Shown: positions 1-64,000 of the stretch, piece by piece | How positions within the stretch are numbered: position 1 is the first letter of the stretch | Layout: the number at the start of each line of letters is the position of its first letter | Assembly: GCA_015956445.1 (NCBI GenBank) | Contig: WIUZ02000008.1 | Location: 558,001 to 622,000 of the forward strand | Direction: 5' to 3' | Source: Thelephora terrestris | Taxonomy: Eukaryota > Basidiomycota > Agaricomycetes > Thelephorales > Thelephoraceae | DNA: 64,000 nt | The notes under the pieces: model-generated | Databases searched by the model: none | Seen by the model: the letters and a program-made list of their open reading frames with translations, nothing else | What the model was told of the DNA's origin: nothing | Made by a program: the position numbers and the translations under genes

Positions 1-767
1 GTAAGATGTCGGGTGCGCGAAGGCCGGGGTTACTACTAAGCCTCGGCTTTAGTAAAATCCACTCACTTGCAGTAGTCGGAAGTTGGTCGGAAGTTACTTT
101 TGGCAACTTACCCAGTCTTCGGGTGTCCCAACGAATGAAGTTCCACAGCAAACTAACCAAATTTCTGTTGCAATTATGTAGGGTTCCAATGGCCGAGCCT
201 ATTCGTTGGCGGAATTTCGGACGGTTTTAGTGATTATTGATTGGCACAGTCCCCAAACGTCAGTACCTTCACATGGATGAGATCATCCAGTACAGCATCC
301 ATGGCAAAGGTACTGGTCTCGCGAGAGTGATCACCGCGGGAATCAACCGTAGGAGGTGCCGCGTTGAGGATCATACAAACGAGCGAAGTGTATGCTCAGG
401 TATACTAGCTCTCTAAGCGGGTGCGAAGGAGACTTACAACAACTCCCTGTCGACGTCTGACCCCAAACAGAGGCCACAATTTGACAATACTTAATTACCC
501 ATCATATGATATCGCCCGCGTTCACTCTAAGCCCCAATCACATATCCGTGTTCCTGTGGTGTGGAACCTATACTGTTCCGAATTCGATTGGCATGTGCAT
601 GACCCCACTGGCTGGTGAAGACGATCACAGGACCATGACAGGACCTAAACTCAACGTCAAGCGCGGTTTCTGCATTGACTATTTCAATAATTGAACTGTG
701 GCATATCAAGTATAAGACCAACGAGTAAGGCCCTATCTGCTCCTCGACTACCACCTCAGACTCCACC

Positions 768-1390
768 ATGCAGCATCTCACCCTCGCCGATGTTAGCCGC
801 CTCCACAATCCTGCCAGGACTCCTCGAACCGACCAAGTGGCCAATAAGGTGCTCAAAGGGTGCGACTCCGCGTTATCCACGATGCTAACTTTTTGCAGAC
901 CAATGGCCCCGTGGCTATTGTTGGCCTGCTCAACGATGAACAACTCACCGTATCGCTGCGTTCCCTTGATTCTGGGAGCACACTTTTGGAGCGACAATGC
1001 ACCAGATTCAATGACCAGGAGTTCAGAATCATTGGTGGCACTCCCGGCTACGCCCACGGATTCTGTGACGTTGTGGCGGGGGAGACGAATGAAGGCCTCA
1101 AACTCGTGATTGAGTCGCATCGGTGCTACGAGGCTGACCCGCAGGGCAACGCCTCTGTTCGGAAGGTACAGATGAACATCCACCACCTGGCGGATCATTG
1201 ACCGCTCGAATGCAGAGGTTTCACCGCCATGCTTTCGTCTGCCGTGGCCTATCTCATACAAATATCGTCCCTTTCCTTGGTGTCTTTTCCAGCGAAAAGT
1301 TCCCCTACGCCTGTGTTTTCGAGTCGATCGGTAAGGAAAACCTCAAAGAATATCTCCTTGGCAACCCCGGTTGCTCAAGGTTAAAACTCA
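768..1390 (+). pseudogene. Kinase-like gene copy A, 3'-truncated
   Basis: Three exons match copy B closely: 768-848, 899-1165 and from 1216. They cover the N-terminal leader, the degenerate glycine loop with the VIESHR motif in place of VAIK, and the following helix region up to RLK. The sequence then jumps at about 1390 into what in copy B lies 914 bp further on, so the hinge, catalytic-loop, activation-loop and C-lobe exons are absent. The TATA element upstream is also altered (TATAAGA near 711, against TATAAAAG in B). It cannot encode a complete domain. This is a host gene remnant left by deletion after duplication. Confidence 0.85.
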
Positions 1391-1539
1391 TGTTTGCTAA
1401 CACGCCGTTGTCTCGAGTCGGTTGTGCGTCTCCTCCACCTCGTGGAACCGGCCCGTCGGAGGCGGTGGTCCGGGCGCTTCTCACACGGTCAAGCAGCAAA
1501 TGCCAAGACCGCTGACAAACCATGGCTACTCGAGACTGC

Positions 1540-2325
1540 GGGCAACATCCGGGATTAGCACTCCCTGGACAATTCGAGGGAATCCGTACACGATTTTCCC
1601 TGAGAGGTGTTCATTTTGCTAGCCTTCTCGAGGACCAAAGAATCTTCGAGCGCTAAACACAGGAATCGGTTGTAATCACTTGGGCGTGAACGTCAGCCTC
1701 TCGGTCAACGTCACTGTTCCGACGAGTAGAGTTTTCGGGTGTGATCAGTTCAACCTCTGGAGCGTGTGCGCACAGCACTGATTGTCTCAGTCTGTGGCAA
1801 TGAAATGGTGTACTAGGATTGGGGTGCGAATAAGGGTTTGGTGACTCGGATCGAGCCGAGGGAGGAGGTCAGGCGATAGATGGAAGTGTGTCATACGGAC
1901 GCGAGCAGAAGAACCTTAAAAATGAACCGAGACGTAAGGAACCAAAACCTAAGATTGAGAGTGTCGAATACATAGCTCTATTTGCAGTGCGGGGCGAAGG
2001 GCAAGGGCCATGCTAAACTTGGGGTTTACTGTAGGGGAGGGACAGGATTAAGTGGACGAGAAGCGCGCTGATGTGCAAAGGCGGTCGATTGTCGACAGTC
2101 ACCGGATCCTCGCGCAGGATCATTTGAGACCTCACAAGGGTCACTTCGCACTTGATAGTCACAAAGTCGACTAATCGTGCTTGCATTTTTAGGTATTGGT
2201 AGCTGAAGGAAGAAATCATTGCGACGATATAGGCTTCCCAACACCAAGCCATAGCTCAGACACACGCCAACGCAGTACGCACATAAGAAAGGTTCTTGGG
2301 CTCGCTCATGTCGACAGGCAGCGCT
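1540..2325 (-). pseudogene. 3' shard of a PNS1-like transporter gene
   Basis: Read on the minus strand, the translation near 2252-2190 (AWCWEAYIVAMISS) parallels the PNS1 homologue of this window (MTWGAYIVGMISS near 27650). The lower part, including the region of the parent stop codon (about 1550-1600), resembles 27190-27330 at the nucleotide level. Only the last exons of a CTL/SLC44-type gene are present, with no start and a decayed frame. It abuts the 3' end of an F-box remnant at about 2330. The twin shard at 8380-9165 is almost identical, so this shard was already part of the duplicated block. Confidence 0.6.
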
Positions 2326-2334
2326 CCAATTCCC

Positions 2335-3230
2335 AGTACACAATATCTGTCTCAGTAGGATCGAAGAGATCGCCGCGGATGCACTCCCGGGCGGACGAGA
2401 CTACGCTGGGATGCGAGAAAGCTGTGGCCTGGTAAAGAGGAAACTCGGCGCTGCACTGCGGATAGGACTGGAAGATATTGGGCCTGTCCGCTGCGGCGAA
2501 AAATCTTCACAATGCGGAGGGAAGACATCCGCAATTGTGGGCGGCGGGGGATTGGATGAAACAACAGTCGGCTGGGGGACACGGGTGAAGTTTGAGGACC
2601 ACCTTCAAGCTCCTCATCATATTGAAAGTGGGCGAGGTCCAGCTCAGGAGCCCTAGGGTGCTTGGAATGGTTTTGTGGACTGTAAACAGCTCCTTCACGC
2701 AACCCAACGACAATGGCCGAGAACCAAACTCCCGCGGACCACCATATCCTACAACACAGGGCCCAGTGGACATCCACGGGCACGCCACAACCCGTGAGAT
2801 GAACCCACCCGCCCCGGATAAGGGGTACCCGTCGTTGTCGTCAGGTGTGGATTGTCAACCTGTGCGAAGCATCAAATGTCCGTGATAGAGGTGGGCAAGA
2901 AGCGTGATGGGACGGGGGCCAGTGGGCCAGCATCATCTATCTGGAAGGGGGGCACGTGGAGGGTCTCAACCGAATAGGTACTTCGTTGCACCTCGACAAC
3001 GGGGGGTCTCGAGGATGATTAGTGTGGACTGTCAGCCTTTTCGACCGTGATTGGGCCTCATACCAAGGCCAGAATAACTTCTAAGGCCGGATTTGCAGCT
3101 AAACGGTCGGAGGAGGGGGGGATGGCGCGTTAGACAAAGGGGCCTCGTGTCGGAGGAGACAACGTCCGGAGGGCGTGTCAAATGTGGAAAGAGCGGTGGT
3201 GAGCAATCCGGAGGGCAACCAACTGACTGG
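2335..3230 (-). pseudogene. F-box/LRR gene remnant (i)
   Basis: The sequence aligns with the 3' half of the intact F-box gene at 19099-20697. It shares the 3'-end signature at 2340-2360, the region coding for peptides like DIHWVVGYGGPREF (seen here as altered frames near 2700-2790) and the leucine-rich stretch. Several frames carry the similarity, so it is not translatable as one protein. The N-terminal F-box part is missing, and at about 3230 the homology switches directly to an ABC-transporter fragment. It is probably non-functional. Confidence 0.7.
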
Positions 3231-3235
3231 TTCAA

Positions 3236-4681
3236 TGGCCAAGAAATCGTGAGCACGATCAGCCCGGAAAATGCGCTCAAGCCCAGGAGGTTGTATAAGT
3301 AAACGCCTGCGATCGCGATTTCGAAAGGTGCCCCGTAAATGAAGTACATCCCCGAAGCGAGAAAAGCGATTTGGTTGGCATCACCGGACATCATGTTAAC
3401 GACCTTTCCGACGTCTGCGCTGGACTTGGGATCGTTGGCTTTCTCTGCGCCTTTGTCTGTATTGTCTTTCCGAACGGTTCCAGAAAAGTCCTTCCTTTTC
3501 AGCGCTTTGTCGTAAATAGAGGCCATGAGGAGAGTACGGATCCTGACTTGAGCGCGACGACCGAACCACAGGTGCAGACAATCGGTTTCTGCCTGTGGTG
3601 GAGCAGTCAGTGAGAAATCACGCGCGCTGCGGCTTCGATGACGCACCTTCAACACCGTGGCCAAGAATGCGGCAAAAGCATAGATGTACGCCTTTGCGCG
3701 ATTCTCAGGGGAGGGATGTTCGATTGCAGCAAGGATCCTCTGAAGGAAGAACGGGCCAGCGTAGGTAAAAGTGACACTGATGAGCGTCAAGAGGAAATCC
3801 CAAATCATGTCACCGGAATTGGCAGCCCATAGTTTCCAGATGATGGAGGTGTGGCCAAGATCTTTTGCCAAAGATGTGATCGGGCGGGAGGAGAGTGTTG
3901 GACTCAACTTCCAGACGTCATCCTCGTTCAAGGTATTGTAAGTGCCCTTCTTGATGAGGGGAACCACCCAATGGAAGGAAATCCAGTCCCATAAGGAACA
4001 ATAATCTTCGGGCCCCACGCTCTTGCTTACGTCGTCTTTGTTGACTGTTGCGCTTGGGACAGCGAACGGCATGTTCGAAACTGTGGCAAGCAGGAGGGTG
4101 ATAACGGAAAGGTTGACAACACGTGCCACCAATGAAATCCGGGAGGGCAACGGGAGCTCGTAGACGCTATAGTCGAAGAGCGATCCGCCCAAAATAATGA
4201 GCCCCGTCAGGAGATGCGCGAGATAGAGGACGAAGAGGTCGTAGAAGACGGTCTGGGACGGCAATATGATCGGTCGGAAGCAGGCGTAGAGCCAGGTTAC
4301 AGAGGTGACGACGGGTAAAATTACATCCCAAATTCTGGCGTTGACGGCGAACGAATACGAGCCAAGTCCCAACCACGCGATGACCTGGAATAGCGCGAAG
4401 CTGGAGAGGATAACTGCATGGAAGATGGGAGTGACGGGTTTAGGAGTGTAGGCATCCGCGAAGCTACGCTCTTCTTTCTCGTACGCGGCTTCATACGCTT
4501 CGGCTTGCTCGAGAGTGAGGGAGTTCCTGAACGGGTGAGAGGCTCTTTGCCAGGCGCACCGGACCCGTCCTGGAGCCGGGATGAGGGTTGCACAGAAAAA
4601 GATGACTAGCGCGGATGGAAGGATGCAAGCCCATAACTCTCGGACGAATGGGTCTCCGAAGTCGAAGAGGTTCGTACCCAT
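3236..4681 (-). pseudogene. ABCC-type (MRP/Ycf1-like) transporter, N-terminal fragment
   Basis: Reading from the ATG at 4681, the product has an N-terminal membrane domain with several hydrophobic helices, then a linker with the ABCC-typical EDYCSLWDWISFHWVVPLIKKG segment (LWDWISFHWVVPLI) and the start of the first ABC transmembrane domain. The latter includes RRAQVRIRTLLMASIYDKAL (RAQVRIRTLLMASIYDKAL) and a KVVNMMSGDANQ motif. A probable intron ends near 3596. The homology stops after SWPLNQ at about 3236, where F-box remnant sequence begins. Both nucleotide-binding domains and the second membrane domain are absent, against a normal length of 1,400-1,600 residues. It cannot transport. Family assignment is firm and the substrate is unknown. 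Confidence 0.8.
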
Positions 4682-4889
4682 TACAGGGGGCGCCGAGCGT
4701 GGGTAGCCAGTTGGTAGGGGTGCGTGAAGGAGTTGTCGATGTTCCTCGTGGGGTGCGGAATGGTGATCTGGCGCTTACAAACGCACACAAGGCCCGGCGT
4801 TGATCCGTCCGGATTTCTCACATGAAGCACACCAAAAAGTAAGCATTCCTATCTTTACGCCACGAAAACGTATCCAGCACTCCTATAGT

Positions 4890-5795
4890 TTATACATAAT
4901 ATTTGTCTCAGTAGGGTCGGAAAGTACGCCGCTGAAATCCCTGATGTCTTTTTGGGTGGGCGACTCTACGTGGGGAGACAGGGAAATATTCCCACAGTGC
5001 ATACGAAGGGCGCACAGTTGTCGGGGAGGGGGGAGAATGGAGCGACAGTCAGCTGGGAGATACTTCCAAGCTCCTCGTCGTATTGATAAGCGGGGCTAGG
5101 TCCACTTCGGAAGTCCTAGAGCGCTCGAGAATAGCGTTGTAGGTTATAAACAATTTCTTCACGCAATCCAAAGAAAACGACCGAGGATAAAACTTCCGCG
5201 AGCACTTCATCATGCATCATATCCCACAATCCAATGGATATCCATAGGCCCGCCGCAGTCCGCGGGAGTGAATCCGTGCGAGTCCACTTCATTGTTCGTC
5301 CCGAACAAGCGATACCTGTGGCTGGTCACGAGTAGCGACGGAACCATCAACCTTTTCGACCGTGATTGGGCCGACGCTAAGATCGAGATAGATTTTGAGG
5401 CGGATTGACAGACATAAGGTCGAATAAGGGGGAGATAGCAGGCCAAGTTGAGGGATGTGAAGGATGTGAAGCAAAGGCACTTCGTGTCGAAAGAGACGCC
5501 ATCCAGGGAGAGCATTTCGGATACGGAGGGTTGTGGTAGGTAATACAGATACCAACCTCTTGTGAGATTCGGTTAAATGGTTATCTAACACTCCGAGGGG
5601 GGCGGAGCGTCCGTCCAAAGATTCATTCGAGGAAGAACTTCAAAGCATTGATCTGCCGACTGGGCCACCTCTTATGTCGAATAAGTGGGTTGGCGAACAT
5701 GCGCCCAAAACGTAGAGCGAGCCTTTCCAAACGTTATTGAGAACTTCCGAGAGTATCGCTGTGATATGTCGTTCAGGGGCGGTGTAGGCATGCAA
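4890..5795 (-). pseudogene. F-box/LRR gene remnant (ii)
   Basis: The minus strand resembles the intact F-box gene over both ends. At 4895-5290 there is the C-terminal part, with MDIHWIVGYD and DSHGFTPADCGGP parallels. At 5680-5795 there is the region equivalent to the short first exon. The middle is shortened and the frame is broken, so a full F-box/LRR protein is not encoded. It lies upstream of, and on the same strand as, the ABC fragment, repeating the F-box to ABC order seen again at 12.2-13.7 kb. Confidence 0.65.
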
Positions 5796-6651
5796 GTGGG
5801 CAGAGGTCCAGCAGCCCGATCACGCGTGTGGTGGCCATCCGTAACGTGATGTCGGGTGCGCGCAGGCCGGGGTTATTACTAAGCCTCGGCTATGGTAAAT
5901 CCACTCACTTGCAGTAGTCGGAAGTTACTTTTGGCAACGTACCCAATCTTCGGGTGTCCCAACGAATGAACTCCCACAGCAAACTAACCAACTTTCTGTT
6001 GCAATTAGGGTTCCAATGGCCGAGCCTATTCGTTGACGGAATTTCGGACGGTTTTAGTGATTGTTGATTGGCAACTTAAGGTCCCCAAAATTCCGTACCT
6101 TCACAAGGATGAGATCATTCAGTACAGAATCCATGGCGAAGGTACTGGTCTCGCGAGAGTGATCAGCTGGGGAATCAACCGTAGGAGGTGCGTTGCGGAT
6201 CATACAAACGAGCGAAGTGTATGCTCAGGGATGCTCAGAGCTCTCGAAGCGGGCGCGAAGGAGACTTACAACAACTCCCTGCCGACGTCTGACCCCAAAA
6301 CAGAGTCCCCAGTTTGAAAATACTCAACCTCGAACGAGATGAACCTATGTGTAGATTTATAAACCGCAGATTTACAAAACACACCTCGCCCCAGACAACG
6401 GTCGAGGTCCTGATGGTTTCATTTTCAGCCAGGATATTCGACGTTCCGAAAACTTCGAGCGCTGGAGAAAATTACCCATTATATGATATCGCTCGCGCTC
6501 ACTGCCAACGCCAATCTCATATCTGGGTCCGGTGGTGTGGAACCTACACTGTTCCGAATTCGATTGATGACCCCACTGGCTGGTGAAGACGATCACCTGG
6601 ACGCGCGGTTTTGGATTGGCTATCTCGATAATTGAACTGTGCCATCTCAAG

Positions 6652-6660
6652 TATAAAAGC
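6652..6660 (+). promoter_or_regulatory. TATA box of kinase-like gene B
   Basis: TATAAAAG lies about 50 bp before the start codon. The same element stands 60-70 bp before the start codons of copies D and E. A TTCCGAATTCGAT motif lies further upstream at 6552-6564. Confidence 0.6.
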
Positions 6661-6705
6661 GACGAGTAAGGCCCTATCTCCTCCTCGACTACCGCCTCAG
6701 ACACC

Positions 6706-8008
6706 ATGCAAAATCTGACCCTCGCCGATGTTAGCCGCCTCCACAATCCTGCCAGGACTCGAACCGGCCAAGTGGCCAATAAGGTGCTCAAAGGGTGCGA
6801 CTCCGCGTTATCCACGATGCTAACTTTTTGCAGACCAATGGCCCCGTGGCTATTGTTGGCTTGCTCAACGATGAACAACTCACCGTATCGCTGCGTTCCC
6901 TTGATTCTGGGAGCACACTTTTGGAGCGACAATGCACCAGATTCAATGACCAGGAGTTCAGAGTCATTGGTGGCACTCCCGGCCACGCCCACGGATTCTG
7001 TGACGTTGTGGCGGGGGAGACGAGTGAAGGCCTCAAACTCGTGATTGAGTCGCATCGGTGCTACGAGGCTGACCCGCAGGGCAACGCCTCTGTTCGGAAG
7101 GTACAGATGAACATCCACCACCTGGCGGATCATTGACCGCTTGAATGCAGAGGTTTCACCGCCATGCTTTCGTCTGCCGTGGCCTATCTCATACAAATAT
7201 CGTCCCTTTCCTTGGTGTCTTTTCCAGCGAAAAGTTCCCCTACGCCTGCATTTTCGAGTCGATCGGTAAGGAAAACCTCAAAGAGTATCTCCTTAGCAAC
7301 CCCGGTTGCTCAAGGTTAAAATCGGTGGGCAACCTTATTTCGTTTTGTGATAAACTTGACGTGTTAATCTCTTGTTCGGATCAGCTGGCGGAAGTTGCTC
7401 GGGGTCTCCATCACATCCACGATTTGGACACCGTCCACGGCAGCATCAGAGGCGTACAAATTTCTGATTCTCAGTGACCGCTCTGTACTAATTTAATGTG
7501 CCCCCAGGCGAACATACGCATCGATGAGCAAGGAACCGCCAGAATAGCCGGATTTGCCTCCGCCACGCTCCCCGATGTTGATATCACACCGGAAGATGTT
7601 GATGTGCTCGTCGAGGCGCGATGGTGCAGTCCAGAACTCCTGCAGCCGGGCGCAAATGGGTTAAACAAGGCAAGGGCAACAAAGGCTAGCGATATGTATG
7701 CTTTTGGCATGCTGGCTTATGAGGTGAGTTCCGGTTTCCGCACGGTACCCCGGCTTTACTCAATCTGGGCTCAGGTTTTCTCTGGTCAAGTGCCGTTCCA
7801 CGATAAGCAAAACACCGTTGCGGTAATTACTGCGATCAGCACAGATGAGCGGCCTCCCCGTCCTACTCATCAGGAACTGTCTGACCAACTGTGGGAATTG
7901 ATCGAAAAGTGCTGGCAAACGGATCCATCGCACCGTCCGACTATCCGGGAGGTCGTCGCATTCATGTCCGAAGACTCATACTGTTGTGAGGTTCAGGTCA
8001 CACAATAG
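6706..8008 (+). CDS. Predicted pseudokinase B (TKL-like kinase domain)
   Basis: Six exons (6706-6783, 6834-7100, 7151-7324, 7385-7453, 7508-7723, 7775-8008) join with all introns in phase 0 and give about 345 residues, almost only a kinase-like domain. What remains of the fold: the SHTNIVPFLGVF strand region, the LHHIHDLDTVHG loop, ANIRID, RWCSPE (APE-like), KASDMYAFGMLAYE, and CWQTDPSHRPT of the C-lobe. What is lost: VAIK reads LVIE (Lys to Glu), HRD reads HGS, and DFG reads GFA. The family resembles the large TKL-type kinase expansions of Agaricomycetes. With these substitutions I infer no phosphotransfer; a binding or scaffold role is possible. It appears intact and expressible, with a TATA box upstream. 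Confidence 0.8.
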
Positions 8009-8379
8009 CGTCGCCAGCCTATGTATATAGTAAGCACCCGAACCCGACTACGTACTCCAACTACAAAGGTCTTGGCCGGCAGAGCCTGGAATCCTATCTA
8101 TATCTCTCGATCTCGACTCGGACTCGTGCCCAGCGACGACCTTGGATGATCCGATTATCTAAGGCCCTTTAGGCAGCCCACTTGCAATTGTCTTGAGAAT
8201 CCTTTGCCTCAGGCTGTCAACCGCACAGATTGCTACTCATATTTGCTAACACGCCGTTGTCTCGGCTCGGTCATGCGTCTCCACCACCTCGTGGAACCGG
8301 CCCGTCGGAGGCGGTGGTCCGGGACAGTCAAGCGGCAAATGCCGAGACCGCTGACAAAACATGGCCACTCGAGACCGCA

Positions 8380-9165
8380 GGCAACATCCGGGATTAGCAC
8401 CCCCTGGACAATTCGAGGGTATCCGTACACGATTTTCCCTGAGGTGTTCGTTTTGCTACCCTTCTCGAGGACCAAAAAATTGTCAAGCGCTAAACACAGG
8501 AACCGGTTGTAATCAATTAGGCGTGGACGTCAGCCTCTCGCGGACAGGGTCAACATCACTGTTCCTGCGAGTAGGTTTTTCGGGTGTGGTCAGTTCAACC
8601 TCAGGAGGGTGTGCGCACAGCACTGATTGTCTCAGTCTGTGGCAATGAAATGGTGTACTAGGATTGGGGTGCGAATAAGGGTTTGGTGACTCGGATCGAG
8701 CCGAGGGAGGAGGTCAGGCGATAGATGGAAGTGTGTCATACGGACGCGAGCAGAAGAACCTTAAAAATGAACCGAGACGTAAGGAACCAAAACCTAAGAT
8801 TGAGAGTGTCGAATACATAGCTCTATTTGCAGTGCGGGGCGAAGGGCAAGGGCCATGCTAAACTTGGGGTTTACTGTAGGGGAGGGACAGGATTAAGTGG
8901 ACGAGAAGCGCGCTGATGTGCAAAGGCGGTCGATTGTCGACAGTCACCGGATCCTCGCGCAGGATCATTTGAGACCTCACAAGGGTCACTTCGCACTTGA
9001 TAGTCACAAAGTCGACTAATCGTGCTTGCATTTTTAGGTATTGATAGCTGAAGGAAGAAATCATTGTGACGATATAGGCTTCCCAACACCAAGCCATAGC
9101 TCAGACACACGCCAACGCAGTATGCACCATAAGAAAGCTTCTTGGACTCGCATTTTTCGACAGGG
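8380..9165 (-). pseudogene. 3' shard of a PNS1-like gene, second copy
   Basis: Nearly identical to the shard at 1540-2325 and similar to the 3' exons of the PNS1 homologue at 27187-29665. The minus-strand translation near 9097 reads AWCWEAYIVTMISS. It has no start and no upstream exons, and joins F-box remnant (iii) at about 9170. Confidence 0.6.
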
Positions 9166-9174
9166 AGCCCTCCA

Positions 9175-10020
9175 ATTCCCAGTACACAATATCTGTCTCA
9201 ACCGCGGAAACACCCCCGGGCGGACGAGACTATGCTGGGATGCGAGAAAACTGTGGCCTGATGAAGGAGACATCGCTGCATTGCGGATAGGACCGAAAGA
9301 CATTGGGCTTGTCCACTGCGGTGAACGATCTTCACAATGCGGAGGGAAGACATCCGCGATTGTGGGCGGCGGGGGATTGGATGAAACGACAGTCGGCTGG
9401 GGGACACGGGTAAAGTTTGAGGACCACCTTTGAGCTCCTCGTAATATTGAAAGAGGGGGAGGTCCGGCTCGGAAGCCCTAGGGTGCTTGAAATGGTTTTG
9501 TGGGCTATAGGCAGCTCCTTCACGCAACCCAACGACAATGGCCGAGAACCAAACTCCCGCGGACCACCATATCCTACAACACAGGTCCCAGGGGATATCC
9601 ACGGGCACGCCACAACCGCGAGACGTATCCGCCCGCCCCGGATAAGGGTACCCGTCGTTGTCGTCAGGTGTGGATTGTCAAACTGAGTTGCATCGTCAGC
9701 CTTTTCGACCGTGATTGGACCTCATGCCAAGGCCGGAATAACTTCTGAGGCCGGATTTGCAGCCACAAGGTCGGAGGAGGGGGGGATAGCGCGTTAGACA
9801 AGGGGGCCTCGTGTCGGAGGAGGGGTTCGGTTGTGTGGTTGCCTGGGGTTATGAAGGCAGCGGGGCGTTTTGACTTCCTGTTCGAGGGAGAATTCCAAAG
9901 GCCACTTGTTTGTCTCAGGTGTGTGTGTGGGTTGACAAACATACGTGTGAAATGACGAGTGAGCCTTGAGGTTTCTTCAGGGCGAAGTGCTGTTCAAGGG
10001 CGGTGAGGAAGTGGTCACGG
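9175..10020 (-). pseudogene. F-box/LRR gene remnant (iii)
   Basis: Homologous to the intact F-box gene at its 3' end (9180 onward) and near its first exon (9930-10020, with the retained acatacg splice-donor context). The central leucine-rich part is shortened and its similarity is scattered over frames. The part up to about 9830 matches remnant (i) in the twin block. It is not translatable as one F-box protein. Confidence 0.65.
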
Positions 10021-10059
10021 ACTCCTTGCTAGTACTACAGCTCTGCGGCAACTGCCGAT

Positions 10060-10480
10060 ACGAGGCCGACAACTCACACTCGGCCACAATCAGAGCTCCG
10101 TCTCGTCAAATGCACACAACGTTCCTAACCGCTGCGCATTCATCTATGGCGACAGTCGGGTCACTGTTCCCCATCACCACCAGAGAAAATCGTGAGCGCC
10201 GCCCACAGACGCGTTTCATAGCATTGGTCGCCGTCACGTCGGTTCACAAGCCAGCTTGACTATGTCACCCAAATCCACCTTCCTCCAGTATTCGGAAGTT
10301 GCTCTTTCAAATGCACCCTAGGGTTGGATGCACCAAGATTAGTATCGAGATACTGTCAGCACACTGCCCAAAGTTCAATGTCGTATCCGGATTCTAAATA
10401 CCTAGTTTGTTTCATAACCTAGCAGTCACTCTGGTATTCGTTCGCGGATGCCCTCAGACCAGGCAATCGAGGACTCTTAG
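10060..10480. repeat. Repeated F-box/kinase intergenic block
   Basis: No gene is seen here. The stretch, with the ATGGCGACAGTCGG and AACGCACCC-like words, recurs between the F-box and kinase-like genes at about 20790-21250, 23380-23830 and 24000-24340, and partly at 13740-13950. In the intact arrangement it is the divergent upstream region shared by an F-box gene (minus) and a kinase-like gene (plus). Confidence 0.6.
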
Positions 10481-10654
10481 GGATTTTGGCTGGTTCTTTT
10501 TCGCTTCATTCGGTCACAGCCTGCGCGGTGATCATAAATGAGCTTTGGATGTATCACCAAGTGCGATTTATTTCTGTATGTCGAAATGGGATTTCAACAC
10601 ACCGCCCCACGTACAAAAGAGAAGGATGGTACCACCACTCCAGCCTGAGTCCCC

Positions 10655-11969
10655 ATGCAACCTTTCACCCTTGCCGACCTGACCCGCCTTCCCTCTTCCA
10701 ACGTTGCTGGGACTCGAACCCACCAAGTTGCCAGAAAGGTATCCAATCATATGTCTCTGCGTTGATCATGATGCTGAAGTTTCATAGACCAACGGCTCCG
10801 GCCTTATCGATGGCGTTCTCAACAAAGGAGGGCTTACAGTATCACTACGCTCCCCCACTTCTAGAGAGACCCTTTTAGAGAGAACCTGCACCAGAGTCGA
10901 CGAGCCGGAGCTGCGAATCATCGGTGACATCCAAGGCCATGCCTACGGTTTCTGTGAGGTCTTCGCTGGGGAGACGAGAGAAGGGCTCAAAGTCGTGATT
11001 GAGTCTCATCGACGCTACTCAGCTGACCCGCAGGGCAACGCTTCTGCACTCAAGGTATGGATGAAGATCTACTATCGTACATCTCATTGACCACTCGAGT
11101 ACAGAGATTCCACCGTCAGGCCCTCATTTGCGTTGATCTGTCTCACAGAAACATCGCGCCTTTCCTTGGTGTCTTTTCTAGTGACAAGGTCCCCTACGCC
11201 TGCGTCTTCAAATCGGTTGGCAAGAGTAGCCTCCCAGAGTACCTCGTTGGCAACCCCGGTGCCGCAAGGTTGAAACTGGTTAGCGACCTTCTTTTCTTTC
11301 TGGCGTAAACTTACTGTTCCAACCCCTTATGCATGTGGGTCAGTTGGTGGAGGTTGCTCGGGGTCTCTACCACATTCACGACCTAGGCATTGTCCACGGT
11401 AGCATAAGAGGCGTACGAATGGTTCATTCTCAATGGTTGCTCCTTCCTCACTGTGCCACTAGACAAACATACGCGTCGACGACCACGGGACCGCCAGAAT
11501 AGCTGGATTTGCTTCCGCCACGCTCCCCAATATCATATCGGAAGATGTTGATGAGTTCGTCGAGTCGCGGTGGTGCAGTCCTGAACTCCTCGACCCAGAC
11601 GGATTTGGGTTGACCAGGGCAAAAGGGACCAGGGCTAGCGACATGTACGCCTTTGGGATGCTGGCTTATGAAGTGGGTTCCAGTTTCCGCGTGGTGCCTC
11701 GACGAACTTGCTCAATTTCTGCTCAGATTTTCTCTGGTCGAATGCCTTTCCACGATCTCCAAGGTGCTGCTGTGGTAATCGCTGTGGTCACCAGAAATGA
11801 ACGACCTCCCAGGCCTCCTCATCGGGAACTATCAGGTCAGCTGTGGGCTATGATCGAAAGGTCATGGCAAACGGACCCATCGCAGCGTCCCACCATCCAA
11901 GAGTTTGTCACACTCTTGGAGGATAAGGATCGTGACGTTCGTTTACAGCTATACAACCATCGCGCGTAG
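10655..11969 (+). CDS. Predicted pseudokinase C
   Basis: Exons 10655-10738, 10788-11054, 11105-11278, 11344-11412, 11463-11672 and 11727-11969 join in phase 0 to about 348 residues. Exon lengths 2, 3 and 4 (267, 174 and 69 nt) are identical to copy B. The VAIK position reads VVIE, the catalytic loop reads HGSIRG then TN, and the DFG position reads GFA; RWCSPE, ASDMYAFGMLAYE and WQTDPSQRPT are kept. It is more diverged from B than A is, so it is an older duplicate. No TATAAAAG element is evident before it, unlike B, D and E, so its expression may differ. A non-catalytic role is inferred. Confidence 0.8.
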
Positions 11970-12224
11970 CATTGTTCAGAATTCTCTATCATGTGTTTTT
12001 GTTTCACTCGGGCTCTTTGATGATAATCCACGTGGGTTTTTTGTAATATGATACCCCTCTCTGAGACGTCCTTCAAGAAGCTATTTACCTTACAGCACCA
12101 TAACGTTGGGTCGAACGACCACGGCGACAAGCAAGATGCTGATGGCAGATGGCAGATGCTCAACAAGGGCTCGTAGTCGAAGGGCGAGTCCCCTAGAGAG
12201 TTACGAATTTAATTGCAAGATGCG

Positions 12225-12385
12225 ACTGGGGATTGATAATTGAAGGAACGTATTTGGGGGCGTAGTAATACCGTGCAGTGCCACGCTCTTGTTTTTCGTA
12301 CTCGGGAGCGACGGAGTTCCTGAACAGGCGAGAGGCCCTCTGCAAGGCGGACCGAACCCTTCCTTCGTGGAACGGTGAACGGGCG
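12225..12385 (-). pseudogene. Shard of an ABCC transporter gene
   Basis: The minus-strand translation holds GRVRSALQRASRLFRNS and EKQERGTARYYYAPKYVPSI. These parallel GRVRCAWQRASHPFRNS and the EKEERSFADAYTPKPVTPI stretch of the ABC fragment at 3236-4681. Only about 50 codons survive. It sits beside the 3' end of F-box remnant (iv), the same F-box/ABC neighbourhood as in the first part of the array. Confidence 0.65.
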
Positions 12386-12419
12386 CTTAATAAACTACAC
12401 CGAGAAAGCCGGATTGGAA

Positions 12420-13740
12420 AGGTCGCCATTAAACTCCCTGACGTGTTTTTTGGGTGGGCGAGTCTATGTGGAATACGGGGGAAACATAGCCTTGCGACCA
12501 GCAAGCCCCGGAGTCCTGACGCTGCGCCGCAGCATGCCGTGGGGCCAAAAGGCATCGAGCTTGTCCGCTGCAGCGATCCCCATAGTGCGAAGGGAAAGAC
12601 GTGTACGATTGCCAGCGAAGAGGAGGATGATGAAACAACAGTGAGCAAGGAGGCATGAATGGAGGTTATGCACTCCCAAGCTCTTCGACGCAGACAACCC
12701 GGAAGCCCTAGGGCGCTTGACATTGATTTTTTTGGACAACCCCCTCATGAAATCCAGCGACAATGACCGGGGATAACTCCCCCATGGGTCCGTCATATAT
12801 CATATCCATCAATCCAAGGATGTCCACAGGCCTGCTGCATCCTGCGAGTGTGAACCTGTGAGAGTCCATCGATAGTCCCGAATATCCGACACCCGTGGTT
12901 ATCATCGGGCACATGCTATCAACCCGTGCAGTGCACCGAATAAGGTAAGGCCGATGTGGTGTCAGTTAACCATTCCCCTTATCTGGATTGACGTGCGACG
13001 TAGAAGGGAGAATTTCGGGAGCAGATGGAGGGTCGCGAGGTTGTCAGGCGTGATTGCTGGAATCCTGTCATAGAATTAGGCAAAGATTGCGCGCCACGCA
13101 CAGCTCGAAGTCAGTTTTAAGGCGGGACTGGCAACCAAAAGGTCGAGGAACAGAGAAATAGCGCAGCAGGAGTGTAGGGGTTGAGGGCTGTGAATGATCT
13201 GAAGCAAAGGAGTTTCGCGTCGGAAGAGGCGCCCAGCAGGGAGAGTGACCGTCACGGTATAGTCTCGGACATATAATCAAGGATCGGTGGGAGACCGGGA
13301 CCATATTCACAGGTGGGCGAGTTTGTCCGAGAGGTCGGAGAGAGCATAGGCGTTGAGTGGAGACCAGCGGAACTCTCTAAGAAAGTGGAGGCTATCTTTG
13401 GCGGCTGCGCATGTAACGAAGTCCACAGGCTCAGGCAGGATGTTAGTGTCCCCCTCCATCTGTGACAATTGCGGACTCTAGCAGGCAGACGTACCGCGGT
13501 GCATCGAGTCTGAGAGGGTTGCTGTGATGGTGGGCAACCCGGGCGACAATCCTGGAGGACGGTTCTGTGGCGTGGTCGTCTATAGCTAACATCCCGAAGG
13601 GAGCGGGGCTCGCCCGACAGTATTCTATTCGGCAGAAAATTCCGATCCTGTCGCCCTTCTATCTCGGATAAGTGAGTTGGCGAACATACGTCTAAAACGG
13701 AGAGCGACTCTTCCCGTCAGGTTGCTGCCAACTCCCACGG
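12420..13740 (-). pseudogene. F-box/LRR gene remnant (iv)
   Basis: Similarity to the intact F-box gene runs from its 3' end (12425) to the first-exon region (about 13690). Examples are MDSHRFTLAGCSRPVDI near 12860 (compare MDSHRFTLVGRCGPVDI in the intact gene) and the leucine-rich segment near 13100-13300. The length is near that of a full gene, but the frame shifts repeatedly. It is a decayed paralogue. Confidence 0.65.
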
Positions 13741-15560
13741 GGTGCCTCGTGGCACGCTTGATCGATTCATCCGTTACTACGCCATATTCGGATTCTTGAT
13801 ACAGGATTGTTCGCAGCGTACTTCACGATGCATACCTCGTTTTACAACTCGGGAGTCGCTCTATCAATCGTCCTTTTATGAATGTGTTCAGGCCAGAGAA
13901 TCGGATGATCCGACCACGAGGGAGAGGGACTTGTTCTCACCTTGATCAAATGCTGGCTGCCCAATCCCCGCGCAAACCCACCTATGATAACTTGACATTA
14001 AGGGTTGGTAGGGAATGTTTCATTTGATCTGCCCCCAGGTCAGTAGAGCGGGAAGTAAGTAAATCTTTTGAAAGGATGATAAAAATGGGTACTTGCAAAT
14101 GAAAATGTCGGAAACTGATCCGATAAAGAAACTTTCTCGTTCGTCAGACATTTGTAAAAGATCTCGTGCGCGGTGACGAGGGATTGGGTTACTGTCCCTA
14201 AGGTTACACTGGTGAATATACGTGGGCTGTTGCGGAAAGCCCAGAGAACCCGAGCGAGAGGCCAGGTCAGGACTCCACGCCACGAACTTACTCGCACCGG
14301 CGGAGACATACCAAGATAAGCTTGGACTTGGGGCACTGCGAAACTTTCCGTACCTTGGACTCAGTCAAACTCCACTAGTATCCAGTTCAGTTGTTTTTGG
14401 ACTGAACCGGACCCAAAAAACTGAGGCGAAATAAATCGGCCTCATTCAGTTGCTATGGCTTTTACAGTGAGATGGCCACGCACTTCCAATGGCATAACAA
14501 CAGAGTTTCTGGCTCCATACTAAGTCGCAAATATCTGAGGCTTCCCGGCTAAGTTCGGACAATTTATTGGTTTATGATTTGGTCCCAAAGGCTACACTGA
14601 GCGACTTCCCATGACGTCTGGAGTTGGGGCCAAATGGGGTGTCATTTTATGTCCCCCCAATACCTCGCTTCGACCCCCTGCATGCTTTCAGTATGGGTTT
14701 CGCCTGCTCGCAAGACAGAACGTGCCCATTACGGTTGATCTCCACGGTCAGCATGCTCACGAGACCCTGCGACGCCTTCGCTGTGGGTAAACTCCTACAT
14801 TAGCTGCATGCGGAGGCGTCGTGTTGGCGAGAGGAGCCTGTCCACGCTAGAGGCAATGACGAACAGGAACTCTTGTCAACCTCCCAGTGACTGGCACCCC
14901 GATAGTCACGGGAAAACTTTCTATCTCGTCACGGAAAGTCACCTAATGCCGAAGGAGTATATTCACAGTGGACATCGGAATTTACTCTGATGCCCACTGT
15001 GAAGGCAGCCGTCATGGCCTCGACCATCACGTTGAGACACTGAGATAGTATCCAAACCCATCACCCAAAATTCATGAGTGTGGCGTCACCATCAAAATAC
15101 ACTGCCCGGTGGGGGTCTGGCGGGGCCCTTTCCTCGACTTGCCTTGACCCCCCAGAAGTGCGGGCTCCTCCTATCTGGTGTGCTGCCTCTCAAATGTTAC
15201 TTCTTGCCCTGCCGAGCTTGTGAAGATCACACACGAAGGTACGAATAGAGTTGGCATGCTTGCCTCAACGTGAGCAGTGAGCCCGTTCTGTCGCTGGCGA
15301 ATCTTTCACACATCATGCAAGCTCACCATCACGGTCTCTGTCACGCAGGGAAGAATTGTTTGGCCGTGAGGACTCTTCGGGCAGTCTCCAGATTTCTGCC
15401 AATTAGCGGAAGCTGTCTGAGAGGAATATATGATATACCCGAATCTCCTCTCAGGGACAGTCGCCCGCTATGTGGTGGATTGTAAATCCTAGGGGTTACT
15501 ATTGGCGGCACGGGTTCCTGGTTGTTCTTGCCTCCACGGTGGACAACACCCTCTCGCCAG
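13741..15560. other. Non-coding stretch inside the array
   Basis: The first 210 bp repeat the F-box/kinase intergenic block. From about 13990 to 15550 I see no coding region and no similarity to the other array units. From about 15570 the sequence again resembles the kinase-like promoter region (compare 6100-6310). About 1.5 kb of unrelated DNA therefore appears to separate two parts of one promoter-type block. Confidence 0.4.
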
Positions 15561-16388
15561 GGTCGCCTTCACACCCAGCTCAAGGAAGAGATCATTCATG
15601 GCGAAGGTGTGACAAGGTCTCACGAACACGAGGGAACCGTGAGAATCAGCCACGTTAGAGGCGCTGCGTCGTGCTGGACCGGCGAAGTCTGTGTTGAAAG
15701 CATACCAGCGGTCGAAGCGGGTGCTGGGGAACCATACGACAACACCCCGTTCGACCCCCAGCCGAAGACACGGTCTAGTAGGTTCTGGCAATTTACCTTT
15801 TCAGCCGGTGTGTTCCGCGTTTTGAAATTTCAAATGCGGTGGAAAGTCACTCAATTTGAGTTCAGTTGACACATCGAATGCTCGAGATCTACATCAATTC
15901 CTCTTCATTTTACCCCTTCTCACGTTCTGCGCTGTTTGACCGAATCAAAATCAAGACCGCTGGAGGCCGAAACACCACGTCGCGATATGTGGGTACTGAC
16001 CTCTGCGAGAACTCTATGGAGGTCGCCGATTAGTAATCGGTGGAGGACGGCCGTGGATCCTGCCGCCGGCCGACTATATTGCTCGGGAACCGATTATGAA
16101 ATTCATTTTCGCAAGGACCCGGCACTAGAAAATGCCGATATGGCGCAGCCAGCCCAAAGAAACATACTCGCGCGGCTCAAGTGTCCACCAACTCCGCGCA
16201 TACCTTCCAGTCAGGCACCGTCAAGAAACCTTGGAAGCAACTTGGAAGCAAGGTAATTTGATCACGGCCCCACGTGACCAGCTCAATCATAGTGAATTCG
16301 AATCGGATTTCGAGCGTTTCCTGGACTCAACGTCAAGCAGAGTTTCTGGGTGTTGGGGTCGCAATTCAGCAAGCAGTGTTGTCTCAAG

Positions 16389-16396
16389 TATAAAAG
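16389..16396 (+). promoter_or_regulatory. TATA box of kinase-like gene D
   Basis: TATAAAAG preceded by CTCAAG, as in copy B, 63 bp before the start codon. Confidence 0.6.
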
Positions 16397-16458
16397 CGAA
16401 AAATGGGGTCGCTACAGTCCTCATCAACCCTAAGCCCTTCACTCCTGCCTCAGACACC

Positions 16459-17725
16459 ATGGAACACGCCGACGTTGGCCGCTTGTACCCTGCCAACGCT
16501 ACCGGGATTCGACTTAACCAGGTTTCTAGCAAGGTGCCCAAGCTCATGGCTCTACGTTGTTTATTATGCTAAAGTTTCGCAGACCAATGGCTCCGTGAAC
16601 ATTGCCGGCGTTCTCGACGATAATAAACTCACTGTATCACTGCACTCATCTGGGGGTCCTCTTTTGAAGCGGGGTAATCTTTTGAAGCGAATCTGCCACA
16701 GGCTCAACAACCAGGATGTGCGGATTATTGGACACATTCCCGGCCACACCCACGGACGCTGCGAGGTTTTGGCCGGCGAGACGAATGAAGGCCTCAAACT
16801 CGTGATTGAGTCACATCGGTGCTTCGAAGATGACCCGCAGGGCAACTCCTCTGCCCAGAAGGTATAGACGAACATCAACCACCTGACGTCTTATTTACCA
16901 TTTGAGTACAGAAGTTTTACCGCCATGCCCTCATCTGCGGCGACCTATCTCATACAAACATCGTACCTTTCCTTGGGGTCCATTCCAGTAACCAGTTCCC
17001 CTACGCTTGCATTTTCAAAGCGGGTGGCAAGGAAAACCTCAAAGAATATCTTGGAGGCAACCCCGGTGCTTCAAGGTTGAAAGCGGTAAGCAGCCTGCTT
17101 TCGTTTTGTGGTATACTTCCGATGCTAACCCGTTTTGCATGGGGGACCAGCTGGCAGAAGTTGCTCGAGGTCTCCACCACATCCACGATTTAGGCATAGT
17201 CCACGGTAGCATTAGAGCCGTACGGATGTTTGATTCTCCATGACCGTTCTGCGCTCACTCTGCCTCCAGGCAAACATACGCATCGATGACCAAGGGACCG
17301 CCAAAATAGCTGGATTTGCTTCCGCTACGCTTCCCAATATCACATCGGAAGACTTTGATGATTCTGGTAGATCCGACGTCTCGCGATGGTCCAGCCCCGA
17401 GATATGTCACGGTAACGGGTTAACCGAGGCAAGCGACGTATATGCCTTTGGAATGCTGGCATATGAAGTGAGTTTGAGTTCCCGCACGGTACATCGACCT
17501 TACTCGATTTGCTCCCAGGCTTTCTCTGGCCAAGTGCCTTTCCACGGTAAGGTAGACACCGCTGTGGTGATCGCGGTGATCAACGGAAATGAGCGACCTC
17601 CCCGTCCCGCTCATCAGGAATTGTCTGACCAATTGTGGGGAATGATCGAAAAGTGCTGGCAAAAGGAGCCTTCGGATCGTCCCACTATCCGGGAGCTGGT
17701 CGCCTTCTTGGAGTTGGAGAAATAA
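16459..17725 (+). CDS. Predicted pseudokinase D
   Basis: Exons 16459-16533, 16583-16861, 16912-17085, 17151-17219, 17270-17467 and 17519-17725 join in phase 0 to about 333 residues. Exon 2 is 12 nt longer than in B, from a short internal repeat (LLKR...LLKR). The core positions read LVIE for VAIK, HGSIRA then AN for HRDxxxxN, and GFA for DFG. RWSSPE, ASDVYAFGMLAYE and CWQKEPSDRPT remain. It faces the intact F-box gene tail to tail. It is a complete reading frame with a proper TATA box and is likely expressed. Confidence 0.8.
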
Positions 17726-19098
17726 TTATCGTTCACAGCGTTAGCCCAATTAGACTTCCTGTTCGGATACTATCTTGTTACAAGGTCCAGATCACACAAT
17801 TAGTTTCTCTTGACTTTCACCTATTATTTCACCGGACGATGTAGCTAGTATATAGGGGCTCGAACCTATGTCCTGTAGCTACTATGAAATTCTTGATATA
17901 AATTTACTTAGACAATGAAAGTGGTGATCACAAACAAAACTGGACGAAACCGAAAAAAAAATTCACAGAAAAGGCCCTCCCTCCTCACCCTCCTCCTGAT
18001 CGTAGTCTGGTCAAGCTGCGTCACGAAAAAGGATCCATACCGGCGCACACGCTGCCACATTGTCGCTCTTATGCTTCCTTCGGCCCGATTATTTGATTGT
18101 TGCGTCGGCACGATTATTTGTCTGCTGCAACTGGCTCCCCTGGCCAGTTGCCATTCCTCCCCTTCCGGTTATCCACCTAGCTACCCCTTGCCAATCTCCC
18201 TGGCTACCCGCGTCACCCTTCTTTATTCGACTCCCTTGTATAAGCACGTGTATACAGCGTTAACTTTAAATCAGTTGCGGAACAAGAGTCCGAAAACAAA
18301 ACAAAAAATCAGGATACCACTAGTAGTTGTAGTTTGAAACAGCCGCAGTCCATCCCACTAAAATTGGCACCATCCCAAGTAGATTTGCGCTCGGATGCCT
18401 GTTCCCTGCCGCCACCGGTTGCACGTTGATGGCACGCCCCGGGCGTTGCGGGATCATTTCCTTTTATAGATTCCCAGCGCACTGTTTCCAGCCAGCACGG
18501 GGTAATTTGGCCTCCTTACTTACGTGATTACATGCAAAGTATTGAAGTGAAAGTTGCGCCAAAAACGGGCCAAAGCCTGCGCGGCACCATCTAACCCAAT
18601 GTCCATTCCGACGCGTCAAACTCTATCGATCCCGCTGCTTTAATTTACATCTGCGATTGGATTGGATGTGATCATTTTTATTCCGTCAGCTCAGGAAAGC
18701 GACCATTGCGGGTCCCCATCTGGATACTATACTGATTCCTCTTATAGATATAAATCGGTAGCTTCGAGTACTCTGAGCAGACAGAGGAAAGAAAATCCGG
18801 TTGGTGTATTACCTCCATGCGCCACCCATCACACTGTTCCATAAATATTTCTGACGAGGCGAGACAAATATCGTGCGGACAGCTATGGCGGTGCCCGGAC
18901 TCTCGACGCATCCCGACTCCGCGCGATCGATGGTACTGAGGTGTCGAATATGGGTAGGCAGTCGGCAGGCGTGCGTCGAGCTGTCAGTGGGATGATGTTC
19001 CGAATGGTCGCGTGAAAGTGGCTGATGCGGCTCGGCCGCTACAGTGATCTGTCCGGATCTCTCGCAATGCAAGCGCAGAGAGTGTATTCGTACAGGTC
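17726..19098. other. Convergent intergenic region, no gene recognised
   Basis: This region lies between the 3' ends of pseudokinase D and the F-box gene. A plus-strand open frame at 17915-18337 has biased composition and no recognisable motif. A GGGGCTCGAACC word at 17855 resembles a tRNA B-box but has no cloverleaf around it. Confidence 0.4.
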
Positions 19099-20697
19099 CT
19101 ACACATTATCTGTCTCCGTAGGGTCGGAGAGAACGCCACTAAACTCCCTGATGTATTTCTGGACGAGCAAGTCTGCGCTGAGGTGCGGGGAGACCAAGAC
19201 CTTGCGGAGAGCGAGCCCTACGTTCCGGCGCTGCGTTGCGATAGGAAGTAGGGCCGAAAGCCATTGGACCTGTCCACTACAGTTAATGATCTCCACAGTG
19301 TGGAGGGAAGGGCATGTGCGATTGTCGGCGAAGGGGGAGAGGATGGAATGACAGTCAGCTGGGAGACACGAACACAGTTTGAGCACTTCCAATCTCCTCG
19401 TCGCATTGAAAAGAGGAGAAAGGTCCAGTTTGGAAGCCCTAGGGCATTCGAGAGAGGTTTGGTGGGCTATAGTCAACTCCTTCACGTAATCGAACGACAA
19501 TGGCTGAGGGTCAAACTCCCGCGGTCCACCATATCCCACAACCCAGTGGATATCCACAGGCCCGCAGCGCCCCACGAGTGTAAACCTGTGCGAGTCCATT
19601 GGCTGTCCCGAACAAGTGAGAACAGTGGTTGTCGTCAAGCTCAGGCTATCGATCTGCGCGAGGTGCCGAATGTTCGTGATGGGGGTGGGCAAGGTGCGGG
19701 ATAAAGACAATGGAGGGCCAGTATCCTCTATCTGAATCAAGGTGCTACATGGGAGGGAGAGTCTCGAGAGGAGGAACTCCGCTGCATCTCGACAATGGAT
19801 GGATATGAGATTGTTTAATGTGATGATAGGACTGTCAACCTGTTCGGTGGTGATTGGGCCCCACACGGAGATCGAGATGAACTCCAAGGCGGGGTTTGCA
19901 GCCAAAAGGTCGAGGAAGGGGGAGAATAGTGCGCCAGGAATGTGAAGGCTGAAGGATGTGAGGGATGTGAAGCGAAGGAACTGCGCGCTGAAAGAGACGC
20001 CCCCCAGAGAGAGTGATCGTATAGTTGACATGTCGCTGAAGAGTGGTGGGAGACAGGGGCAATATTCGTACGTGTCGCCAACCATATCGATAGCGACTTC
20101 AGTAATGACTGGCGAAGGTATCGTAAGTCTTGAGAACACATTGGACAACTCGCGGTGACCATACGCCCTCAAACGCAATGTCTTTATGCGCCTCAGGTGG
20201 GCAGATTCGTAGCAGAGGCGATACATGGTGTGGACGTTGAGCGGGAGGTCGCCAGACCTTTCCAGGAAAATTGAGGCCAGATTGAGCGGTTGATTAAGAA
20301 TCAAAGTCCACAAGCTCGGGCAAGATGTTATGATCTCCCTCCACCTGTGGCAGAGGTGGGTGGACTTGAGCAGGCAGGTGTACCATGGCGTGTCGAACGT
20401 GGGGGAGGAACAGTAGTGGGCGATCCGGGTGATGACCTCGGGTGGGATTCGGTTGCACGGCTGCCTAGAGTTCCGAAGAGAGCGAAGCATTCGTCCGACG
20501 TTCTGTTCGAGAGAGAATTCCAAACCATCAATCTGGTCAAGGGGTTAATTTTCCATTTCGAACAGGTGGGTCGACCAACATACGTCCGAGATGGAGAGTG
20601 AGTCTTGTGTGTTTTCCCCAAACTGGTTGAGAGCCTCCGAGCGTAGCGCTGCGATATGTTGTTCAAGGGCAGTGTAGGCGTCCGAGTGGCCGGACAT
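19099..20697 (-). CDS. F-box/leucine-rich protein (intact copy)
   Basis: Exon 1 (20697-20584) starts MSGHSDAYTALEQ; a GTATGT...CAG intron follows; exon 2 (20532-19099) continues in frame to give about 515 residues. An F-box-like segment with the IPPEVITRIAHYC core lies around residues 65-105. Irregular leucine-rich segments follow to the end (for example IRSLSLGGVSF, LEVLKLCSCLPADC). F-box proteins are substrate receptors of SCF ubiquitin ligases through Skp1; the substrate here is unknown. It is the only copy of five or six in the array with a continuous frame. It is transcribed divergently from pseudokinase E (731 bp apart) and convergently with D. Confidence 0.75.
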
Positions 20698-21355
20698 CTG
20701 GTGTTGTGGCTTTGGAATCCTGGGAGACGGTTGGACACGTCAACCACCGACGGCAAGCACCGATCTACGACTTGCCCTTTGCCACCATCAGAACTCCGTC
20801 TCGTCGAGTGCGCACAAAGCTCATAACCACCACGCGGTCATCTATGGCGACCGCCGGGGCGCTCTACCCAGTTCTGCCGAAAAACTCGAACGCTGCACAT
20901 AGACGCGTTACATGGCTTCAGGCGTCCTTAACGTACCCGAGCCGGCCCCCAAATGCGCCCAACCATTGGCTGTGTCACAAAGACCCACCTTTTTCTTGTA
21001 GTCGGAGGCCGCTTTTTTACGATAGACCCTGGCTTTGGGGTTCTGGATATCCCAAGATCAATATCGAGAATACTGCCCTTGCAAACTTCCCGGAATTCAA
21101 TGCCCTATCCAACTTCTGAACACCGGAGTGTTTGCAGTGCCTCCCACCATGTACTCAGGCTCGTTTCACAACCTAGGAGCCACTGTATTATCTGACTATG
21201 AAAACCAGATTCAATCTCCCTTGGTGATTCATTTCGCTTCCGAATTCGATCCTAGCCCCGTCGATCAAAAATTCGATTTTTGGGAAACCTGAGATCAACG
21301 CCGGGCACAATTTCTGAATATTGGGCTTGGAATTCAATAAGCTGTGGGATTTAAG

Positions 21356-21364
21356 TATAAAAAG
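21356..21364 (+). promoter_or_regulatory. TATA box of kinase-like gene E
   Basis: TATAAAAAG, about 64 bp before the start codon. A TTCCGAATTCGAT motif lies at 21238-21250. Confidence 0.55.
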
Positions 21365-21427
21365 GGAGGGGTGGGCTAGCCACAAATCCCATCCGTCTTT
21401 AACTCTTCCACTCCAACCTCAAGTATC

Positions 21428-22681
21428 ATGCTACAACAACCCAACATGGCCGACGTTGCCCGCCTCAACGCCGGCAGGACTCAAATCGGCCGAGTCCAGG
21501 GCAAGGTGCCCAAATTCTCTGATTCTTCGTTGTCCACGATGCTAAAATCCTGCAGACCAATGGCCTCGGGACCGTTTCCGCGGTTCTCGGCGCTAAAGCG
21601 CTTACCACCTCAATGCGCTGCCCTGATTCCCAAAGCATCGCTTCGGAGCGAACCTGTGTCAGATTTGATGACCAGGAGTTGCAAATCCTTGATGAAATTC
21701 CCAGCAACGCCCAATCCTGTAAACTTTTCCCGGGTGAGACGAAAGAAGGCCTCAAAGTTGTGATCGAGTCCCATCGATGTTTCTCGGCTGACCCACAAAG
21801 AAATGCCTCTGCTCACAAGGTATGGGTGGATATCCGCTGACTGACATTTCATTGACCGCTCGAGTACAGAGATTCCACCTCCATGCCTTCATTTGCAGTG
21901 GCTTATCTCATTCAAACATTGTGCCGTTCCTTGGAGTCTTTTCCAGTAATCAGTTCCCCTGCGCTTGCATCTTCAAATTGGTTGGCAATGAATGCCTCAG
22001 AGAATACCTTGTTAGCAACCCCGGCGCTTCAAGGTTGAAATTGGTGACCAAGCTTTTGTTCTCTGGTAGACCTCGTGCTAACTCCTCATGCATGGGGGAT
22101 CAGCTGGTTGACATTGCTCGGGGCCTCCACCACATCCACGATTTGGACATTGTCCACCGTAGGATCAAAGATGTACGAATGTTTGATTTTCATTGATCGC
22201 TCTCTACTCACTCTGACGCCAGACAAACATACGCATCAGCGACTCAGGGACTGCCATGATAGCTGGGTTTGCTTCCGCTACGCTCCCCGGTATCGCATCG
22301 GAAGGTGTTGACGAGTCTGCCGAATCCAACGCGTCGCGATGGTGTAGCCCCGAAATCATTCGCTCAGGTGGTTCCGAGCTTACCAAAGCCAGTGACATAT
22401 ACGCCTTTGGAATGCTGGCTTATGAAGTGAGTTCCACTTTCCGCATGGTACCCTGACGTTACTCAATTTCTCGCTTTGAGATATTTTCCGGTCGAATGCC
22501 GTTCCACGATAAGTTAGACACCGAGGCGGTAATGATTGTTACCACCACAAATCAGCGACCTCCTCGTCCCATTCATCAGGAATTGTCTGGCGAACTTTGG
22601 CATATGATCGAACGGTGCTGGCAAGAGGATCCATCGCAGCGTCCCACTATCCAGGAGGTCGTCGCGTTCTTGGAGAAATAA
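21428..22681 (+). CDS. Predicted pseudokinase E
   Basis: Exons 21428-21505, 21556-21819, 21870-22043, 22104-22172, 22223-22426 and 22481-22681 join in phase 0 to about 329 residues. It is the most divergent of the complete array copies. VAIK reads VVIE, the catalytic loop reads HRRIKD (Asp to Arg) instead of HGSIRG, and DFG reads GFA. RWCSPE, ASDIYAFGMLAYE and CWQEDPSQRPT are kept. The persistence of an open frame and of every splice site despite this divergence suggests constraint on the fold, not on catalysis. Confidence 0.8.
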
Positions 22682-22884
22682 GTTTCGATCTGATACCGTT
22701 AGCCGACGCTTAGACTCCCCGTTCAGAAACGTATCTCGTTGTTTAAGATCAGCTCCTAGTGGTCTAGATATCCCCCGGAATGATCATGATACCTCTTTGT
22801 TTTTCCCCCATGATTTTACCAGAGCTTGGTACTCTTTCTCTCGTGCCCAAGACCCGTAGTGCGACGACTCCTGATAATCGGCCG

Positions 22885-23260
22885 AAATTATTTCAACAAT
22901 GGGGAATTACGAGGTCGTTGATCGCCCAAATGTCGACACTTTCGACCGGGATTGTGCGCCGGTGACAGGGATCAGGGAAGCGAAGGAGTTTCGTATCGAA
23001 AGAGACGTAGAGCATGTCGAATGTGGGAAAAGAGCACCGGAGGGTAATCCGGGTCACAAACTCTGGTGGGGCTCGGTTACATGGTCCTCTAAAATAATTT
23101 GGTAGCCGTACTATGGCTTTTTGTTCCAAAGAGAGATCTGAAGTAAGTTATCTGGTGATAGCGGGTTAATGAACATAGTCCAAAAGAGAGGGCTGCGTTG
23201 TGGAATTTCCCCCCAGACTGCTCGAAAGCCTCCGAGCGCATCGTTGCGGTGAGAGTTCAA
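22885..23260 (-). pseudogene. F-box/LRR gene remnant (vi), internally deleted
   Basis: The minus strand joins the N-terminal part (NRAPPEFVTRITLRCSFPTFD, as PPEFVTRITLRCSFPTFD; the intact gene has IPPEVITRIAHYCSSPTFD) to a downstream segment (VSFDTKLLRF; the intact gene has VSFSAQFLRF). About 0.4 kb of coding sequence in between and the whole C-terminal half are missing. Confidence 0.7.
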
Positions 23261-23379
23261 GGCGTCCGGTTGGTCAGACACTTGGCGCTGCAGCTTTTGA
23301 ATCTTGAGACCAGTCGGACGGAGTGGACAAGTAACCCGCCGGCGGCAATTGCCGATGTGCGACTTCCCTTGGCCACCAT

Positions 23380-24370
23380 CAGAGCTGACCACCACGCGTT
23401 CATGTATGACAAGAGGCGGATTGTATCTCACTCAGTACTACGGAAATCTTGACCGCCGCCCAGAAACTTGTTTCTTGGTATCGGTGGTTCCAGGTAACGT
23501 AATATTCAACCTCGGTTCAGAAGCCAATGTAACTCCTGGCTGCCTCACCAAAATCCAGCTTTTCCCAGTAGCCGCAACCTGCTTCCTGCAACGCATCCTG
23601 GGTTATGAATATCCCAATATTAATATCGAGAACACAGTCGCCCGCGCACCGCCCCACAGTACATGCCATATTCGGATTCCAGATACCGGATTGTTTGCAG
23701 TGTGTCTCACAATGTACCCTTGTTCGTTTCGCAACTCGAAAGCCACCTGTTTTTTTTTGTTTGTGAATGCCCTCAGACCAGATAATCCGATTGTCCTTGG
23801 ACATGGCACCCGAGTCATTCTTCAATTCCGGAATCGATCACCATGGATGGTGTTGATCATAAGATTTTGGGATCCCGTGGGATCCTAACGCAGATCCGCC
23901 TCCTCACCTCGCCACTCCTGCGGCTTTGGGTCTTGGGCTAGGTCGTGTCGTCGTGGACAAGTTGATTACCGATACACGGCTTTCTCTCCGCGACAGTCAG
24001 GGCTCGTCTTGTCAAGATCATACAACTCTCGCCATCGCGCATTCACCTATGGCGACAGTCGGTTGTGTCACGCCGATTCATGAAAGCCGTGAACGCCTCC
24101 CCTAACCACGTTTCGTGGCGTCAGTCATCGGCAACGTAATATTGGCTCTCAAGCCAGTCTACGCCCTTGTTGTGTCACAGAATTCCAGTAGTTGCTTTTT
24201 GCAACGCACCCCAGCTTTTTCGATTCTGAGTTTCCCAAGATTTGCATCTAGAATACTGCCGCGCAGAGTCAATGCCATGTCTAGTTTTTGGTTTCTAGAT
24301 TCGATCGAAGCCCTAAAATGAACCTGGAGTCGACCGTCTGGCGCAATTTTTGTACGTTGAAGTCGGGATT
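23380..24370. repeat. Two further copies of the F-box/kinase intergenic block
   Basis: The stretches 23380-23830 and 24000-24340 repeat the block seen at 10060-10480 and 20790-21250, including the ATGGCGACAGTCGG word at 24050. No gene lies between them, so a whole F-box/kinase unit appears to have been lost or the promoter block duplicated alone. Confidence 0.5.
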
Positions 24371-24448
24371 CAGTGAAGTGTTCCCCCTACAAAAAGGTGA
24401 GCGGGCCATCACACTCCCCATCTGCCTACGACCCAGGCCTCACACGAC

Positions 24449-24997
24449 ATGCAAGGTTTTATCTCTTATTACTTCAGCTTCCTGCACACTACCAACGCTC
24501 CCAGGACTCAAACCGGTCAAGTGGCCAGCAAGGTGCCCAGGATTATGATTCTGCGTTGACCGCGATGCTGAATTGTAGCAGACCAACGGCCTCATGACCA
24601 ACTCTGGAGCTCTCAATGACGAAGCACCGACCGGTTCACCGTGTTCCTTTGGGAGTACCCCCCTGGAGCGAAGTTCCTCCAGATTCGACGACCAGGAGTT
24701 GCGGATTGCTGATGTTATACCTGAACACGCCCGCGGATTGTGTGAAGTTCTCGTGGACAAGACAAACGAAGGCCCGAAAGTCGGGATTGAGTCACACCGA
24801 CGCTGGCCAGCTGACCCGCAGGGCAACGCTCCTGCTGTCAAAGTATGGATTTATATTCACCACCTGACGTATTATTGACCGCTCGACATGTGCTGGAACC
24901 ATCGCAGCGTGCAACGATCCAGGAGTTCGTCACATTCCTGGAGGATACGGATCATAGCAACAGCCTACAGCCGCAGGATCGTCGCATGCAGCGCTAA
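24449..24997 (+). pseudogene. Kinase-like gene copy F, internally deleted
   Basis: Exon 1 (24449-24532) and exon 2 (24582-24841) are open and carry GIESHRR at the VAIK position. After the next intron start the sequence jumps at about 24887 to the extreme C-terminus (EPSQRATIQEFVTFLED, ending about 24997), which resembles copy C. The exons for the middle of the domain are gone. It cannot form a kinase fold. Confidence 0.8.
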
Positions 24998-25293
24998 GCA
25001 GACTCCCAGTTTGGAAATGTCTTATTTAGAGTACCTTTCGGTCCAATCCCTTTACCGCAAAATCCATCGCCTACGCCTGGTTCTCCGTTGGCTTTGTCAA
25101 TTGTGCATCTCCCCCAATTCGTAGACTGAGCAATTGCCTGGGTAAGTATCCGCATCCCAAAGTGTGACACGCGGCGACAACTTGTTGTAGTGGTGCTTTA
25201 CAATTGCAACCTGTTCCGACGCAAGATCCGGTACTATTAGAGTAACGATATGTTATAGCCGCGTCGATGCACCGTGTAACATCTGAAACTAGG

Positions 25294-26574
25294 TCATTGA
25301 GACTTATTCACCACCACTACTCCAGGTGTCAACATTGAACCAATCGTCACCATTCGCAATGTTTGAAAACCGTTCCTCGTCTAAAACCATGACCACAAGT
25401 CAGTGGACCCGTTTTAAAGGGGAGACCGACGAAGGGAAAGATGCACACCCAATGGGCCAAAATACCAGCCACGATATCAGGCCATGGCGCCTCGATCGTT
25501 GCTCTGGTACCCAATCTGGAGAGAAAAGACAGTTCTACGGACTGCCAATACTTGGCCCCGTCGCCGTTGTCGTTGATTACGAGGACAAAAAACATCCATT
25601 TGTCTCCACTCGTCAGGGCCCCACGGATGACATCCTTTCTGTGGTAAAATGATCGGTCAGAGATATACTACACCAGATTACGTAGGGAAAGAACTAACTT
25701 AAGTGCTTTGGCACAGCCATACATTTCAGCAACAGCCTGAGGAATGTGGTCTCTGAGACTCGTGGAAAACGACTTGGCTTCCGTCACCACGAGACCAGAC
25801 GACATGATAGCCCTCAGATGATCGATGGATGGATCAGACCGAATGGCGCCTAATGGGAGTTAGCCAGATAAGGGACAGCCAGGGTAAACCAACGCTCTTG
25901 CCTGCTGTCTTTTTGGGCACTACTGCAGCTGTGTAATCAATATTGCCATGAAGTTTCGTGGAACCTGAAGGTTTGACAGCCGTGGGCTTGATGGGTAGTT
26001 CCTTGATGAGAACCATGGATTCCTCTGGCGGAATGGTCGCGGAAACGCGAAAGAAAAAGGCATCTATCCAAGCGCGAGCGGCTGCCTCATTCTTGTAAAC
26101 CCAACCTAAGGTCAACGTATTCAGGGGGAAGTGGCGGTTACCCACCGACTTGGGGATGATCATTTGTAAGCGTTCGAGGTGACGATATAGGTTATCTGAG
26201 GACCAAATATCATCTTTCCCGACAGCCTGAACCTTCTTTACTTGCTCGTCGAGCGTGGTGCCTGTCTTAAGCTCGAGAGACCCCACCCTGCTGATGTTCA
26301 AATTCCGCAATCGTTCCATGGTCAAACTAGAGAACGGGAGGGACTGTGCGGAATGGTGGGGGAGGCCACCACTGTGAATCGGAGGCCATACCTGGGAACT
26401 CTCTAGTCGTTCCCTCATCATTCCGAGTAGGGTTTGTATTCCCCCTTCAAGGTCTTCTCTCCCGTCTTCCTTGGCGTCTTCATAAGGGAAGGTTTGATAG
26501 AGCTTATCGAGTGCTCCGTACGCATCTTGCAGTTCAAGTGGGTCGAATCCGGATACTATGCGCCTTTTCCCCAT
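25294..26574 (-). CDS. Uncharacterised protein with a possible PD-(D/E)XK-like C-terminal part
   Basis: The open frame runs to at least 26574 (MGKRRIVSGFDP) and may continue upstream through IRWWQTFGWLEGPDK to an acceptor-like site near 26711, so the true first exon is uncertain. The N-terminal part is an alpha-rich region of unknown function. After an intron (about 25907-25855, with an apparent GC donor) the product holds LVVTEAKSFSTSLRDHIPQA, then AVAEMYGCAKALKKD, an intron (about 25703-25650), and KWMFFVLVINDNGDG. The E-x-K, then Q-A-V-A-E-M-Y, pattern is reminiscent of restriction-endonuclease-like folds. This kind of protein recurs in Agaricomycetes as far as I recall, without known function. 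The nuclease assignment is inference. Confidence 0.55.
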
Positions 26575-27186
26575 GATGGAAGTGGGAGTCAAGCAGGGAG
26601 TGATCTTACGTCTAGGGGAGGGTTCTCGTGGCGATTTGTCCGGACCCTCCAACCACCCGAAGGTCTGCCACCAGCGAATCTGGATGCCCAAGATACATTT
26701 GCTGCCCTGTAAGTGCAAAAGGATTGGCTGACGGTGATCTCGAAACGGAGGGCGGGATGTCAGGGGAAACTAATCAACCCCACCCTTCGTGAACCTTCCA
26801 TTCTTTCACCTCAGGTTTTATTCGCTCGTTCGGAAGACCTTTGGCCTCTCTATCACAGCCGGTCATGCCACCGGTTGTGGATCTTACAGCCTAAAAGTGC
26901 TATACTTGCGTAGCGTTATGGGAAGGCTGCACTCCAGAGCAAACACGGTAGGCTTCCTGAACCTCGTCGGCAACAAGGCGCGGTTCAGAGCCAAGCAAAC
27001 CCAGCGTAGGGGGGTTGCGCGCCCCGAGCAAAGCATATGCGGAATTGTTCATTGGCGTCACACAGCGCCCAGACATGTCCGGGAATACATAATAAGAAAT
27101 CGTGAGATGCTCAAGAGGATGAAGCAGTGTCCAAGATCGTCTACGAGATGTAGTTCTAGCTATACGAGACTGCAGGAAACATTCCG

Positions 27187-29665
27187 TCAGACTCGGGGTA
27201 TCCCCTGAACAACTCGAGGGTATCTCTGCGCGATCATCTCGAAAAGAGGGGGCGATCGTTGTGCTAACACCTGCGGGTCTTCCGCGAGACCAACGAATCT
27301 TCAAAGCGATAAGCACCAGAGGCACTGGTTGTAATCGTTTGAACTTACATCGTAGAAACGCCAGCCTCGATCGCAGACGTCAATGTCAAAGCTAATACAG
27401 ATGGGGATCAATTGAGACTCGGCTCAACTCAGGAAGGTATACGCACAGCATTGGATTCCGATCAAAAATGCTAAAAGGATGACTGGAGCGGTGTACTGTC
27501 CTTGGTCGTTGTAAGCCGGGTGGGTGTCTGTTACAATTAAAGGGTCAATCCGCGTTTGATAGACACAAAGCCAACTCAGGATCTCACATTTGAGGTATAA
27601 GTAGCCGAAGAGGGAAGAAATCATTCCGACAATATACGCTCCCCAAGTCATGGCTACGGGCACACGTCAACGCTGCAAATCTCATAAGAATGCCCTTCAG
27701 CTCACTGATTCCAATGAGAGAGTCATTGACAAGTGCGTCGATCCCGCGATCTCGAAAGAGTCTCCAAGTATCCCTCGCGGCCGGAATATAGGGCTTTCCA
27801 TACAGAGCTGGGGTGGACGGTTAGTATACGGTTGAGGCATCGTCCCGGGGGCGGCTCACCAATTTCAATATAAGCGTATCTTTACGGAAGTGTTAAACCA
27901 TCGTCGCAGACAAGTTGAAACCACCAACCTGTTGAAGTACTGTATCATGGATTGGATGCACCCAAAGAAGCATTCAGCACAGCAAGCAAACACCGCTGCG
28001 ATGGCTAGATTAACAAACGGATGAGAGTCTGAACGATGTATGCCGAGATCGAGTCTAACGGTTTTGGTTGTCGACAGAAGCTTGCCTCAAAGCTGACAAC
28101 ATGAGCCGAATTACGTCGAAAATGGCGACAACCAAAGAGCCGAACGCTATTGACCCTAGCGATGATGTTGAAGCCCGAACGAAAGCCTTCCTGGTGGGTT
28201 TATCGGGCTAGCGGGTTACAATATGGTTAATAGACGGATAAAAACAAACCAGGGTATAATACCATTCCTTGACCTTTAGGCCCGAAATAATACCACGCTA
28301 TACGCCCAGGTGGGGGGTTTGAGTCAACCCTGACGGATCGTGTCGTGCAGTAGGACACTTACAACCGTAGGGCCCACCAGCAAGGGTGGCTAATACCACG
28401 TTGTTGATGACTTCGGAAGTCCAGTAATACGAGAAAATCTCGAAGAAGATAAGACCGGCGACTGTACCGGAAGAGCAGGAGGTTCCCGTGTTACAAGCTA
28501 GGATGATTTGTCAGAGACAGGCGTATAATTTGAACATTCGGCACCCACAAGGGTTACCAGGTGTCCACTTATTGTACCTACGAGAAGCCGGTTTGAGAAT
28601 CGCGTTGCTTCTTCGTTGACGGAGGTACTTACGTAGCGATGGTGGTGAAAGTGAGCCATCTGATATTGAGATCAGCTCAGGATCATGAGGGGACAGATTT
28701 GGGCTCACATGTTTAGGGCGCTCTGAATCAACAACCCGACGAACGCAACAACGTATACGCTTTTGTGGTGTTCTGAGATGTCAACGACCACTTGAAGTAG
28801 CAAGGCTGCCAGAGGTATCCTCGATCGGAAACCAAAGTAGGAAAGGACAGAGACCACTGCGATTATTCCGAAGATAATAGCTCCGGCTGAAAAGATGTCA
28901 CCCAGTTGTTATGACTGCCGAAGAAAGTGCTCCTACAGATATAGCCGGTATACACATAGTATCCAAAAACTGCACTGTGAGGGGGTCACATCAGATCCGC
29001 CGCGGCCGGCATAGTCGAGAAACTGACAGGTTTAGGGCGATTGATAGGAGAAGCGTAACGTGCATGACCATCTTCGTAAATGTGCGCGTAAAGACGAGGT
29101 AGAGGGTCGAGAAGGCCAACGCGGCGGCAGACACAAAAAGCAACAGATAGACCGTGTGTTTGTTGAGTGTAATAGACGTTCCAGTGTTGCCGCTACCCAC
29201 ACCCCCTCCGAGGCCATCTTGGCTGACCCACGTGGCAATTGCGAGCCCGGAGACTACGGCAAATCCTGCAAACTGTTGTAGGCAATAATCAGCACCTGTG
29301 TTTGTCGCGATTCGCACAATTCAAGACCTAAGGTCGTCCGGCGGTAGCCTATAACGTGAGAAAAGGTTCCCCGTGACGAATGCCATGGCGGCAGTAGCTG
29401 GATGGATCTTCACAAAGGGGATATGGCACACCTGAGCGATGAACAAGACCAAGAAGAAGGAGTCTCTAATCCTCTTGTTTGGTTCGAACCTACGGCCTCC
29501 ATCGTACCCCTCGGCCTCGAAACCTCCTGCATATCCTCCGGTCGATCCATCTCCAGGGGCGTACGGGTCGTTTCCCTGAGGAAGCGGTCCGGTGGGATGT
29601 GCGTATTGAGGAGTGGGCCCCGGGTTATACGAGGACTTACCCCAACCATTGTTCTGCCAGCTCAT
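27187..29665 (-). CDS. PNS1: PNS1-like CTL/SLC44 membrane protein
   Basis: A multi-exon gene starting MSWQNNGWGKSSYN, with a Gly/Pro/Tyr-rich cytosolic N-terminus typical of fungal Pns1. Recognisable blocks in order: RIRDSFFLVLFIAQ then AGFAVVSGLAIATW; VFTRTFTKMVMHVTLLLS; AIIFGIIAVVSVLSYFGFRS; YNKWTPGNPC; IFFEIFSYYWTSEVINNVV; LGSIAFGSLVVAIFDVIR; YAYIEI then ALYGKPYIPAARDTWRLF; DRGIDALVNDSLIG; MTWGAYIVGMISSLFGYLYL; TSAIEAGVST; FVGLAEDPQVLAQRSP. It ends near PRVVQGIPRV at 27187. The family has about ten membrane spans. Animal relatives transport choline; the yeast protein's substrate is not settled. Its 3' exons are the likely source of the shards in the array. Confidence 0.85.
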
Positions 29666-29968
29666 GATGGAAGTGAATAGAGAGATGTTCCATTGAACCA
29701 CTGCCTTCGGTCAGGGTGACCACCGCCACCGATCGTGACATTTCCAATCGGCACCCTATGACGTCACACGCCAAGTAACCTCTGAACAGTGAATTTGAAA
29801 CGAACACTGGAATCCATTAACAGCTGATGATATCCGTGTGTATCCAGACGTGGGCTACAGTTCGTTATGTTTCAAAATATGTCGCCAAAAGCCCTGGTTA
29901 GAAGACTGAAGCGGGAGGTAATGAAAAGAAGAGAGGTCATCGTCTAAAGAGTCTAGGTGACTACGAGA

Positions 29969-31376
29969 TCACTGTGATTCTTGTTCGGGAGGATCCCTCA
30001 GTCTGATCACAACCACAGTAACGTTGTCGTTCGAGTACCTGTTTTTGGCGTATTTGACGAGCTCTTCCACTGCCTCCTTCGGGTCCTTGATGTATCGGAC
30101 GTGATCAACGGCTTCCTTGTCTTCTGCAATATCCCACAGCTAGGATTGAAGGGTCAGCCACATAAGAATCGCATTTTGTGGACCAGGATGTAACATACTC
30201 CGTCACAGGCCAAGATGATGAATTCGTCCTCTTCAGATAGCGCCGTTTCGGTAGTGTATGGTGCTCCGACCACAAACTCTTTCATGGAAGAATCACCCAA
30301 GCTTCGAGTGACCGCCAACACGCCGTTGACTCTTCCACTCATCACAAAGCCGCCAGCATCCATGATCCGTTTCGCCTCCTGTTTGTCTGAACCTTTGTGA
30401 TCGTAAGTCAGCCTTATGGCCACTCCACCTCTGCATAACACCCCACGGGCGTCGCCCGCGTTCGCGCAGTAGAGTACCCGGCGGAGGTTAGGGTCTGTGG
30501 GTGTGAAAACATTCACGGGGGCGGCCGAGCTCGATGCGGGAGTGTTATTAGAGTTACCAGAGAGGGACTTGAGGGCGTTCTTGATTCTGCTCCGCCTGCG
30601 GGGCTTTTTTTCCTTTTCGTCAGAAGGGCTCTCGGTGCCACTATCCTCAACAGGGCCGTCGGTGCTAAGTTTGAGTTTGGCGGATGTAGGAGAGGCAGGG
30701 GATGGGGTGGTCGTGCGTTCGGGAGAGGCAGGTATAGTCGGATCGACACCGCGGTCAAGGAAAACTTGTTTTCCGTTGGGATCCTCGATTCGCAGGAAGG
30801 CGGTGACGGCTGTGCACCCGGAATGCATCTTTCCATCAGCGTCTTCGGCCAACTTAGATAAGTGGGAGTCAACATCATGGAACGTCTGATTGAGAATGTC
30901 AGGGATGGACGAGGTTGGATTGCTCTTGATCGCCTTCTCGAGGTACTGGAGCGATGAGACATAGGTGGAGAGGAGGGGGGCGCGATCGCGCACCAGTGAG
31001 GTCAGCATTCCTGCGTGCTTCCTCGAAGGGGAAATATACGTACTTCATGGAAATGTTGACCACACCACTCTGCGGCATGTTTGCCCGCATGACCGTCAAA
31101 GACGGAGAAAAATCCCTGTCCGTGGACTTGATTGAACGGGGCAATGAGGGTATGAGAGTCCTCCATGAACCTTCTTGGGCCTTGATTATGCGCGACTGCA
31201 CATGTGTACTTGAGATATTTCGGCCAGTTCAAAGGTGGATCCTACGGGGGAGATTCGTTCATTAGCGTGCAAGGTAAGGAGAGCACACAGTGGGGGCGAT
31301 CGTGCACCGTTTGGCCATCATAGAACTGGGAGACCTGGACGATACCGACTGGGGGCGAGGTATCTTTCGGGGGCAT
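29969..31376 (-). CDS. PP2C-type Ser/Thr phosphatase (PTC1-like)
   Basis: Starting probably at MPPKDTSPPVG (31376), the second exon gives TCAVAHNQGPRRFMEDSHT and FFSVFDGHAGKHAAEWC, the PP2C signature with metal-binding Asp. Later blocks are HSGCTAVTAFLRI, VLYCANAGDARGVL, RLTYDHKGSD, GGFVMSGRVNGVLAVTRSLG and DEFIILACDG. The last exon gives LWDIAEDKEAVDHVR and RYSNDNVTVVVIRL, ending at 29969. Members dephosphorylate MAP-kinase pathway proteins, for example HOG in yeast. A low-complexity Ser/Pro/Lys-rich insert of about 90 residues (FLDRGVDPTIP to VFTPTDPN) interrupts the catalytic domain. The donor of exon 1 is uncertain. It is divergent from PAC2. Confidence 0.85.
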
Positions 31377-31668
31377 TGTTGGGAGAGAACCGAGGGAAAG
31401 ATAGGGGCTGTTTGGGAGGAGATGATGAGAGAGAAAAGCAAGCGAGATTGTGACACAAGGTAGCGGCGGTGCCACTCCCACTCACCGACGTCTTTGTTCG
31501 GACGAGGCTGTTGGCGTAAAATCCACGTGGTTAGCTTTGACCTCCCTCTATTCGGAAAATTACCTTCGGGTGACATCTTTGGTTTCTGGGTGCACAGGAA
31601 ACTACCTGAGGTGGCAAGAAATACAGTTGCGAATCTTTGTGGAGTGATCACCAAACTACGTCAGTCCC
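31377..31668. promoter_or_regulatory. Bidirectional promoter region, PP2C / PAC2
   Basis: About 290 bp separate the inferred start codons of the divergent PP2C (minus) and PAC2 (plus) genes. I see no clear TATA box. Confidence 0.4.
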
Positions 31669-32678
31669 ATGCACCACCAATTCTACTCCCCGTCAGAGGG
31701 CAATCTCAAGGGAAAACTCCTCATCGTCGTGAGTAAAACACACCCGTTTTTGAGACGCGAGCCTCAACGAACCCTTCAGCCTGTGGTTTCGACAGCCAAC
31801 ATTGGCCAACTAGCTGTTGATCTTCTCATATCCTCACTGGACCTGCATCGAATCGGAATCTTCGACCCGAGGGATCTCGTTCCTGTAGTTGCCGCCAGGG
31901 AAGACGACGAGCCTGGGATCACAACCCCCCTCGAACGTACTGTTTTTTTCCTACGGAACCCATCTATCTTACGCTTACCGTCTCAGTCTACGGCAGCCAG
32001 GATGCAAACTTTGTCGTGATCCAGCAAAGGTCCCCGGCGCTCAAGGTAATGCAACACCCCACAACATCTCAGAACATCCTGATACCATTCGTCCCAGAGC
32101 CGCAAGGACGAGTTCATTTCGGATTTGCACCGCTTCATCCAGACGTCCGAGTTTTCAGCGGTCATATTTCTCTCGGGGGTGGACACTTCGAGCAGGACAG
32201 ATGAGCAGATGGCGTACGTTTTCCTCCATAGCGTTTCATTAGGCAGATTAACGCAACGTGTTCAAGCGTACCGACGTACAAACTCGTCCCCCCTGGGACC
32301 CCGTCATGGGACTCCTCCCCCCTCGCGATCGTTGCCCACCTTCCCCTCCCTACCTATACCTACATCTCTCAGCAGCCCTTTCCCCTTCTGCGGGAAGGGG
32401 GAACTACGGAAGCAGTACCTCTCATACCCGGAGGTGGTCTCACACGTCGCATCCTATCATCTTTCCCGCAACAGTGGTCAACTCCAGTACTTTCTCTTCT
32501 GCAGTTCGTTTTTGAAGGAGACAATCAAGCGGACGCCCAGTTACTTGCTTCCGTTGTCTGCAAGCTACTCGATGTATCGCTCACGAGGAACGGAGCGAGA
32601 GAGATTGAGTGGAAGCACCCAAAAAGCTGGAATGGTGGCCTGTTTGGAACACCGCATGATCAAACCCTCTACGGCTGA
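31669..32678 (+). CDS. Proteasome assembly chaperone 2 (PAC2/PSMG2/Add66 family)
   Basis: The product starts MHHQFYSPSEGNLKGKLLIV. Removing a short intron (31729-31779) gives PVVSTANIGQLAVDLLISSL, then IGIFDPRDLVPVVAAREDD and GITTPLE. The next exon gives LYGSQDANFVVIQQRSPALK, then SRKDEFISDLHRFIQTSEFS and VIFLSGVDTSSRTDEQM, and the last exon ends REIEWKHPKSWNGGLFG. The succession is characteristic of PAC2, which with PAC1 guides assembly of the 20S proteasome alpha ring. About six exons and about 270 residues, the usual length. The ATG chosen is the first in frame and gives the expected N-terminus. Confidence 0.85.
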
Positions 32679-33873
32679 TGGGGCAAAGCACTGGTTTCAG
32701 CTCTATCTTGCTATGAGTTGGGATACGTAGATATGTTGTATTCAGCTCGGATGGATTTTTTATACGACGTGGCGCTCGTGGAGACAAATTTCTCGACTGA
32801 AATGGGTCTCATAGTAGCAGATGACCGATTGTGAAGGTAAGAACAATAGGTGCCTTGCTGGAACGTCGCAGCTTAGTCGTTTTTGTCATGGAGGAAGCTC
32901 ACCGTTCTCATAATCGAGGCCATAGCGTCCAGGCACGTACGGTGTCGCGGTCGTACTGATGTTCCCAAAGCCTGCAATCCCGCCCCTGATCTAGTTGATG
33001 ACTCTCTCCTGATCAGGGCGATTATGGAAGTAGGCGCGGCCACGGCGGAGTCTAAGTCGCTACGTCTCTTGCACCCTTCCCCACATCTTCCGTGGCTGCC
33101 ATCCAGTAGAGGTCGAAACTTTGAGCGCGTCAAGCGAGACCGATGACGTGGTAAACCTCTTTCAAGCTCGCAGATCATAGTTGATCTGCCTTCTCCGCCC
33201 AAATAGTAGGTGCGCATGTAACCCGAACGCGTATCAGCAGCGCGTTTTGGATAGCGATACTCAGTCGGCGCCAGAATCTTGGGCGAAGTTTACTGAGAGC
33301 CAGGATCTCGGTCAGAAGATATCTACACGCTCGTGGGGCTAACATGCGGAAGAGAACGATCAAAACACGCGACTCCTACTATCCAGCCAAGCAGTCGCGC
33401 GGAGGAGATAGTTGGAACTCTAGCATAATCTATACACAGCGAGAGGGGGAAGGTGTCTAGCACAACGTCATTGCGGTATCGCGACTAACTCCGGCCTGTA
33501 GAATGGAAAGGCTGCTCAAAGAGTCACTTGGACTTCCTTTCTTGTGACCGCAATGTGCAGACTACCGCTCGCAATAGAGTACCGATGTCACCACCATCCA
33601 CCACGAGTAAGCTAAGCCTTAACCTCCCGTTTCTTCACAGGATGTAATGATCTGCCCTCCCTTTTCAGACACGCATTTAATCACTATTCGCTACAGACAC
33701 GCGCCCGACACAGTGGAACGAGGCTAAAGTAATGGATGATATAGCCCCGCAGGCCCGGATCAAGCATTGGGGTGTTTCAATACGATTCTATTAATGCTGC
33801 GTTTTTTTTGTGGAAAATCTGTGCGTTTACGGACCTGCCATCCATTGTGGCGTATAGAGGAGAACGATAAAAG
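32679..33873. other. Intergenic, no gene recognised
   Basis: A minus-strand open frame at 32873-33217 (114 codons) has no recognisable motif and Ser/Arg-rich composition. I see nothing else to support a gene in this 1.2 kb. Confidence 0.4.
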
Positions 33874-33927
33874 GTGAGTTCCTATATTGTGGAGCCAGAG
33901 ACCTCTTCCACTTGCCAACTCACAAGC

Positions 33928-35254
33928 ATGTGTTGCTTACAAGTCACAGACGCGTGCTCGAGGGCTAATCGTCGCGCCGTTCCGCTGGTCGGATCCCTTC
34001 GTCGACTCGGTTGCACGATCTTTCGAACCGTGATTCGCGGATCTACCCGCAAGGGGGCGGCCTGTCCACCACCCCCGCCGCTTTCACTATCCGAACGCAG
34101 CAACCCTCCCTCCCCCAATGATGATCTTCCGTGTCAACATCACTCGGAACTTGCTCGGAGTCTTTACCCGTCCTTGTCATCGATCTGCAACTGGTTTGGA
34201 GAAGATGACATACGTGTAGTCTGGGAGTTTCCTGTCAGCGCCGGTGGGTTTACGGACCTGCGGAAGGGGTCTCTAGAAAATCGCCAGGTTGCGATCAAGT
34301 CGTATCGACGTTATTTAACTGCCGACTCTTCTCAAATCTCCGTGGTAAGTTGGACAAGTCCTATCTTACGAGGTTCGTATCGTTGAAGCATCTTCTGTAG
34401 AGATTTGCGCAGGAAGCGCTGGTTTGCAGCCGCCTCTCACATAGACACATCGTGTCATTCGTCGGGATCTATAGCACCACAACCCACCCGCTCTCTCTCG
34501 TATTTAAATTTGCCGGGCACCTCGATCTCAGGCGCTATCTAAAGTCACATCCTACTGCTAAGAGGCTTGAATTGGTACGCCCCATTCTTCAGAGATCTCA
34601 AGATATTACAACCTGATATCTTCTTATCCACCAGCTGACTGGCATTGCTCGCGGATTGGATCATATGCATGATCTCAACATCGCTCATGGAAGGCTCGAG
34701 ACTGTGAGGCCATCCCTGTGTACCCAATATACCTGCCACTCATTCATGTCGCTCCAGGAAAATATCTTGGTCGATTTTGACGGGACGGCGCAAATCGCTG
34801 GGCTTGGGTCTGCGCTCATCCTTGGCCATACAGCTTCACAGTCAGAGATGAGTGCCGGGCGGCTCTTCCGGGGCATCGCTCCAGAGTTGATGCGTCCCGA
34901 AGAGTATGGATTTCCTTATCCGCAAAACTCAAAGGCTAGTGACATCTATGCCTTTGGTGTGCTCGCTTTGGAGGCAAGGGATCTTCATCGAATCTTCAGG
35001 ATCCCTCACTGAATTAATTCCGATAGGTTTTTACTGGTCATGTCGCGTTTTCCGGTCGTCTCGAAGTCCTTGCTCTACACATCATGCGGAACGATTATCA
35101 GCCCACACGCCCTGATCATCCAGAGCTCACTGACCAGGTATGGACAGCGATGGAACAATGTTGGGAGGGAGAACCATCAAAACGCACGACCATCAAGCAG
35201 GTCATCCGGGTTCTGGAAGCAGGACACATCTCTACTGTCGGAGCCCACAACTGA
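33928..35254 (+). CDS. Kinase-like protein G, divergent relative of the array family
   Basis: Exon 1 starts at an in-frame ATG (33928) and reaches DSSQISV; further exons follow from about 34400, 34635, 34759 and 35029. It keeps the ATP-site lysine (NRQVAIKSYRRY), unlike the array copies. The catalytic loop reads IAHGRLE then EN (HRD Asp to Arg) and the DFG position reads GLG. GIAPELM, KASDIYAFGVLALE and CWEGEPSKRTT are present. The last intron has a GC donor (GCAAGG) and an AG acceptor before VFTGHVAFSG. The middle introns fall at the positions seen in the array genes, which marks common descent. Weak or no catalysis is inferred. The N-terminal ~100 residues are Ser/Pro-rich and unassigned. 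Confidence 0.7.
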
Positions 35255-35702
35255 AAGAGACCGCACGCCACTTCATCATATATCCTATATCCTATCTATG
35301 CCATAGGTTGTTTATCTTATTTGTTCAAACCACGGACGTGATTACCGCTAGACGAGCCTTCGCTCGTTCTCTTACACTTATTCCGGATCTGTATCACTAT
35401 AGCTTATTTGTTGCATTTACACATCGGCTATTATTGTGATTTATACTTGGTTTCATGGAAGCTTGCACTAGTGGGCTGAGATGCCAGGAACGCGCACCTC
35501 GGGATAGGTGGGCCAGATGAGCGTCGCAAGAGGGTGTATTTCTATCAAGAGTCTCGAGTGGTTAATCTTCGGGATCAATGCCCGCCTGGTTAACGTAATT
35601 TCCGATTGAGCGGGCTGGATGCAGTCGTGCAGTCGCGGGGGGAAAAGTGATGCCAGGAGCTATGCGGTCCAACTATCAAGGGGAACCAATTACTACCACC
35701 CC
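35255..35702. other. Convergent intergenic region, no gene recognised
   Basis: This lies between the 3' ends of kinase-like gene G and the PHS1 homologue. I see no coding signal; it probably holds both 3' untranslated regions. Confidence 0.4.
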
Positions 35703-36731
35703 TCAGGAAGATTTTAATTTTGCGCTCCCAGCACCACGTCCATACACCTTTCTCCGTTGTTTTGTCATGTGTAACATCATCACAAGAAGACCTGGAGAAT
35801 TCTGAGTTGGGTTTTGACGGGAGTTTAGTGAGAATACACACCTGGCCACCACACGACGAACATGAGTCCTCTGAAGTAATCCCAAGAGTTCCAAGATCCA
35901 TCTTTGAAACCCTGGAGTGGGTTTGTCTTCGGGAGAGAGCTATAGATTAACAACGCCTCGCTTGAGGCGCCAAGTGGGTAGAGAATGTAAAAGGTAGTGT
36001 ATCGTAGGTAGACCAGAACACCAGGGACCACGCCACGAGCCAGCGAAAGCGCGTAGAATGCATAACGGATCACTTCTGTCGTGGACCAGGCGAGAATCAT
36101 GGTAGAATAAAGCGCATTTTGACTTGACTGGAAAGTGGACACGTGAGAGCGTGTGGCAAGAGTGGGGAGTTCCAAACTCACCTGGCCGTACTTCTGAGTA
36201 ACGCCCCATACGAGGAACAAGCGACTGTACACCTGCATCACGGCGGTGGGGAGGGGGCTCTTTACCAGGCCAGAGAATGCGTGAACGATTTCGAGGGCAG
36301 CAGCGGTCTGAACGATAGCCACCGCATGTCCAACAACGCGATAGGTCGTAGTCATTCTACGATATATGCTCAAAAGTTGGGTTATGACTGTGACAATGGT
36401 CACCGCGTTGTGGGATGGAGTGAGCGCGCCTCTTGCCTCTTTGGTGAGTCCTTCGATGAGTTCACGGATGTAATTGACGAGGGCTTGGAATGAAAAGTGA
36501 GAGGAACCCTTAGAGGTTGGACTGAGAATTTCGGGGAATGGGACCGCAGCGAGGTGGAAGCATGTTATGACGAGGATGTAACCCCAGCCGAGGCATGAAA
36601 GTGTGTTGTACAGTATCAAGTAGTAATTCGTGGCGGGTGCTAGGGTTCGCAGTAGTCATTCAATGCCAGCGAAAAAAAAGCCGAGGGAGCGACTTACAGG
36701 ACCGTTTCGTGGTAGGAATTGTCTTCGCCAT
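35703..36731 (-). CDS. PHS1: Very-long-chain 3-hydroxyacyl-CoA dehydratase (PHS1/HACD)
   Basis: Exon 1 codes MAKTIPTTKRS (36731). After an intron comes SPATNYYLILYNTLSCLGW with the first membrane span. Later blocks are VQTAAALEIVHAFSGLVKSP, TAVMQVYSRLFLVWG, MILAWSTTEVIRYAFYAL and YTTFYILYPLGASSEALLI. A final exon gives LLVMMLHMTKQRRKVYG and a Lys-rich end at 35703. The enzyme is a polytopic ER protein that removes water from 3-hydroxyacyl-CoA in very-long-chain fatty-acid elongation. The Tyr and Glu seven residues apart in YPLGASSE correspond, as I recall, to the catalytic pair of the family. Introns were read near 36699-36642 and 36182-36129, plus one near the C-terminus. Confidence 0.85.
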
Positions 36732-36827
36732 GGTGGTGAAAGGTGGAGGACGGTACGGTCATATGAAGTCGATCGAAATTCGATTCTGATCTGGAGGTTA
36801 ATACAAGAACAGGTACACATAAAGTAA

Positions 36828-37780
36828 CTAAGTTCTCTTTTCATCCTTCTCCTTCTCCTTATTCTCCGTTGAAGAAGCAGTGAGTCGGGAAGGTTGGATG
36901 GCGGGAGGATTTGTAGTCAGATGAGGAGGAAGATTAACTTGAGGGGGTGGCTGTGGCATGTGTCCATTGGCGTTCGCGAGAAGTTGGGCCTGGTTGAGGG
37001 CCTGACGAAGAGCAGCATTTTCGATGCGCAGCTGGTCGACGAGAGCGCGACATTCCTCCCAACGCCTGTTTGCCTCATCTGCAGAAGCGAGAGCGGAATC
37101 CAAGAGCTGGGAACGAGATTCGAGAGCCTTTACATGCCTGCTGAGTTTGAGCACCGGCACATCATATCTCAAGGAAAAGATCGGGAACTCACGCGTCTCG
37201 CCGCTCACGAAAGGCTCGCTGGGCCTTACGATTTTGTTCGGCACGTTTGCTCTGTGCGAGGGCTCTTCCAGCCTTGGGGGTGTCTCCGTCCGATGGTGAG
37301 TTTGGACTTTGATCTGCTTGTTGGAGGCCTGAAGGAGATGGAACATTGACAGCGCCGGGAACGGGCATGTTCGGGATGTTCGGTGGGAGACCACCTGGAG
37401 AGTAGTCCACTGGGCCAAATGGGAACTGAGACATGTGGTGGAGATGGGGATGAATCATCGGATGGGCCAGTGGGTGGTCAGCTAGAGGGGAAGGGTCAGC
37501 AACCTTGCGCTTCTTGGAGGTTCGACCTGTCGTCGCCGCGGTTGTCACCGTCGGCGGAGGATCTTTCAGCCTGAGAGAGTGGATCGTAGTTGGGGAGTGA
37601 AAGACACCATTGTGTTCTTGCTCTCCTTCTCCAGTCGTTGTAGCTGTATACTGGGCTAGATTACCAATAATTAGTCAGCACACATCCACCGTTTATCGCA
37701 CCCGGATACAAAAGCATCCCGTGAAAAAATCACAAATAAATAGAAGTAAATAAAAATGAAAAAATAGACTCACCCTGCAT
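36828..37780 (-). CDS. bZIP transcription factor (Yap/AP-1-like basic region)
   Basis: A first coding exon of only 7 nt (ATGCAGG, 37780-37774, followed by GTGAGT) joins sequence read as AQYTATTTGEGEQEHNG, which leads in frame to TSKKRKVADPSP. The basic region is KRAEQNRKAQRAFRERRDA. An intron falls exactly there (GTGAGT...CAG), followed by HVKALESRSQLLDSAL and a leucine-zipper/coiled-coil region rich in Glu and Leu. NRKAQRAFRERR is typical of the Yap/Pap1 group, whose members control oxidative-stress and detoxification genes. The C-terminus is Pro/Asn-rich and no clear cysteine-rich domain is visible, so redox control by such domains is not supported. Confidence 0.8.
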
Positions 37781-38132
37781 AGTGTTTACCGTCTCCTTTT
37801 CTTATAGATTATCGTTCCAGGATCCCTCAGGCTTATTTAAACCGCTAGAGGAGGGGAACACACAAAGGGTGGAATTACCTTATTCGGATTGCTGACTCAG
37901 CCACGTGGGTTTTGTAGTTCCACTACACTTATGTTTTATTACCGTGGGAATATCCCGCCGCGAATTCGTCGTCCCCTCTTCCGCCCTCGCTCCCCCACCC
38001 GTTCCCAGTCGTTTTCGGTGGCCGTCCCGTCCGCTGCTGTACGTGTAAACCAATGGCCTCGGAGTCAAAAGAGTCCACAAACCCTGTACGCCCTTTTTTG
38101 CCCCCCCTCGATGCCTATTTCCACTCATCTTT
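37781..38132. promoter_or_regulatory. Divergent promoter region, bZIP / PSR1-like
   Basis: About 350 bp between two divergent starts. A minus-strand CTTATTTAAACCG-like element lies near 37830-37842. The rest is unremarkable. Confidence 0.35.
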
Positions 38133-39910
38133 ATGCAGAAGGGCAAGCAAACCGAACAACCCGTGACAATTGTCGAGGACACCCCTCATTGCGAACCAAA
38201 CCAGGCTGTCCCAGATCCCTCCGACGCCCCTCCTCCCGAGCAGGCTTCCACCCAACAACAGCCAGGGCCGGTCCCGGCTCAGCAACCCACGACGACGACG
38301 ACTATGACGACGACTAATGCCACACCCAAACCAAATACTTCCACAGACATTCCTACTGGGGATAAACACGTAGCGGATGAGAAGGACAAGGGTTCTCTGT
38401 CCACCTCCGCTGGTACACGTACCCATTCTGGCGTCAAGGGCAACAAATCCTCTTCTGAAGGCGCCCTATCCGCCTCAGACGCTACCGCCACCTTGCCTAC
38501 CAGACCCGAAAAATCTACAAAAACCCAGACTAAGCAGTCGTTCCTGAACAAACTCGTTCGTGTCCTCATCCCGTGCGTTATACCGTCCAGTCGCGCCCAT
38601 GATATCGAACTCCCGGGGGACGCCCAACCGACCACAGCGGCCCCAACTCTCAAAGAGAAGCCCGGGTCCATGGGCTCTACCAAAGAACCCTCGTCCCCGG
38701 CCCAGAACGGCCTTAGTACAGAATCCGCCCAGTCCTCCCACCAAGCAAACGAACCATCAACTTCGTCAATAACGACTCCCCCACAACCCATTCCGCGGTC
38801 GGATTCTACCTCAGAACCCGCAAAGGACGCGGCTCAGGTGGATCCCACGGCTTCCAACGACCCCACTGTCACCTCAACACCTTCGAAGACCCTGTTACCT
38901 GCTGCGGAGACGGAGGGCATGACCTCCGGGGCTGTTCAGGCCCCTGGGTCGAGAGGGGATGGTGTTGTGCATAACCGTACGCACTCACAAGACTCTGGTG
39001 ATGAGTCTGATGCTACGACGACTTTCACAGAGGAAGATGATGTGGATGAGATAAACGGAATCGACGAGATGGAAGACGAGGAGGAACGTCTCATCATCAA
39101 CGGTGGAGTAGGTATCCCTATTGGTCCCGTGAGTGTTCCTCCCCCTTCATGCGTCGTCACGCCTCATCTGTCAATCTTAGGATGGCGTTCCACGCCCCCT
39201 GTTACCTCCCCTTGCCCCTCAACATGCAGGTCGCAAATGTCTCGTTCTAGATCTTGATGAGACGTTACTTCACAGTAGCTTTAAAGTGCGTTGTTGCCTT
39301 CCCCTGCCTACAAACTAACTTACACTCCGCCTTAGTCTATCCAACAAGCGGACTATGTTGTCCCCGTGGAAATTGAGTACCACTGGCATAATGTTTACGT
39401 AATAAAACGTCCGGGCGTCGATAATTTCCTCAAGAAGATGGGAGAGTTATATGAGATTGTGGTTTTCACTGCGAGTTTGAGCAAGGTACTCCCACCATTT
39501 GCGGATACTCAGCTACGCTCAACAATTTGCTGACCCTTCGATAGTACGCCGACCCCGTTCTCGATAAGCTCGATGTGCACCGGGTGGTGTCCCACCGATT
39601 GTTCCGGGAGAGCTGTTATAACCACAAGGGAAATTATGTCAAGGTTAGCTCGTTTTTCTGTGTCCGACTATCTTGCCCGCGGGACTCAGTTCTTGGCCCT
39701 CAGGACCTGTCACAACTTGGTCGGCCCATGTCGGATACCATCATCCTCGATAATTCCCCAGCTTCCTACATCTTCCACCCCAACAATGCCGTGCCAGTGT
39801 CTTCTTGGTTCAACGACCCCCACGATACCGAACTAACAGATCTTTGTCCGTTTTTGGCCGATCTGAGGACTGTAGACGATGTCAGGGCAGTGTTGGATGG
39901 TGGATTATAG
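38133..39910 (+). CDS. FCP1/SCP-type (NIF domain) phosphatase, PSR1-like
   Basis: A long Ser/Thr/Pro-rich N-terminal region (about 330 residues, with [16 protein letters not shown] near residue 140) is followed after an intron by the catalytic domain: [17 protein letters not shown] (DxDxT nucleophile), then [71 protein letters not shown] and [16 protein letters not shown]. It ends [11 protein letters not shown] at 39910. Five exons are visible. Relatives in yeast (Psr1/Psr2) are plasma-membrane phosphatases in sodium stress; here the N-terminus shows no obvious acylation motif. The ATG at 38133 is the first that fits, and an earlier start cannot be excluded. Confidence 0.85.
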
Positions 39911-41765
39911 TTTTTTGTGTGTGGAGAGGTTCATAATCACCCGCCGCCTCGGCCCCGTCATCGCAGTCTATCGTCGATCGTGTTGCCGCAGGCTGTCCTT
40001 TCGACCTCGATAACTCAACTCCGTTCATTCTGCACACTCGGACCGCCTCACCTTCATTTGTGTTTGTTGTCGAAGATTGCCCACATCTACCCACATTGGT
40101 CCTCTGTTATATGTCATGAATGGAACGCTCTTTTGTTCTGTGATTTCATTCCGTGTTTTTCATGTTGTCCTGACCCTGGTATATACGGCCATCATCCAGT
40201 CAGCTTCCGACACTCATAGCTTTAGTTTCCTCCCCACCCCCTTTTGAATCGTCCTAGCTTCCTGATACCCCTCCTGGGCTTGCGTGCCGACTTCCTTCAT
40301 GTGTTGTTCATATACAAAGTACTAGTACTTAGCAAGCATCCATTTTCACAACCTTTTTCACTTTTTCCTCCTCGTCGCATATAAGCTGGTGGTGTCCCTC
40401 GCTTTCCCTGTCGTTTCAATTCGCTGTCTCCTCTTGAAAGCTATGTCTTAGCTTCGCTTTGTCGTTGTTAAAACATCCTCTCCACATCCCTTATATCCTT
40501 TTCTTTTCCTCTCGCTTCCTATGCCAGAATTGGTTCCTTTTTTTCAGCTGTTCTTTCTCGGTCTCAACTATGATTATGATACGACATTCAATGGACTGAA
40601 CATCGCGGCCTTGATCTAAACTTCCAGGGCAGGGATGCATCAGGCTTAGTATGTGCGACGCGGACGTAGGCGCTGGGGTTGTTATCTCACCCGAGCGTGG
40701 CAGAATCCCATACGGTGTCATCGAGGTGGCCGGTGCGTAAGGCATTTCTCCTCGTACTCAGAGCGATCGTACGCTTCGATTGACCAGGCGTTATCATCGA
40801 GATCAGGAACCGGAGGCCTGGGGGCGGCAAAACGCGTCGTGAATCAAGCTCGGAGGATTGAAGCAGCTGGTACCAGATTGAGACACCACCATCTCACTCG
40901 TCCGTAAAAATGACCCGACACCGAAGAGATATGGCATTGGAACGGAAGAGATGAGGAGCCCCTCGATCGCCTTTCGGAGCCGGGGTTCTGTAGGGTTCTG
41001 TCGAGGGCTCGAGAGTTCCAGTGTATCTCCTCGGCTGTAGGATAATAGATCACACAGCCGGTGAGCCGGTGACCTAAATTACCCAACATCAGACAGAAAG
41101 TGCGCACACTCCCGTCGAACCAGTTCCTCTAGCGGTCATGAAAGCGAGAAACTGGCGCGTACGTAGAACGAAACGAGTCAATTTCTTACTGTTACAACAT
41201 CCAAGGGAAAGAGACCTTGCCTAAGGATCAGACGACTGTGTGTACCTGGCCGAACGGTGCTGGCAATCTCGTGGGGCCCAACTGCATCGCGAGATTGGGT
41301 AGTGTCCGTCTGCCTCGAACCAAGGATGACTCGCGAATCCACCGCCCAGAATCCGTTGTCCCGAGATTCGGCCGGTGTTTCTTAGTTTCCGCGAGTGGCA
41401 AGCGGGAAAGGGTGGCAAAACCCTGGCCCGGGGTAAAAGCTTGTCGTGGCGCTTCCCGGTCAGAGTCGGAGAGACTCGGGAACAACACAATCTCTCCAGT
41501 TACATATATAAGCTGGGGACCCTGGTACAACCGCAGGGTATTAGTCCACCAGAAAAGGACGGGAAGGAGTGATGCATTGACTTGGGAGGACCGATTTGAG
41601 TAGTCACCGATATCAGGAGATGTCAGATAGGTTATCATCGTCGCTGGATCTCCTAGATAAGTCACTTTACTCCGTGGGGGTCAAAGCAAGTGCGAGAATT
41701 TTTGTACGAATTTTTGTGATTTTTTTTGCCGGTGGGAACGGTCTGAGAAAGGGATAGCAGGAGGC
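39911..41765. other. Long intergenic stretch, no gene firmly recognised
   Basis: The first ~600 bp are pyrimidine-rich. On the minus strand, open pieces at 41665-41228 and near 40840-40740 (RPPVPDLDDNAWSIEAYD) look partly protein-like but cannot be joined with confidence. No family is recognised. Confidence 0.4.
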
Positions 41766-44700
41766 GTGACGGGAACCGGCACGGTCGAGCGAAGGTCTCC
41801 CTCTCCCATCTTGATCATTCTCGGAGGCGCATTCGATTTTCTTTTTCTCGTTTTCTTTCTCTCTCTCTCCCTTCACGCCCTCGGTCTCGCGAGCGCAGTG
41901 AGGTCGATCCAGAGCTTCAAGTCTGCGCTCTCGAATAATCCTCGACCCGGTGGCCCACAAACCTCTGCCGGTCCGAAACACGGAGGATTGCTCTCCTTCT
42001 CTTTCTGGTTGTTCATGTCAATCTCAGTCACCGGCTTCACCCAATCCTCCTTCCCATCCCCCATCTATGCTCTCCTAGGGTTTCGGTCCATGGTATACGC
42101 AACAGTCTGCTTCGTTGCCATCCTTGTATTTGGTCAGTCACCTCCGTTCCGTTTTCTTGGCAGATCCCGTATTCTTATTTTTTCAATCGCCCGAGCAATC
42201 TCTTATTCTTCTGTGCGATCACTTCGTCTTTCGTTCTCTCATCGCTGAGGATCTACAGCATCATCGTCACTGACCCCATCTCGTTTTAGCCTACTTCACA
42301 AACCCCTCCGAGTCATCATTTCGTGCATATCTCGCCGAGCAATCCTTTCGACGCCATCTCACCCATCTCGACGATGAATCCTCCGACAAAGATCCAGATT
42401 TTCCGGGTGCCCATTATGCATCCCGTCGCAATGTCACCAGGGGTCCCAATACCGACTCTGCTCGCTCTCGAGTCCATTTCGCCAACCGTGCATCTGTAAT
42501 CTTACGGACTCCCTTGCTCGCCTATCGCAATCTGGTCTTCTTCACGATTTCTTTCGTTGTTCCACCTACCGAATCAGATGCCAAGTCTCCAGACCCCGAT
42601 CTCCCAGTGTCCGATATATGGTTCGTTGGCGCGTTTGGCGGATGGTGGAGAGGCGGGCCCTTGTACTCGTGGTGGGTAGATGCGGTTGCCAGGTCGAGGG
42701 ACGAGGAAGGTGTCTCATCCGGTGTTCTGAGCGTTAAGACTCTTGACAATCTAAACGAATACGATGGTCTGTGTATAAAACAATGTCCAAGTGAGACCCG
42801 ATCCTCATTTCTTTCCAGGCGTTTCTGTTCTGCCCTTCTCGTCCTTCGAGGCCAAAAAAGCTCGTAGCTCCCCCCCTAGATTGCGGAATCCAAGAAGTGA
42901 ACCATCGGTCTGTGTTCAGAGAGTACAAAAAGCTCTCCCCTCTCGCAGTACTACACCTCCCCCCCTGCCTGCGACCGCGTCGCTACCGCTTCACAACGTT
43001 CAACAGTCAACGAAAATATCAGTGCCCCAGCCGTTTCATCCGCCAGCTCTTAACTCCGTCGCCACATCATCTTCGTCCCCCCCGAAGAGCTTTGACCAAT
43101 CCCCCGTCATAGCGGACCTCCTCACTCGAATTTCGTCCACAAAGGCTGGGGTTCAAGACCTTCGTTCCCAAATTGCCGACTTCCGAGCCCACAGTTCTCA
43201 ACAACGCGAAATTCTGACTCGCGAACTAGACGCTCATCGGGAGCGAAAGCGCGGGGAAGAACTCACCAGAAATGAGCTCAAGTCTAGAACAAAGTCGTTG
43301 GAGGATTCTAAGAGGGGCGCAGAAACCGCAAAGAGGGATGCCGAGAGAAAGCTCAAGTCTGCCGAGGCCAGGAGAGATGAAGTCGCCCGGAAGATCACGC
43401 ACCTCCGTAACGAGATCACCAAGTGGAGGTCAAAGCTCGGCGACGACCATGAATTGGTCGCGAACATCCGATCGGGCGGTAGTTGCAACCATGGAAAGGG
43501 GGAACGAACATATCTCGAGGAGGAGTTGCAGAGGAGGAAGGCTGAGATCACGGTCGCAGAAAACGTCATTTCGGCTTTGACTGTCCGGGCGAATGAACTT
43601 GAGGATGAGGCTACGGATGGGAGGGAGAGGCTAAAAGTCGTTCTCGAGAACGCACGACAAGCAAGTGTCTCGCGACATTCGGAACAAGACCGCGTTCTCA
43701 ATTCCCCTACCGATCTTTCGATGAGCGACAGGGGAGACGACCTTCCCTGGCCTCCAGCTCAAACTTCTGCCATAAACACCTCAGACCAACCCACTGCTTC
43801 GAGGTTCTCTGTTTCAGATGACGAAATTAGTCCCCATCCCTCGGCCAACTTCGCACCCTTTGATGATCTGACGTCCCTTGTGGTCGCAGACGCCGAAATG
43901 CCACAGTCAACGTTCCTAATCCCCAGCGGATTGATCAGTTCTCTTCCCGATGCAACCTCCGACATGGACCTCTCCCGTTCCTTCAAGGCAGACAACGATC
44001 CATTCATCATCAAACCGAATCGTCCCACCACGACGTTACGGAGAAGCAGCGGAGCAGACGCGCATGAAGCAATGAACGCTACCACACCGAGATTTGTCGA
44101 TGACTCTCCGTTTGAACACGCAATAGGAAATGGATATAGCGGCGGGCGGATTTTCGGAAACTTCGATCCCGGCTTTCGTCCGCCACTCAGGGAAGAATCG
44201 CATCTGGATCAGCAACGTGCAAAACTGCGAACCACCGTCCCGGACCAAGTTTCGGTTTTAGATCCATTTTCATCGGTCCCCAACCTCGTGGATCCCCCGA
44301 GGGACTTTGAGGTGACCGCTGCTCCCAGACGTTGGTTCTCAGTCAAGGAGAAGAAGACACTGAACCCAGAGGCCGAGGCTTTCAACCTCCCGAGCACGAA
44401 GCCCTTTTTCAAGCCAACGGTTCCCGCCTTTTTCGACGCACTAAATCCCAGCAAGTCCGGGCTCGCTTCTTCCATGGGATCCGACGGTCCTTCCCGTAGC
44501 ACCACGGAGAGCGTTGCCCATTCAACTTTCTTTTCCAAAGCCTTTGCGCCGTCGCCCGCGGAGCGGGCCGCCTTGGGAGCAGGAAGGTTTCACACAAGTT
44601 TGGAGAAACTCCCCAGCCTGAGCGACGTCCCTGGCAGTTTGCACACCTCTCCGATTCTTTCGCACACAACACCTCCCATCATCCAGGTTCCCGTGGTTCC

Positions 44701-44791
44701 AGGAAGCTCGTTTACGAAGTCGATGTCGTGGTTGAACTCTCTGCCGCGCAGGAAACCCAAGTTTAGTCCATGGGATGACGAAGAACACTGA
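41766..44791 (+). CDS. Conserved membrane/coiled-coil protein of unknown function
   Basis: Exon 1 (41766 to about 42133) codes an N-terminal region with three or four hydrophobic segments (ILGGAFDFLFLVFFLSLSLH, SFWLFMSISVTGF, VYATVCFVAILVF). After an intron, AYFTNPSESSFRAYLAEQSF leads to VSDIWFVGAFGGWWRGGPLY and LDNLNEYDG. A second intron (about 42767-42820) joins in frame to VSVLPFSSFEAKKARS and a long tail. The tail has a Ser/Pro-rich linker, a charged coiled coil of about 180 residues (43090-43700) and a disordered C-terminus ending at 44791. Total is about 950 residues. I recall similar uncharacterised basidiomycete proteins with this two-part layout; the function is unknown. Confidence 0.65.
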
Positions 44792-45196
44792 AGTCGCCTC
44801 CAGATGTGGTTTTCGGGGGCAGGTTTGGTGGAGTGAGTCGGTGGGTGGTAGGATCGCTGTGTTGTAGATTGTACTCGGTTTGCGCTACGGAGCCGCGCCG
44901 CTTATGTCGCACCCTGAAGCCCCTTGAGTTGTAACAAATACTTGTGATGTCACCTATTTATCATGCATCCTGGACGAGCTCGTTCGCCGGAATTTGAAAG
45001 CCTGCCTCGGGTCATGTGATGGGGATTGAGATCGAGTCAAGATCTGTCAAGATCTACATACCCCGTCCAACCATCTCATAAAAAGCCCCAATAACGGGCG
45101 GGTCTTGCCCTAACCATGACTTTTCCTGCTCACGATTGTCCGTACCATATTTAAGCACCTCGCGGGTTAATCCCCACTCACCTCGTTGGATCTTAG
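44792..45196. other. Intergenic and 5' region of the isoleucyl-tRNA synthetase gene
   Basis: This stretch should hold the promoter and the short first coding exon of the synthetase, which I could not place with confidence. A candidate ATG is at 45117. Confidence 0.35.
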
Positions 45197-48100
45197 TAAC
45201 TACATCCTTCGACTTCCCTAAGGAGGAGGAGAAGGTCATCAAATTCTGGCGTGAAATCGACGCGTTCCAGACAAGCTTGAAGCTCTCGGAGGGCCGGCCA
45301 GAGTACACTTTCTACGACGGGCCACCATTTGCTACCGGGCTACCTCATTACGGACATCTTCTTGCGGGAACTATCAAGGTGTGCACTCGAGTGATTGAGG
45401 AAGGCGTGTTACACATCCCTTGACCTACTTTTCAGGATATCGTCACTAGACATGCTCATGTCAGCGGACATCATGTATCTCGGCGCTTTGGTTGGGATAC
45501 CCATGGTTTACCTGTCGAACACGAGATCGACAAACGACTGGAGATCACCGGAAGAGAAGACGTTATGCGGATGGGGATCGACAAATACAACGCAGAGTGT
45601 CGTAGTATCGTCATGAGATACTCGGGGGAATGGAGATCTACCGTGGAGCGAATGGGCAGATGGATCGATTTCGACAACGATTACAAAACACTCAATCCGA
45701 GCTTCATGGAGTCGGTATGGTGGGCTTTCAGCCAGATGTTCCAGAAAGGACTGGTATACCGCGGTCTGAGAGTCATGCCGTACTCCACCGGTTGCCTCAC
45801 ACCCCTCTCGAACTTTGAGGCTGGTCAGGATTACCGAGATGTCAACGATCCTGCGGGTGGGGTCATTCATTGTATCAATTAGGCATCCCTGACCTGTGCT
45901 CAGTGACCGTATCGTTCCCACTGGTTGACGACCCCTCGACATCACTGCTTGCTTGGACAACAACTCCGTGGACTCTTCCCTCCAATCTCGCGCTCTGCGT
46001 CAATCCCAATTATACCTACGTCAAGATCGAGGATCAAGAGAGGAACCAGAACTTCGTTTTACACGAGAATCTATTACGGACGCTGTACAAAGATCCGAAG
46101 AAAGCCAAGTTCAAGATACTGGGTCGATACAAGGGCTCGGATATGAAGGGATGGCGTTATGAGCCTCTGTTTGACTATTTCAGGGAAAAGGTAGAGGCAA
46201 TATCAACTCTTCGTGGGAGGCGCTTACCGTATTACACAGTATGCCGCCAAAGGCTTTCGAGTGCTCGTTGACAGTTACGTCACCGATGCTGACGGTACTG
46301 GCATTGTCCACCAAGCCCCCGCCTTCGGTGACGACGACCACCGTGTCTTGCTTGCATGTGGCGTGATATCCGCAGATGAGATGCCGCCTTGCCCCATCGA
46401 CGACAGTGGAAGGTTCACGAGCGAAGTCACGGATTTCGTTGGGCAACATGTCAAAGTAGGCATCCTTGATTAGTGGACTCATAAAATCACCTCACCTCAC
46501 TTCTGAAGACCGCAGACAAGGAGATTCAAAAATTCCTGAAGGCGAGGGGCCGGTTGGTTGTACAATCGACCATCAACCATTCATACCCCTTTTGTTGGAG
46601 GTATCAAACCTTCCCATCCGTTTGTTTGTTGCCCTGTTTGACCGCGAAATTAGGTCCGGGACACCGCTCATCTATCGTGCTATCCCTGTCTGGTTCATTC
46701 GCGTCCAGCCGATCATCGAACAACTTGTTGCGAACAATAATGAAACTAGATGGTTTGGTGTTCTTCCTCCTTACCTTCGCTCATGTTCTCACAAATTACG
46801 CCAGGGTGCCACAATTCGTGGGGGAGGGAAGGTTCGGAAACTGGCTGGCAAATGCGCGAGATTGGAACGTCTCACGGAATCGTTATTGGGGGACGCCCAT
46901 CCCTCTGTGGGCTAGCGAAGATATGCAAGAGGTAGCGTGTTTCAACAACGTGCATGATGAGTTCTGACCGCTGTCGAATCAGATTGTCTGTGTTGGCTCC
47001 GTCAAGGAACTACAGGAATTATCAGGAGTTACTGGAATCAGTGACCTCCATCGCGAGAGCATCGACCACATAACCATCCCTTCGAAACAAGGAAAGGGGG
47101 TCCTCAAGCGCGTCGAGGAAGTATTTGATTGCTGGTTCGAGTCTGGGAGGTTGGTGCTCTCCCCTTTGCGTTGCTCCTCCCTTACAAATACACCCCTAGT
47201 ATGCCTTACGCGCAGGTTCACTATCCGTTCGAAAACAAGGAAACTTTCGAAAAGAACTTCCCAGCAGACTTCATTTGTGAAGGAATCGACCAAACGCGAG
47301 GGTGGTTCTACACCCTGCTAGTTTGTTCTACACACCTTTTCGGCGCCGCCCCTTGGAAAAACGTCATCGTCACGGGTCTTGTACTTGCCGCGTAGGTTTT
47401 AGAATTAAGATTTCTCAACGATAAGGGCTGAAAAAGTTCATTTCAGGGACGGGAAGAAGATGAGCAAAAGTCTCAAGAACTATCCTGATCCCAATCTCGT
47501 TATCGACACATATGGTGCTGATGCTACGAGGTTTGTTTTTACTCCGAGACGTTGCATGTGCATCTACATATGTTTACCAACTACGCAGGATGTTTCTCGT
47601 GAACTCACCCATTGTTCGTGGTGACAACCTTCGTTTTCGTGAAGAAGGCGTCCGGGAGGTCATCTCTCGTGTTTTACTTCCGTGGCTCAACGCGTTTCGG
47701 TTCTTCCTTGGACAAGTCAATTTGCTTCGCAAAACAGCAAACTACGAATTCAAGTATAACCCCCATGCTCCCCTTTCCAACAACGTCATGGATCATTGGA
47801 TCCTTGCAAGATGCCAGTCTCTCATTCTGCTTGTCAAACAGGAAATGGCAGCTTATCGGCTTTACACCATCATCCCCCGCCTTTTGGCTTTGATTGACGA
47901 GCTTACCAACTGGTACATCCGTTTTAACCGGAAGAGACTAAAGGGAGAGGATGGCCTGGAAGACACGGTAGCCGCGTTGAACACCTTATTCGAGACTCTC
48001 TTTACCCTATGCCGGACTATGGTATGTCGTGCACGCTCTCTTTGGGCAGTCAGCTGAACCTTGTGTTTAGTCGTCTTATACACCATTCCTCACCGAGAAC

Positions 48101-49033
48101 ATTTACCAGGGTTTGAAGCCCTTTATCCCTGAAGACACATCGACCGGAGATGCAAGATCTGTCCACTTCTTGCTTTTCCCCGAGGTGAAGGAAGAGTATT
48201 TTGACGAGGTTGTTGAGCGACAGGTTAAGAGGATGCAAACGGTTATTGAGTTGACAAGGAACATCCGGGAGCGTCTTAACCTGTCATTGAAGGCAGGTGA
48301 AATTCTTATCAGCGGAGGTGTTGAGCTAACCCTCAGAGTGTAGACACCTCTCAAAGAGCTGCTGGTATTCCACGCAGACTCGGAATGGCTAAGCGATTGC
48401 AGCTCGCTCCAGCGATACATTCAATCAGAACTCAACGTTCGAGATGTGGTATTCACTTCTGATGAGGCTACATCTGGGATACGGTACAAGGCGGTTGCCG
48501 ATTGGGCGGTTCTTGGAAAAAAGCTCCGTAAGGATCTGGCCAAAGTCAAAGCAGCCCTACCGGATGTGCCGAGTGACGATGTGAAGGAGTACGTCAAGAC
48601 AGGAAAGATCGTCGTCGGAGGGATCGAACTCGTAGAGGGCGACCTGCAAGTCCAGCGTTACATCGAACTCCCTGCAGGGCACGAGGGACAGTACGCAACC
48701 CACACAGACAACGACGTAGTTGTCAGGTTGGATATCAAGGCGTACCCGGAGCTGACATCTGAATGGCTCGTACGGGAGATGATCAACCGAGTCCAGAAGC
48801 TAAGGAAGAAAGGTGGCCTTCAGGCGACTGACGACGTTGAGGTGTATTACAAGTTCGAAGACGGGTCAGGGGCGGAGATAGTATCGGCCATGGAGCGACA
48901 TGCTGAGGTGGTGCAGAGGACGGTACGCAATGTTCCTATCGATGAGAAGGAACGGAAAGGTGGAGAGACTTTGATCGCTGAAGAGCAGGAGGTTTCGGAG
49001 GTCAAGTTTGTGCTTTCACTAGTCAGACCATAG
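45197..49033 (+). CDS. ILS1: Cytosolic isoleucyl-tRNA synthetase
   Basis: The frame from [20 protein letters not shown] contains the class I signatures in order: [20 protein letters not shown] (HIGH as HYGH), [18 protein letters not shown], the editing-domain entry [69 protein letters not shown] (KMSKS), and the anticodon-binding region [10 protein letters not shown] and [15 protein letters not shown]. It ends [10 protein letters not shown] at 49033. More than ten short introns interrupt it. It charges tRNA-Ile in the cytosol. The first exon lies upstream of the acceptor at 45196 and is unresolved, so this entry is 5'-partial. It is convergent with SNU23. Confidence 0.88.
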
Positions 49034-49219
49034 ATTCGACTCATGTATATCTGCACGTTTTTACAATTCCATAAGCGTATAATGGACAAGCAGGTGAGGA
49101 TCCCGAGCTTTCCATGGTAGGTGATCCAAACACCAGTTGCAAATCTGGCGGCATGGCCAAGATTGCAGAGACGAAGAGGCGGTGGTCAGAAGGGTTGGGT
49201 GAGAGGAGGAATATACCGT

Positions 49220-50001
49220 CTACTTTTTCGAGGAACCGAACCCGCTGAAACCCAGCATCTTCATCATGTCCTCCTCCTGCGGTGCAGCGGAATCCTTGAC
49301 GAGCTCCGCGCGTACCTTCTCTTTCTCTGCTTGTTTCTGTTTCTTTTTATCTGCCCTTAAACTTGCCTCCTTTGCTTTGATATCTGCGAGTCGTTGCTCG
49401 AAGTCGTACGATTTGGCACTCGAAGCCTCCTTCGTCTTCTCACGGAGCATTTGTATCCGAGCGCGAACCTGCTCGACTGTGGATCGAGATATCTTGGTCG
49501 TCTGGCCGAGAGCACGTAAATCTGTTGGCCAAGGAGATTGACAGCTCGGTAGGCCTATCCGTGTGACAAATTAAAAGGGAAAACTCACGGGCCCTTCCAT
49601 TGATATGGTCCAGGTAAGCATTGGTATCCTTGTACGTGCGTTTACAAGCTTCGCAATAGAAACCGGGGACACCAGGTCCGCGCCCGCTCGTATTCTGCAC
49701 AACCAAGGTCTTGTTGAGGTTTTTCTCTAGCTCGAGAGGGGCTTCGCGTTGTTTCATCAATTCAGTGGGCTTTGGAAGATCATCCTTCCTGGCCCGTCTG
49801 GGTTTCTTTCCTGAGTACCGCGCATGTCAGCGAAGTAGGATGAGCGCAAGATCACATACCTTGCTTCATGCGTTCCTCATTTTCTTGCATTCGCTCCTTC
49901 TCATCTAAGTCCCTTTTCTTCGCCTTTTCCGCATATTCTTGTTTGTCCCATTTCTTTCGGAAGTCCGTGTCACCAGCTTTGCTTGTGCCGTAGGCGGACA
50001 T
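49220..50001 (-). CDS. SNU23: U4/U6.U5 tri-snRNP protein SNU23 (ZMAT2 family)
   Basis: Starts MSAYGTSKAGDTDFRKKWDK (50001). After an intron come DDLPKPTELMKQREAPLELE and a zinc finger read as FYCEACKRTYKDTNAYLDHI; an intron splits the finger, after which NGRAHLRALGQTTKISRSTV follows. A Lys/Glu-rich helix then leads to EEDMMKMLGFSGFGSSKK. The order and length (about 210 residues) match Snu23/ZMAT2, a component of the pre-catalytic spliceosome that binds near the U6/5' splice site. It is divergent from the ERD1-like gene with 141 bp between start codons. Confidence 0.88.
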
Positions 50002-50142
50002 GGAGGGGATGCCAGGAACGGTCGTGAGAATATGGGAATTACCCGAGCGTCCTTTGATGCTATACACGACCCCCGACAACCACAAAGGTCGTAAGGGTAT
50101 ACCCCATCCAATCTAACCTCCCAATCGCAGAACCCGAGCAAG
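50002..50142. promoter_or_regulatory. Bidirectional promoter, SNU23 / ERD1-like
   Basis: Only 141 bp separate the two start codons, so both genes probably share one core promoter region. No TATA box is seen. Confidence 0.5.
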
Positions 50143-51542
50143 ATGGACGAGCGCTGGGCCCAAGATGTTCAATCCGCCGCCGTATTCCCGCTTCCCTTTC
50201 GTGTCCTCTTCCTCCTTTCCTCAGGTGTCCTCGCCTGGGCCACGAATCTGCACGGTCTTCACCAGCACGGAATAGACGGTCCCGGCGTTCTGCAACTGGA
50301 ACGGTCCTCCCTGCCAGCAATTCGATCTCCCGGTTTCAAACAAATCATCGAGCCCAATCCATCGTATCGACCAGTCTATCGACTTTCCTTCTATTGCGCA
50401 ACCTGGTGCCTTTTCGTCTGGGTTGTGTACCGATACTCGACCATAAACCACGTTGAATATGTCGATGTGTTCAAATACCTGCCAGCGGTCGGCGTGTTGG
50501 GCCTTGTGATTGGTCTTGTGTGTCCGTACGATGTGTTAGAGCTTCACGAGCGCGAGAAATTTCTATAGTATGTCGCTTTCCCAGTGTTTCGCTCTGCCAA
50601 ACATGACCAAGTGTATGTAGCGCAATCTACAGGTGTATCACACCCCAGACATCCGGGGTAGCATTCTCCGACGTGGTTCTCGCAGATATCCTTGCATCAT
50701 ATGCCAAGGTTTTCGGGGACCTTTGGCTTTCCTTGTGGATGCTACTACCGGGAGGAAGCTTGCTCGTGTTGCCCCCTCAGGATGGATGGTTTCGTTGGGT
50801 CTTGCCGACCTTGATGAGGTTCGTTCACTTCGTTCGTTATCTCACTTCCCTACTGATGATTCGTTCCTATAAATAGTGTCCCGTATCTCATCCGGTTCAG
50901 GCAATGCCTCACAGAATATAGAGCACCGCTTAATCAAAGCCGGCGGCCACTCTACAACGCAATCAAATACGCGACATCTTTTCCTGTCATCTATCTCTCG
51001 GCAGCTCAACGAATCGTCGTATCGGAACTTGTGGCGGACGTAGGCGGCCAAGTCCGCAGCGAACCGTGGTATGGTGAATATCAACTTTTCCGACTCTGGT
51101 GCGTCCCCCCATCAATGAGATGATGGCTGCGGAACCAACCACGAACACCCATAGGCTGTTTGCAGCGTTGATCAATTCTTTGTATTCCTACTGGTGGGAC
51201 ATCACCAATGACTGGGGCTTTGATTTACTTCGTTCTAAATCCTCCCGAGGGGAGGGTGGACGGCCTCATCCGTTTGGTCTGCGGACCCGACTCCTTTATC
51301 CCTTGCCCTACTACCCTTTTGTTGTGCTTGCAAATCTCATACTGAGGTTGACATGGTCTGTGAAACTTTCTCTACATCTACACTCACATTCCGAAGGCAG
51401 TGGCATAATATTTTGGACCGAGGTTGCTGAACTGGCGCGGCGGTGGATGTGGGTGTTTTTGCGGGTGGAATGGGAGATCGTGAAGGGGAAACAGGAAAGT
51501 TTAGGGACTCGGGAGGGTGAGACGGGTTTTCGGGACGACTGA
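50143..51542 (+). CDS. ERD1: EXS-domain membrane protein, ERD1-like
   Basis: Starts MDERWAQDVQSAAVFPLPFR with an N-terminal membrane span. Blocks after short introns are RCITPQTSGVAFSDVVLADI, ASYAKVFGDLWLSLWMLLPG, VPYLIRFRQCLTEYRAP, LYNAIKYATSFPVIYLSAAQ, NSLYSYWWDITNDWGFDLL and a final RWMWVFLRVEWEIVKG, ending at 51542. The RFRQC...NA.KY...YSYWWD.T.DW pattern is the EXS signature. Yeast Erd1 is a Golgi protein needed for phosphate recycling and retention of Golgi/ER proteins. The first intron needs the acceptor at about 50617 (TATGTAG) to keep the frame open. Confidence 0.8.
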
Positions 51543-52123
51543 AGGATGTAGATATATGAGCGATTGCAAATTTTACCTTGGGCTCTACTGTTTCGTGTGA
51601 GGAGCGTCGGTCCGGCTTCTATAAGGGGGCGATAGCGGCCGTGGGATCTCAGGTCGTTGGATATCCTCCTTTCTTGCCAACCGTCATGAGGAAGATTTCC
51701 TACGTGACCGCATTCTTTGCTGCTGTGATAAATCTCACCATCGTACGCCATTCGCTGATATACGTTACCTGAATCCACAATCTCCTTGCCAGAGCGTGAT
51801 CTCGACGGCCAGCACAAACTGGTCAGCGGCCTGACCATCTGGTGGAAGGAGACCAACTTCTAACCTCACGCTATCAATCAGGATTGTCGCAGTATTACCA
51901 ACAGTGTTCGACGTTCAAACGACCATATACTACGGTTTCACGGAGAGGTGCCAGAAGTCCGAACTTCCTGACGGCGATTTGTCCCTCAAGTGTCGGCCAT
52001 TCCCTGACAAAGATTCAGATGCGTGTGATCAAGCATACGGGTCATTTTGCACCCTTTGGTCTACAGCTAGCTACGTTTCCTGCCTTGCGATTGGATTTGG
52101 GGCGGTTGCGTGCACAGCAATCA

Positions 52124-52135
52124 CACTGTAAAAAG
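52124..52135 (+). repeat. Left terminal inverted repeat
   Basis: CACTGTAAAAAG, directly preceded by the TCA target duplication. Confidence 0.9.
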
Positions 52136-52148
52136 CGTGGGAGCTGAT

Positions 52149-52262
52149 ATTCAGTACATTCAAGTACAAAGTGTACTATTCATTTTTTTCGTGTAATTAT
52201 CCGCTATGTACTGAGTTGTACTGATCCACCATGTTATAATATCAGTACAGACAAGTACACGT
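52149..52262. repeat. Left subterminal GTAC repeats
   Basis: Short words with an AGTAC or GTACT core occur repeatedly in both orientations, for example CAGTACATTCAAGTAC, GTACTGAGTTGTACTG and CAGTACAGACAAGTAC. In plant CACTA elements such subterminal clusters bind the accessory protein; the same role here is inference. Confidence 0.7.
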
Positions 52263-52268
52263 CCGAGC

Positions 52269-55200
52269 CTATTCCGAAGAGGAAGTGTCCAAATCCATTG
52301 GGCTGCCATTCGCGTTTGCTGGCGAGGATCCTGATGTCAGCGAACCTTCTGACAAAGACCCGGGACTGGAGTCTGACTCGTCAGACGTCGAGAAACCAGT
52401 GACGTCGGAACACTGCGACGACGGCGGGCTTGCCATCTTCGCATGTGCTGTAGGTCCACTCCTGTCGACAAATGCCCAACAGCCCCGATCGCGAACCCTG
52501 CCGACGACGCAGGCAATTGTCTTGAGGTCCACAAAGTGTGGCGAGTGATTCATGGAGGTGTACTCCCAGAAGCCATCGTCGTTTTTTATCGCATTGCAGG
52601 TTCTGATGTGTGCGAGGACAATGGTTTCGTCTTGATAGAGGTGTAACTCCGAGGATTTTGGGAGGTCAAGCTGAACCACACGTTGTAGCTCGCCAAAGAA
52701 AGTTTCTTGTATGAGATCTTCGGGACCTTTGTTGTCAGCGTTGCGGTCAATGAGGCATTCATACTTCAATGAGGTTCGTGAGACAAAGGACAAGAGGGAA
52801 ACATTTGGGGCGTACACGGACAAAGCATGAGTCCCTCGTTGAGGACTCAGGCTTGCGATGCGCCCGACCGTTGGCTCTGTCACCGGTGTCGTGTATTTGA
52901 ACACCTCCCCATTCGGTCAACTGCCTTGGAACATATTTTCTGGCAACCGCGGCCGGTATCTTTCGATCGACGGAGTCTGGGCTGCACCTCGTCACAATCA
53001 AATCAATGAGCTGTCGGGTGAGAGCGGCGTCGACAGCGAGAGTCCGTTTTGGGTCCAGCATTGCATACTCCGGGTCTATTATGTGTTGTTAACCCACAGA
53101 TTGGGATAGCAGGGGAAATAGACGTACAATTCGAAAATTTGACCTTTGAGGTGCGACCGCGTTTTGGCTTGAGAGAAAGCTTCTTCGTCAGCCCATACCT
53201 CATTTTCGCCATCTCCAGTTGAGTGGTTTCGAGGACCCGGTTGTCGATGCTTGTGAGAGCATGCTTCCTGCTTCTCACAGCACTTCGTTTCACCCAACCA
53301 CAGTACCGTTCCATCACGAATGCCCAAGCCGCCCACACCGGTCCTGTGGCTTCAATCCCATCGGCGATATGCAGCAGACCATGGATAGTGACAGGACAGG
53401 CTGACATTCGTGACAGATTTTTCTGATAGAATATTCTTGAGGTGTGTCAGTTGATGGTATATCCAAACGGCGGGACATTCACTCACTCCTCGTACTCAAG
53501 GACCCATTCCTGAAATCCTTTCCTAATCCCTTCGACCTCACTCCTCTTCAGTTCGAAGGAAATGCACGTGTGGATTAGTCGAACGAGTTTGATGAAGTGA
53601 TCGTAGTAACGGCGGCGTGAGAAGCGATTCCGAAGGAGGATGGGTGCAAGATACATTGACCAAAATGCCCACGCCTCAGCTGTCATGTGCGAGCGTTCCG
53701 TCTCGATGTTTGGCATTCGTGAGCCAAACGAGGAAGGGATCGTGTCACCAGTTTCTGAACCAGCTTTGCAGATCTCGGACCAAACTTCGCCTGAGAGTTT
53801 GTAATCTTCAACTCCGCTGTCTAGTTCCTTGAACGTCCCGGTGTAGTGTCTGACGAGGTTTGGGATCAAGTTTTCGAAGATCAGATGCATGAAGTCGAGG
53901 GGGAATGAGAATGGAAAGTTGAGTGTGTTGAGTGATGCGAGCAGAGAAACTCCTTTGATACCCGAATCCTTCGCAAGTCGTTCAGCCGCCGCGTTGGTGG
54001 GTGCCTCAAGTACTGAGGCGCCTTGTTTGAGAAACTTGTCATGCGAGCGCATCGGGAGGTTCGCCGGGTCAATGGACCCCTCAGGCCGGTACAGCGGGAC
54101 ATAGTGGATGTTCCCACCCTCGATGCGTATTCCAAGGATCTCGCAAAATCGGCAAGGGTGGAGTGCATTGTGGCCCTTCATCCGCGTTAGCTTTGCAATC
54201 CCTGGGTAATCGCCAAACCCCAGGATCAGGTAGACGTGTAGCCAGAACAACTCTTCTTCCCACGGATCCAACGTCGCAACTCCCTTTGCAAGTTCCTCGA
54301 GTTCGTCGTGGAGGGGGACAAGGTAAGAGTCCAGGTTTTTCACTGTGCCTGGGATAATACCGTAACAGAGAATGCGGTCACGGTGGGTGCGAACCTTTGG
54401 GGGTAGGTTGTAGTTGATGAGAATGACTGGCCACACCGAGCGCTGGCGACGGCTGAAGTAGGTAACACCATCAAGCGAGATGCCGAGAGCGACGTCACGA
54501 GGGTCCGAGAAATATTTTCTACCCTGGGTTTGGCCATCAACAACAACCGGTTTCTCGAGGAGATCACCATAGATCGAAGAGTCAAATATGTCCCGGATGA
54601 TGTTATTGCTGTCGCTGGTACGGGTGTAGTTGTCTCGATACTTCAGCTGTTTTGCGACAGTCTTGTCCTTCATCATCATTTGGAGTTGATTCTTCACGGG
54701 CAAATATTGGAATTGTTTGGCTGAGACCCCAGGTGCCTTGTACCGGGATTTTCTGCAGTACGGACAAATATCCAGACTCGCATAGGACCCGGTAAAACAA
54801 CAGCAACCGCCAGGACAGCGGTCGACTCGCCCCGGCTTCAATCCCGACAGAATTGCGATGCGCTTTCGTGTTCGCCAGCGCGATGCCAAAGTGACCTTGT
54901 GAGGAAACATGTACCGAAGTTTTTCGTAGCGTGCATTGGAGGTGCCTTCGGTAATATGAAAATTGAACGCACACAAATTGTCAAGGTCGGCCTCGTTGAT
55001 GGAATGCCGGGCTGTGCAGCTCGGTTAGCCAGGGTCCATCAGAAATTTAAAGTGATTGGAGCTCACCAGCCCTCGCCGCATCAAGCTGAAACTTTAAACC
55101 CATCACCCCCGGTTTGCAAGTCCCTCGCTCCCCACTGTCACTATCCTCGTCGTCAGCATCACTCCATCCATTCCCCCCCTCAGAGTCGCAGTCGTACGCA

Positions 55201-55567
55201 GAGAGAGAATCACTTGCAAGATTCTCTGATTCAGAGAGAGAGTCATAATCAACGTGCTCGAGCTCGTTGTCAAACATTGTCCCTAGGCATGGTAAGTCCT
55301 GCTCATCAGCATCAGTCAAACTCGAGACTGACCTGTTACTTGTGAATCTTCCATCACTGTGGACGCTTCCAGATTGCTTGGTCCTGCATCTGGCAAAGGC
55401 CTTTTCGTCGATGGGAATGGGCGAGGTATGGGGACAGTGGACTTTGTCAGCTTGACGTTGACTGACGACCGCCACGCGCGCGTGTGCCTCGCAATCGTCT
55501 TGGGATTTGTCGAACCACAGCCATCAATGCATCGTCGGGCCGACCGCTTGTTTTTTGGCCCAGCCAT
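52269..55567 (-). CDS. Tnp2-family CACTA transposase
   Basis: The gene starts at MAGPKNKRSARRCIDGCGST (55567), a probable small zinc-binding N-terminus, followed by an acidic Ser/Asp/Glu-rich stretch (55330-55060). The core exon, 54976 to 53483, holds CPGGCCCFTGSYASLDICPY, DPRDVALGISLDGVTYF, WPVILINYNLPPKVRTHRD, LDSYLVPLHDELEELAKGV and GHNALHPCRFCEILGI, all typical of Tnp2 proteins in Agaricomycetes. Further exons (about 53407-53120, 53061-52900, 52904-52269) give SACPVTIHGLLHIADGIEAT and a Ser-rich end. The enzyme would cut and join element ends. Frames are long and open, so it may be active. Exact exon borders near 55000 are unsure. Confidence 0.8.
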
Positions 55568-55768
55568 TCGAGGTTCGAGGCCAGGACACAGCTGGATCAG
55601 CAGCGTTGGCTGCAAACGACGACACTCGATGCTGTTGCTGTTCCCCGCCCGATGCCCCTGTCTCGCACCTGGCGATGGAGTCGATGATGTCAGCCGAATG
55701 GACTTGTGCACAAAAACGGTCCACACCCCCCTACTGCGCCTCACCAACTCTTCTCTTCTCCCGCCATC

Positions 55769-56514
55769 ATGGCGCCGACAGCCTCCACCAATAAACCATC
55801 AAAAGACCTTTCGAAGATGTCAAAAAGCGAACTCCTCCGCTTGCTCCAAACCACTATTTCTGAAAAGGAGGAACTTGACAAAAAACGCGGTCAGTATTCG
55901 CATTTTCCCGCCCCTTGTAAGCCCACAAGACGTTGACCACATCTCATGCTCAATACTCTCATATTAGAAAAATTTCAGAAGAAGTACAAACGTGCAAAAA
56001 AGGCCCTCGACACTGGCCAGCACTCCAACGAATCGGCGCCGAAGGAGCTGATCCCTTATCCCACCGGGAAGACTCACGGCCGCGGAGAGTTTAACCTTGC
56101 AGACGACCTTCTTTATCATTCAGAGGTCAGTAAGGAAGACTACAACACTTTCATTGTACGTCGTTCCACCTTGTTTGAGACCGCTCATCAATTCACCTCT
56201 CGGCCCTCCCAGGCATCAATCCATCAAGCAATGGCAGCCGCCGGCATATCATCTACAGCTACTTGGCAAGTTGTCCGGGTAGGACCACTGGCGGAAGTTC
56301 TTGACGTGGTCCGCCAATTTCTCACATCCACATGTCACATGCACGACTGGTTCACTAACTGATATTCACATAGGTCCGTGAAAAGTTCCCCTGGCTTGGG
56401 GGTTATGAAAATGATTGGCCTGCGACAATGGTCATGAAGCAGTACCTCAGGAACAGCCGCAATCACGCCAACCGCAAAGCTCGCAACGCCGTCGCCGCCG
56501 TCGCCGCCGCCTAG
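55769..56514 (+). CDS. Small accessory protein of the CACTA element
   Basis: Divergent from the transposase with about 200 bp between start codons. Four exons join in frame to about 171 residues: MAPTASTNKPSKDLSKMSKS with a predicted coiled coil (ELLRLLQTTISEKEELDKK, EKFQKKYKRAKKAL), a middle part with HGRGEFNLADDLLYHSEVS, then ASIHQAMAAAGISSTATW, and a basic Ala/Arg end (YLRNSRNHANRKARNAVAAV). I do not recognise a family. By position it could be the counterpart of plant TNPA-like proteins that bind subterminal repeats, or a captured gene. Confidence 0.6.
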
Positions 56515-56744
56515 GGTGCATCGCTACTGTTGCGTGCCTCCCGAAGTCAATCGAACACTTTGTCCTGTATATTTGTCTTGTCCTCACAATGCACACATGT
56601 ATGTAGTATTAGCTCGAATGGATTACCTGGTGCTATGTTCCAAATGCCTGCCCGACCCATTTCCCTTTAAATGAGTGACCTGATTAGTAGATTCGACACT
56701 AAAACCCATCACGAAGGTTACTGACGTTATGTGCTTAATTGTGT

Positions 56745-56865
56745 ACCAAGGTTACTGATTCCGACGATAACATATTCAGTACATTCTTGCCGCAGACCAG
56801 TACTCACCATACTGATAATTCAGTACATTCGCAGTACATAAGGTACTTGCCGTACACTAAAAATG
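56745..56865. repeat. Right subterminal GTAC repeats
   Basis: The same AGTAC/GTACT words as at the left end (CAGTACATTC twice, CCAGTACTCACC, GCAGTACATAAGGTAC, CCGTACAC), placed just inside the right terminal repeat. Confidence 0.7.
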
Positions 56866-56875
56866 ATTACATTTT

Positions 56876-56887
56876 CTTTTTACAGTG
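56876..56887 (-). repeat. Right terminal inverted repeat
   Basis: CTTTTTACAGTG, followed directly by TCA, the second copy of the target duplication. Confidence 0.9.
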
Positions 56888-57297
56888 TCATCTTCGGAGT
56901 AAGTACCCATTCGAGGCGGAAGCGTATCTGGAAGGTGGCAGCGGTTATGATTGCGCTACACGGTAAGTCGGACACTCTTCATACACGTTTCAAACTAACA
57001 ACACATCAGGGGTCTCGCAACTCGTGACGTTCATCCTGGTCACGGACATGTACCGCCTAGGAAATTTCCCACTTTCCGTGATCGCAAAGTCGCATCTCGG
57101 TAGGCTGCATCACCTCAACCAGTTGAGCCACACCATTTATTCTATGCTTCCAAGGCCTCTCGTGGTACCTCAACTTGCTGAGCTGGACCCTCTCTATGAC
57201 CGCGACTGTAGTGATAGTATACACCGGGTTAGCTGCAAGTAGAGGTGAAAGGTGGGCAGCCGGGAACAGGGTTTCTTACGGGTCGATCTCTCGTTAA

Positions 57298-57698
57298 GAC
57301 ATATCCTGTGCGCTGTGGGAGCCATCACTTTACAAACAAATGAAGGATGGACTGTGTATCAGGGAGATGAATCTTGAGGGTGCTTTCGAGGTTTGCTGGC
57401 CAGTGGCCATACCTGGGAGTCACTCTCTGGGGTTACAGAATTCAATAAATCTCGCTTATTGCAGAGATGGCAGCAATGTGTGGTGATGGCAGAACCTGAG
57501 AAGTAGTAAGTTAGCCTATTGGGTGCTTATACCATTACAGGGGTCTGTCTTTTTTCATGCTAGAAAATTCACAATCCCGGTAGATATGAGTGTACTAGAC
57601 CACTCTATACATCCATAGGAACACACCCCTAACTTGCTGCAGTTGTTGGCAGTGCAGTCTTTGCCCAGGAGGTCAACCTTTGTTGGACACCAGGGGAG
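57298..57698. other. Downstream of the split gene, no gene recognised
   Basis: No coding signal or repeat structure is evident in these 400 bp. Confidence 0.4.
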
Positions 57699-58059
57699 TG
57701 TCACGACCATGGATTTTTTGTCGTATTTTTCCTTCAATTTTCCAAAACCCACGTTCACTAATCCTTTCATTATCTTATCCTATCCCATCCCCATCACATT
57801 CATTCAACATTCCATCTTACTTCAGACACCAAGAAATTCAAACGCTGTTGGACCCCAGGATTATCATTATTTATTTACGATTTTACACACAATTTATAGT
57901 CAACAAGTTGAACAATGGATTATTTAAATGATTAAAGAATTATTCAAGCCAGATAAGATTAGATAACAGAAAGTCTAATTATAATCCATTCTAGATAAGA
58001 TAAGATAAGGATCCTAGAGATTAGATCAAGAGATCAGATAGCCACAGAAAGCCCTAGAA

Positions 58060-58145
58060 CATCATGGAACTTCCTGGAACATGCTGGAAAGTGCTGGAAC
58101 ATGACGGACTATTATGGAACATTGTGGAAAGTGCTGGAATGTTCT
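58060..58145. repeat. Degenerate TGGAACAT/TGGAAAG short tandem repeat
   Basis: The words CTGGAACAT, CTGGAAAGTG and TGGAACATTG repeat about eight times with variation. Confidence 0.65.
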
Positions 58146-58750
58146 GGAATATTTTTGTGTAAAATAGTATATATAGACCTCAACCCCACTTCTAAGAAAA
58201 AAACAGGTACCTACTGCTCAGGAGAAAAGCACAGTTTGCTCAGTGTCTCTTTTCCCCCCCACTTTACATCTACCCCCTCTCCCTCTACATCTACCCTCTA
58301 AAGTATCTACCTCAATTCCCTTAGGACTGTGTGGTTGAGTGATTTTGAGCAATCACATACCATATTTAGCCCTACCCTCTGTGAGAAGAAGTTCTAAGTC
58401 AGGGGAGCTGAATAAGCTTAGTACACTTGAGGCGTTGGAGTATTTGGTATCTGTTAGTACTGAAGTCTGAAACTTCAGGCAGATAACCCTCCACCTCAGA
58501 GAAGTGACTGACTGAGTGACAGCCAGATTTAGCAGTACCACAAGGACTTACGACATATTTTACGACATAGGTTTATTATCTGAAGATTATTGAAGACATA
58601 TCAGTTAGACGTACTAGACGTCATCTGCAGCAAAGTTTAGGGTATCAGTTATACCCTCCCAGTTTTACGACATATCTTGTCACCTTTACAACATATCTAG
58701 CACAGCCCCAGGTGTAAGTGTACACCTTCCTTTTTAGGTCTAGTCACACG

Positions 58751-58890
58751 ACACAGCCTCAACACAGCCTTAGGCACAGCCCTAAGCACAGCCTCAATAC
58801 ACAGCCTCAATACATAGCCTTAGGCACAGCCCTAAGCACAGCATCAAAGCACAGCATCAAAGCACAGCCTTAGGAATTCAGCCTCAAACA
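58751..58890. repeat. Tandem repeat, ACACAGCCTCAA / GGCACAGCCCTAAG type
   Basis: About ten imperfect units with the core CACAGC, including two copies of the composite unit CCTTAGGCACAGCCCTAAGC. Confidence 0.75.
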
Positions 58891-59300
58891 CACCCTTTGA
58901 ACATCCCTCTTTTCCCCTCCCCTTTGGTCTACCCCAGTAGATCATCCCCTCCACTCTTGATCTCCCCTTAGATCAGGAACTCCATTCCCATCAAATCACC
59001 ACCAAACCCCCACACACCATATAAGCGTCTAATCAAGGAACAGGAACAACTGAGTGATATAGTACATCTGATTCCCTTGGAATAATACTGAAGGACACAC
59101 TCACAGAGTAGATCCCTCAGCGAACTCATCAGGTCCGAGAGCCGGAAAGAGGAACCCTGCTCACCCTGTGGAGTTGTTAGTTGCGTTCATAGACTACTCA
59201 ACCAGCCTGCTTAGTTTCTATACACTTAGTCTCTAAGCGAACCAACTGGGTCTAGTTATCCTCTGTATAGAACATAACACTACACCACCCACGAGCACGA

Positions 59301-60700
59301 CAACGCGCAATCAATATTAAGTCCTGATGTAATCAAAGAACAAATGGCTATGTGTATGGACTAGGAGTTGAATCCTAGCCAACCAAGATGGATGCTTGGG
59401 CCCTTTCCCTCCCACTCACAACTTGACCACTTTCTCACCCTCTTGACCCACTTCCCACTCTGGACTCAGCGAACTCTGACAATCCACCATCAAGGAGAAC
59501 AACAAAGCATCCCCATCCTCAGGACTCAGCTGAATGGCGAGTTCAAGCTGATAGGAAGAGATACCTTTGTAAGGTCCCACCAGATGACCCAATGCACCTG
59601 TTGTCCTCATCACCTCATTTGTGTCACGAACACGTGACATGTTGAGAAAGATCACACAGGTTATTCAAGATATTCATATCATTCGTGGTAATGATACAAA
59701 ACAAGAGAGTAAATGAACTAAACAAGGAGGAAAGGGTCTATCTTACAAGCACACTGAGAAGTGAAAATGCAACAATGTGTCAGGGCCACTCTTCGCCCTT
59801 CAGGTACCAGTGCTGTTGGTGAGTCGCAACTCCAACCAACAAGAAACAATGGGGCAAAGGGGGAACGACTTCCCTATATCCACCCAAAGTCTACGTGGTC
59901 CAAAACGCGATGGACGAGCGTTCTCCGGTAGGTTGTCCGAATTCACAGCAGGAGTGCCGAGCCTCTATCAGATCAATCCCTATCGTCTTCTGAGGGCAGA
60001 GATAAGAGCCCGAGGATGGCGCCTCAAACTGGTGCTTGATTAAGAGAGCGGCGAGGAACTCCTTTTCGTAAGCGCGTTCGCCGATTCTTAACGCAAGGCT
60101 GAGAGAGAGAGGAGAGCGAACGTGTTCAGAGAGTTACTCGATAAGCTCTTCAGTGGCCTACAGCAAATACACCGATGCTGCAAGGAGAAGAGGACTTCCC
60201 GAGATATCAAAGATGGGGAGTCCTCAGCTACTCTACTGGTACCTATATAGGAGAGCGGCTGGGACAGAGATAATCCTATCTAATAATAACTCGGAGCAAA
60301 GAAGGGCCGAGAGTAAGCTGGGACAGTAAGCGGCCCGAAATAGAGAATAGAAATGATAAAGGAATGACTAATGGGTCAGGGTTCGTGAGAGAATAAGAAA
60401 GGGGTCATGACGTCGTGTGGGAAAGGAATGACAAAGGACAATATCACATGTGAAGACTGACCAATAAGAGGACGACGCGTCAGCTCATCCGATCGGGACA
60501 ACAAAAGACCGAGTGGGACTTGAATGACTGAAGCGAATGTATGGGGAGTCTGGGCCGGTGAAACGATGGGCCGATCCAATGGCACATAGGGCGCGAGCGC
60601 TGTCGGTGGTCGAATAAAACGTAGCGCAAACCGGCCGTTGGATCCATCAAACTCCCTTCTTCTCAAACCAACAATCCTACCAACCAACTACTCATTCACT
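59301..60700. other. Repeat-like, non-coding stretch
   Basis: A plus-strand open frame at 59368-59637 (89 codons) and a minus-strand one at 59416-59655 show no recognisable domain. The region 60040-60440 is purine-rich. The last ~150 bp probably form the promoter and leader of the gene at 60701. Confidence 0.35.
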
Positions 60701-61577
60701 ATGCCCATGATCTCCGATCGTGTCTTCCGTGCTGAGAACAGCACCGCTACCATCGAGTCCGCGGATCCTCGGTCCGTGCAGAACAAGGGTTACTTCCTTC
60801 CGAACGCCAACGTGGCGTACCCCAGTTATCGCGAGGTGCGACGTCACGTGTCGCCGTTTGCTTGCAACAACTGACATCGCATCGTAGATCTTCGCTGTTG
60901 CTGATAAGGTGGATGCTCGACAACTGGAGGCAACGATCGCCAGGCCTCCCCACTACTTGACCATGGATGACGAGTTGTGGTATCACAACTTGATTGATCA
61001 CAAGTTACAGGAGTCTATGCGCGGGGTCACGTTTGACACCGAGTTGCGTATGCCATGGGAGACTCCGGTGGCGTCATCGTTGTGGGGTCTTCTGAAGATG
61101 GGAATCTACGACCTGGGAAACGGCGAAGGAAGGTGGCCAGGAGCGACTCGTTCGCAACATTACACAGCAGCCGTTGGTCACCGCCTTTGGTTCCTTTTGA
61201 GGACAGAACAGAAAGCGGTGAGTCGGTCTGTGCATCCCGCTTGTGGGATAACACTGACAGGCTTATAGAATGAGCGGCTGAAGCGTGAAGTGAAGGAAGC
61301 GAAGGACAACGCCCGTAGGATGTATTCGGAAGCGTTGGACATGAAGAAGACACTGCTCCTGATAGATGATACGCTTCGCGTGACATTTGAGAGCGAGATG
61401 CTGGCGATGCGTGAAGAACACAATCGGTTGGTTGAGTCCTTGAAGGAACGGGACGACACCATCCAACGGGACTTGATTGAGGTCGACCGACGGCTCAATC
61501 GTCACAGAAAGGCTCTGACAATAGTTGCAGCCCAGAAAATATATTTCTTCCTGTTGCTATCCACCCTCAAGGAATGA
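60701..61577 (+). CDS. Uncharacterised coiled-coil protein
   Basis: Three exons read in frame from MPMISDRVFRAENSTATIES: a GTGCGA...TAG intron (60837-60887), then IFAVADKVDARQLEATIA and LTMDDELWYHNLIDHKLQES, a second intron (61219-61268), then NERLKREVKEAKDNARRMYS and a long charged coiled coil ending at 61577. About 258 residues. No signal peptide or membrane span is obvious apart from the hydrophobic end (KIYFFLLLSTL). The family is not recognised. It is convergent with the next gene. Confidence 0.5.
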
Positions 61578-61747
61578 ATGGTGGTGTCGGAGATTGCCAT
61601 TTACAATTGCTCATTCGTTCCGTTTCAGAATTATAAATGGGGAATTGCGGTCATTTTGCATGGTCCATTGTTTCGGACAGAGGGTTGGCTGGGCCCATTG
61701 TTTTGGACCAATGGATAGACTGGGCCCTGTCAGGGTTGTAGGCCTGC

Positions 61748-62371
61748 TTACTGTTTGTGGGGCGCTAGAGGATTAGCAGCGGGATGAGGGGTGTCGGGTC
61801 TGGTTTTGAAAGGGGTTCCGGGTGTGGAGACGAGGGGAGGAGGGATATCAAGAGAGAGGGGTGACTCGGTCTGATAAGGGTGAACGGGCGAGTGATAGTC
61901 TTGGCAGAACTGGCTGAGTTGCTGCACAAACGGTTCGAAGTCTTGATCGCTAAGTCGCTCGAAGTTGACGAGATATTCTATGACAGAATAAGGTAATTCA
62001 GTTGGGATTTCCCACCAAAGAACGATAATAGCAGGGGAATGGGTGTGGATATTAGTCGTGAGATGAACACGTGGAGAGGGGAAGTAAAAGGCCGGACTGA
62101 TACTGAAGTAGACCGTCGCAAGGACACTCTCAGTAAGATCTGAATTCCAAAGGAATTGATGATCGGCTCCTAGCAGAAATGGAGGAGTAGTGACTCTGGC
62201 GTCGAGAGCTGCAAAGGGTCGGTAGTAAGGAAAATGGGTAAGTAAACCGGCGGTTCGGTTTACTTGAAGACTTCTGATGAGCTTATACTCCCAGATAGAT
62301 CTTCTGGCGTCAGGGATAACTGGTCGCTGGACGGGGCTGGTAGAGGAAAAAGGGTTAGGGGCACTGAACAT
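61748..62371 (-). CDS. Uncharacterised 207-residue protein
   Basis: A single open frame from MFSAPNPFSSTSPVQRPVIP. A Pro-rich start, a globular-looking middle (EYKLIRSLQVNRTAGLLTHF, IIVLWWEIPTELPYSVIEYL) and a Pro/Ser/Thr-rich tail with SPLSLDIPPPLVSTPGTPF. A TATATAAG word lies about 145 bp upstream on the same strand (near 62517-62524). No known family is recognised. It is divergent from the gene at 62970. Confidence 0.45.
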   Translation of the reverse strand: MFSAPNPFSSTSPVQRPVIPDARRSIWEYKLIRSLQVNRTAGLLTHFPYYRPFAALDARVTTPPFLLGADHQFLWNSDLTESVLATVYFSISPAFYFPSPRVHLTTNIHTHSPAIIVLWWEIPTELPYSVIEYLVNFERLSDQDFEPFVQQLSQFCQDYHSPVHPYQTESPLSLDIPPPLVSTPGTPFKTRPDTPHPAANPLAPHKQ

Positions 62372-62690
62372 ACACTGGCAGGAAGATTCCTGCTGAAATG
62401 AGTCAGAAAAGGTAAGGCGTGAGGAGAATTCCTCAGCTTACTTTTATTCAGGTTGTGGATAGAGGAGTACAGAAGAGATTGAGAATGGGGGAAAGAAAGG
62501 AGCGAACGCTCTTCCTTATATACCCAATTCTCTACAGGAGTCATTATTTTACAACGAGTCAAACAGGAGTCAACATGGTCTGTGCGTAGTTTAGGGTAGG
62601 GTAAATGAGTCAGAGAGAGAGAGGACTTAGAACGACAGATGGTAATTACTAATACGGGAACAGTAGAGGCGCGGGTCGATGGAAGCATTC

Positions 62691-62761
62691 GGGGATTTCT
62701 CGTGTTTCATGGTAGTAATAGAAGCGTGGTGGGGATTTCTCATGATCGATGGGGATTTCTC
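62691..62761. promoter_or_regulatory. Three copies of GGGGATTTCTC between divergent genes
   Basis: The 11-bp word stands at 62691, 62731 and 62751 in the region between two divergent genes. It may be a factor-binding cluster or a simple local duplication. Confidence 0.35.
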
Positions 62762-62969
62762 AGGGTTTGATGGGATCGCGATTGGGGCTGAGGGTTTGTT
62801 TATCCTAATTAGGATCTTAATGGATAATGGGTTATTGTTTTCTCTTTCCGGCTCTTCCCTTGAGTCAGGATGTATTTAAGTCAGGGGGATTAATGATCGT
62901 TTCCTCCATCGCCTCTTTTCCACCCACAATCACCAGCACTACTCTCCTCTCTCAAATATCATTACTACT

Positions 62970-63873
62970 ATGTCTGCCTTCGTTGCCAACAACGCCGTGC
63001 TCAGTGCTGCCGCCACCCCCTTTACTCCGTCTTTCAAGACGAATTGTCCCCACGATGTGGAACAACACTTGTACGACTCCCCCGCCAACATCGCTCATGA
63101 CAACCAGGTTGCCATTAAATTCCTCACCGCCCATAACGCCCCCGCCGAGTTCTGGGAGCAAGCTGGGTACAAAGACCCCAGGCTCTCTGGGCCTGTAGTT
63201 CGGGCTCAACACCCTGGAGCCGTTCTTTTATTGGACGCCATGGAGAGGGATAGGGAGGATCGGATTGCGAAGTTGGAGAAGCGGGTGGACCTTATGTACG
63301 TCATCATGAACAGTTTGAATGATGACTTCTCTCATTTTGCTTTGGAACATTGGGGACCTTTCCAGGCATCTCTCTTCAGATATTTCGGACACCAGTGTCA
63401 CGGGGCTTATTGCACCGACCCCCCTTGCAAGTCCCCAGTCATCCCTTCGCCACCGCCAGGATCAGGGCGTTCCTCTCCCTCCATCCCCTCCCTGGAGTCC
63501 TGCCCCAGTTCACCAGATGGTGGAGAGGTCCCTGAAGAAGAAGAACCGCAAGAGTCCGATGACTCGTTCTGGTCAACGTTGTCGTCCCTCCGACAAGTCA
63601 CGTCAGGTTCGGATGAAGTTGAAGGTGGAAGTGGCGGGTCTCCAAGACCGCTATGGGTTCGCCTTAGTGAGCGCAGCCTTGTCGGACGTGAAGCGGGAGA
63701 TGTATGATAGTCTATCTCATGATGTGTTGGGGTGTAGGGAGTGTTGGCAGGATCCGGTGACGCGAGAGTGGTCTTATTGTCCTGAGAGTATTCATAACCC
63801 TCACCACTTCGCTCATCGTTGCCCCCTTCCTCAGAACTGTTCATGTGATATCGACCCGTTTGTCCTGGTCTAA
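62970..63873 (+). CDS. Uncharacterised protein with Cys/His-rich C-terminus
   Basis: Starts MSAFVANNAVLSAAATPFTP. The first part has DNQVAIKFLTAHNAPAEFWE, a helix (DREDRIAKLEKRVDLMYVIM) and HQCHGAYCTDPPC, then a Ser/Pro-rich stretch. The same frame stays open to 63707 through an acidic segment, but a second frame carries a more protein-like end (RYGFALVSAALSDVKREMYD, CRECWQDPVTREW, HHFAHRCPLPQNCSCD). Removing 63531-63608 as an intron with a GT start and AG end joins both in frame, so I prefer an end at 63873. The Cys/His spacing suggests metal binding. No family is recognised. A TATTTAAG word lies about 100 bp upstream. Confidence 0.45.
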
Positions 63874-64000
63874 GTTTGTAGTTCTTTTTAACCACTCTTG
63901 TACTATTATTACTGCAAATGAGACCAATGTCTTGAATTAAAGGGTGACTTAGGACTGTGAGTTAGAACAACAACATTTAATCTCCCCCAGGAAGTCTTGA

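Follow-up and report, generated by a model that had tools for sequence, protein, structure and literature searches.

Among fungal kinases, FslK is a fungi-specific lineage of Agaricomycetes made up mostly of single-domain, TK/TKL-like proteins with lineage-specific expansions (Zhao et al. 2014, PMC3937382), and most of its members are described as having conserved catalytic residues and as probably active (PMC3937382). Pseudokinases, following the description given in excerpts of PMC4718504, are recognised here by the absence of at least one of three residues: the VAIK Lys, the HRD Asp or the DFG Asp. In Toxoplasma, the rhoptry pseudokinases ROP5 and ROP4/7 belong to an expanded lineage-specific family in which live and dead members have arisen repeatedly, and ROP5 works jointly with a live kinase (excerpts of PMC3682881). 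JAK JH2 and KSR are TK/TKL-type pseudokinases that act as allosteric partners of live kinases. FunK1 is an expanded kinase family of fungi.

We analysed a 64,000-nucleotide window of Thelephora terrestris DNA (assembly GCA_015956445.1, contig WIUZ02000008.1, 558,001-622,000, forward strand), which holds a tandem array of kinase-like genes (Table 1). The initial annotation had described four complete copies (B, C, D and E) with preserved splice sites and phase-0 introns, and this was borne out by hand-made models, each with six exons, five GT-AG introns, all in phase 0, and no internal stop, as well as by a purpose-written spliced aligner that took B as query and returned identical introns. Gaps within aligned exons are whole codons, while intron 1 differs by 1 base, intron 3 by 5, intron 4 by 4 and intron 5 by 3. 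Upstream of the start codons of B, D and E, at a distance of 54-72 bases, stands a TATAAA; C, A and G lack it. The protein kinase domain is still recognisable: B and C match PF07714, chiefly in the C-lobe, and D, E and the related gene G are recognised by alignment to the family.

Table 1. Features of the pseudokinase array and its surroundings (window positions)
Feature	Span	Strand	Exons	Description
Copy A	768-1515	+		Exons 1-3 (N-lobe) only; truncated; near copy of B; ATG 768; ORF end 1515
Pseudokinase B	6706-8008	+	6706-6783, 6834-7100, 7151-7324, 7385-7453, 7508-7723, 7775-8008	345 aa; Pfam PF07714 E 1.3e-32
Pseudokinase C	10655-11969	+	10655-10738, 10788-11054, 11105-11278, 11344-11412, 11463-11672, 11727-11969	348 aa; Pfam PF07714 E 6.1e-28
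Pseudokinase D	16459-17725	+	16459-16533, 16583-16861, 16912-17085, 17151-17219, 17270-17467, 17519-17725	333 aa
Neighbouring duplicated ORF	19099-20544	-		481 aa; the one intact copy; F-box-like by eye
Pseudokinase E	21428-22681	+	21428-21505, 21556-21819, 21870-22043, 22104-22172, 22223-22426, 22481-22681	329 aa; HRR replaces HGS
Copy F	24449-24997	+		Exons 1-2 and last ~30 codons only; deletion-truncated
Relative G	33928-35254	+		Intact 5-exon pseudokinase; introns match array introns 2-5; last intron GC-AG

All three active-site losses proposed for B-E were found in every copy: Glu stands at the VAIK Lys, the HRD Asp is missing (HGS in B, C and D, HRR in E) and GFA replaces DFG, so that each gene lacks all three of the residues by which pseudokinases are recognised. 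Live paralogs of the same genome read mostly HGD rather than HRD, and the change in the array is therefore one of D to S or R within HGD. The helix-C Glu has become His (Gln in C), and the Gly-loop glycine is also gone. Across 64 live paralogs, 54 columns are at least 95% conserved; the four array genes all keep 26 of these, all lose 18 and are mixed at 10. Lost in all four are A70, K72, E91, D166, L173, D184 and G186 (PKA numbering as mapped in this analysis), whereas the HRD-His, Asn171, the DFG-Phe, the Pro-Glu of APE, the helix-F Ser-Asp, the helix-H Trp and the helix-I Arg are retained throughout. The adenine-capping position L173, stated in a 2025 paper to be always hydrophobic (PMC12721161), is Arg in the four array genes; the remaining 79 of 83 modelled genes have Leu, Val or Phe there.

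The frames of the array, presented by the initial annotation as intact, are so in B-E and broken in A and F, two of six copies. Neither lost introns nor a broken frame, the marks of a processed or decayed pseudogene, occur in B-E; such damage is confined to A and F. In an alignment of A with B, exons 1-3 are 95-98.5% identical (95-100% with introns 1-2 included, and 93-94% in the flanks), and a 914-bp gap at window position 1385 removes the C-lobe. Copy A is not read as a working gene from this structure, and candidate gene conversion may have occurred between A and B. In F, all sequence between exon 2 and the last ~30 codons has been deleted. The exon-2 remnants of both carry Glu at the VAIK position, as do B-E. 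The 481-aa ORF, which gave no match in a Pfam scan and has been duplicated with the array units, served as an internal decay control for the kinase genes; each of the five other traces of it that were found is broken.

The array had been delimited at 768-24997, but a related intact pseudokinase, G, lies beyond it. G retains the VAIK Lys and the helix-C Glu and reads HGR and GLG at HRD and DFG, both aspartates being lost. In midpoint-rooted trees, the array and G are monophyletic among 83 modelled paralogs (SH-aLRT 99.2 / UFBoot 100), and the array groups with this genome's own TKL genes. Paralogs were drawn from 98 loci, of which 11 lie in the window and were excluded; from the other 87 we dropped distant kinases (L001-L006, L008) and incomplete models (L051, L082), leaving 78, a lower bound on family size since only the best 117 candidates of the search were scored. 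Among these 78 other paralogs, in a family of at least that size, 14 likewise lack a catalytic residue, including two with doubtful N-lobe models (L058, L061) and one whose model contains a stop (L089).

Resemblance to FslK is visible in five live paralogs examined, all with CW-x6-RP and three (L026, L023, L040) with G-x-R-P. In an alignment of the array with these paralogs, CW-x6-RP is present in B, D and E and begins with SW in C; the array keeps x-x-R-P, the Gly of G-x-R-P being Asp in B and Asn in C, D and E. Unlike most FslK members as described, the array and G lack the catalytic residues. Pfam family PF17667, presumably Pkinase_fungal (FunK1), was not among the three families reported for B or C at E up to 1, and membership in FunK1 was rejected. 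In PDB, the sequence that B matches best is 7t6f (a tyrosine-protein kinase of 1173 aa), which we take to be JAK1, and both of its kinase domains match with similar scores. JAK JH2 differs from the array in being fused to its partner domain and in binding ATP, whereas the array domain stands alone and has lost its ATP contacts. A basic residue at the HRD Asp is shared with ROP5, which has HG[R/K/H] against HGR in G and HRR in E, but ROPKs are secreted by the parasite and form a separate kinase family, and ROP5 still binds ATP (excerpts of PMC3682881).

The substitution pattern of B-E, the check named for the proposal that these genes are kept for a non-catalytic role, indicates clear purifying selection, weaker on an intron yardstick. 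Pairwise dN/dS (omega) is 0.34-0.49, and the four-gene tree gives 0.44, far from the value near 1 of neutral pseudogenes (2dlnL 69.5, p 7.7e-17). Terminal-branch omegas are 0.31-0.50, each alone rejecting 1 (p 0.004 or less); the short internal branch, at 0.84, is not distinguishable. Within the kinase domain, omega is 0.34 (pairs BD and CE) versus 0.28 in 23 independent live pairs, and the dead stretch from catalytic loop to DFG alone gives 0.27 (p 0.0014 versus 1; 0.12-0.52, region limits that come from a coarse grid and are unusable for live pairs). Compared with 94 live pairs of similar dS, whose median is 0.31, whole-gene omega is higher (Mann-Whitney p 4e-4, the pairs not being independent). 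Because intron divergence (JC, 0.32-0.41) is lower than dS (0.55-0.80), dN is about 0.6-0.9 of neutral on the intron yardstick. As Lys-to-Glu and GFA are common to all four genes, parsimony places these losses before the duplications and the constraint after them. The proposal is thereby partly supported, as to selection for an intact non-catalytic protein, whose role may be binding or sensing; two truncated copies of six, an omega somewhat above that of live paralogs and the ratios on the intron yardstick speak against its strong form.

One could suppose that the family died recently and that its decay is not yet visible. The truncation of A and F, the slightly raised omega and intron-yardstick ratios that reach about 0.9 all point that way, but the copies differ from one another by 33-41% in amino acids and, depending on method, by 0.49-0.84 synonymous changes per site, and are therefore not young. 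Nor are the intact frames due to chance, since neutral simulation produced a mean of 5.5-7.2 stop codons per branch and left a branch stop-free in only 0 or 1 of 300 runs. With each terminal branch also below 1, we rejected recent death, on divergence and simulated stops, as quite improbable. Selection against toxic misfolding alone, whereby roleless proteins must still fold whenever they are made, is somewhat less improbable, though still unlikely; it agrees with a retained set composed mostly of fold-keeping residues. Constraint extends, however, to the dead DFG stretch, where B-E share one residue at 13 of the 17 columns of DEQGTARIAGFASATLP, and Glu occupies the Lys site in all six copies. 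Copy loss was moreover evidently tolerated in A and F, so that safety alone gives no need to keep four copies.

Two further explanations would leave the proteins, or some stage of them, active. Weak activity through a migrated lysine or other chemistry has precedent in WNK and JAK2 JH2, active despite unusual sites (excerpts of PMC4718504), and a Lys does lie four residues before the VAIK site (EGLKxVIE) in B-E as well as in what is left of A and F. Of 83 genes, however, 9 have Lys at that position, among them the four of the array, and the Lys is thus not array-specific; as both catalytic aspartates, the DFG-Gly and adenine-capping residues are lost as well, we consider such catalysis very unlikely. 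Restoration of the active site by RNA editing is least probable of all, to the point of being negligible. Excerpts of PMC7306014 report G-to-A conversions in transcripts of basidiomycetes, as well as edited stop codons in puk1, a pseudokinase gene of a fungus, but the DFG-Asp codon is GGA in B, C and D and GGG in E, where one edit would yield Glu, and the HRD-Asp codon is AGC in B, C and D, from which two changes are needed. Editing was rejected since no single change restores either codon.

Alignments and substitution rates together demonstrate, at the level of sequence, that catalytic and nucleotide-contact residues have been replaced, that fold-keeping residues are retained and that purifying selection is acting. 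The array is probably best read as a TKL/FslK-type pseudokinase lineage that lost catalysis first and nucleotide binding probably later, and that has been kept as protein-binding modules. It would have arisen by tandem amplification within this fungus's large TKL/FslK-type kinase expansion. Read by parsimony, tree and motifs would place the loss of the HRD and DFG aspartates before the split from G; in the array, loss of the beta-3 Lys, of the helix-C Glu and of the Gly-loop glycine would have followed, together with an exchange of the adenine-capping Leu for Arg, an order polarised by one outgroup, G, on a long branch.

Such a domain would fold without ATP: of the regulatory spine, HRD-His and DFG-Phe are still in place, a reversed Glu-His contact (Gln in C) may stand in for the Lys-Glu bridge, and the Arg would sit in the adenine site. 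The most likely mechanism would be a nucleotide-independent binding module docking on a live paralog or on its substrate, with the specificity of each copy coming from the fast-evolving N-terminal extension and the activation segment; docking on a live paralog is suggested solely by analogy. Tentatively, and with distinctly less confidence than in the lineage itself, the array may represent a nucleotide-independent class, defined by reversed Glu/His in place of the beta-3 Lys/helix-C Glu bridge and a fixed Arg filling the adenine site, reached stepwise from a catalytically dead ancestor that still bore an ATP pocket (the state of G), and then tandemly amplified as regulators of the expansion's many live paralogs, with specificity through the N-terminal extension and activation segment.

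Pseudokinases are a known kind of protein, but this lineage did not turn up in the library of papers searched: among the matches listed in searches on pseudokinases in fungi, basidiomycetes and Agaricomycetes and on tandem kinase duplicates, titles and abstracts do not describe it. Published work presents the expansion of TK-like kinases in fungi as one of mostly active enzymes, and G and the array would form within it a natural series that runs from live kinase through a catalytically dead state to a probably nucleotide-free protein.

The four complete genes of the array (B, C, D and E) belong to one family and lie on the forward strand of contig C59, which carries the window in a genome of 40.6 Mb and 60 contigs. 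The kinase family and the very short introns suggest an agaricomycete fungus. Each has six exons and five GT-AG introns of 49-65 bases, all in phase 0, and none contains an internal stop. Models built by eye agree with those from a purpose-written spliced protein-to-DNA aligner, upholding the intact frames and phase-0 introns described in the initial annotation. Over exons 1-3, the truncated A and the complete B show 5 codons with silent and 7 with replacement differences, a small count in which constraint is not apparent. Identity between the A and B units is 95-100% in exons 1-3 and introns 1-2, and 93-94% in the flanks; gene conversion between the units is possible. In the relative G, introns occupy array positions 2-5, the last with a GC donor.

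Features of the array and its surroundings (window coordinates)
Feature	Position (strand)	Description
A unit	1-3200	
A	ATG 768	near copy of B lacking 914 bp including the C-lobe, by alignment to B
B unit	5840-9840	
F		exons 1-2 and last ~30 codons retained
G	33928-35254 (+)	fifth intact relative, ~9 kb beyond the array, outside the original finding
481-aa ORF	19099-20544 (-)	second ORF of the duplicated units, opposite strand; sole intact copy
Ten further tblastn matches of this ORF	near 2.5-3.1, 4.9-5.7, 9.4-9.8, 12.4-13.6, 22.9-23.1 kb	
Long ORF in A-B interval	3032-4774 (-)	ABC transporter piece-like by eye
ORF between array and G	30154-31044 (-)	PP2C-type protein phosphatase-like by eye
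Long ORF	53483-55024 (-)	transposase-like by eye

For comparison with the kinase expansion of the same genome, 98 loci were collected, and from these 78 genes of the family outside the window were modelled, making 83 with B-E and G. Lysine and the two aspartates stand at the three key catalytic places in 64 genes, hereafter live, across which 54 columns of the alignment reach 95% conservation or more. Over these columns, the array keeps 26 in all four genes and loses 18 in all four, the other 10 being mixed. The losses include those at the catalytic and nucleotide site, A70V, K72E, E91H/Q, D166S/R, L173R, D184G and G186A (PKA numbers by our own mapping onto the alignment), which confirms the dead VAIK, HRD and DFG motifs first read from the sequence. 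At the first Gly-loop glycine scored, which almost every live paralog retains, B has His, C Tyr, D His and E Gln; the second place, Cys in the array and Ala in most live paralogs, is little informative. Retained fold-keeping residues include HRD-His, Asn171, DFG-Phe and the APE Pro-Glu, as well as the helix F Ser-Asp, helix H Trp and helix I Arg. Read from the alignment, the array genes thus combine a dead active site with retained fold residues. Residue 173 is Arg in all four, and Leu, Val or Phe in the 79 others; excerpts of a recent study describe L173 as the sole C-lobe adenine-capping residue, always hydrophobic (PMC12721161, 2025). RNA editing that would rebuild the active site is excluded for single changes, since the DFG-Asp codon reads GGA or GGG.

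Purifying selection acts among the array copies. Pairwise omega is 0.34-0.49 in our own codon-model fit (0.39-0.56 with family-wide codon frequencies), and fitting a single omega to the four-gene tree gives 0.44, with omega = 1 rejected whichever of three topologies is used (p 7.7e-17 to 1.5e-16), and also on each terminal branch (B, p 0.0015; D, 0.0039; C, 4e-7; E, 0.0012). Neutral simulation predicts 5.5-7.2 stops per branch, stop-free runs numbering 1/300 for B, D and E and 0/300 for C. In the kinase domain, omega is 0.34 for the array (two independent pairs) versus 0.28 for 23 independent live pairs. The segment that starts at the dead catalytic loop and ends with GFA has an omega of 0.27 (0.12-0.52; p 0.0014 against 1; live pairs 0.17); for the activation segment it is 0.47, and 1 is not rejected (p 0.07). 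The N-terminal extension is least constrained (0.77, branch lengths fixed).

The duplicated units hold an internal control in the 481-aa ORF, which looks F-box-like by eye and has no Pfam match. Seven of its ten further matches contain stops and the other three are short pieces of 41-73 residues, so that it is broken at five of the six places found, versus two of six for the pseudokinase in the same repeats. How strong the constraint is depends on the yardstick. Among 94 live pairs with comparable dS, whole-gene omega has a median of 0.31, and the array values are higher (p 4e-4, the pairs overlapping). Intron interiors diverge less (JC 0.32-0.41) than four-fold sites (0.42-0.57), so that dN is ~0.6-0.9 of neutral by the intron measure; branch points, still present after trimming, may explain part of this low divergence. 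The expectation of a dN/dS well below 1 holds for the four-gene tree; the constraint is weaker by the intron yardstick.

Maximum-likelihood analysis of the 83 proteins unites the array and G in one clade (SH-aLRT 99.2, UFBoot 100), next to a second divergent clade of L043, L071, L076 and L095 (88.5/99). The array and G group again in a C-lobe tree to which the partial locus L099 (contig C17) was added (FastTree support 0.986). G retains Lys, Glu, Ala70 and Leu173, with HRD Asp replaced by Arg, DFG Asp by Gly and DFG Phe by Leu. Parsimony on this clade and its motifs, with one outgroup gene on a long branch, suggests that both aspartates had already gone when G split off, and that the ATP contacts were lost along the branch leading to the array. 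The fifth intron of the array is present in G too; the 78 other models have three introns (72), two (5) or four (1). Its place is also occupied in L099, a live kinase that reads HGD and DFG, so the intron is not exclusive to dead genes. On contig C18, the 301-base L100, too short for the C-lobe tree, is a further, partial pseudokinase that resembles G and reads HGN and SLG.

Of the 78 other modelled paralogs, 14 also lack a catalytic residue; they are scattered over the 83-protein tree, separate losses being counted by eye. A second clade of pseudokinases, made up of L025, L036, L087 and L088, carries Gln in place of the VAIK Lys and GF[N/D] at DFG; its kinase-domain omega is ~0.38 (two pairs). 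In L053 the VAIK Lys is replaced by Glu and the DFG Asp by Gly, as in the array, and the close sister of this gene, L070, is live.

Pseudokinases are a known kind of protein, and we file the array among them; its lineage does not appear among the titles and abstracts listed on fungal or basidiomycete pseudokinases and tandem kinase duplicates. In FslK, the closest family, catalytic residues are conserved in most members, which are likely active according to excerpts of PMC3937382, unlike the array and G. The array domain would fold without ATP, a reversed Glu-His contact may bridge beta-3 and helix C, and Arg would occupy the adenine site. By analogy with KSR, JAK JH2 and ROP5, as excerpts describe them (PMC12721161, PMC4718504, PMC3682881), the array pseudokinases may bind a live paralog or a substrate.
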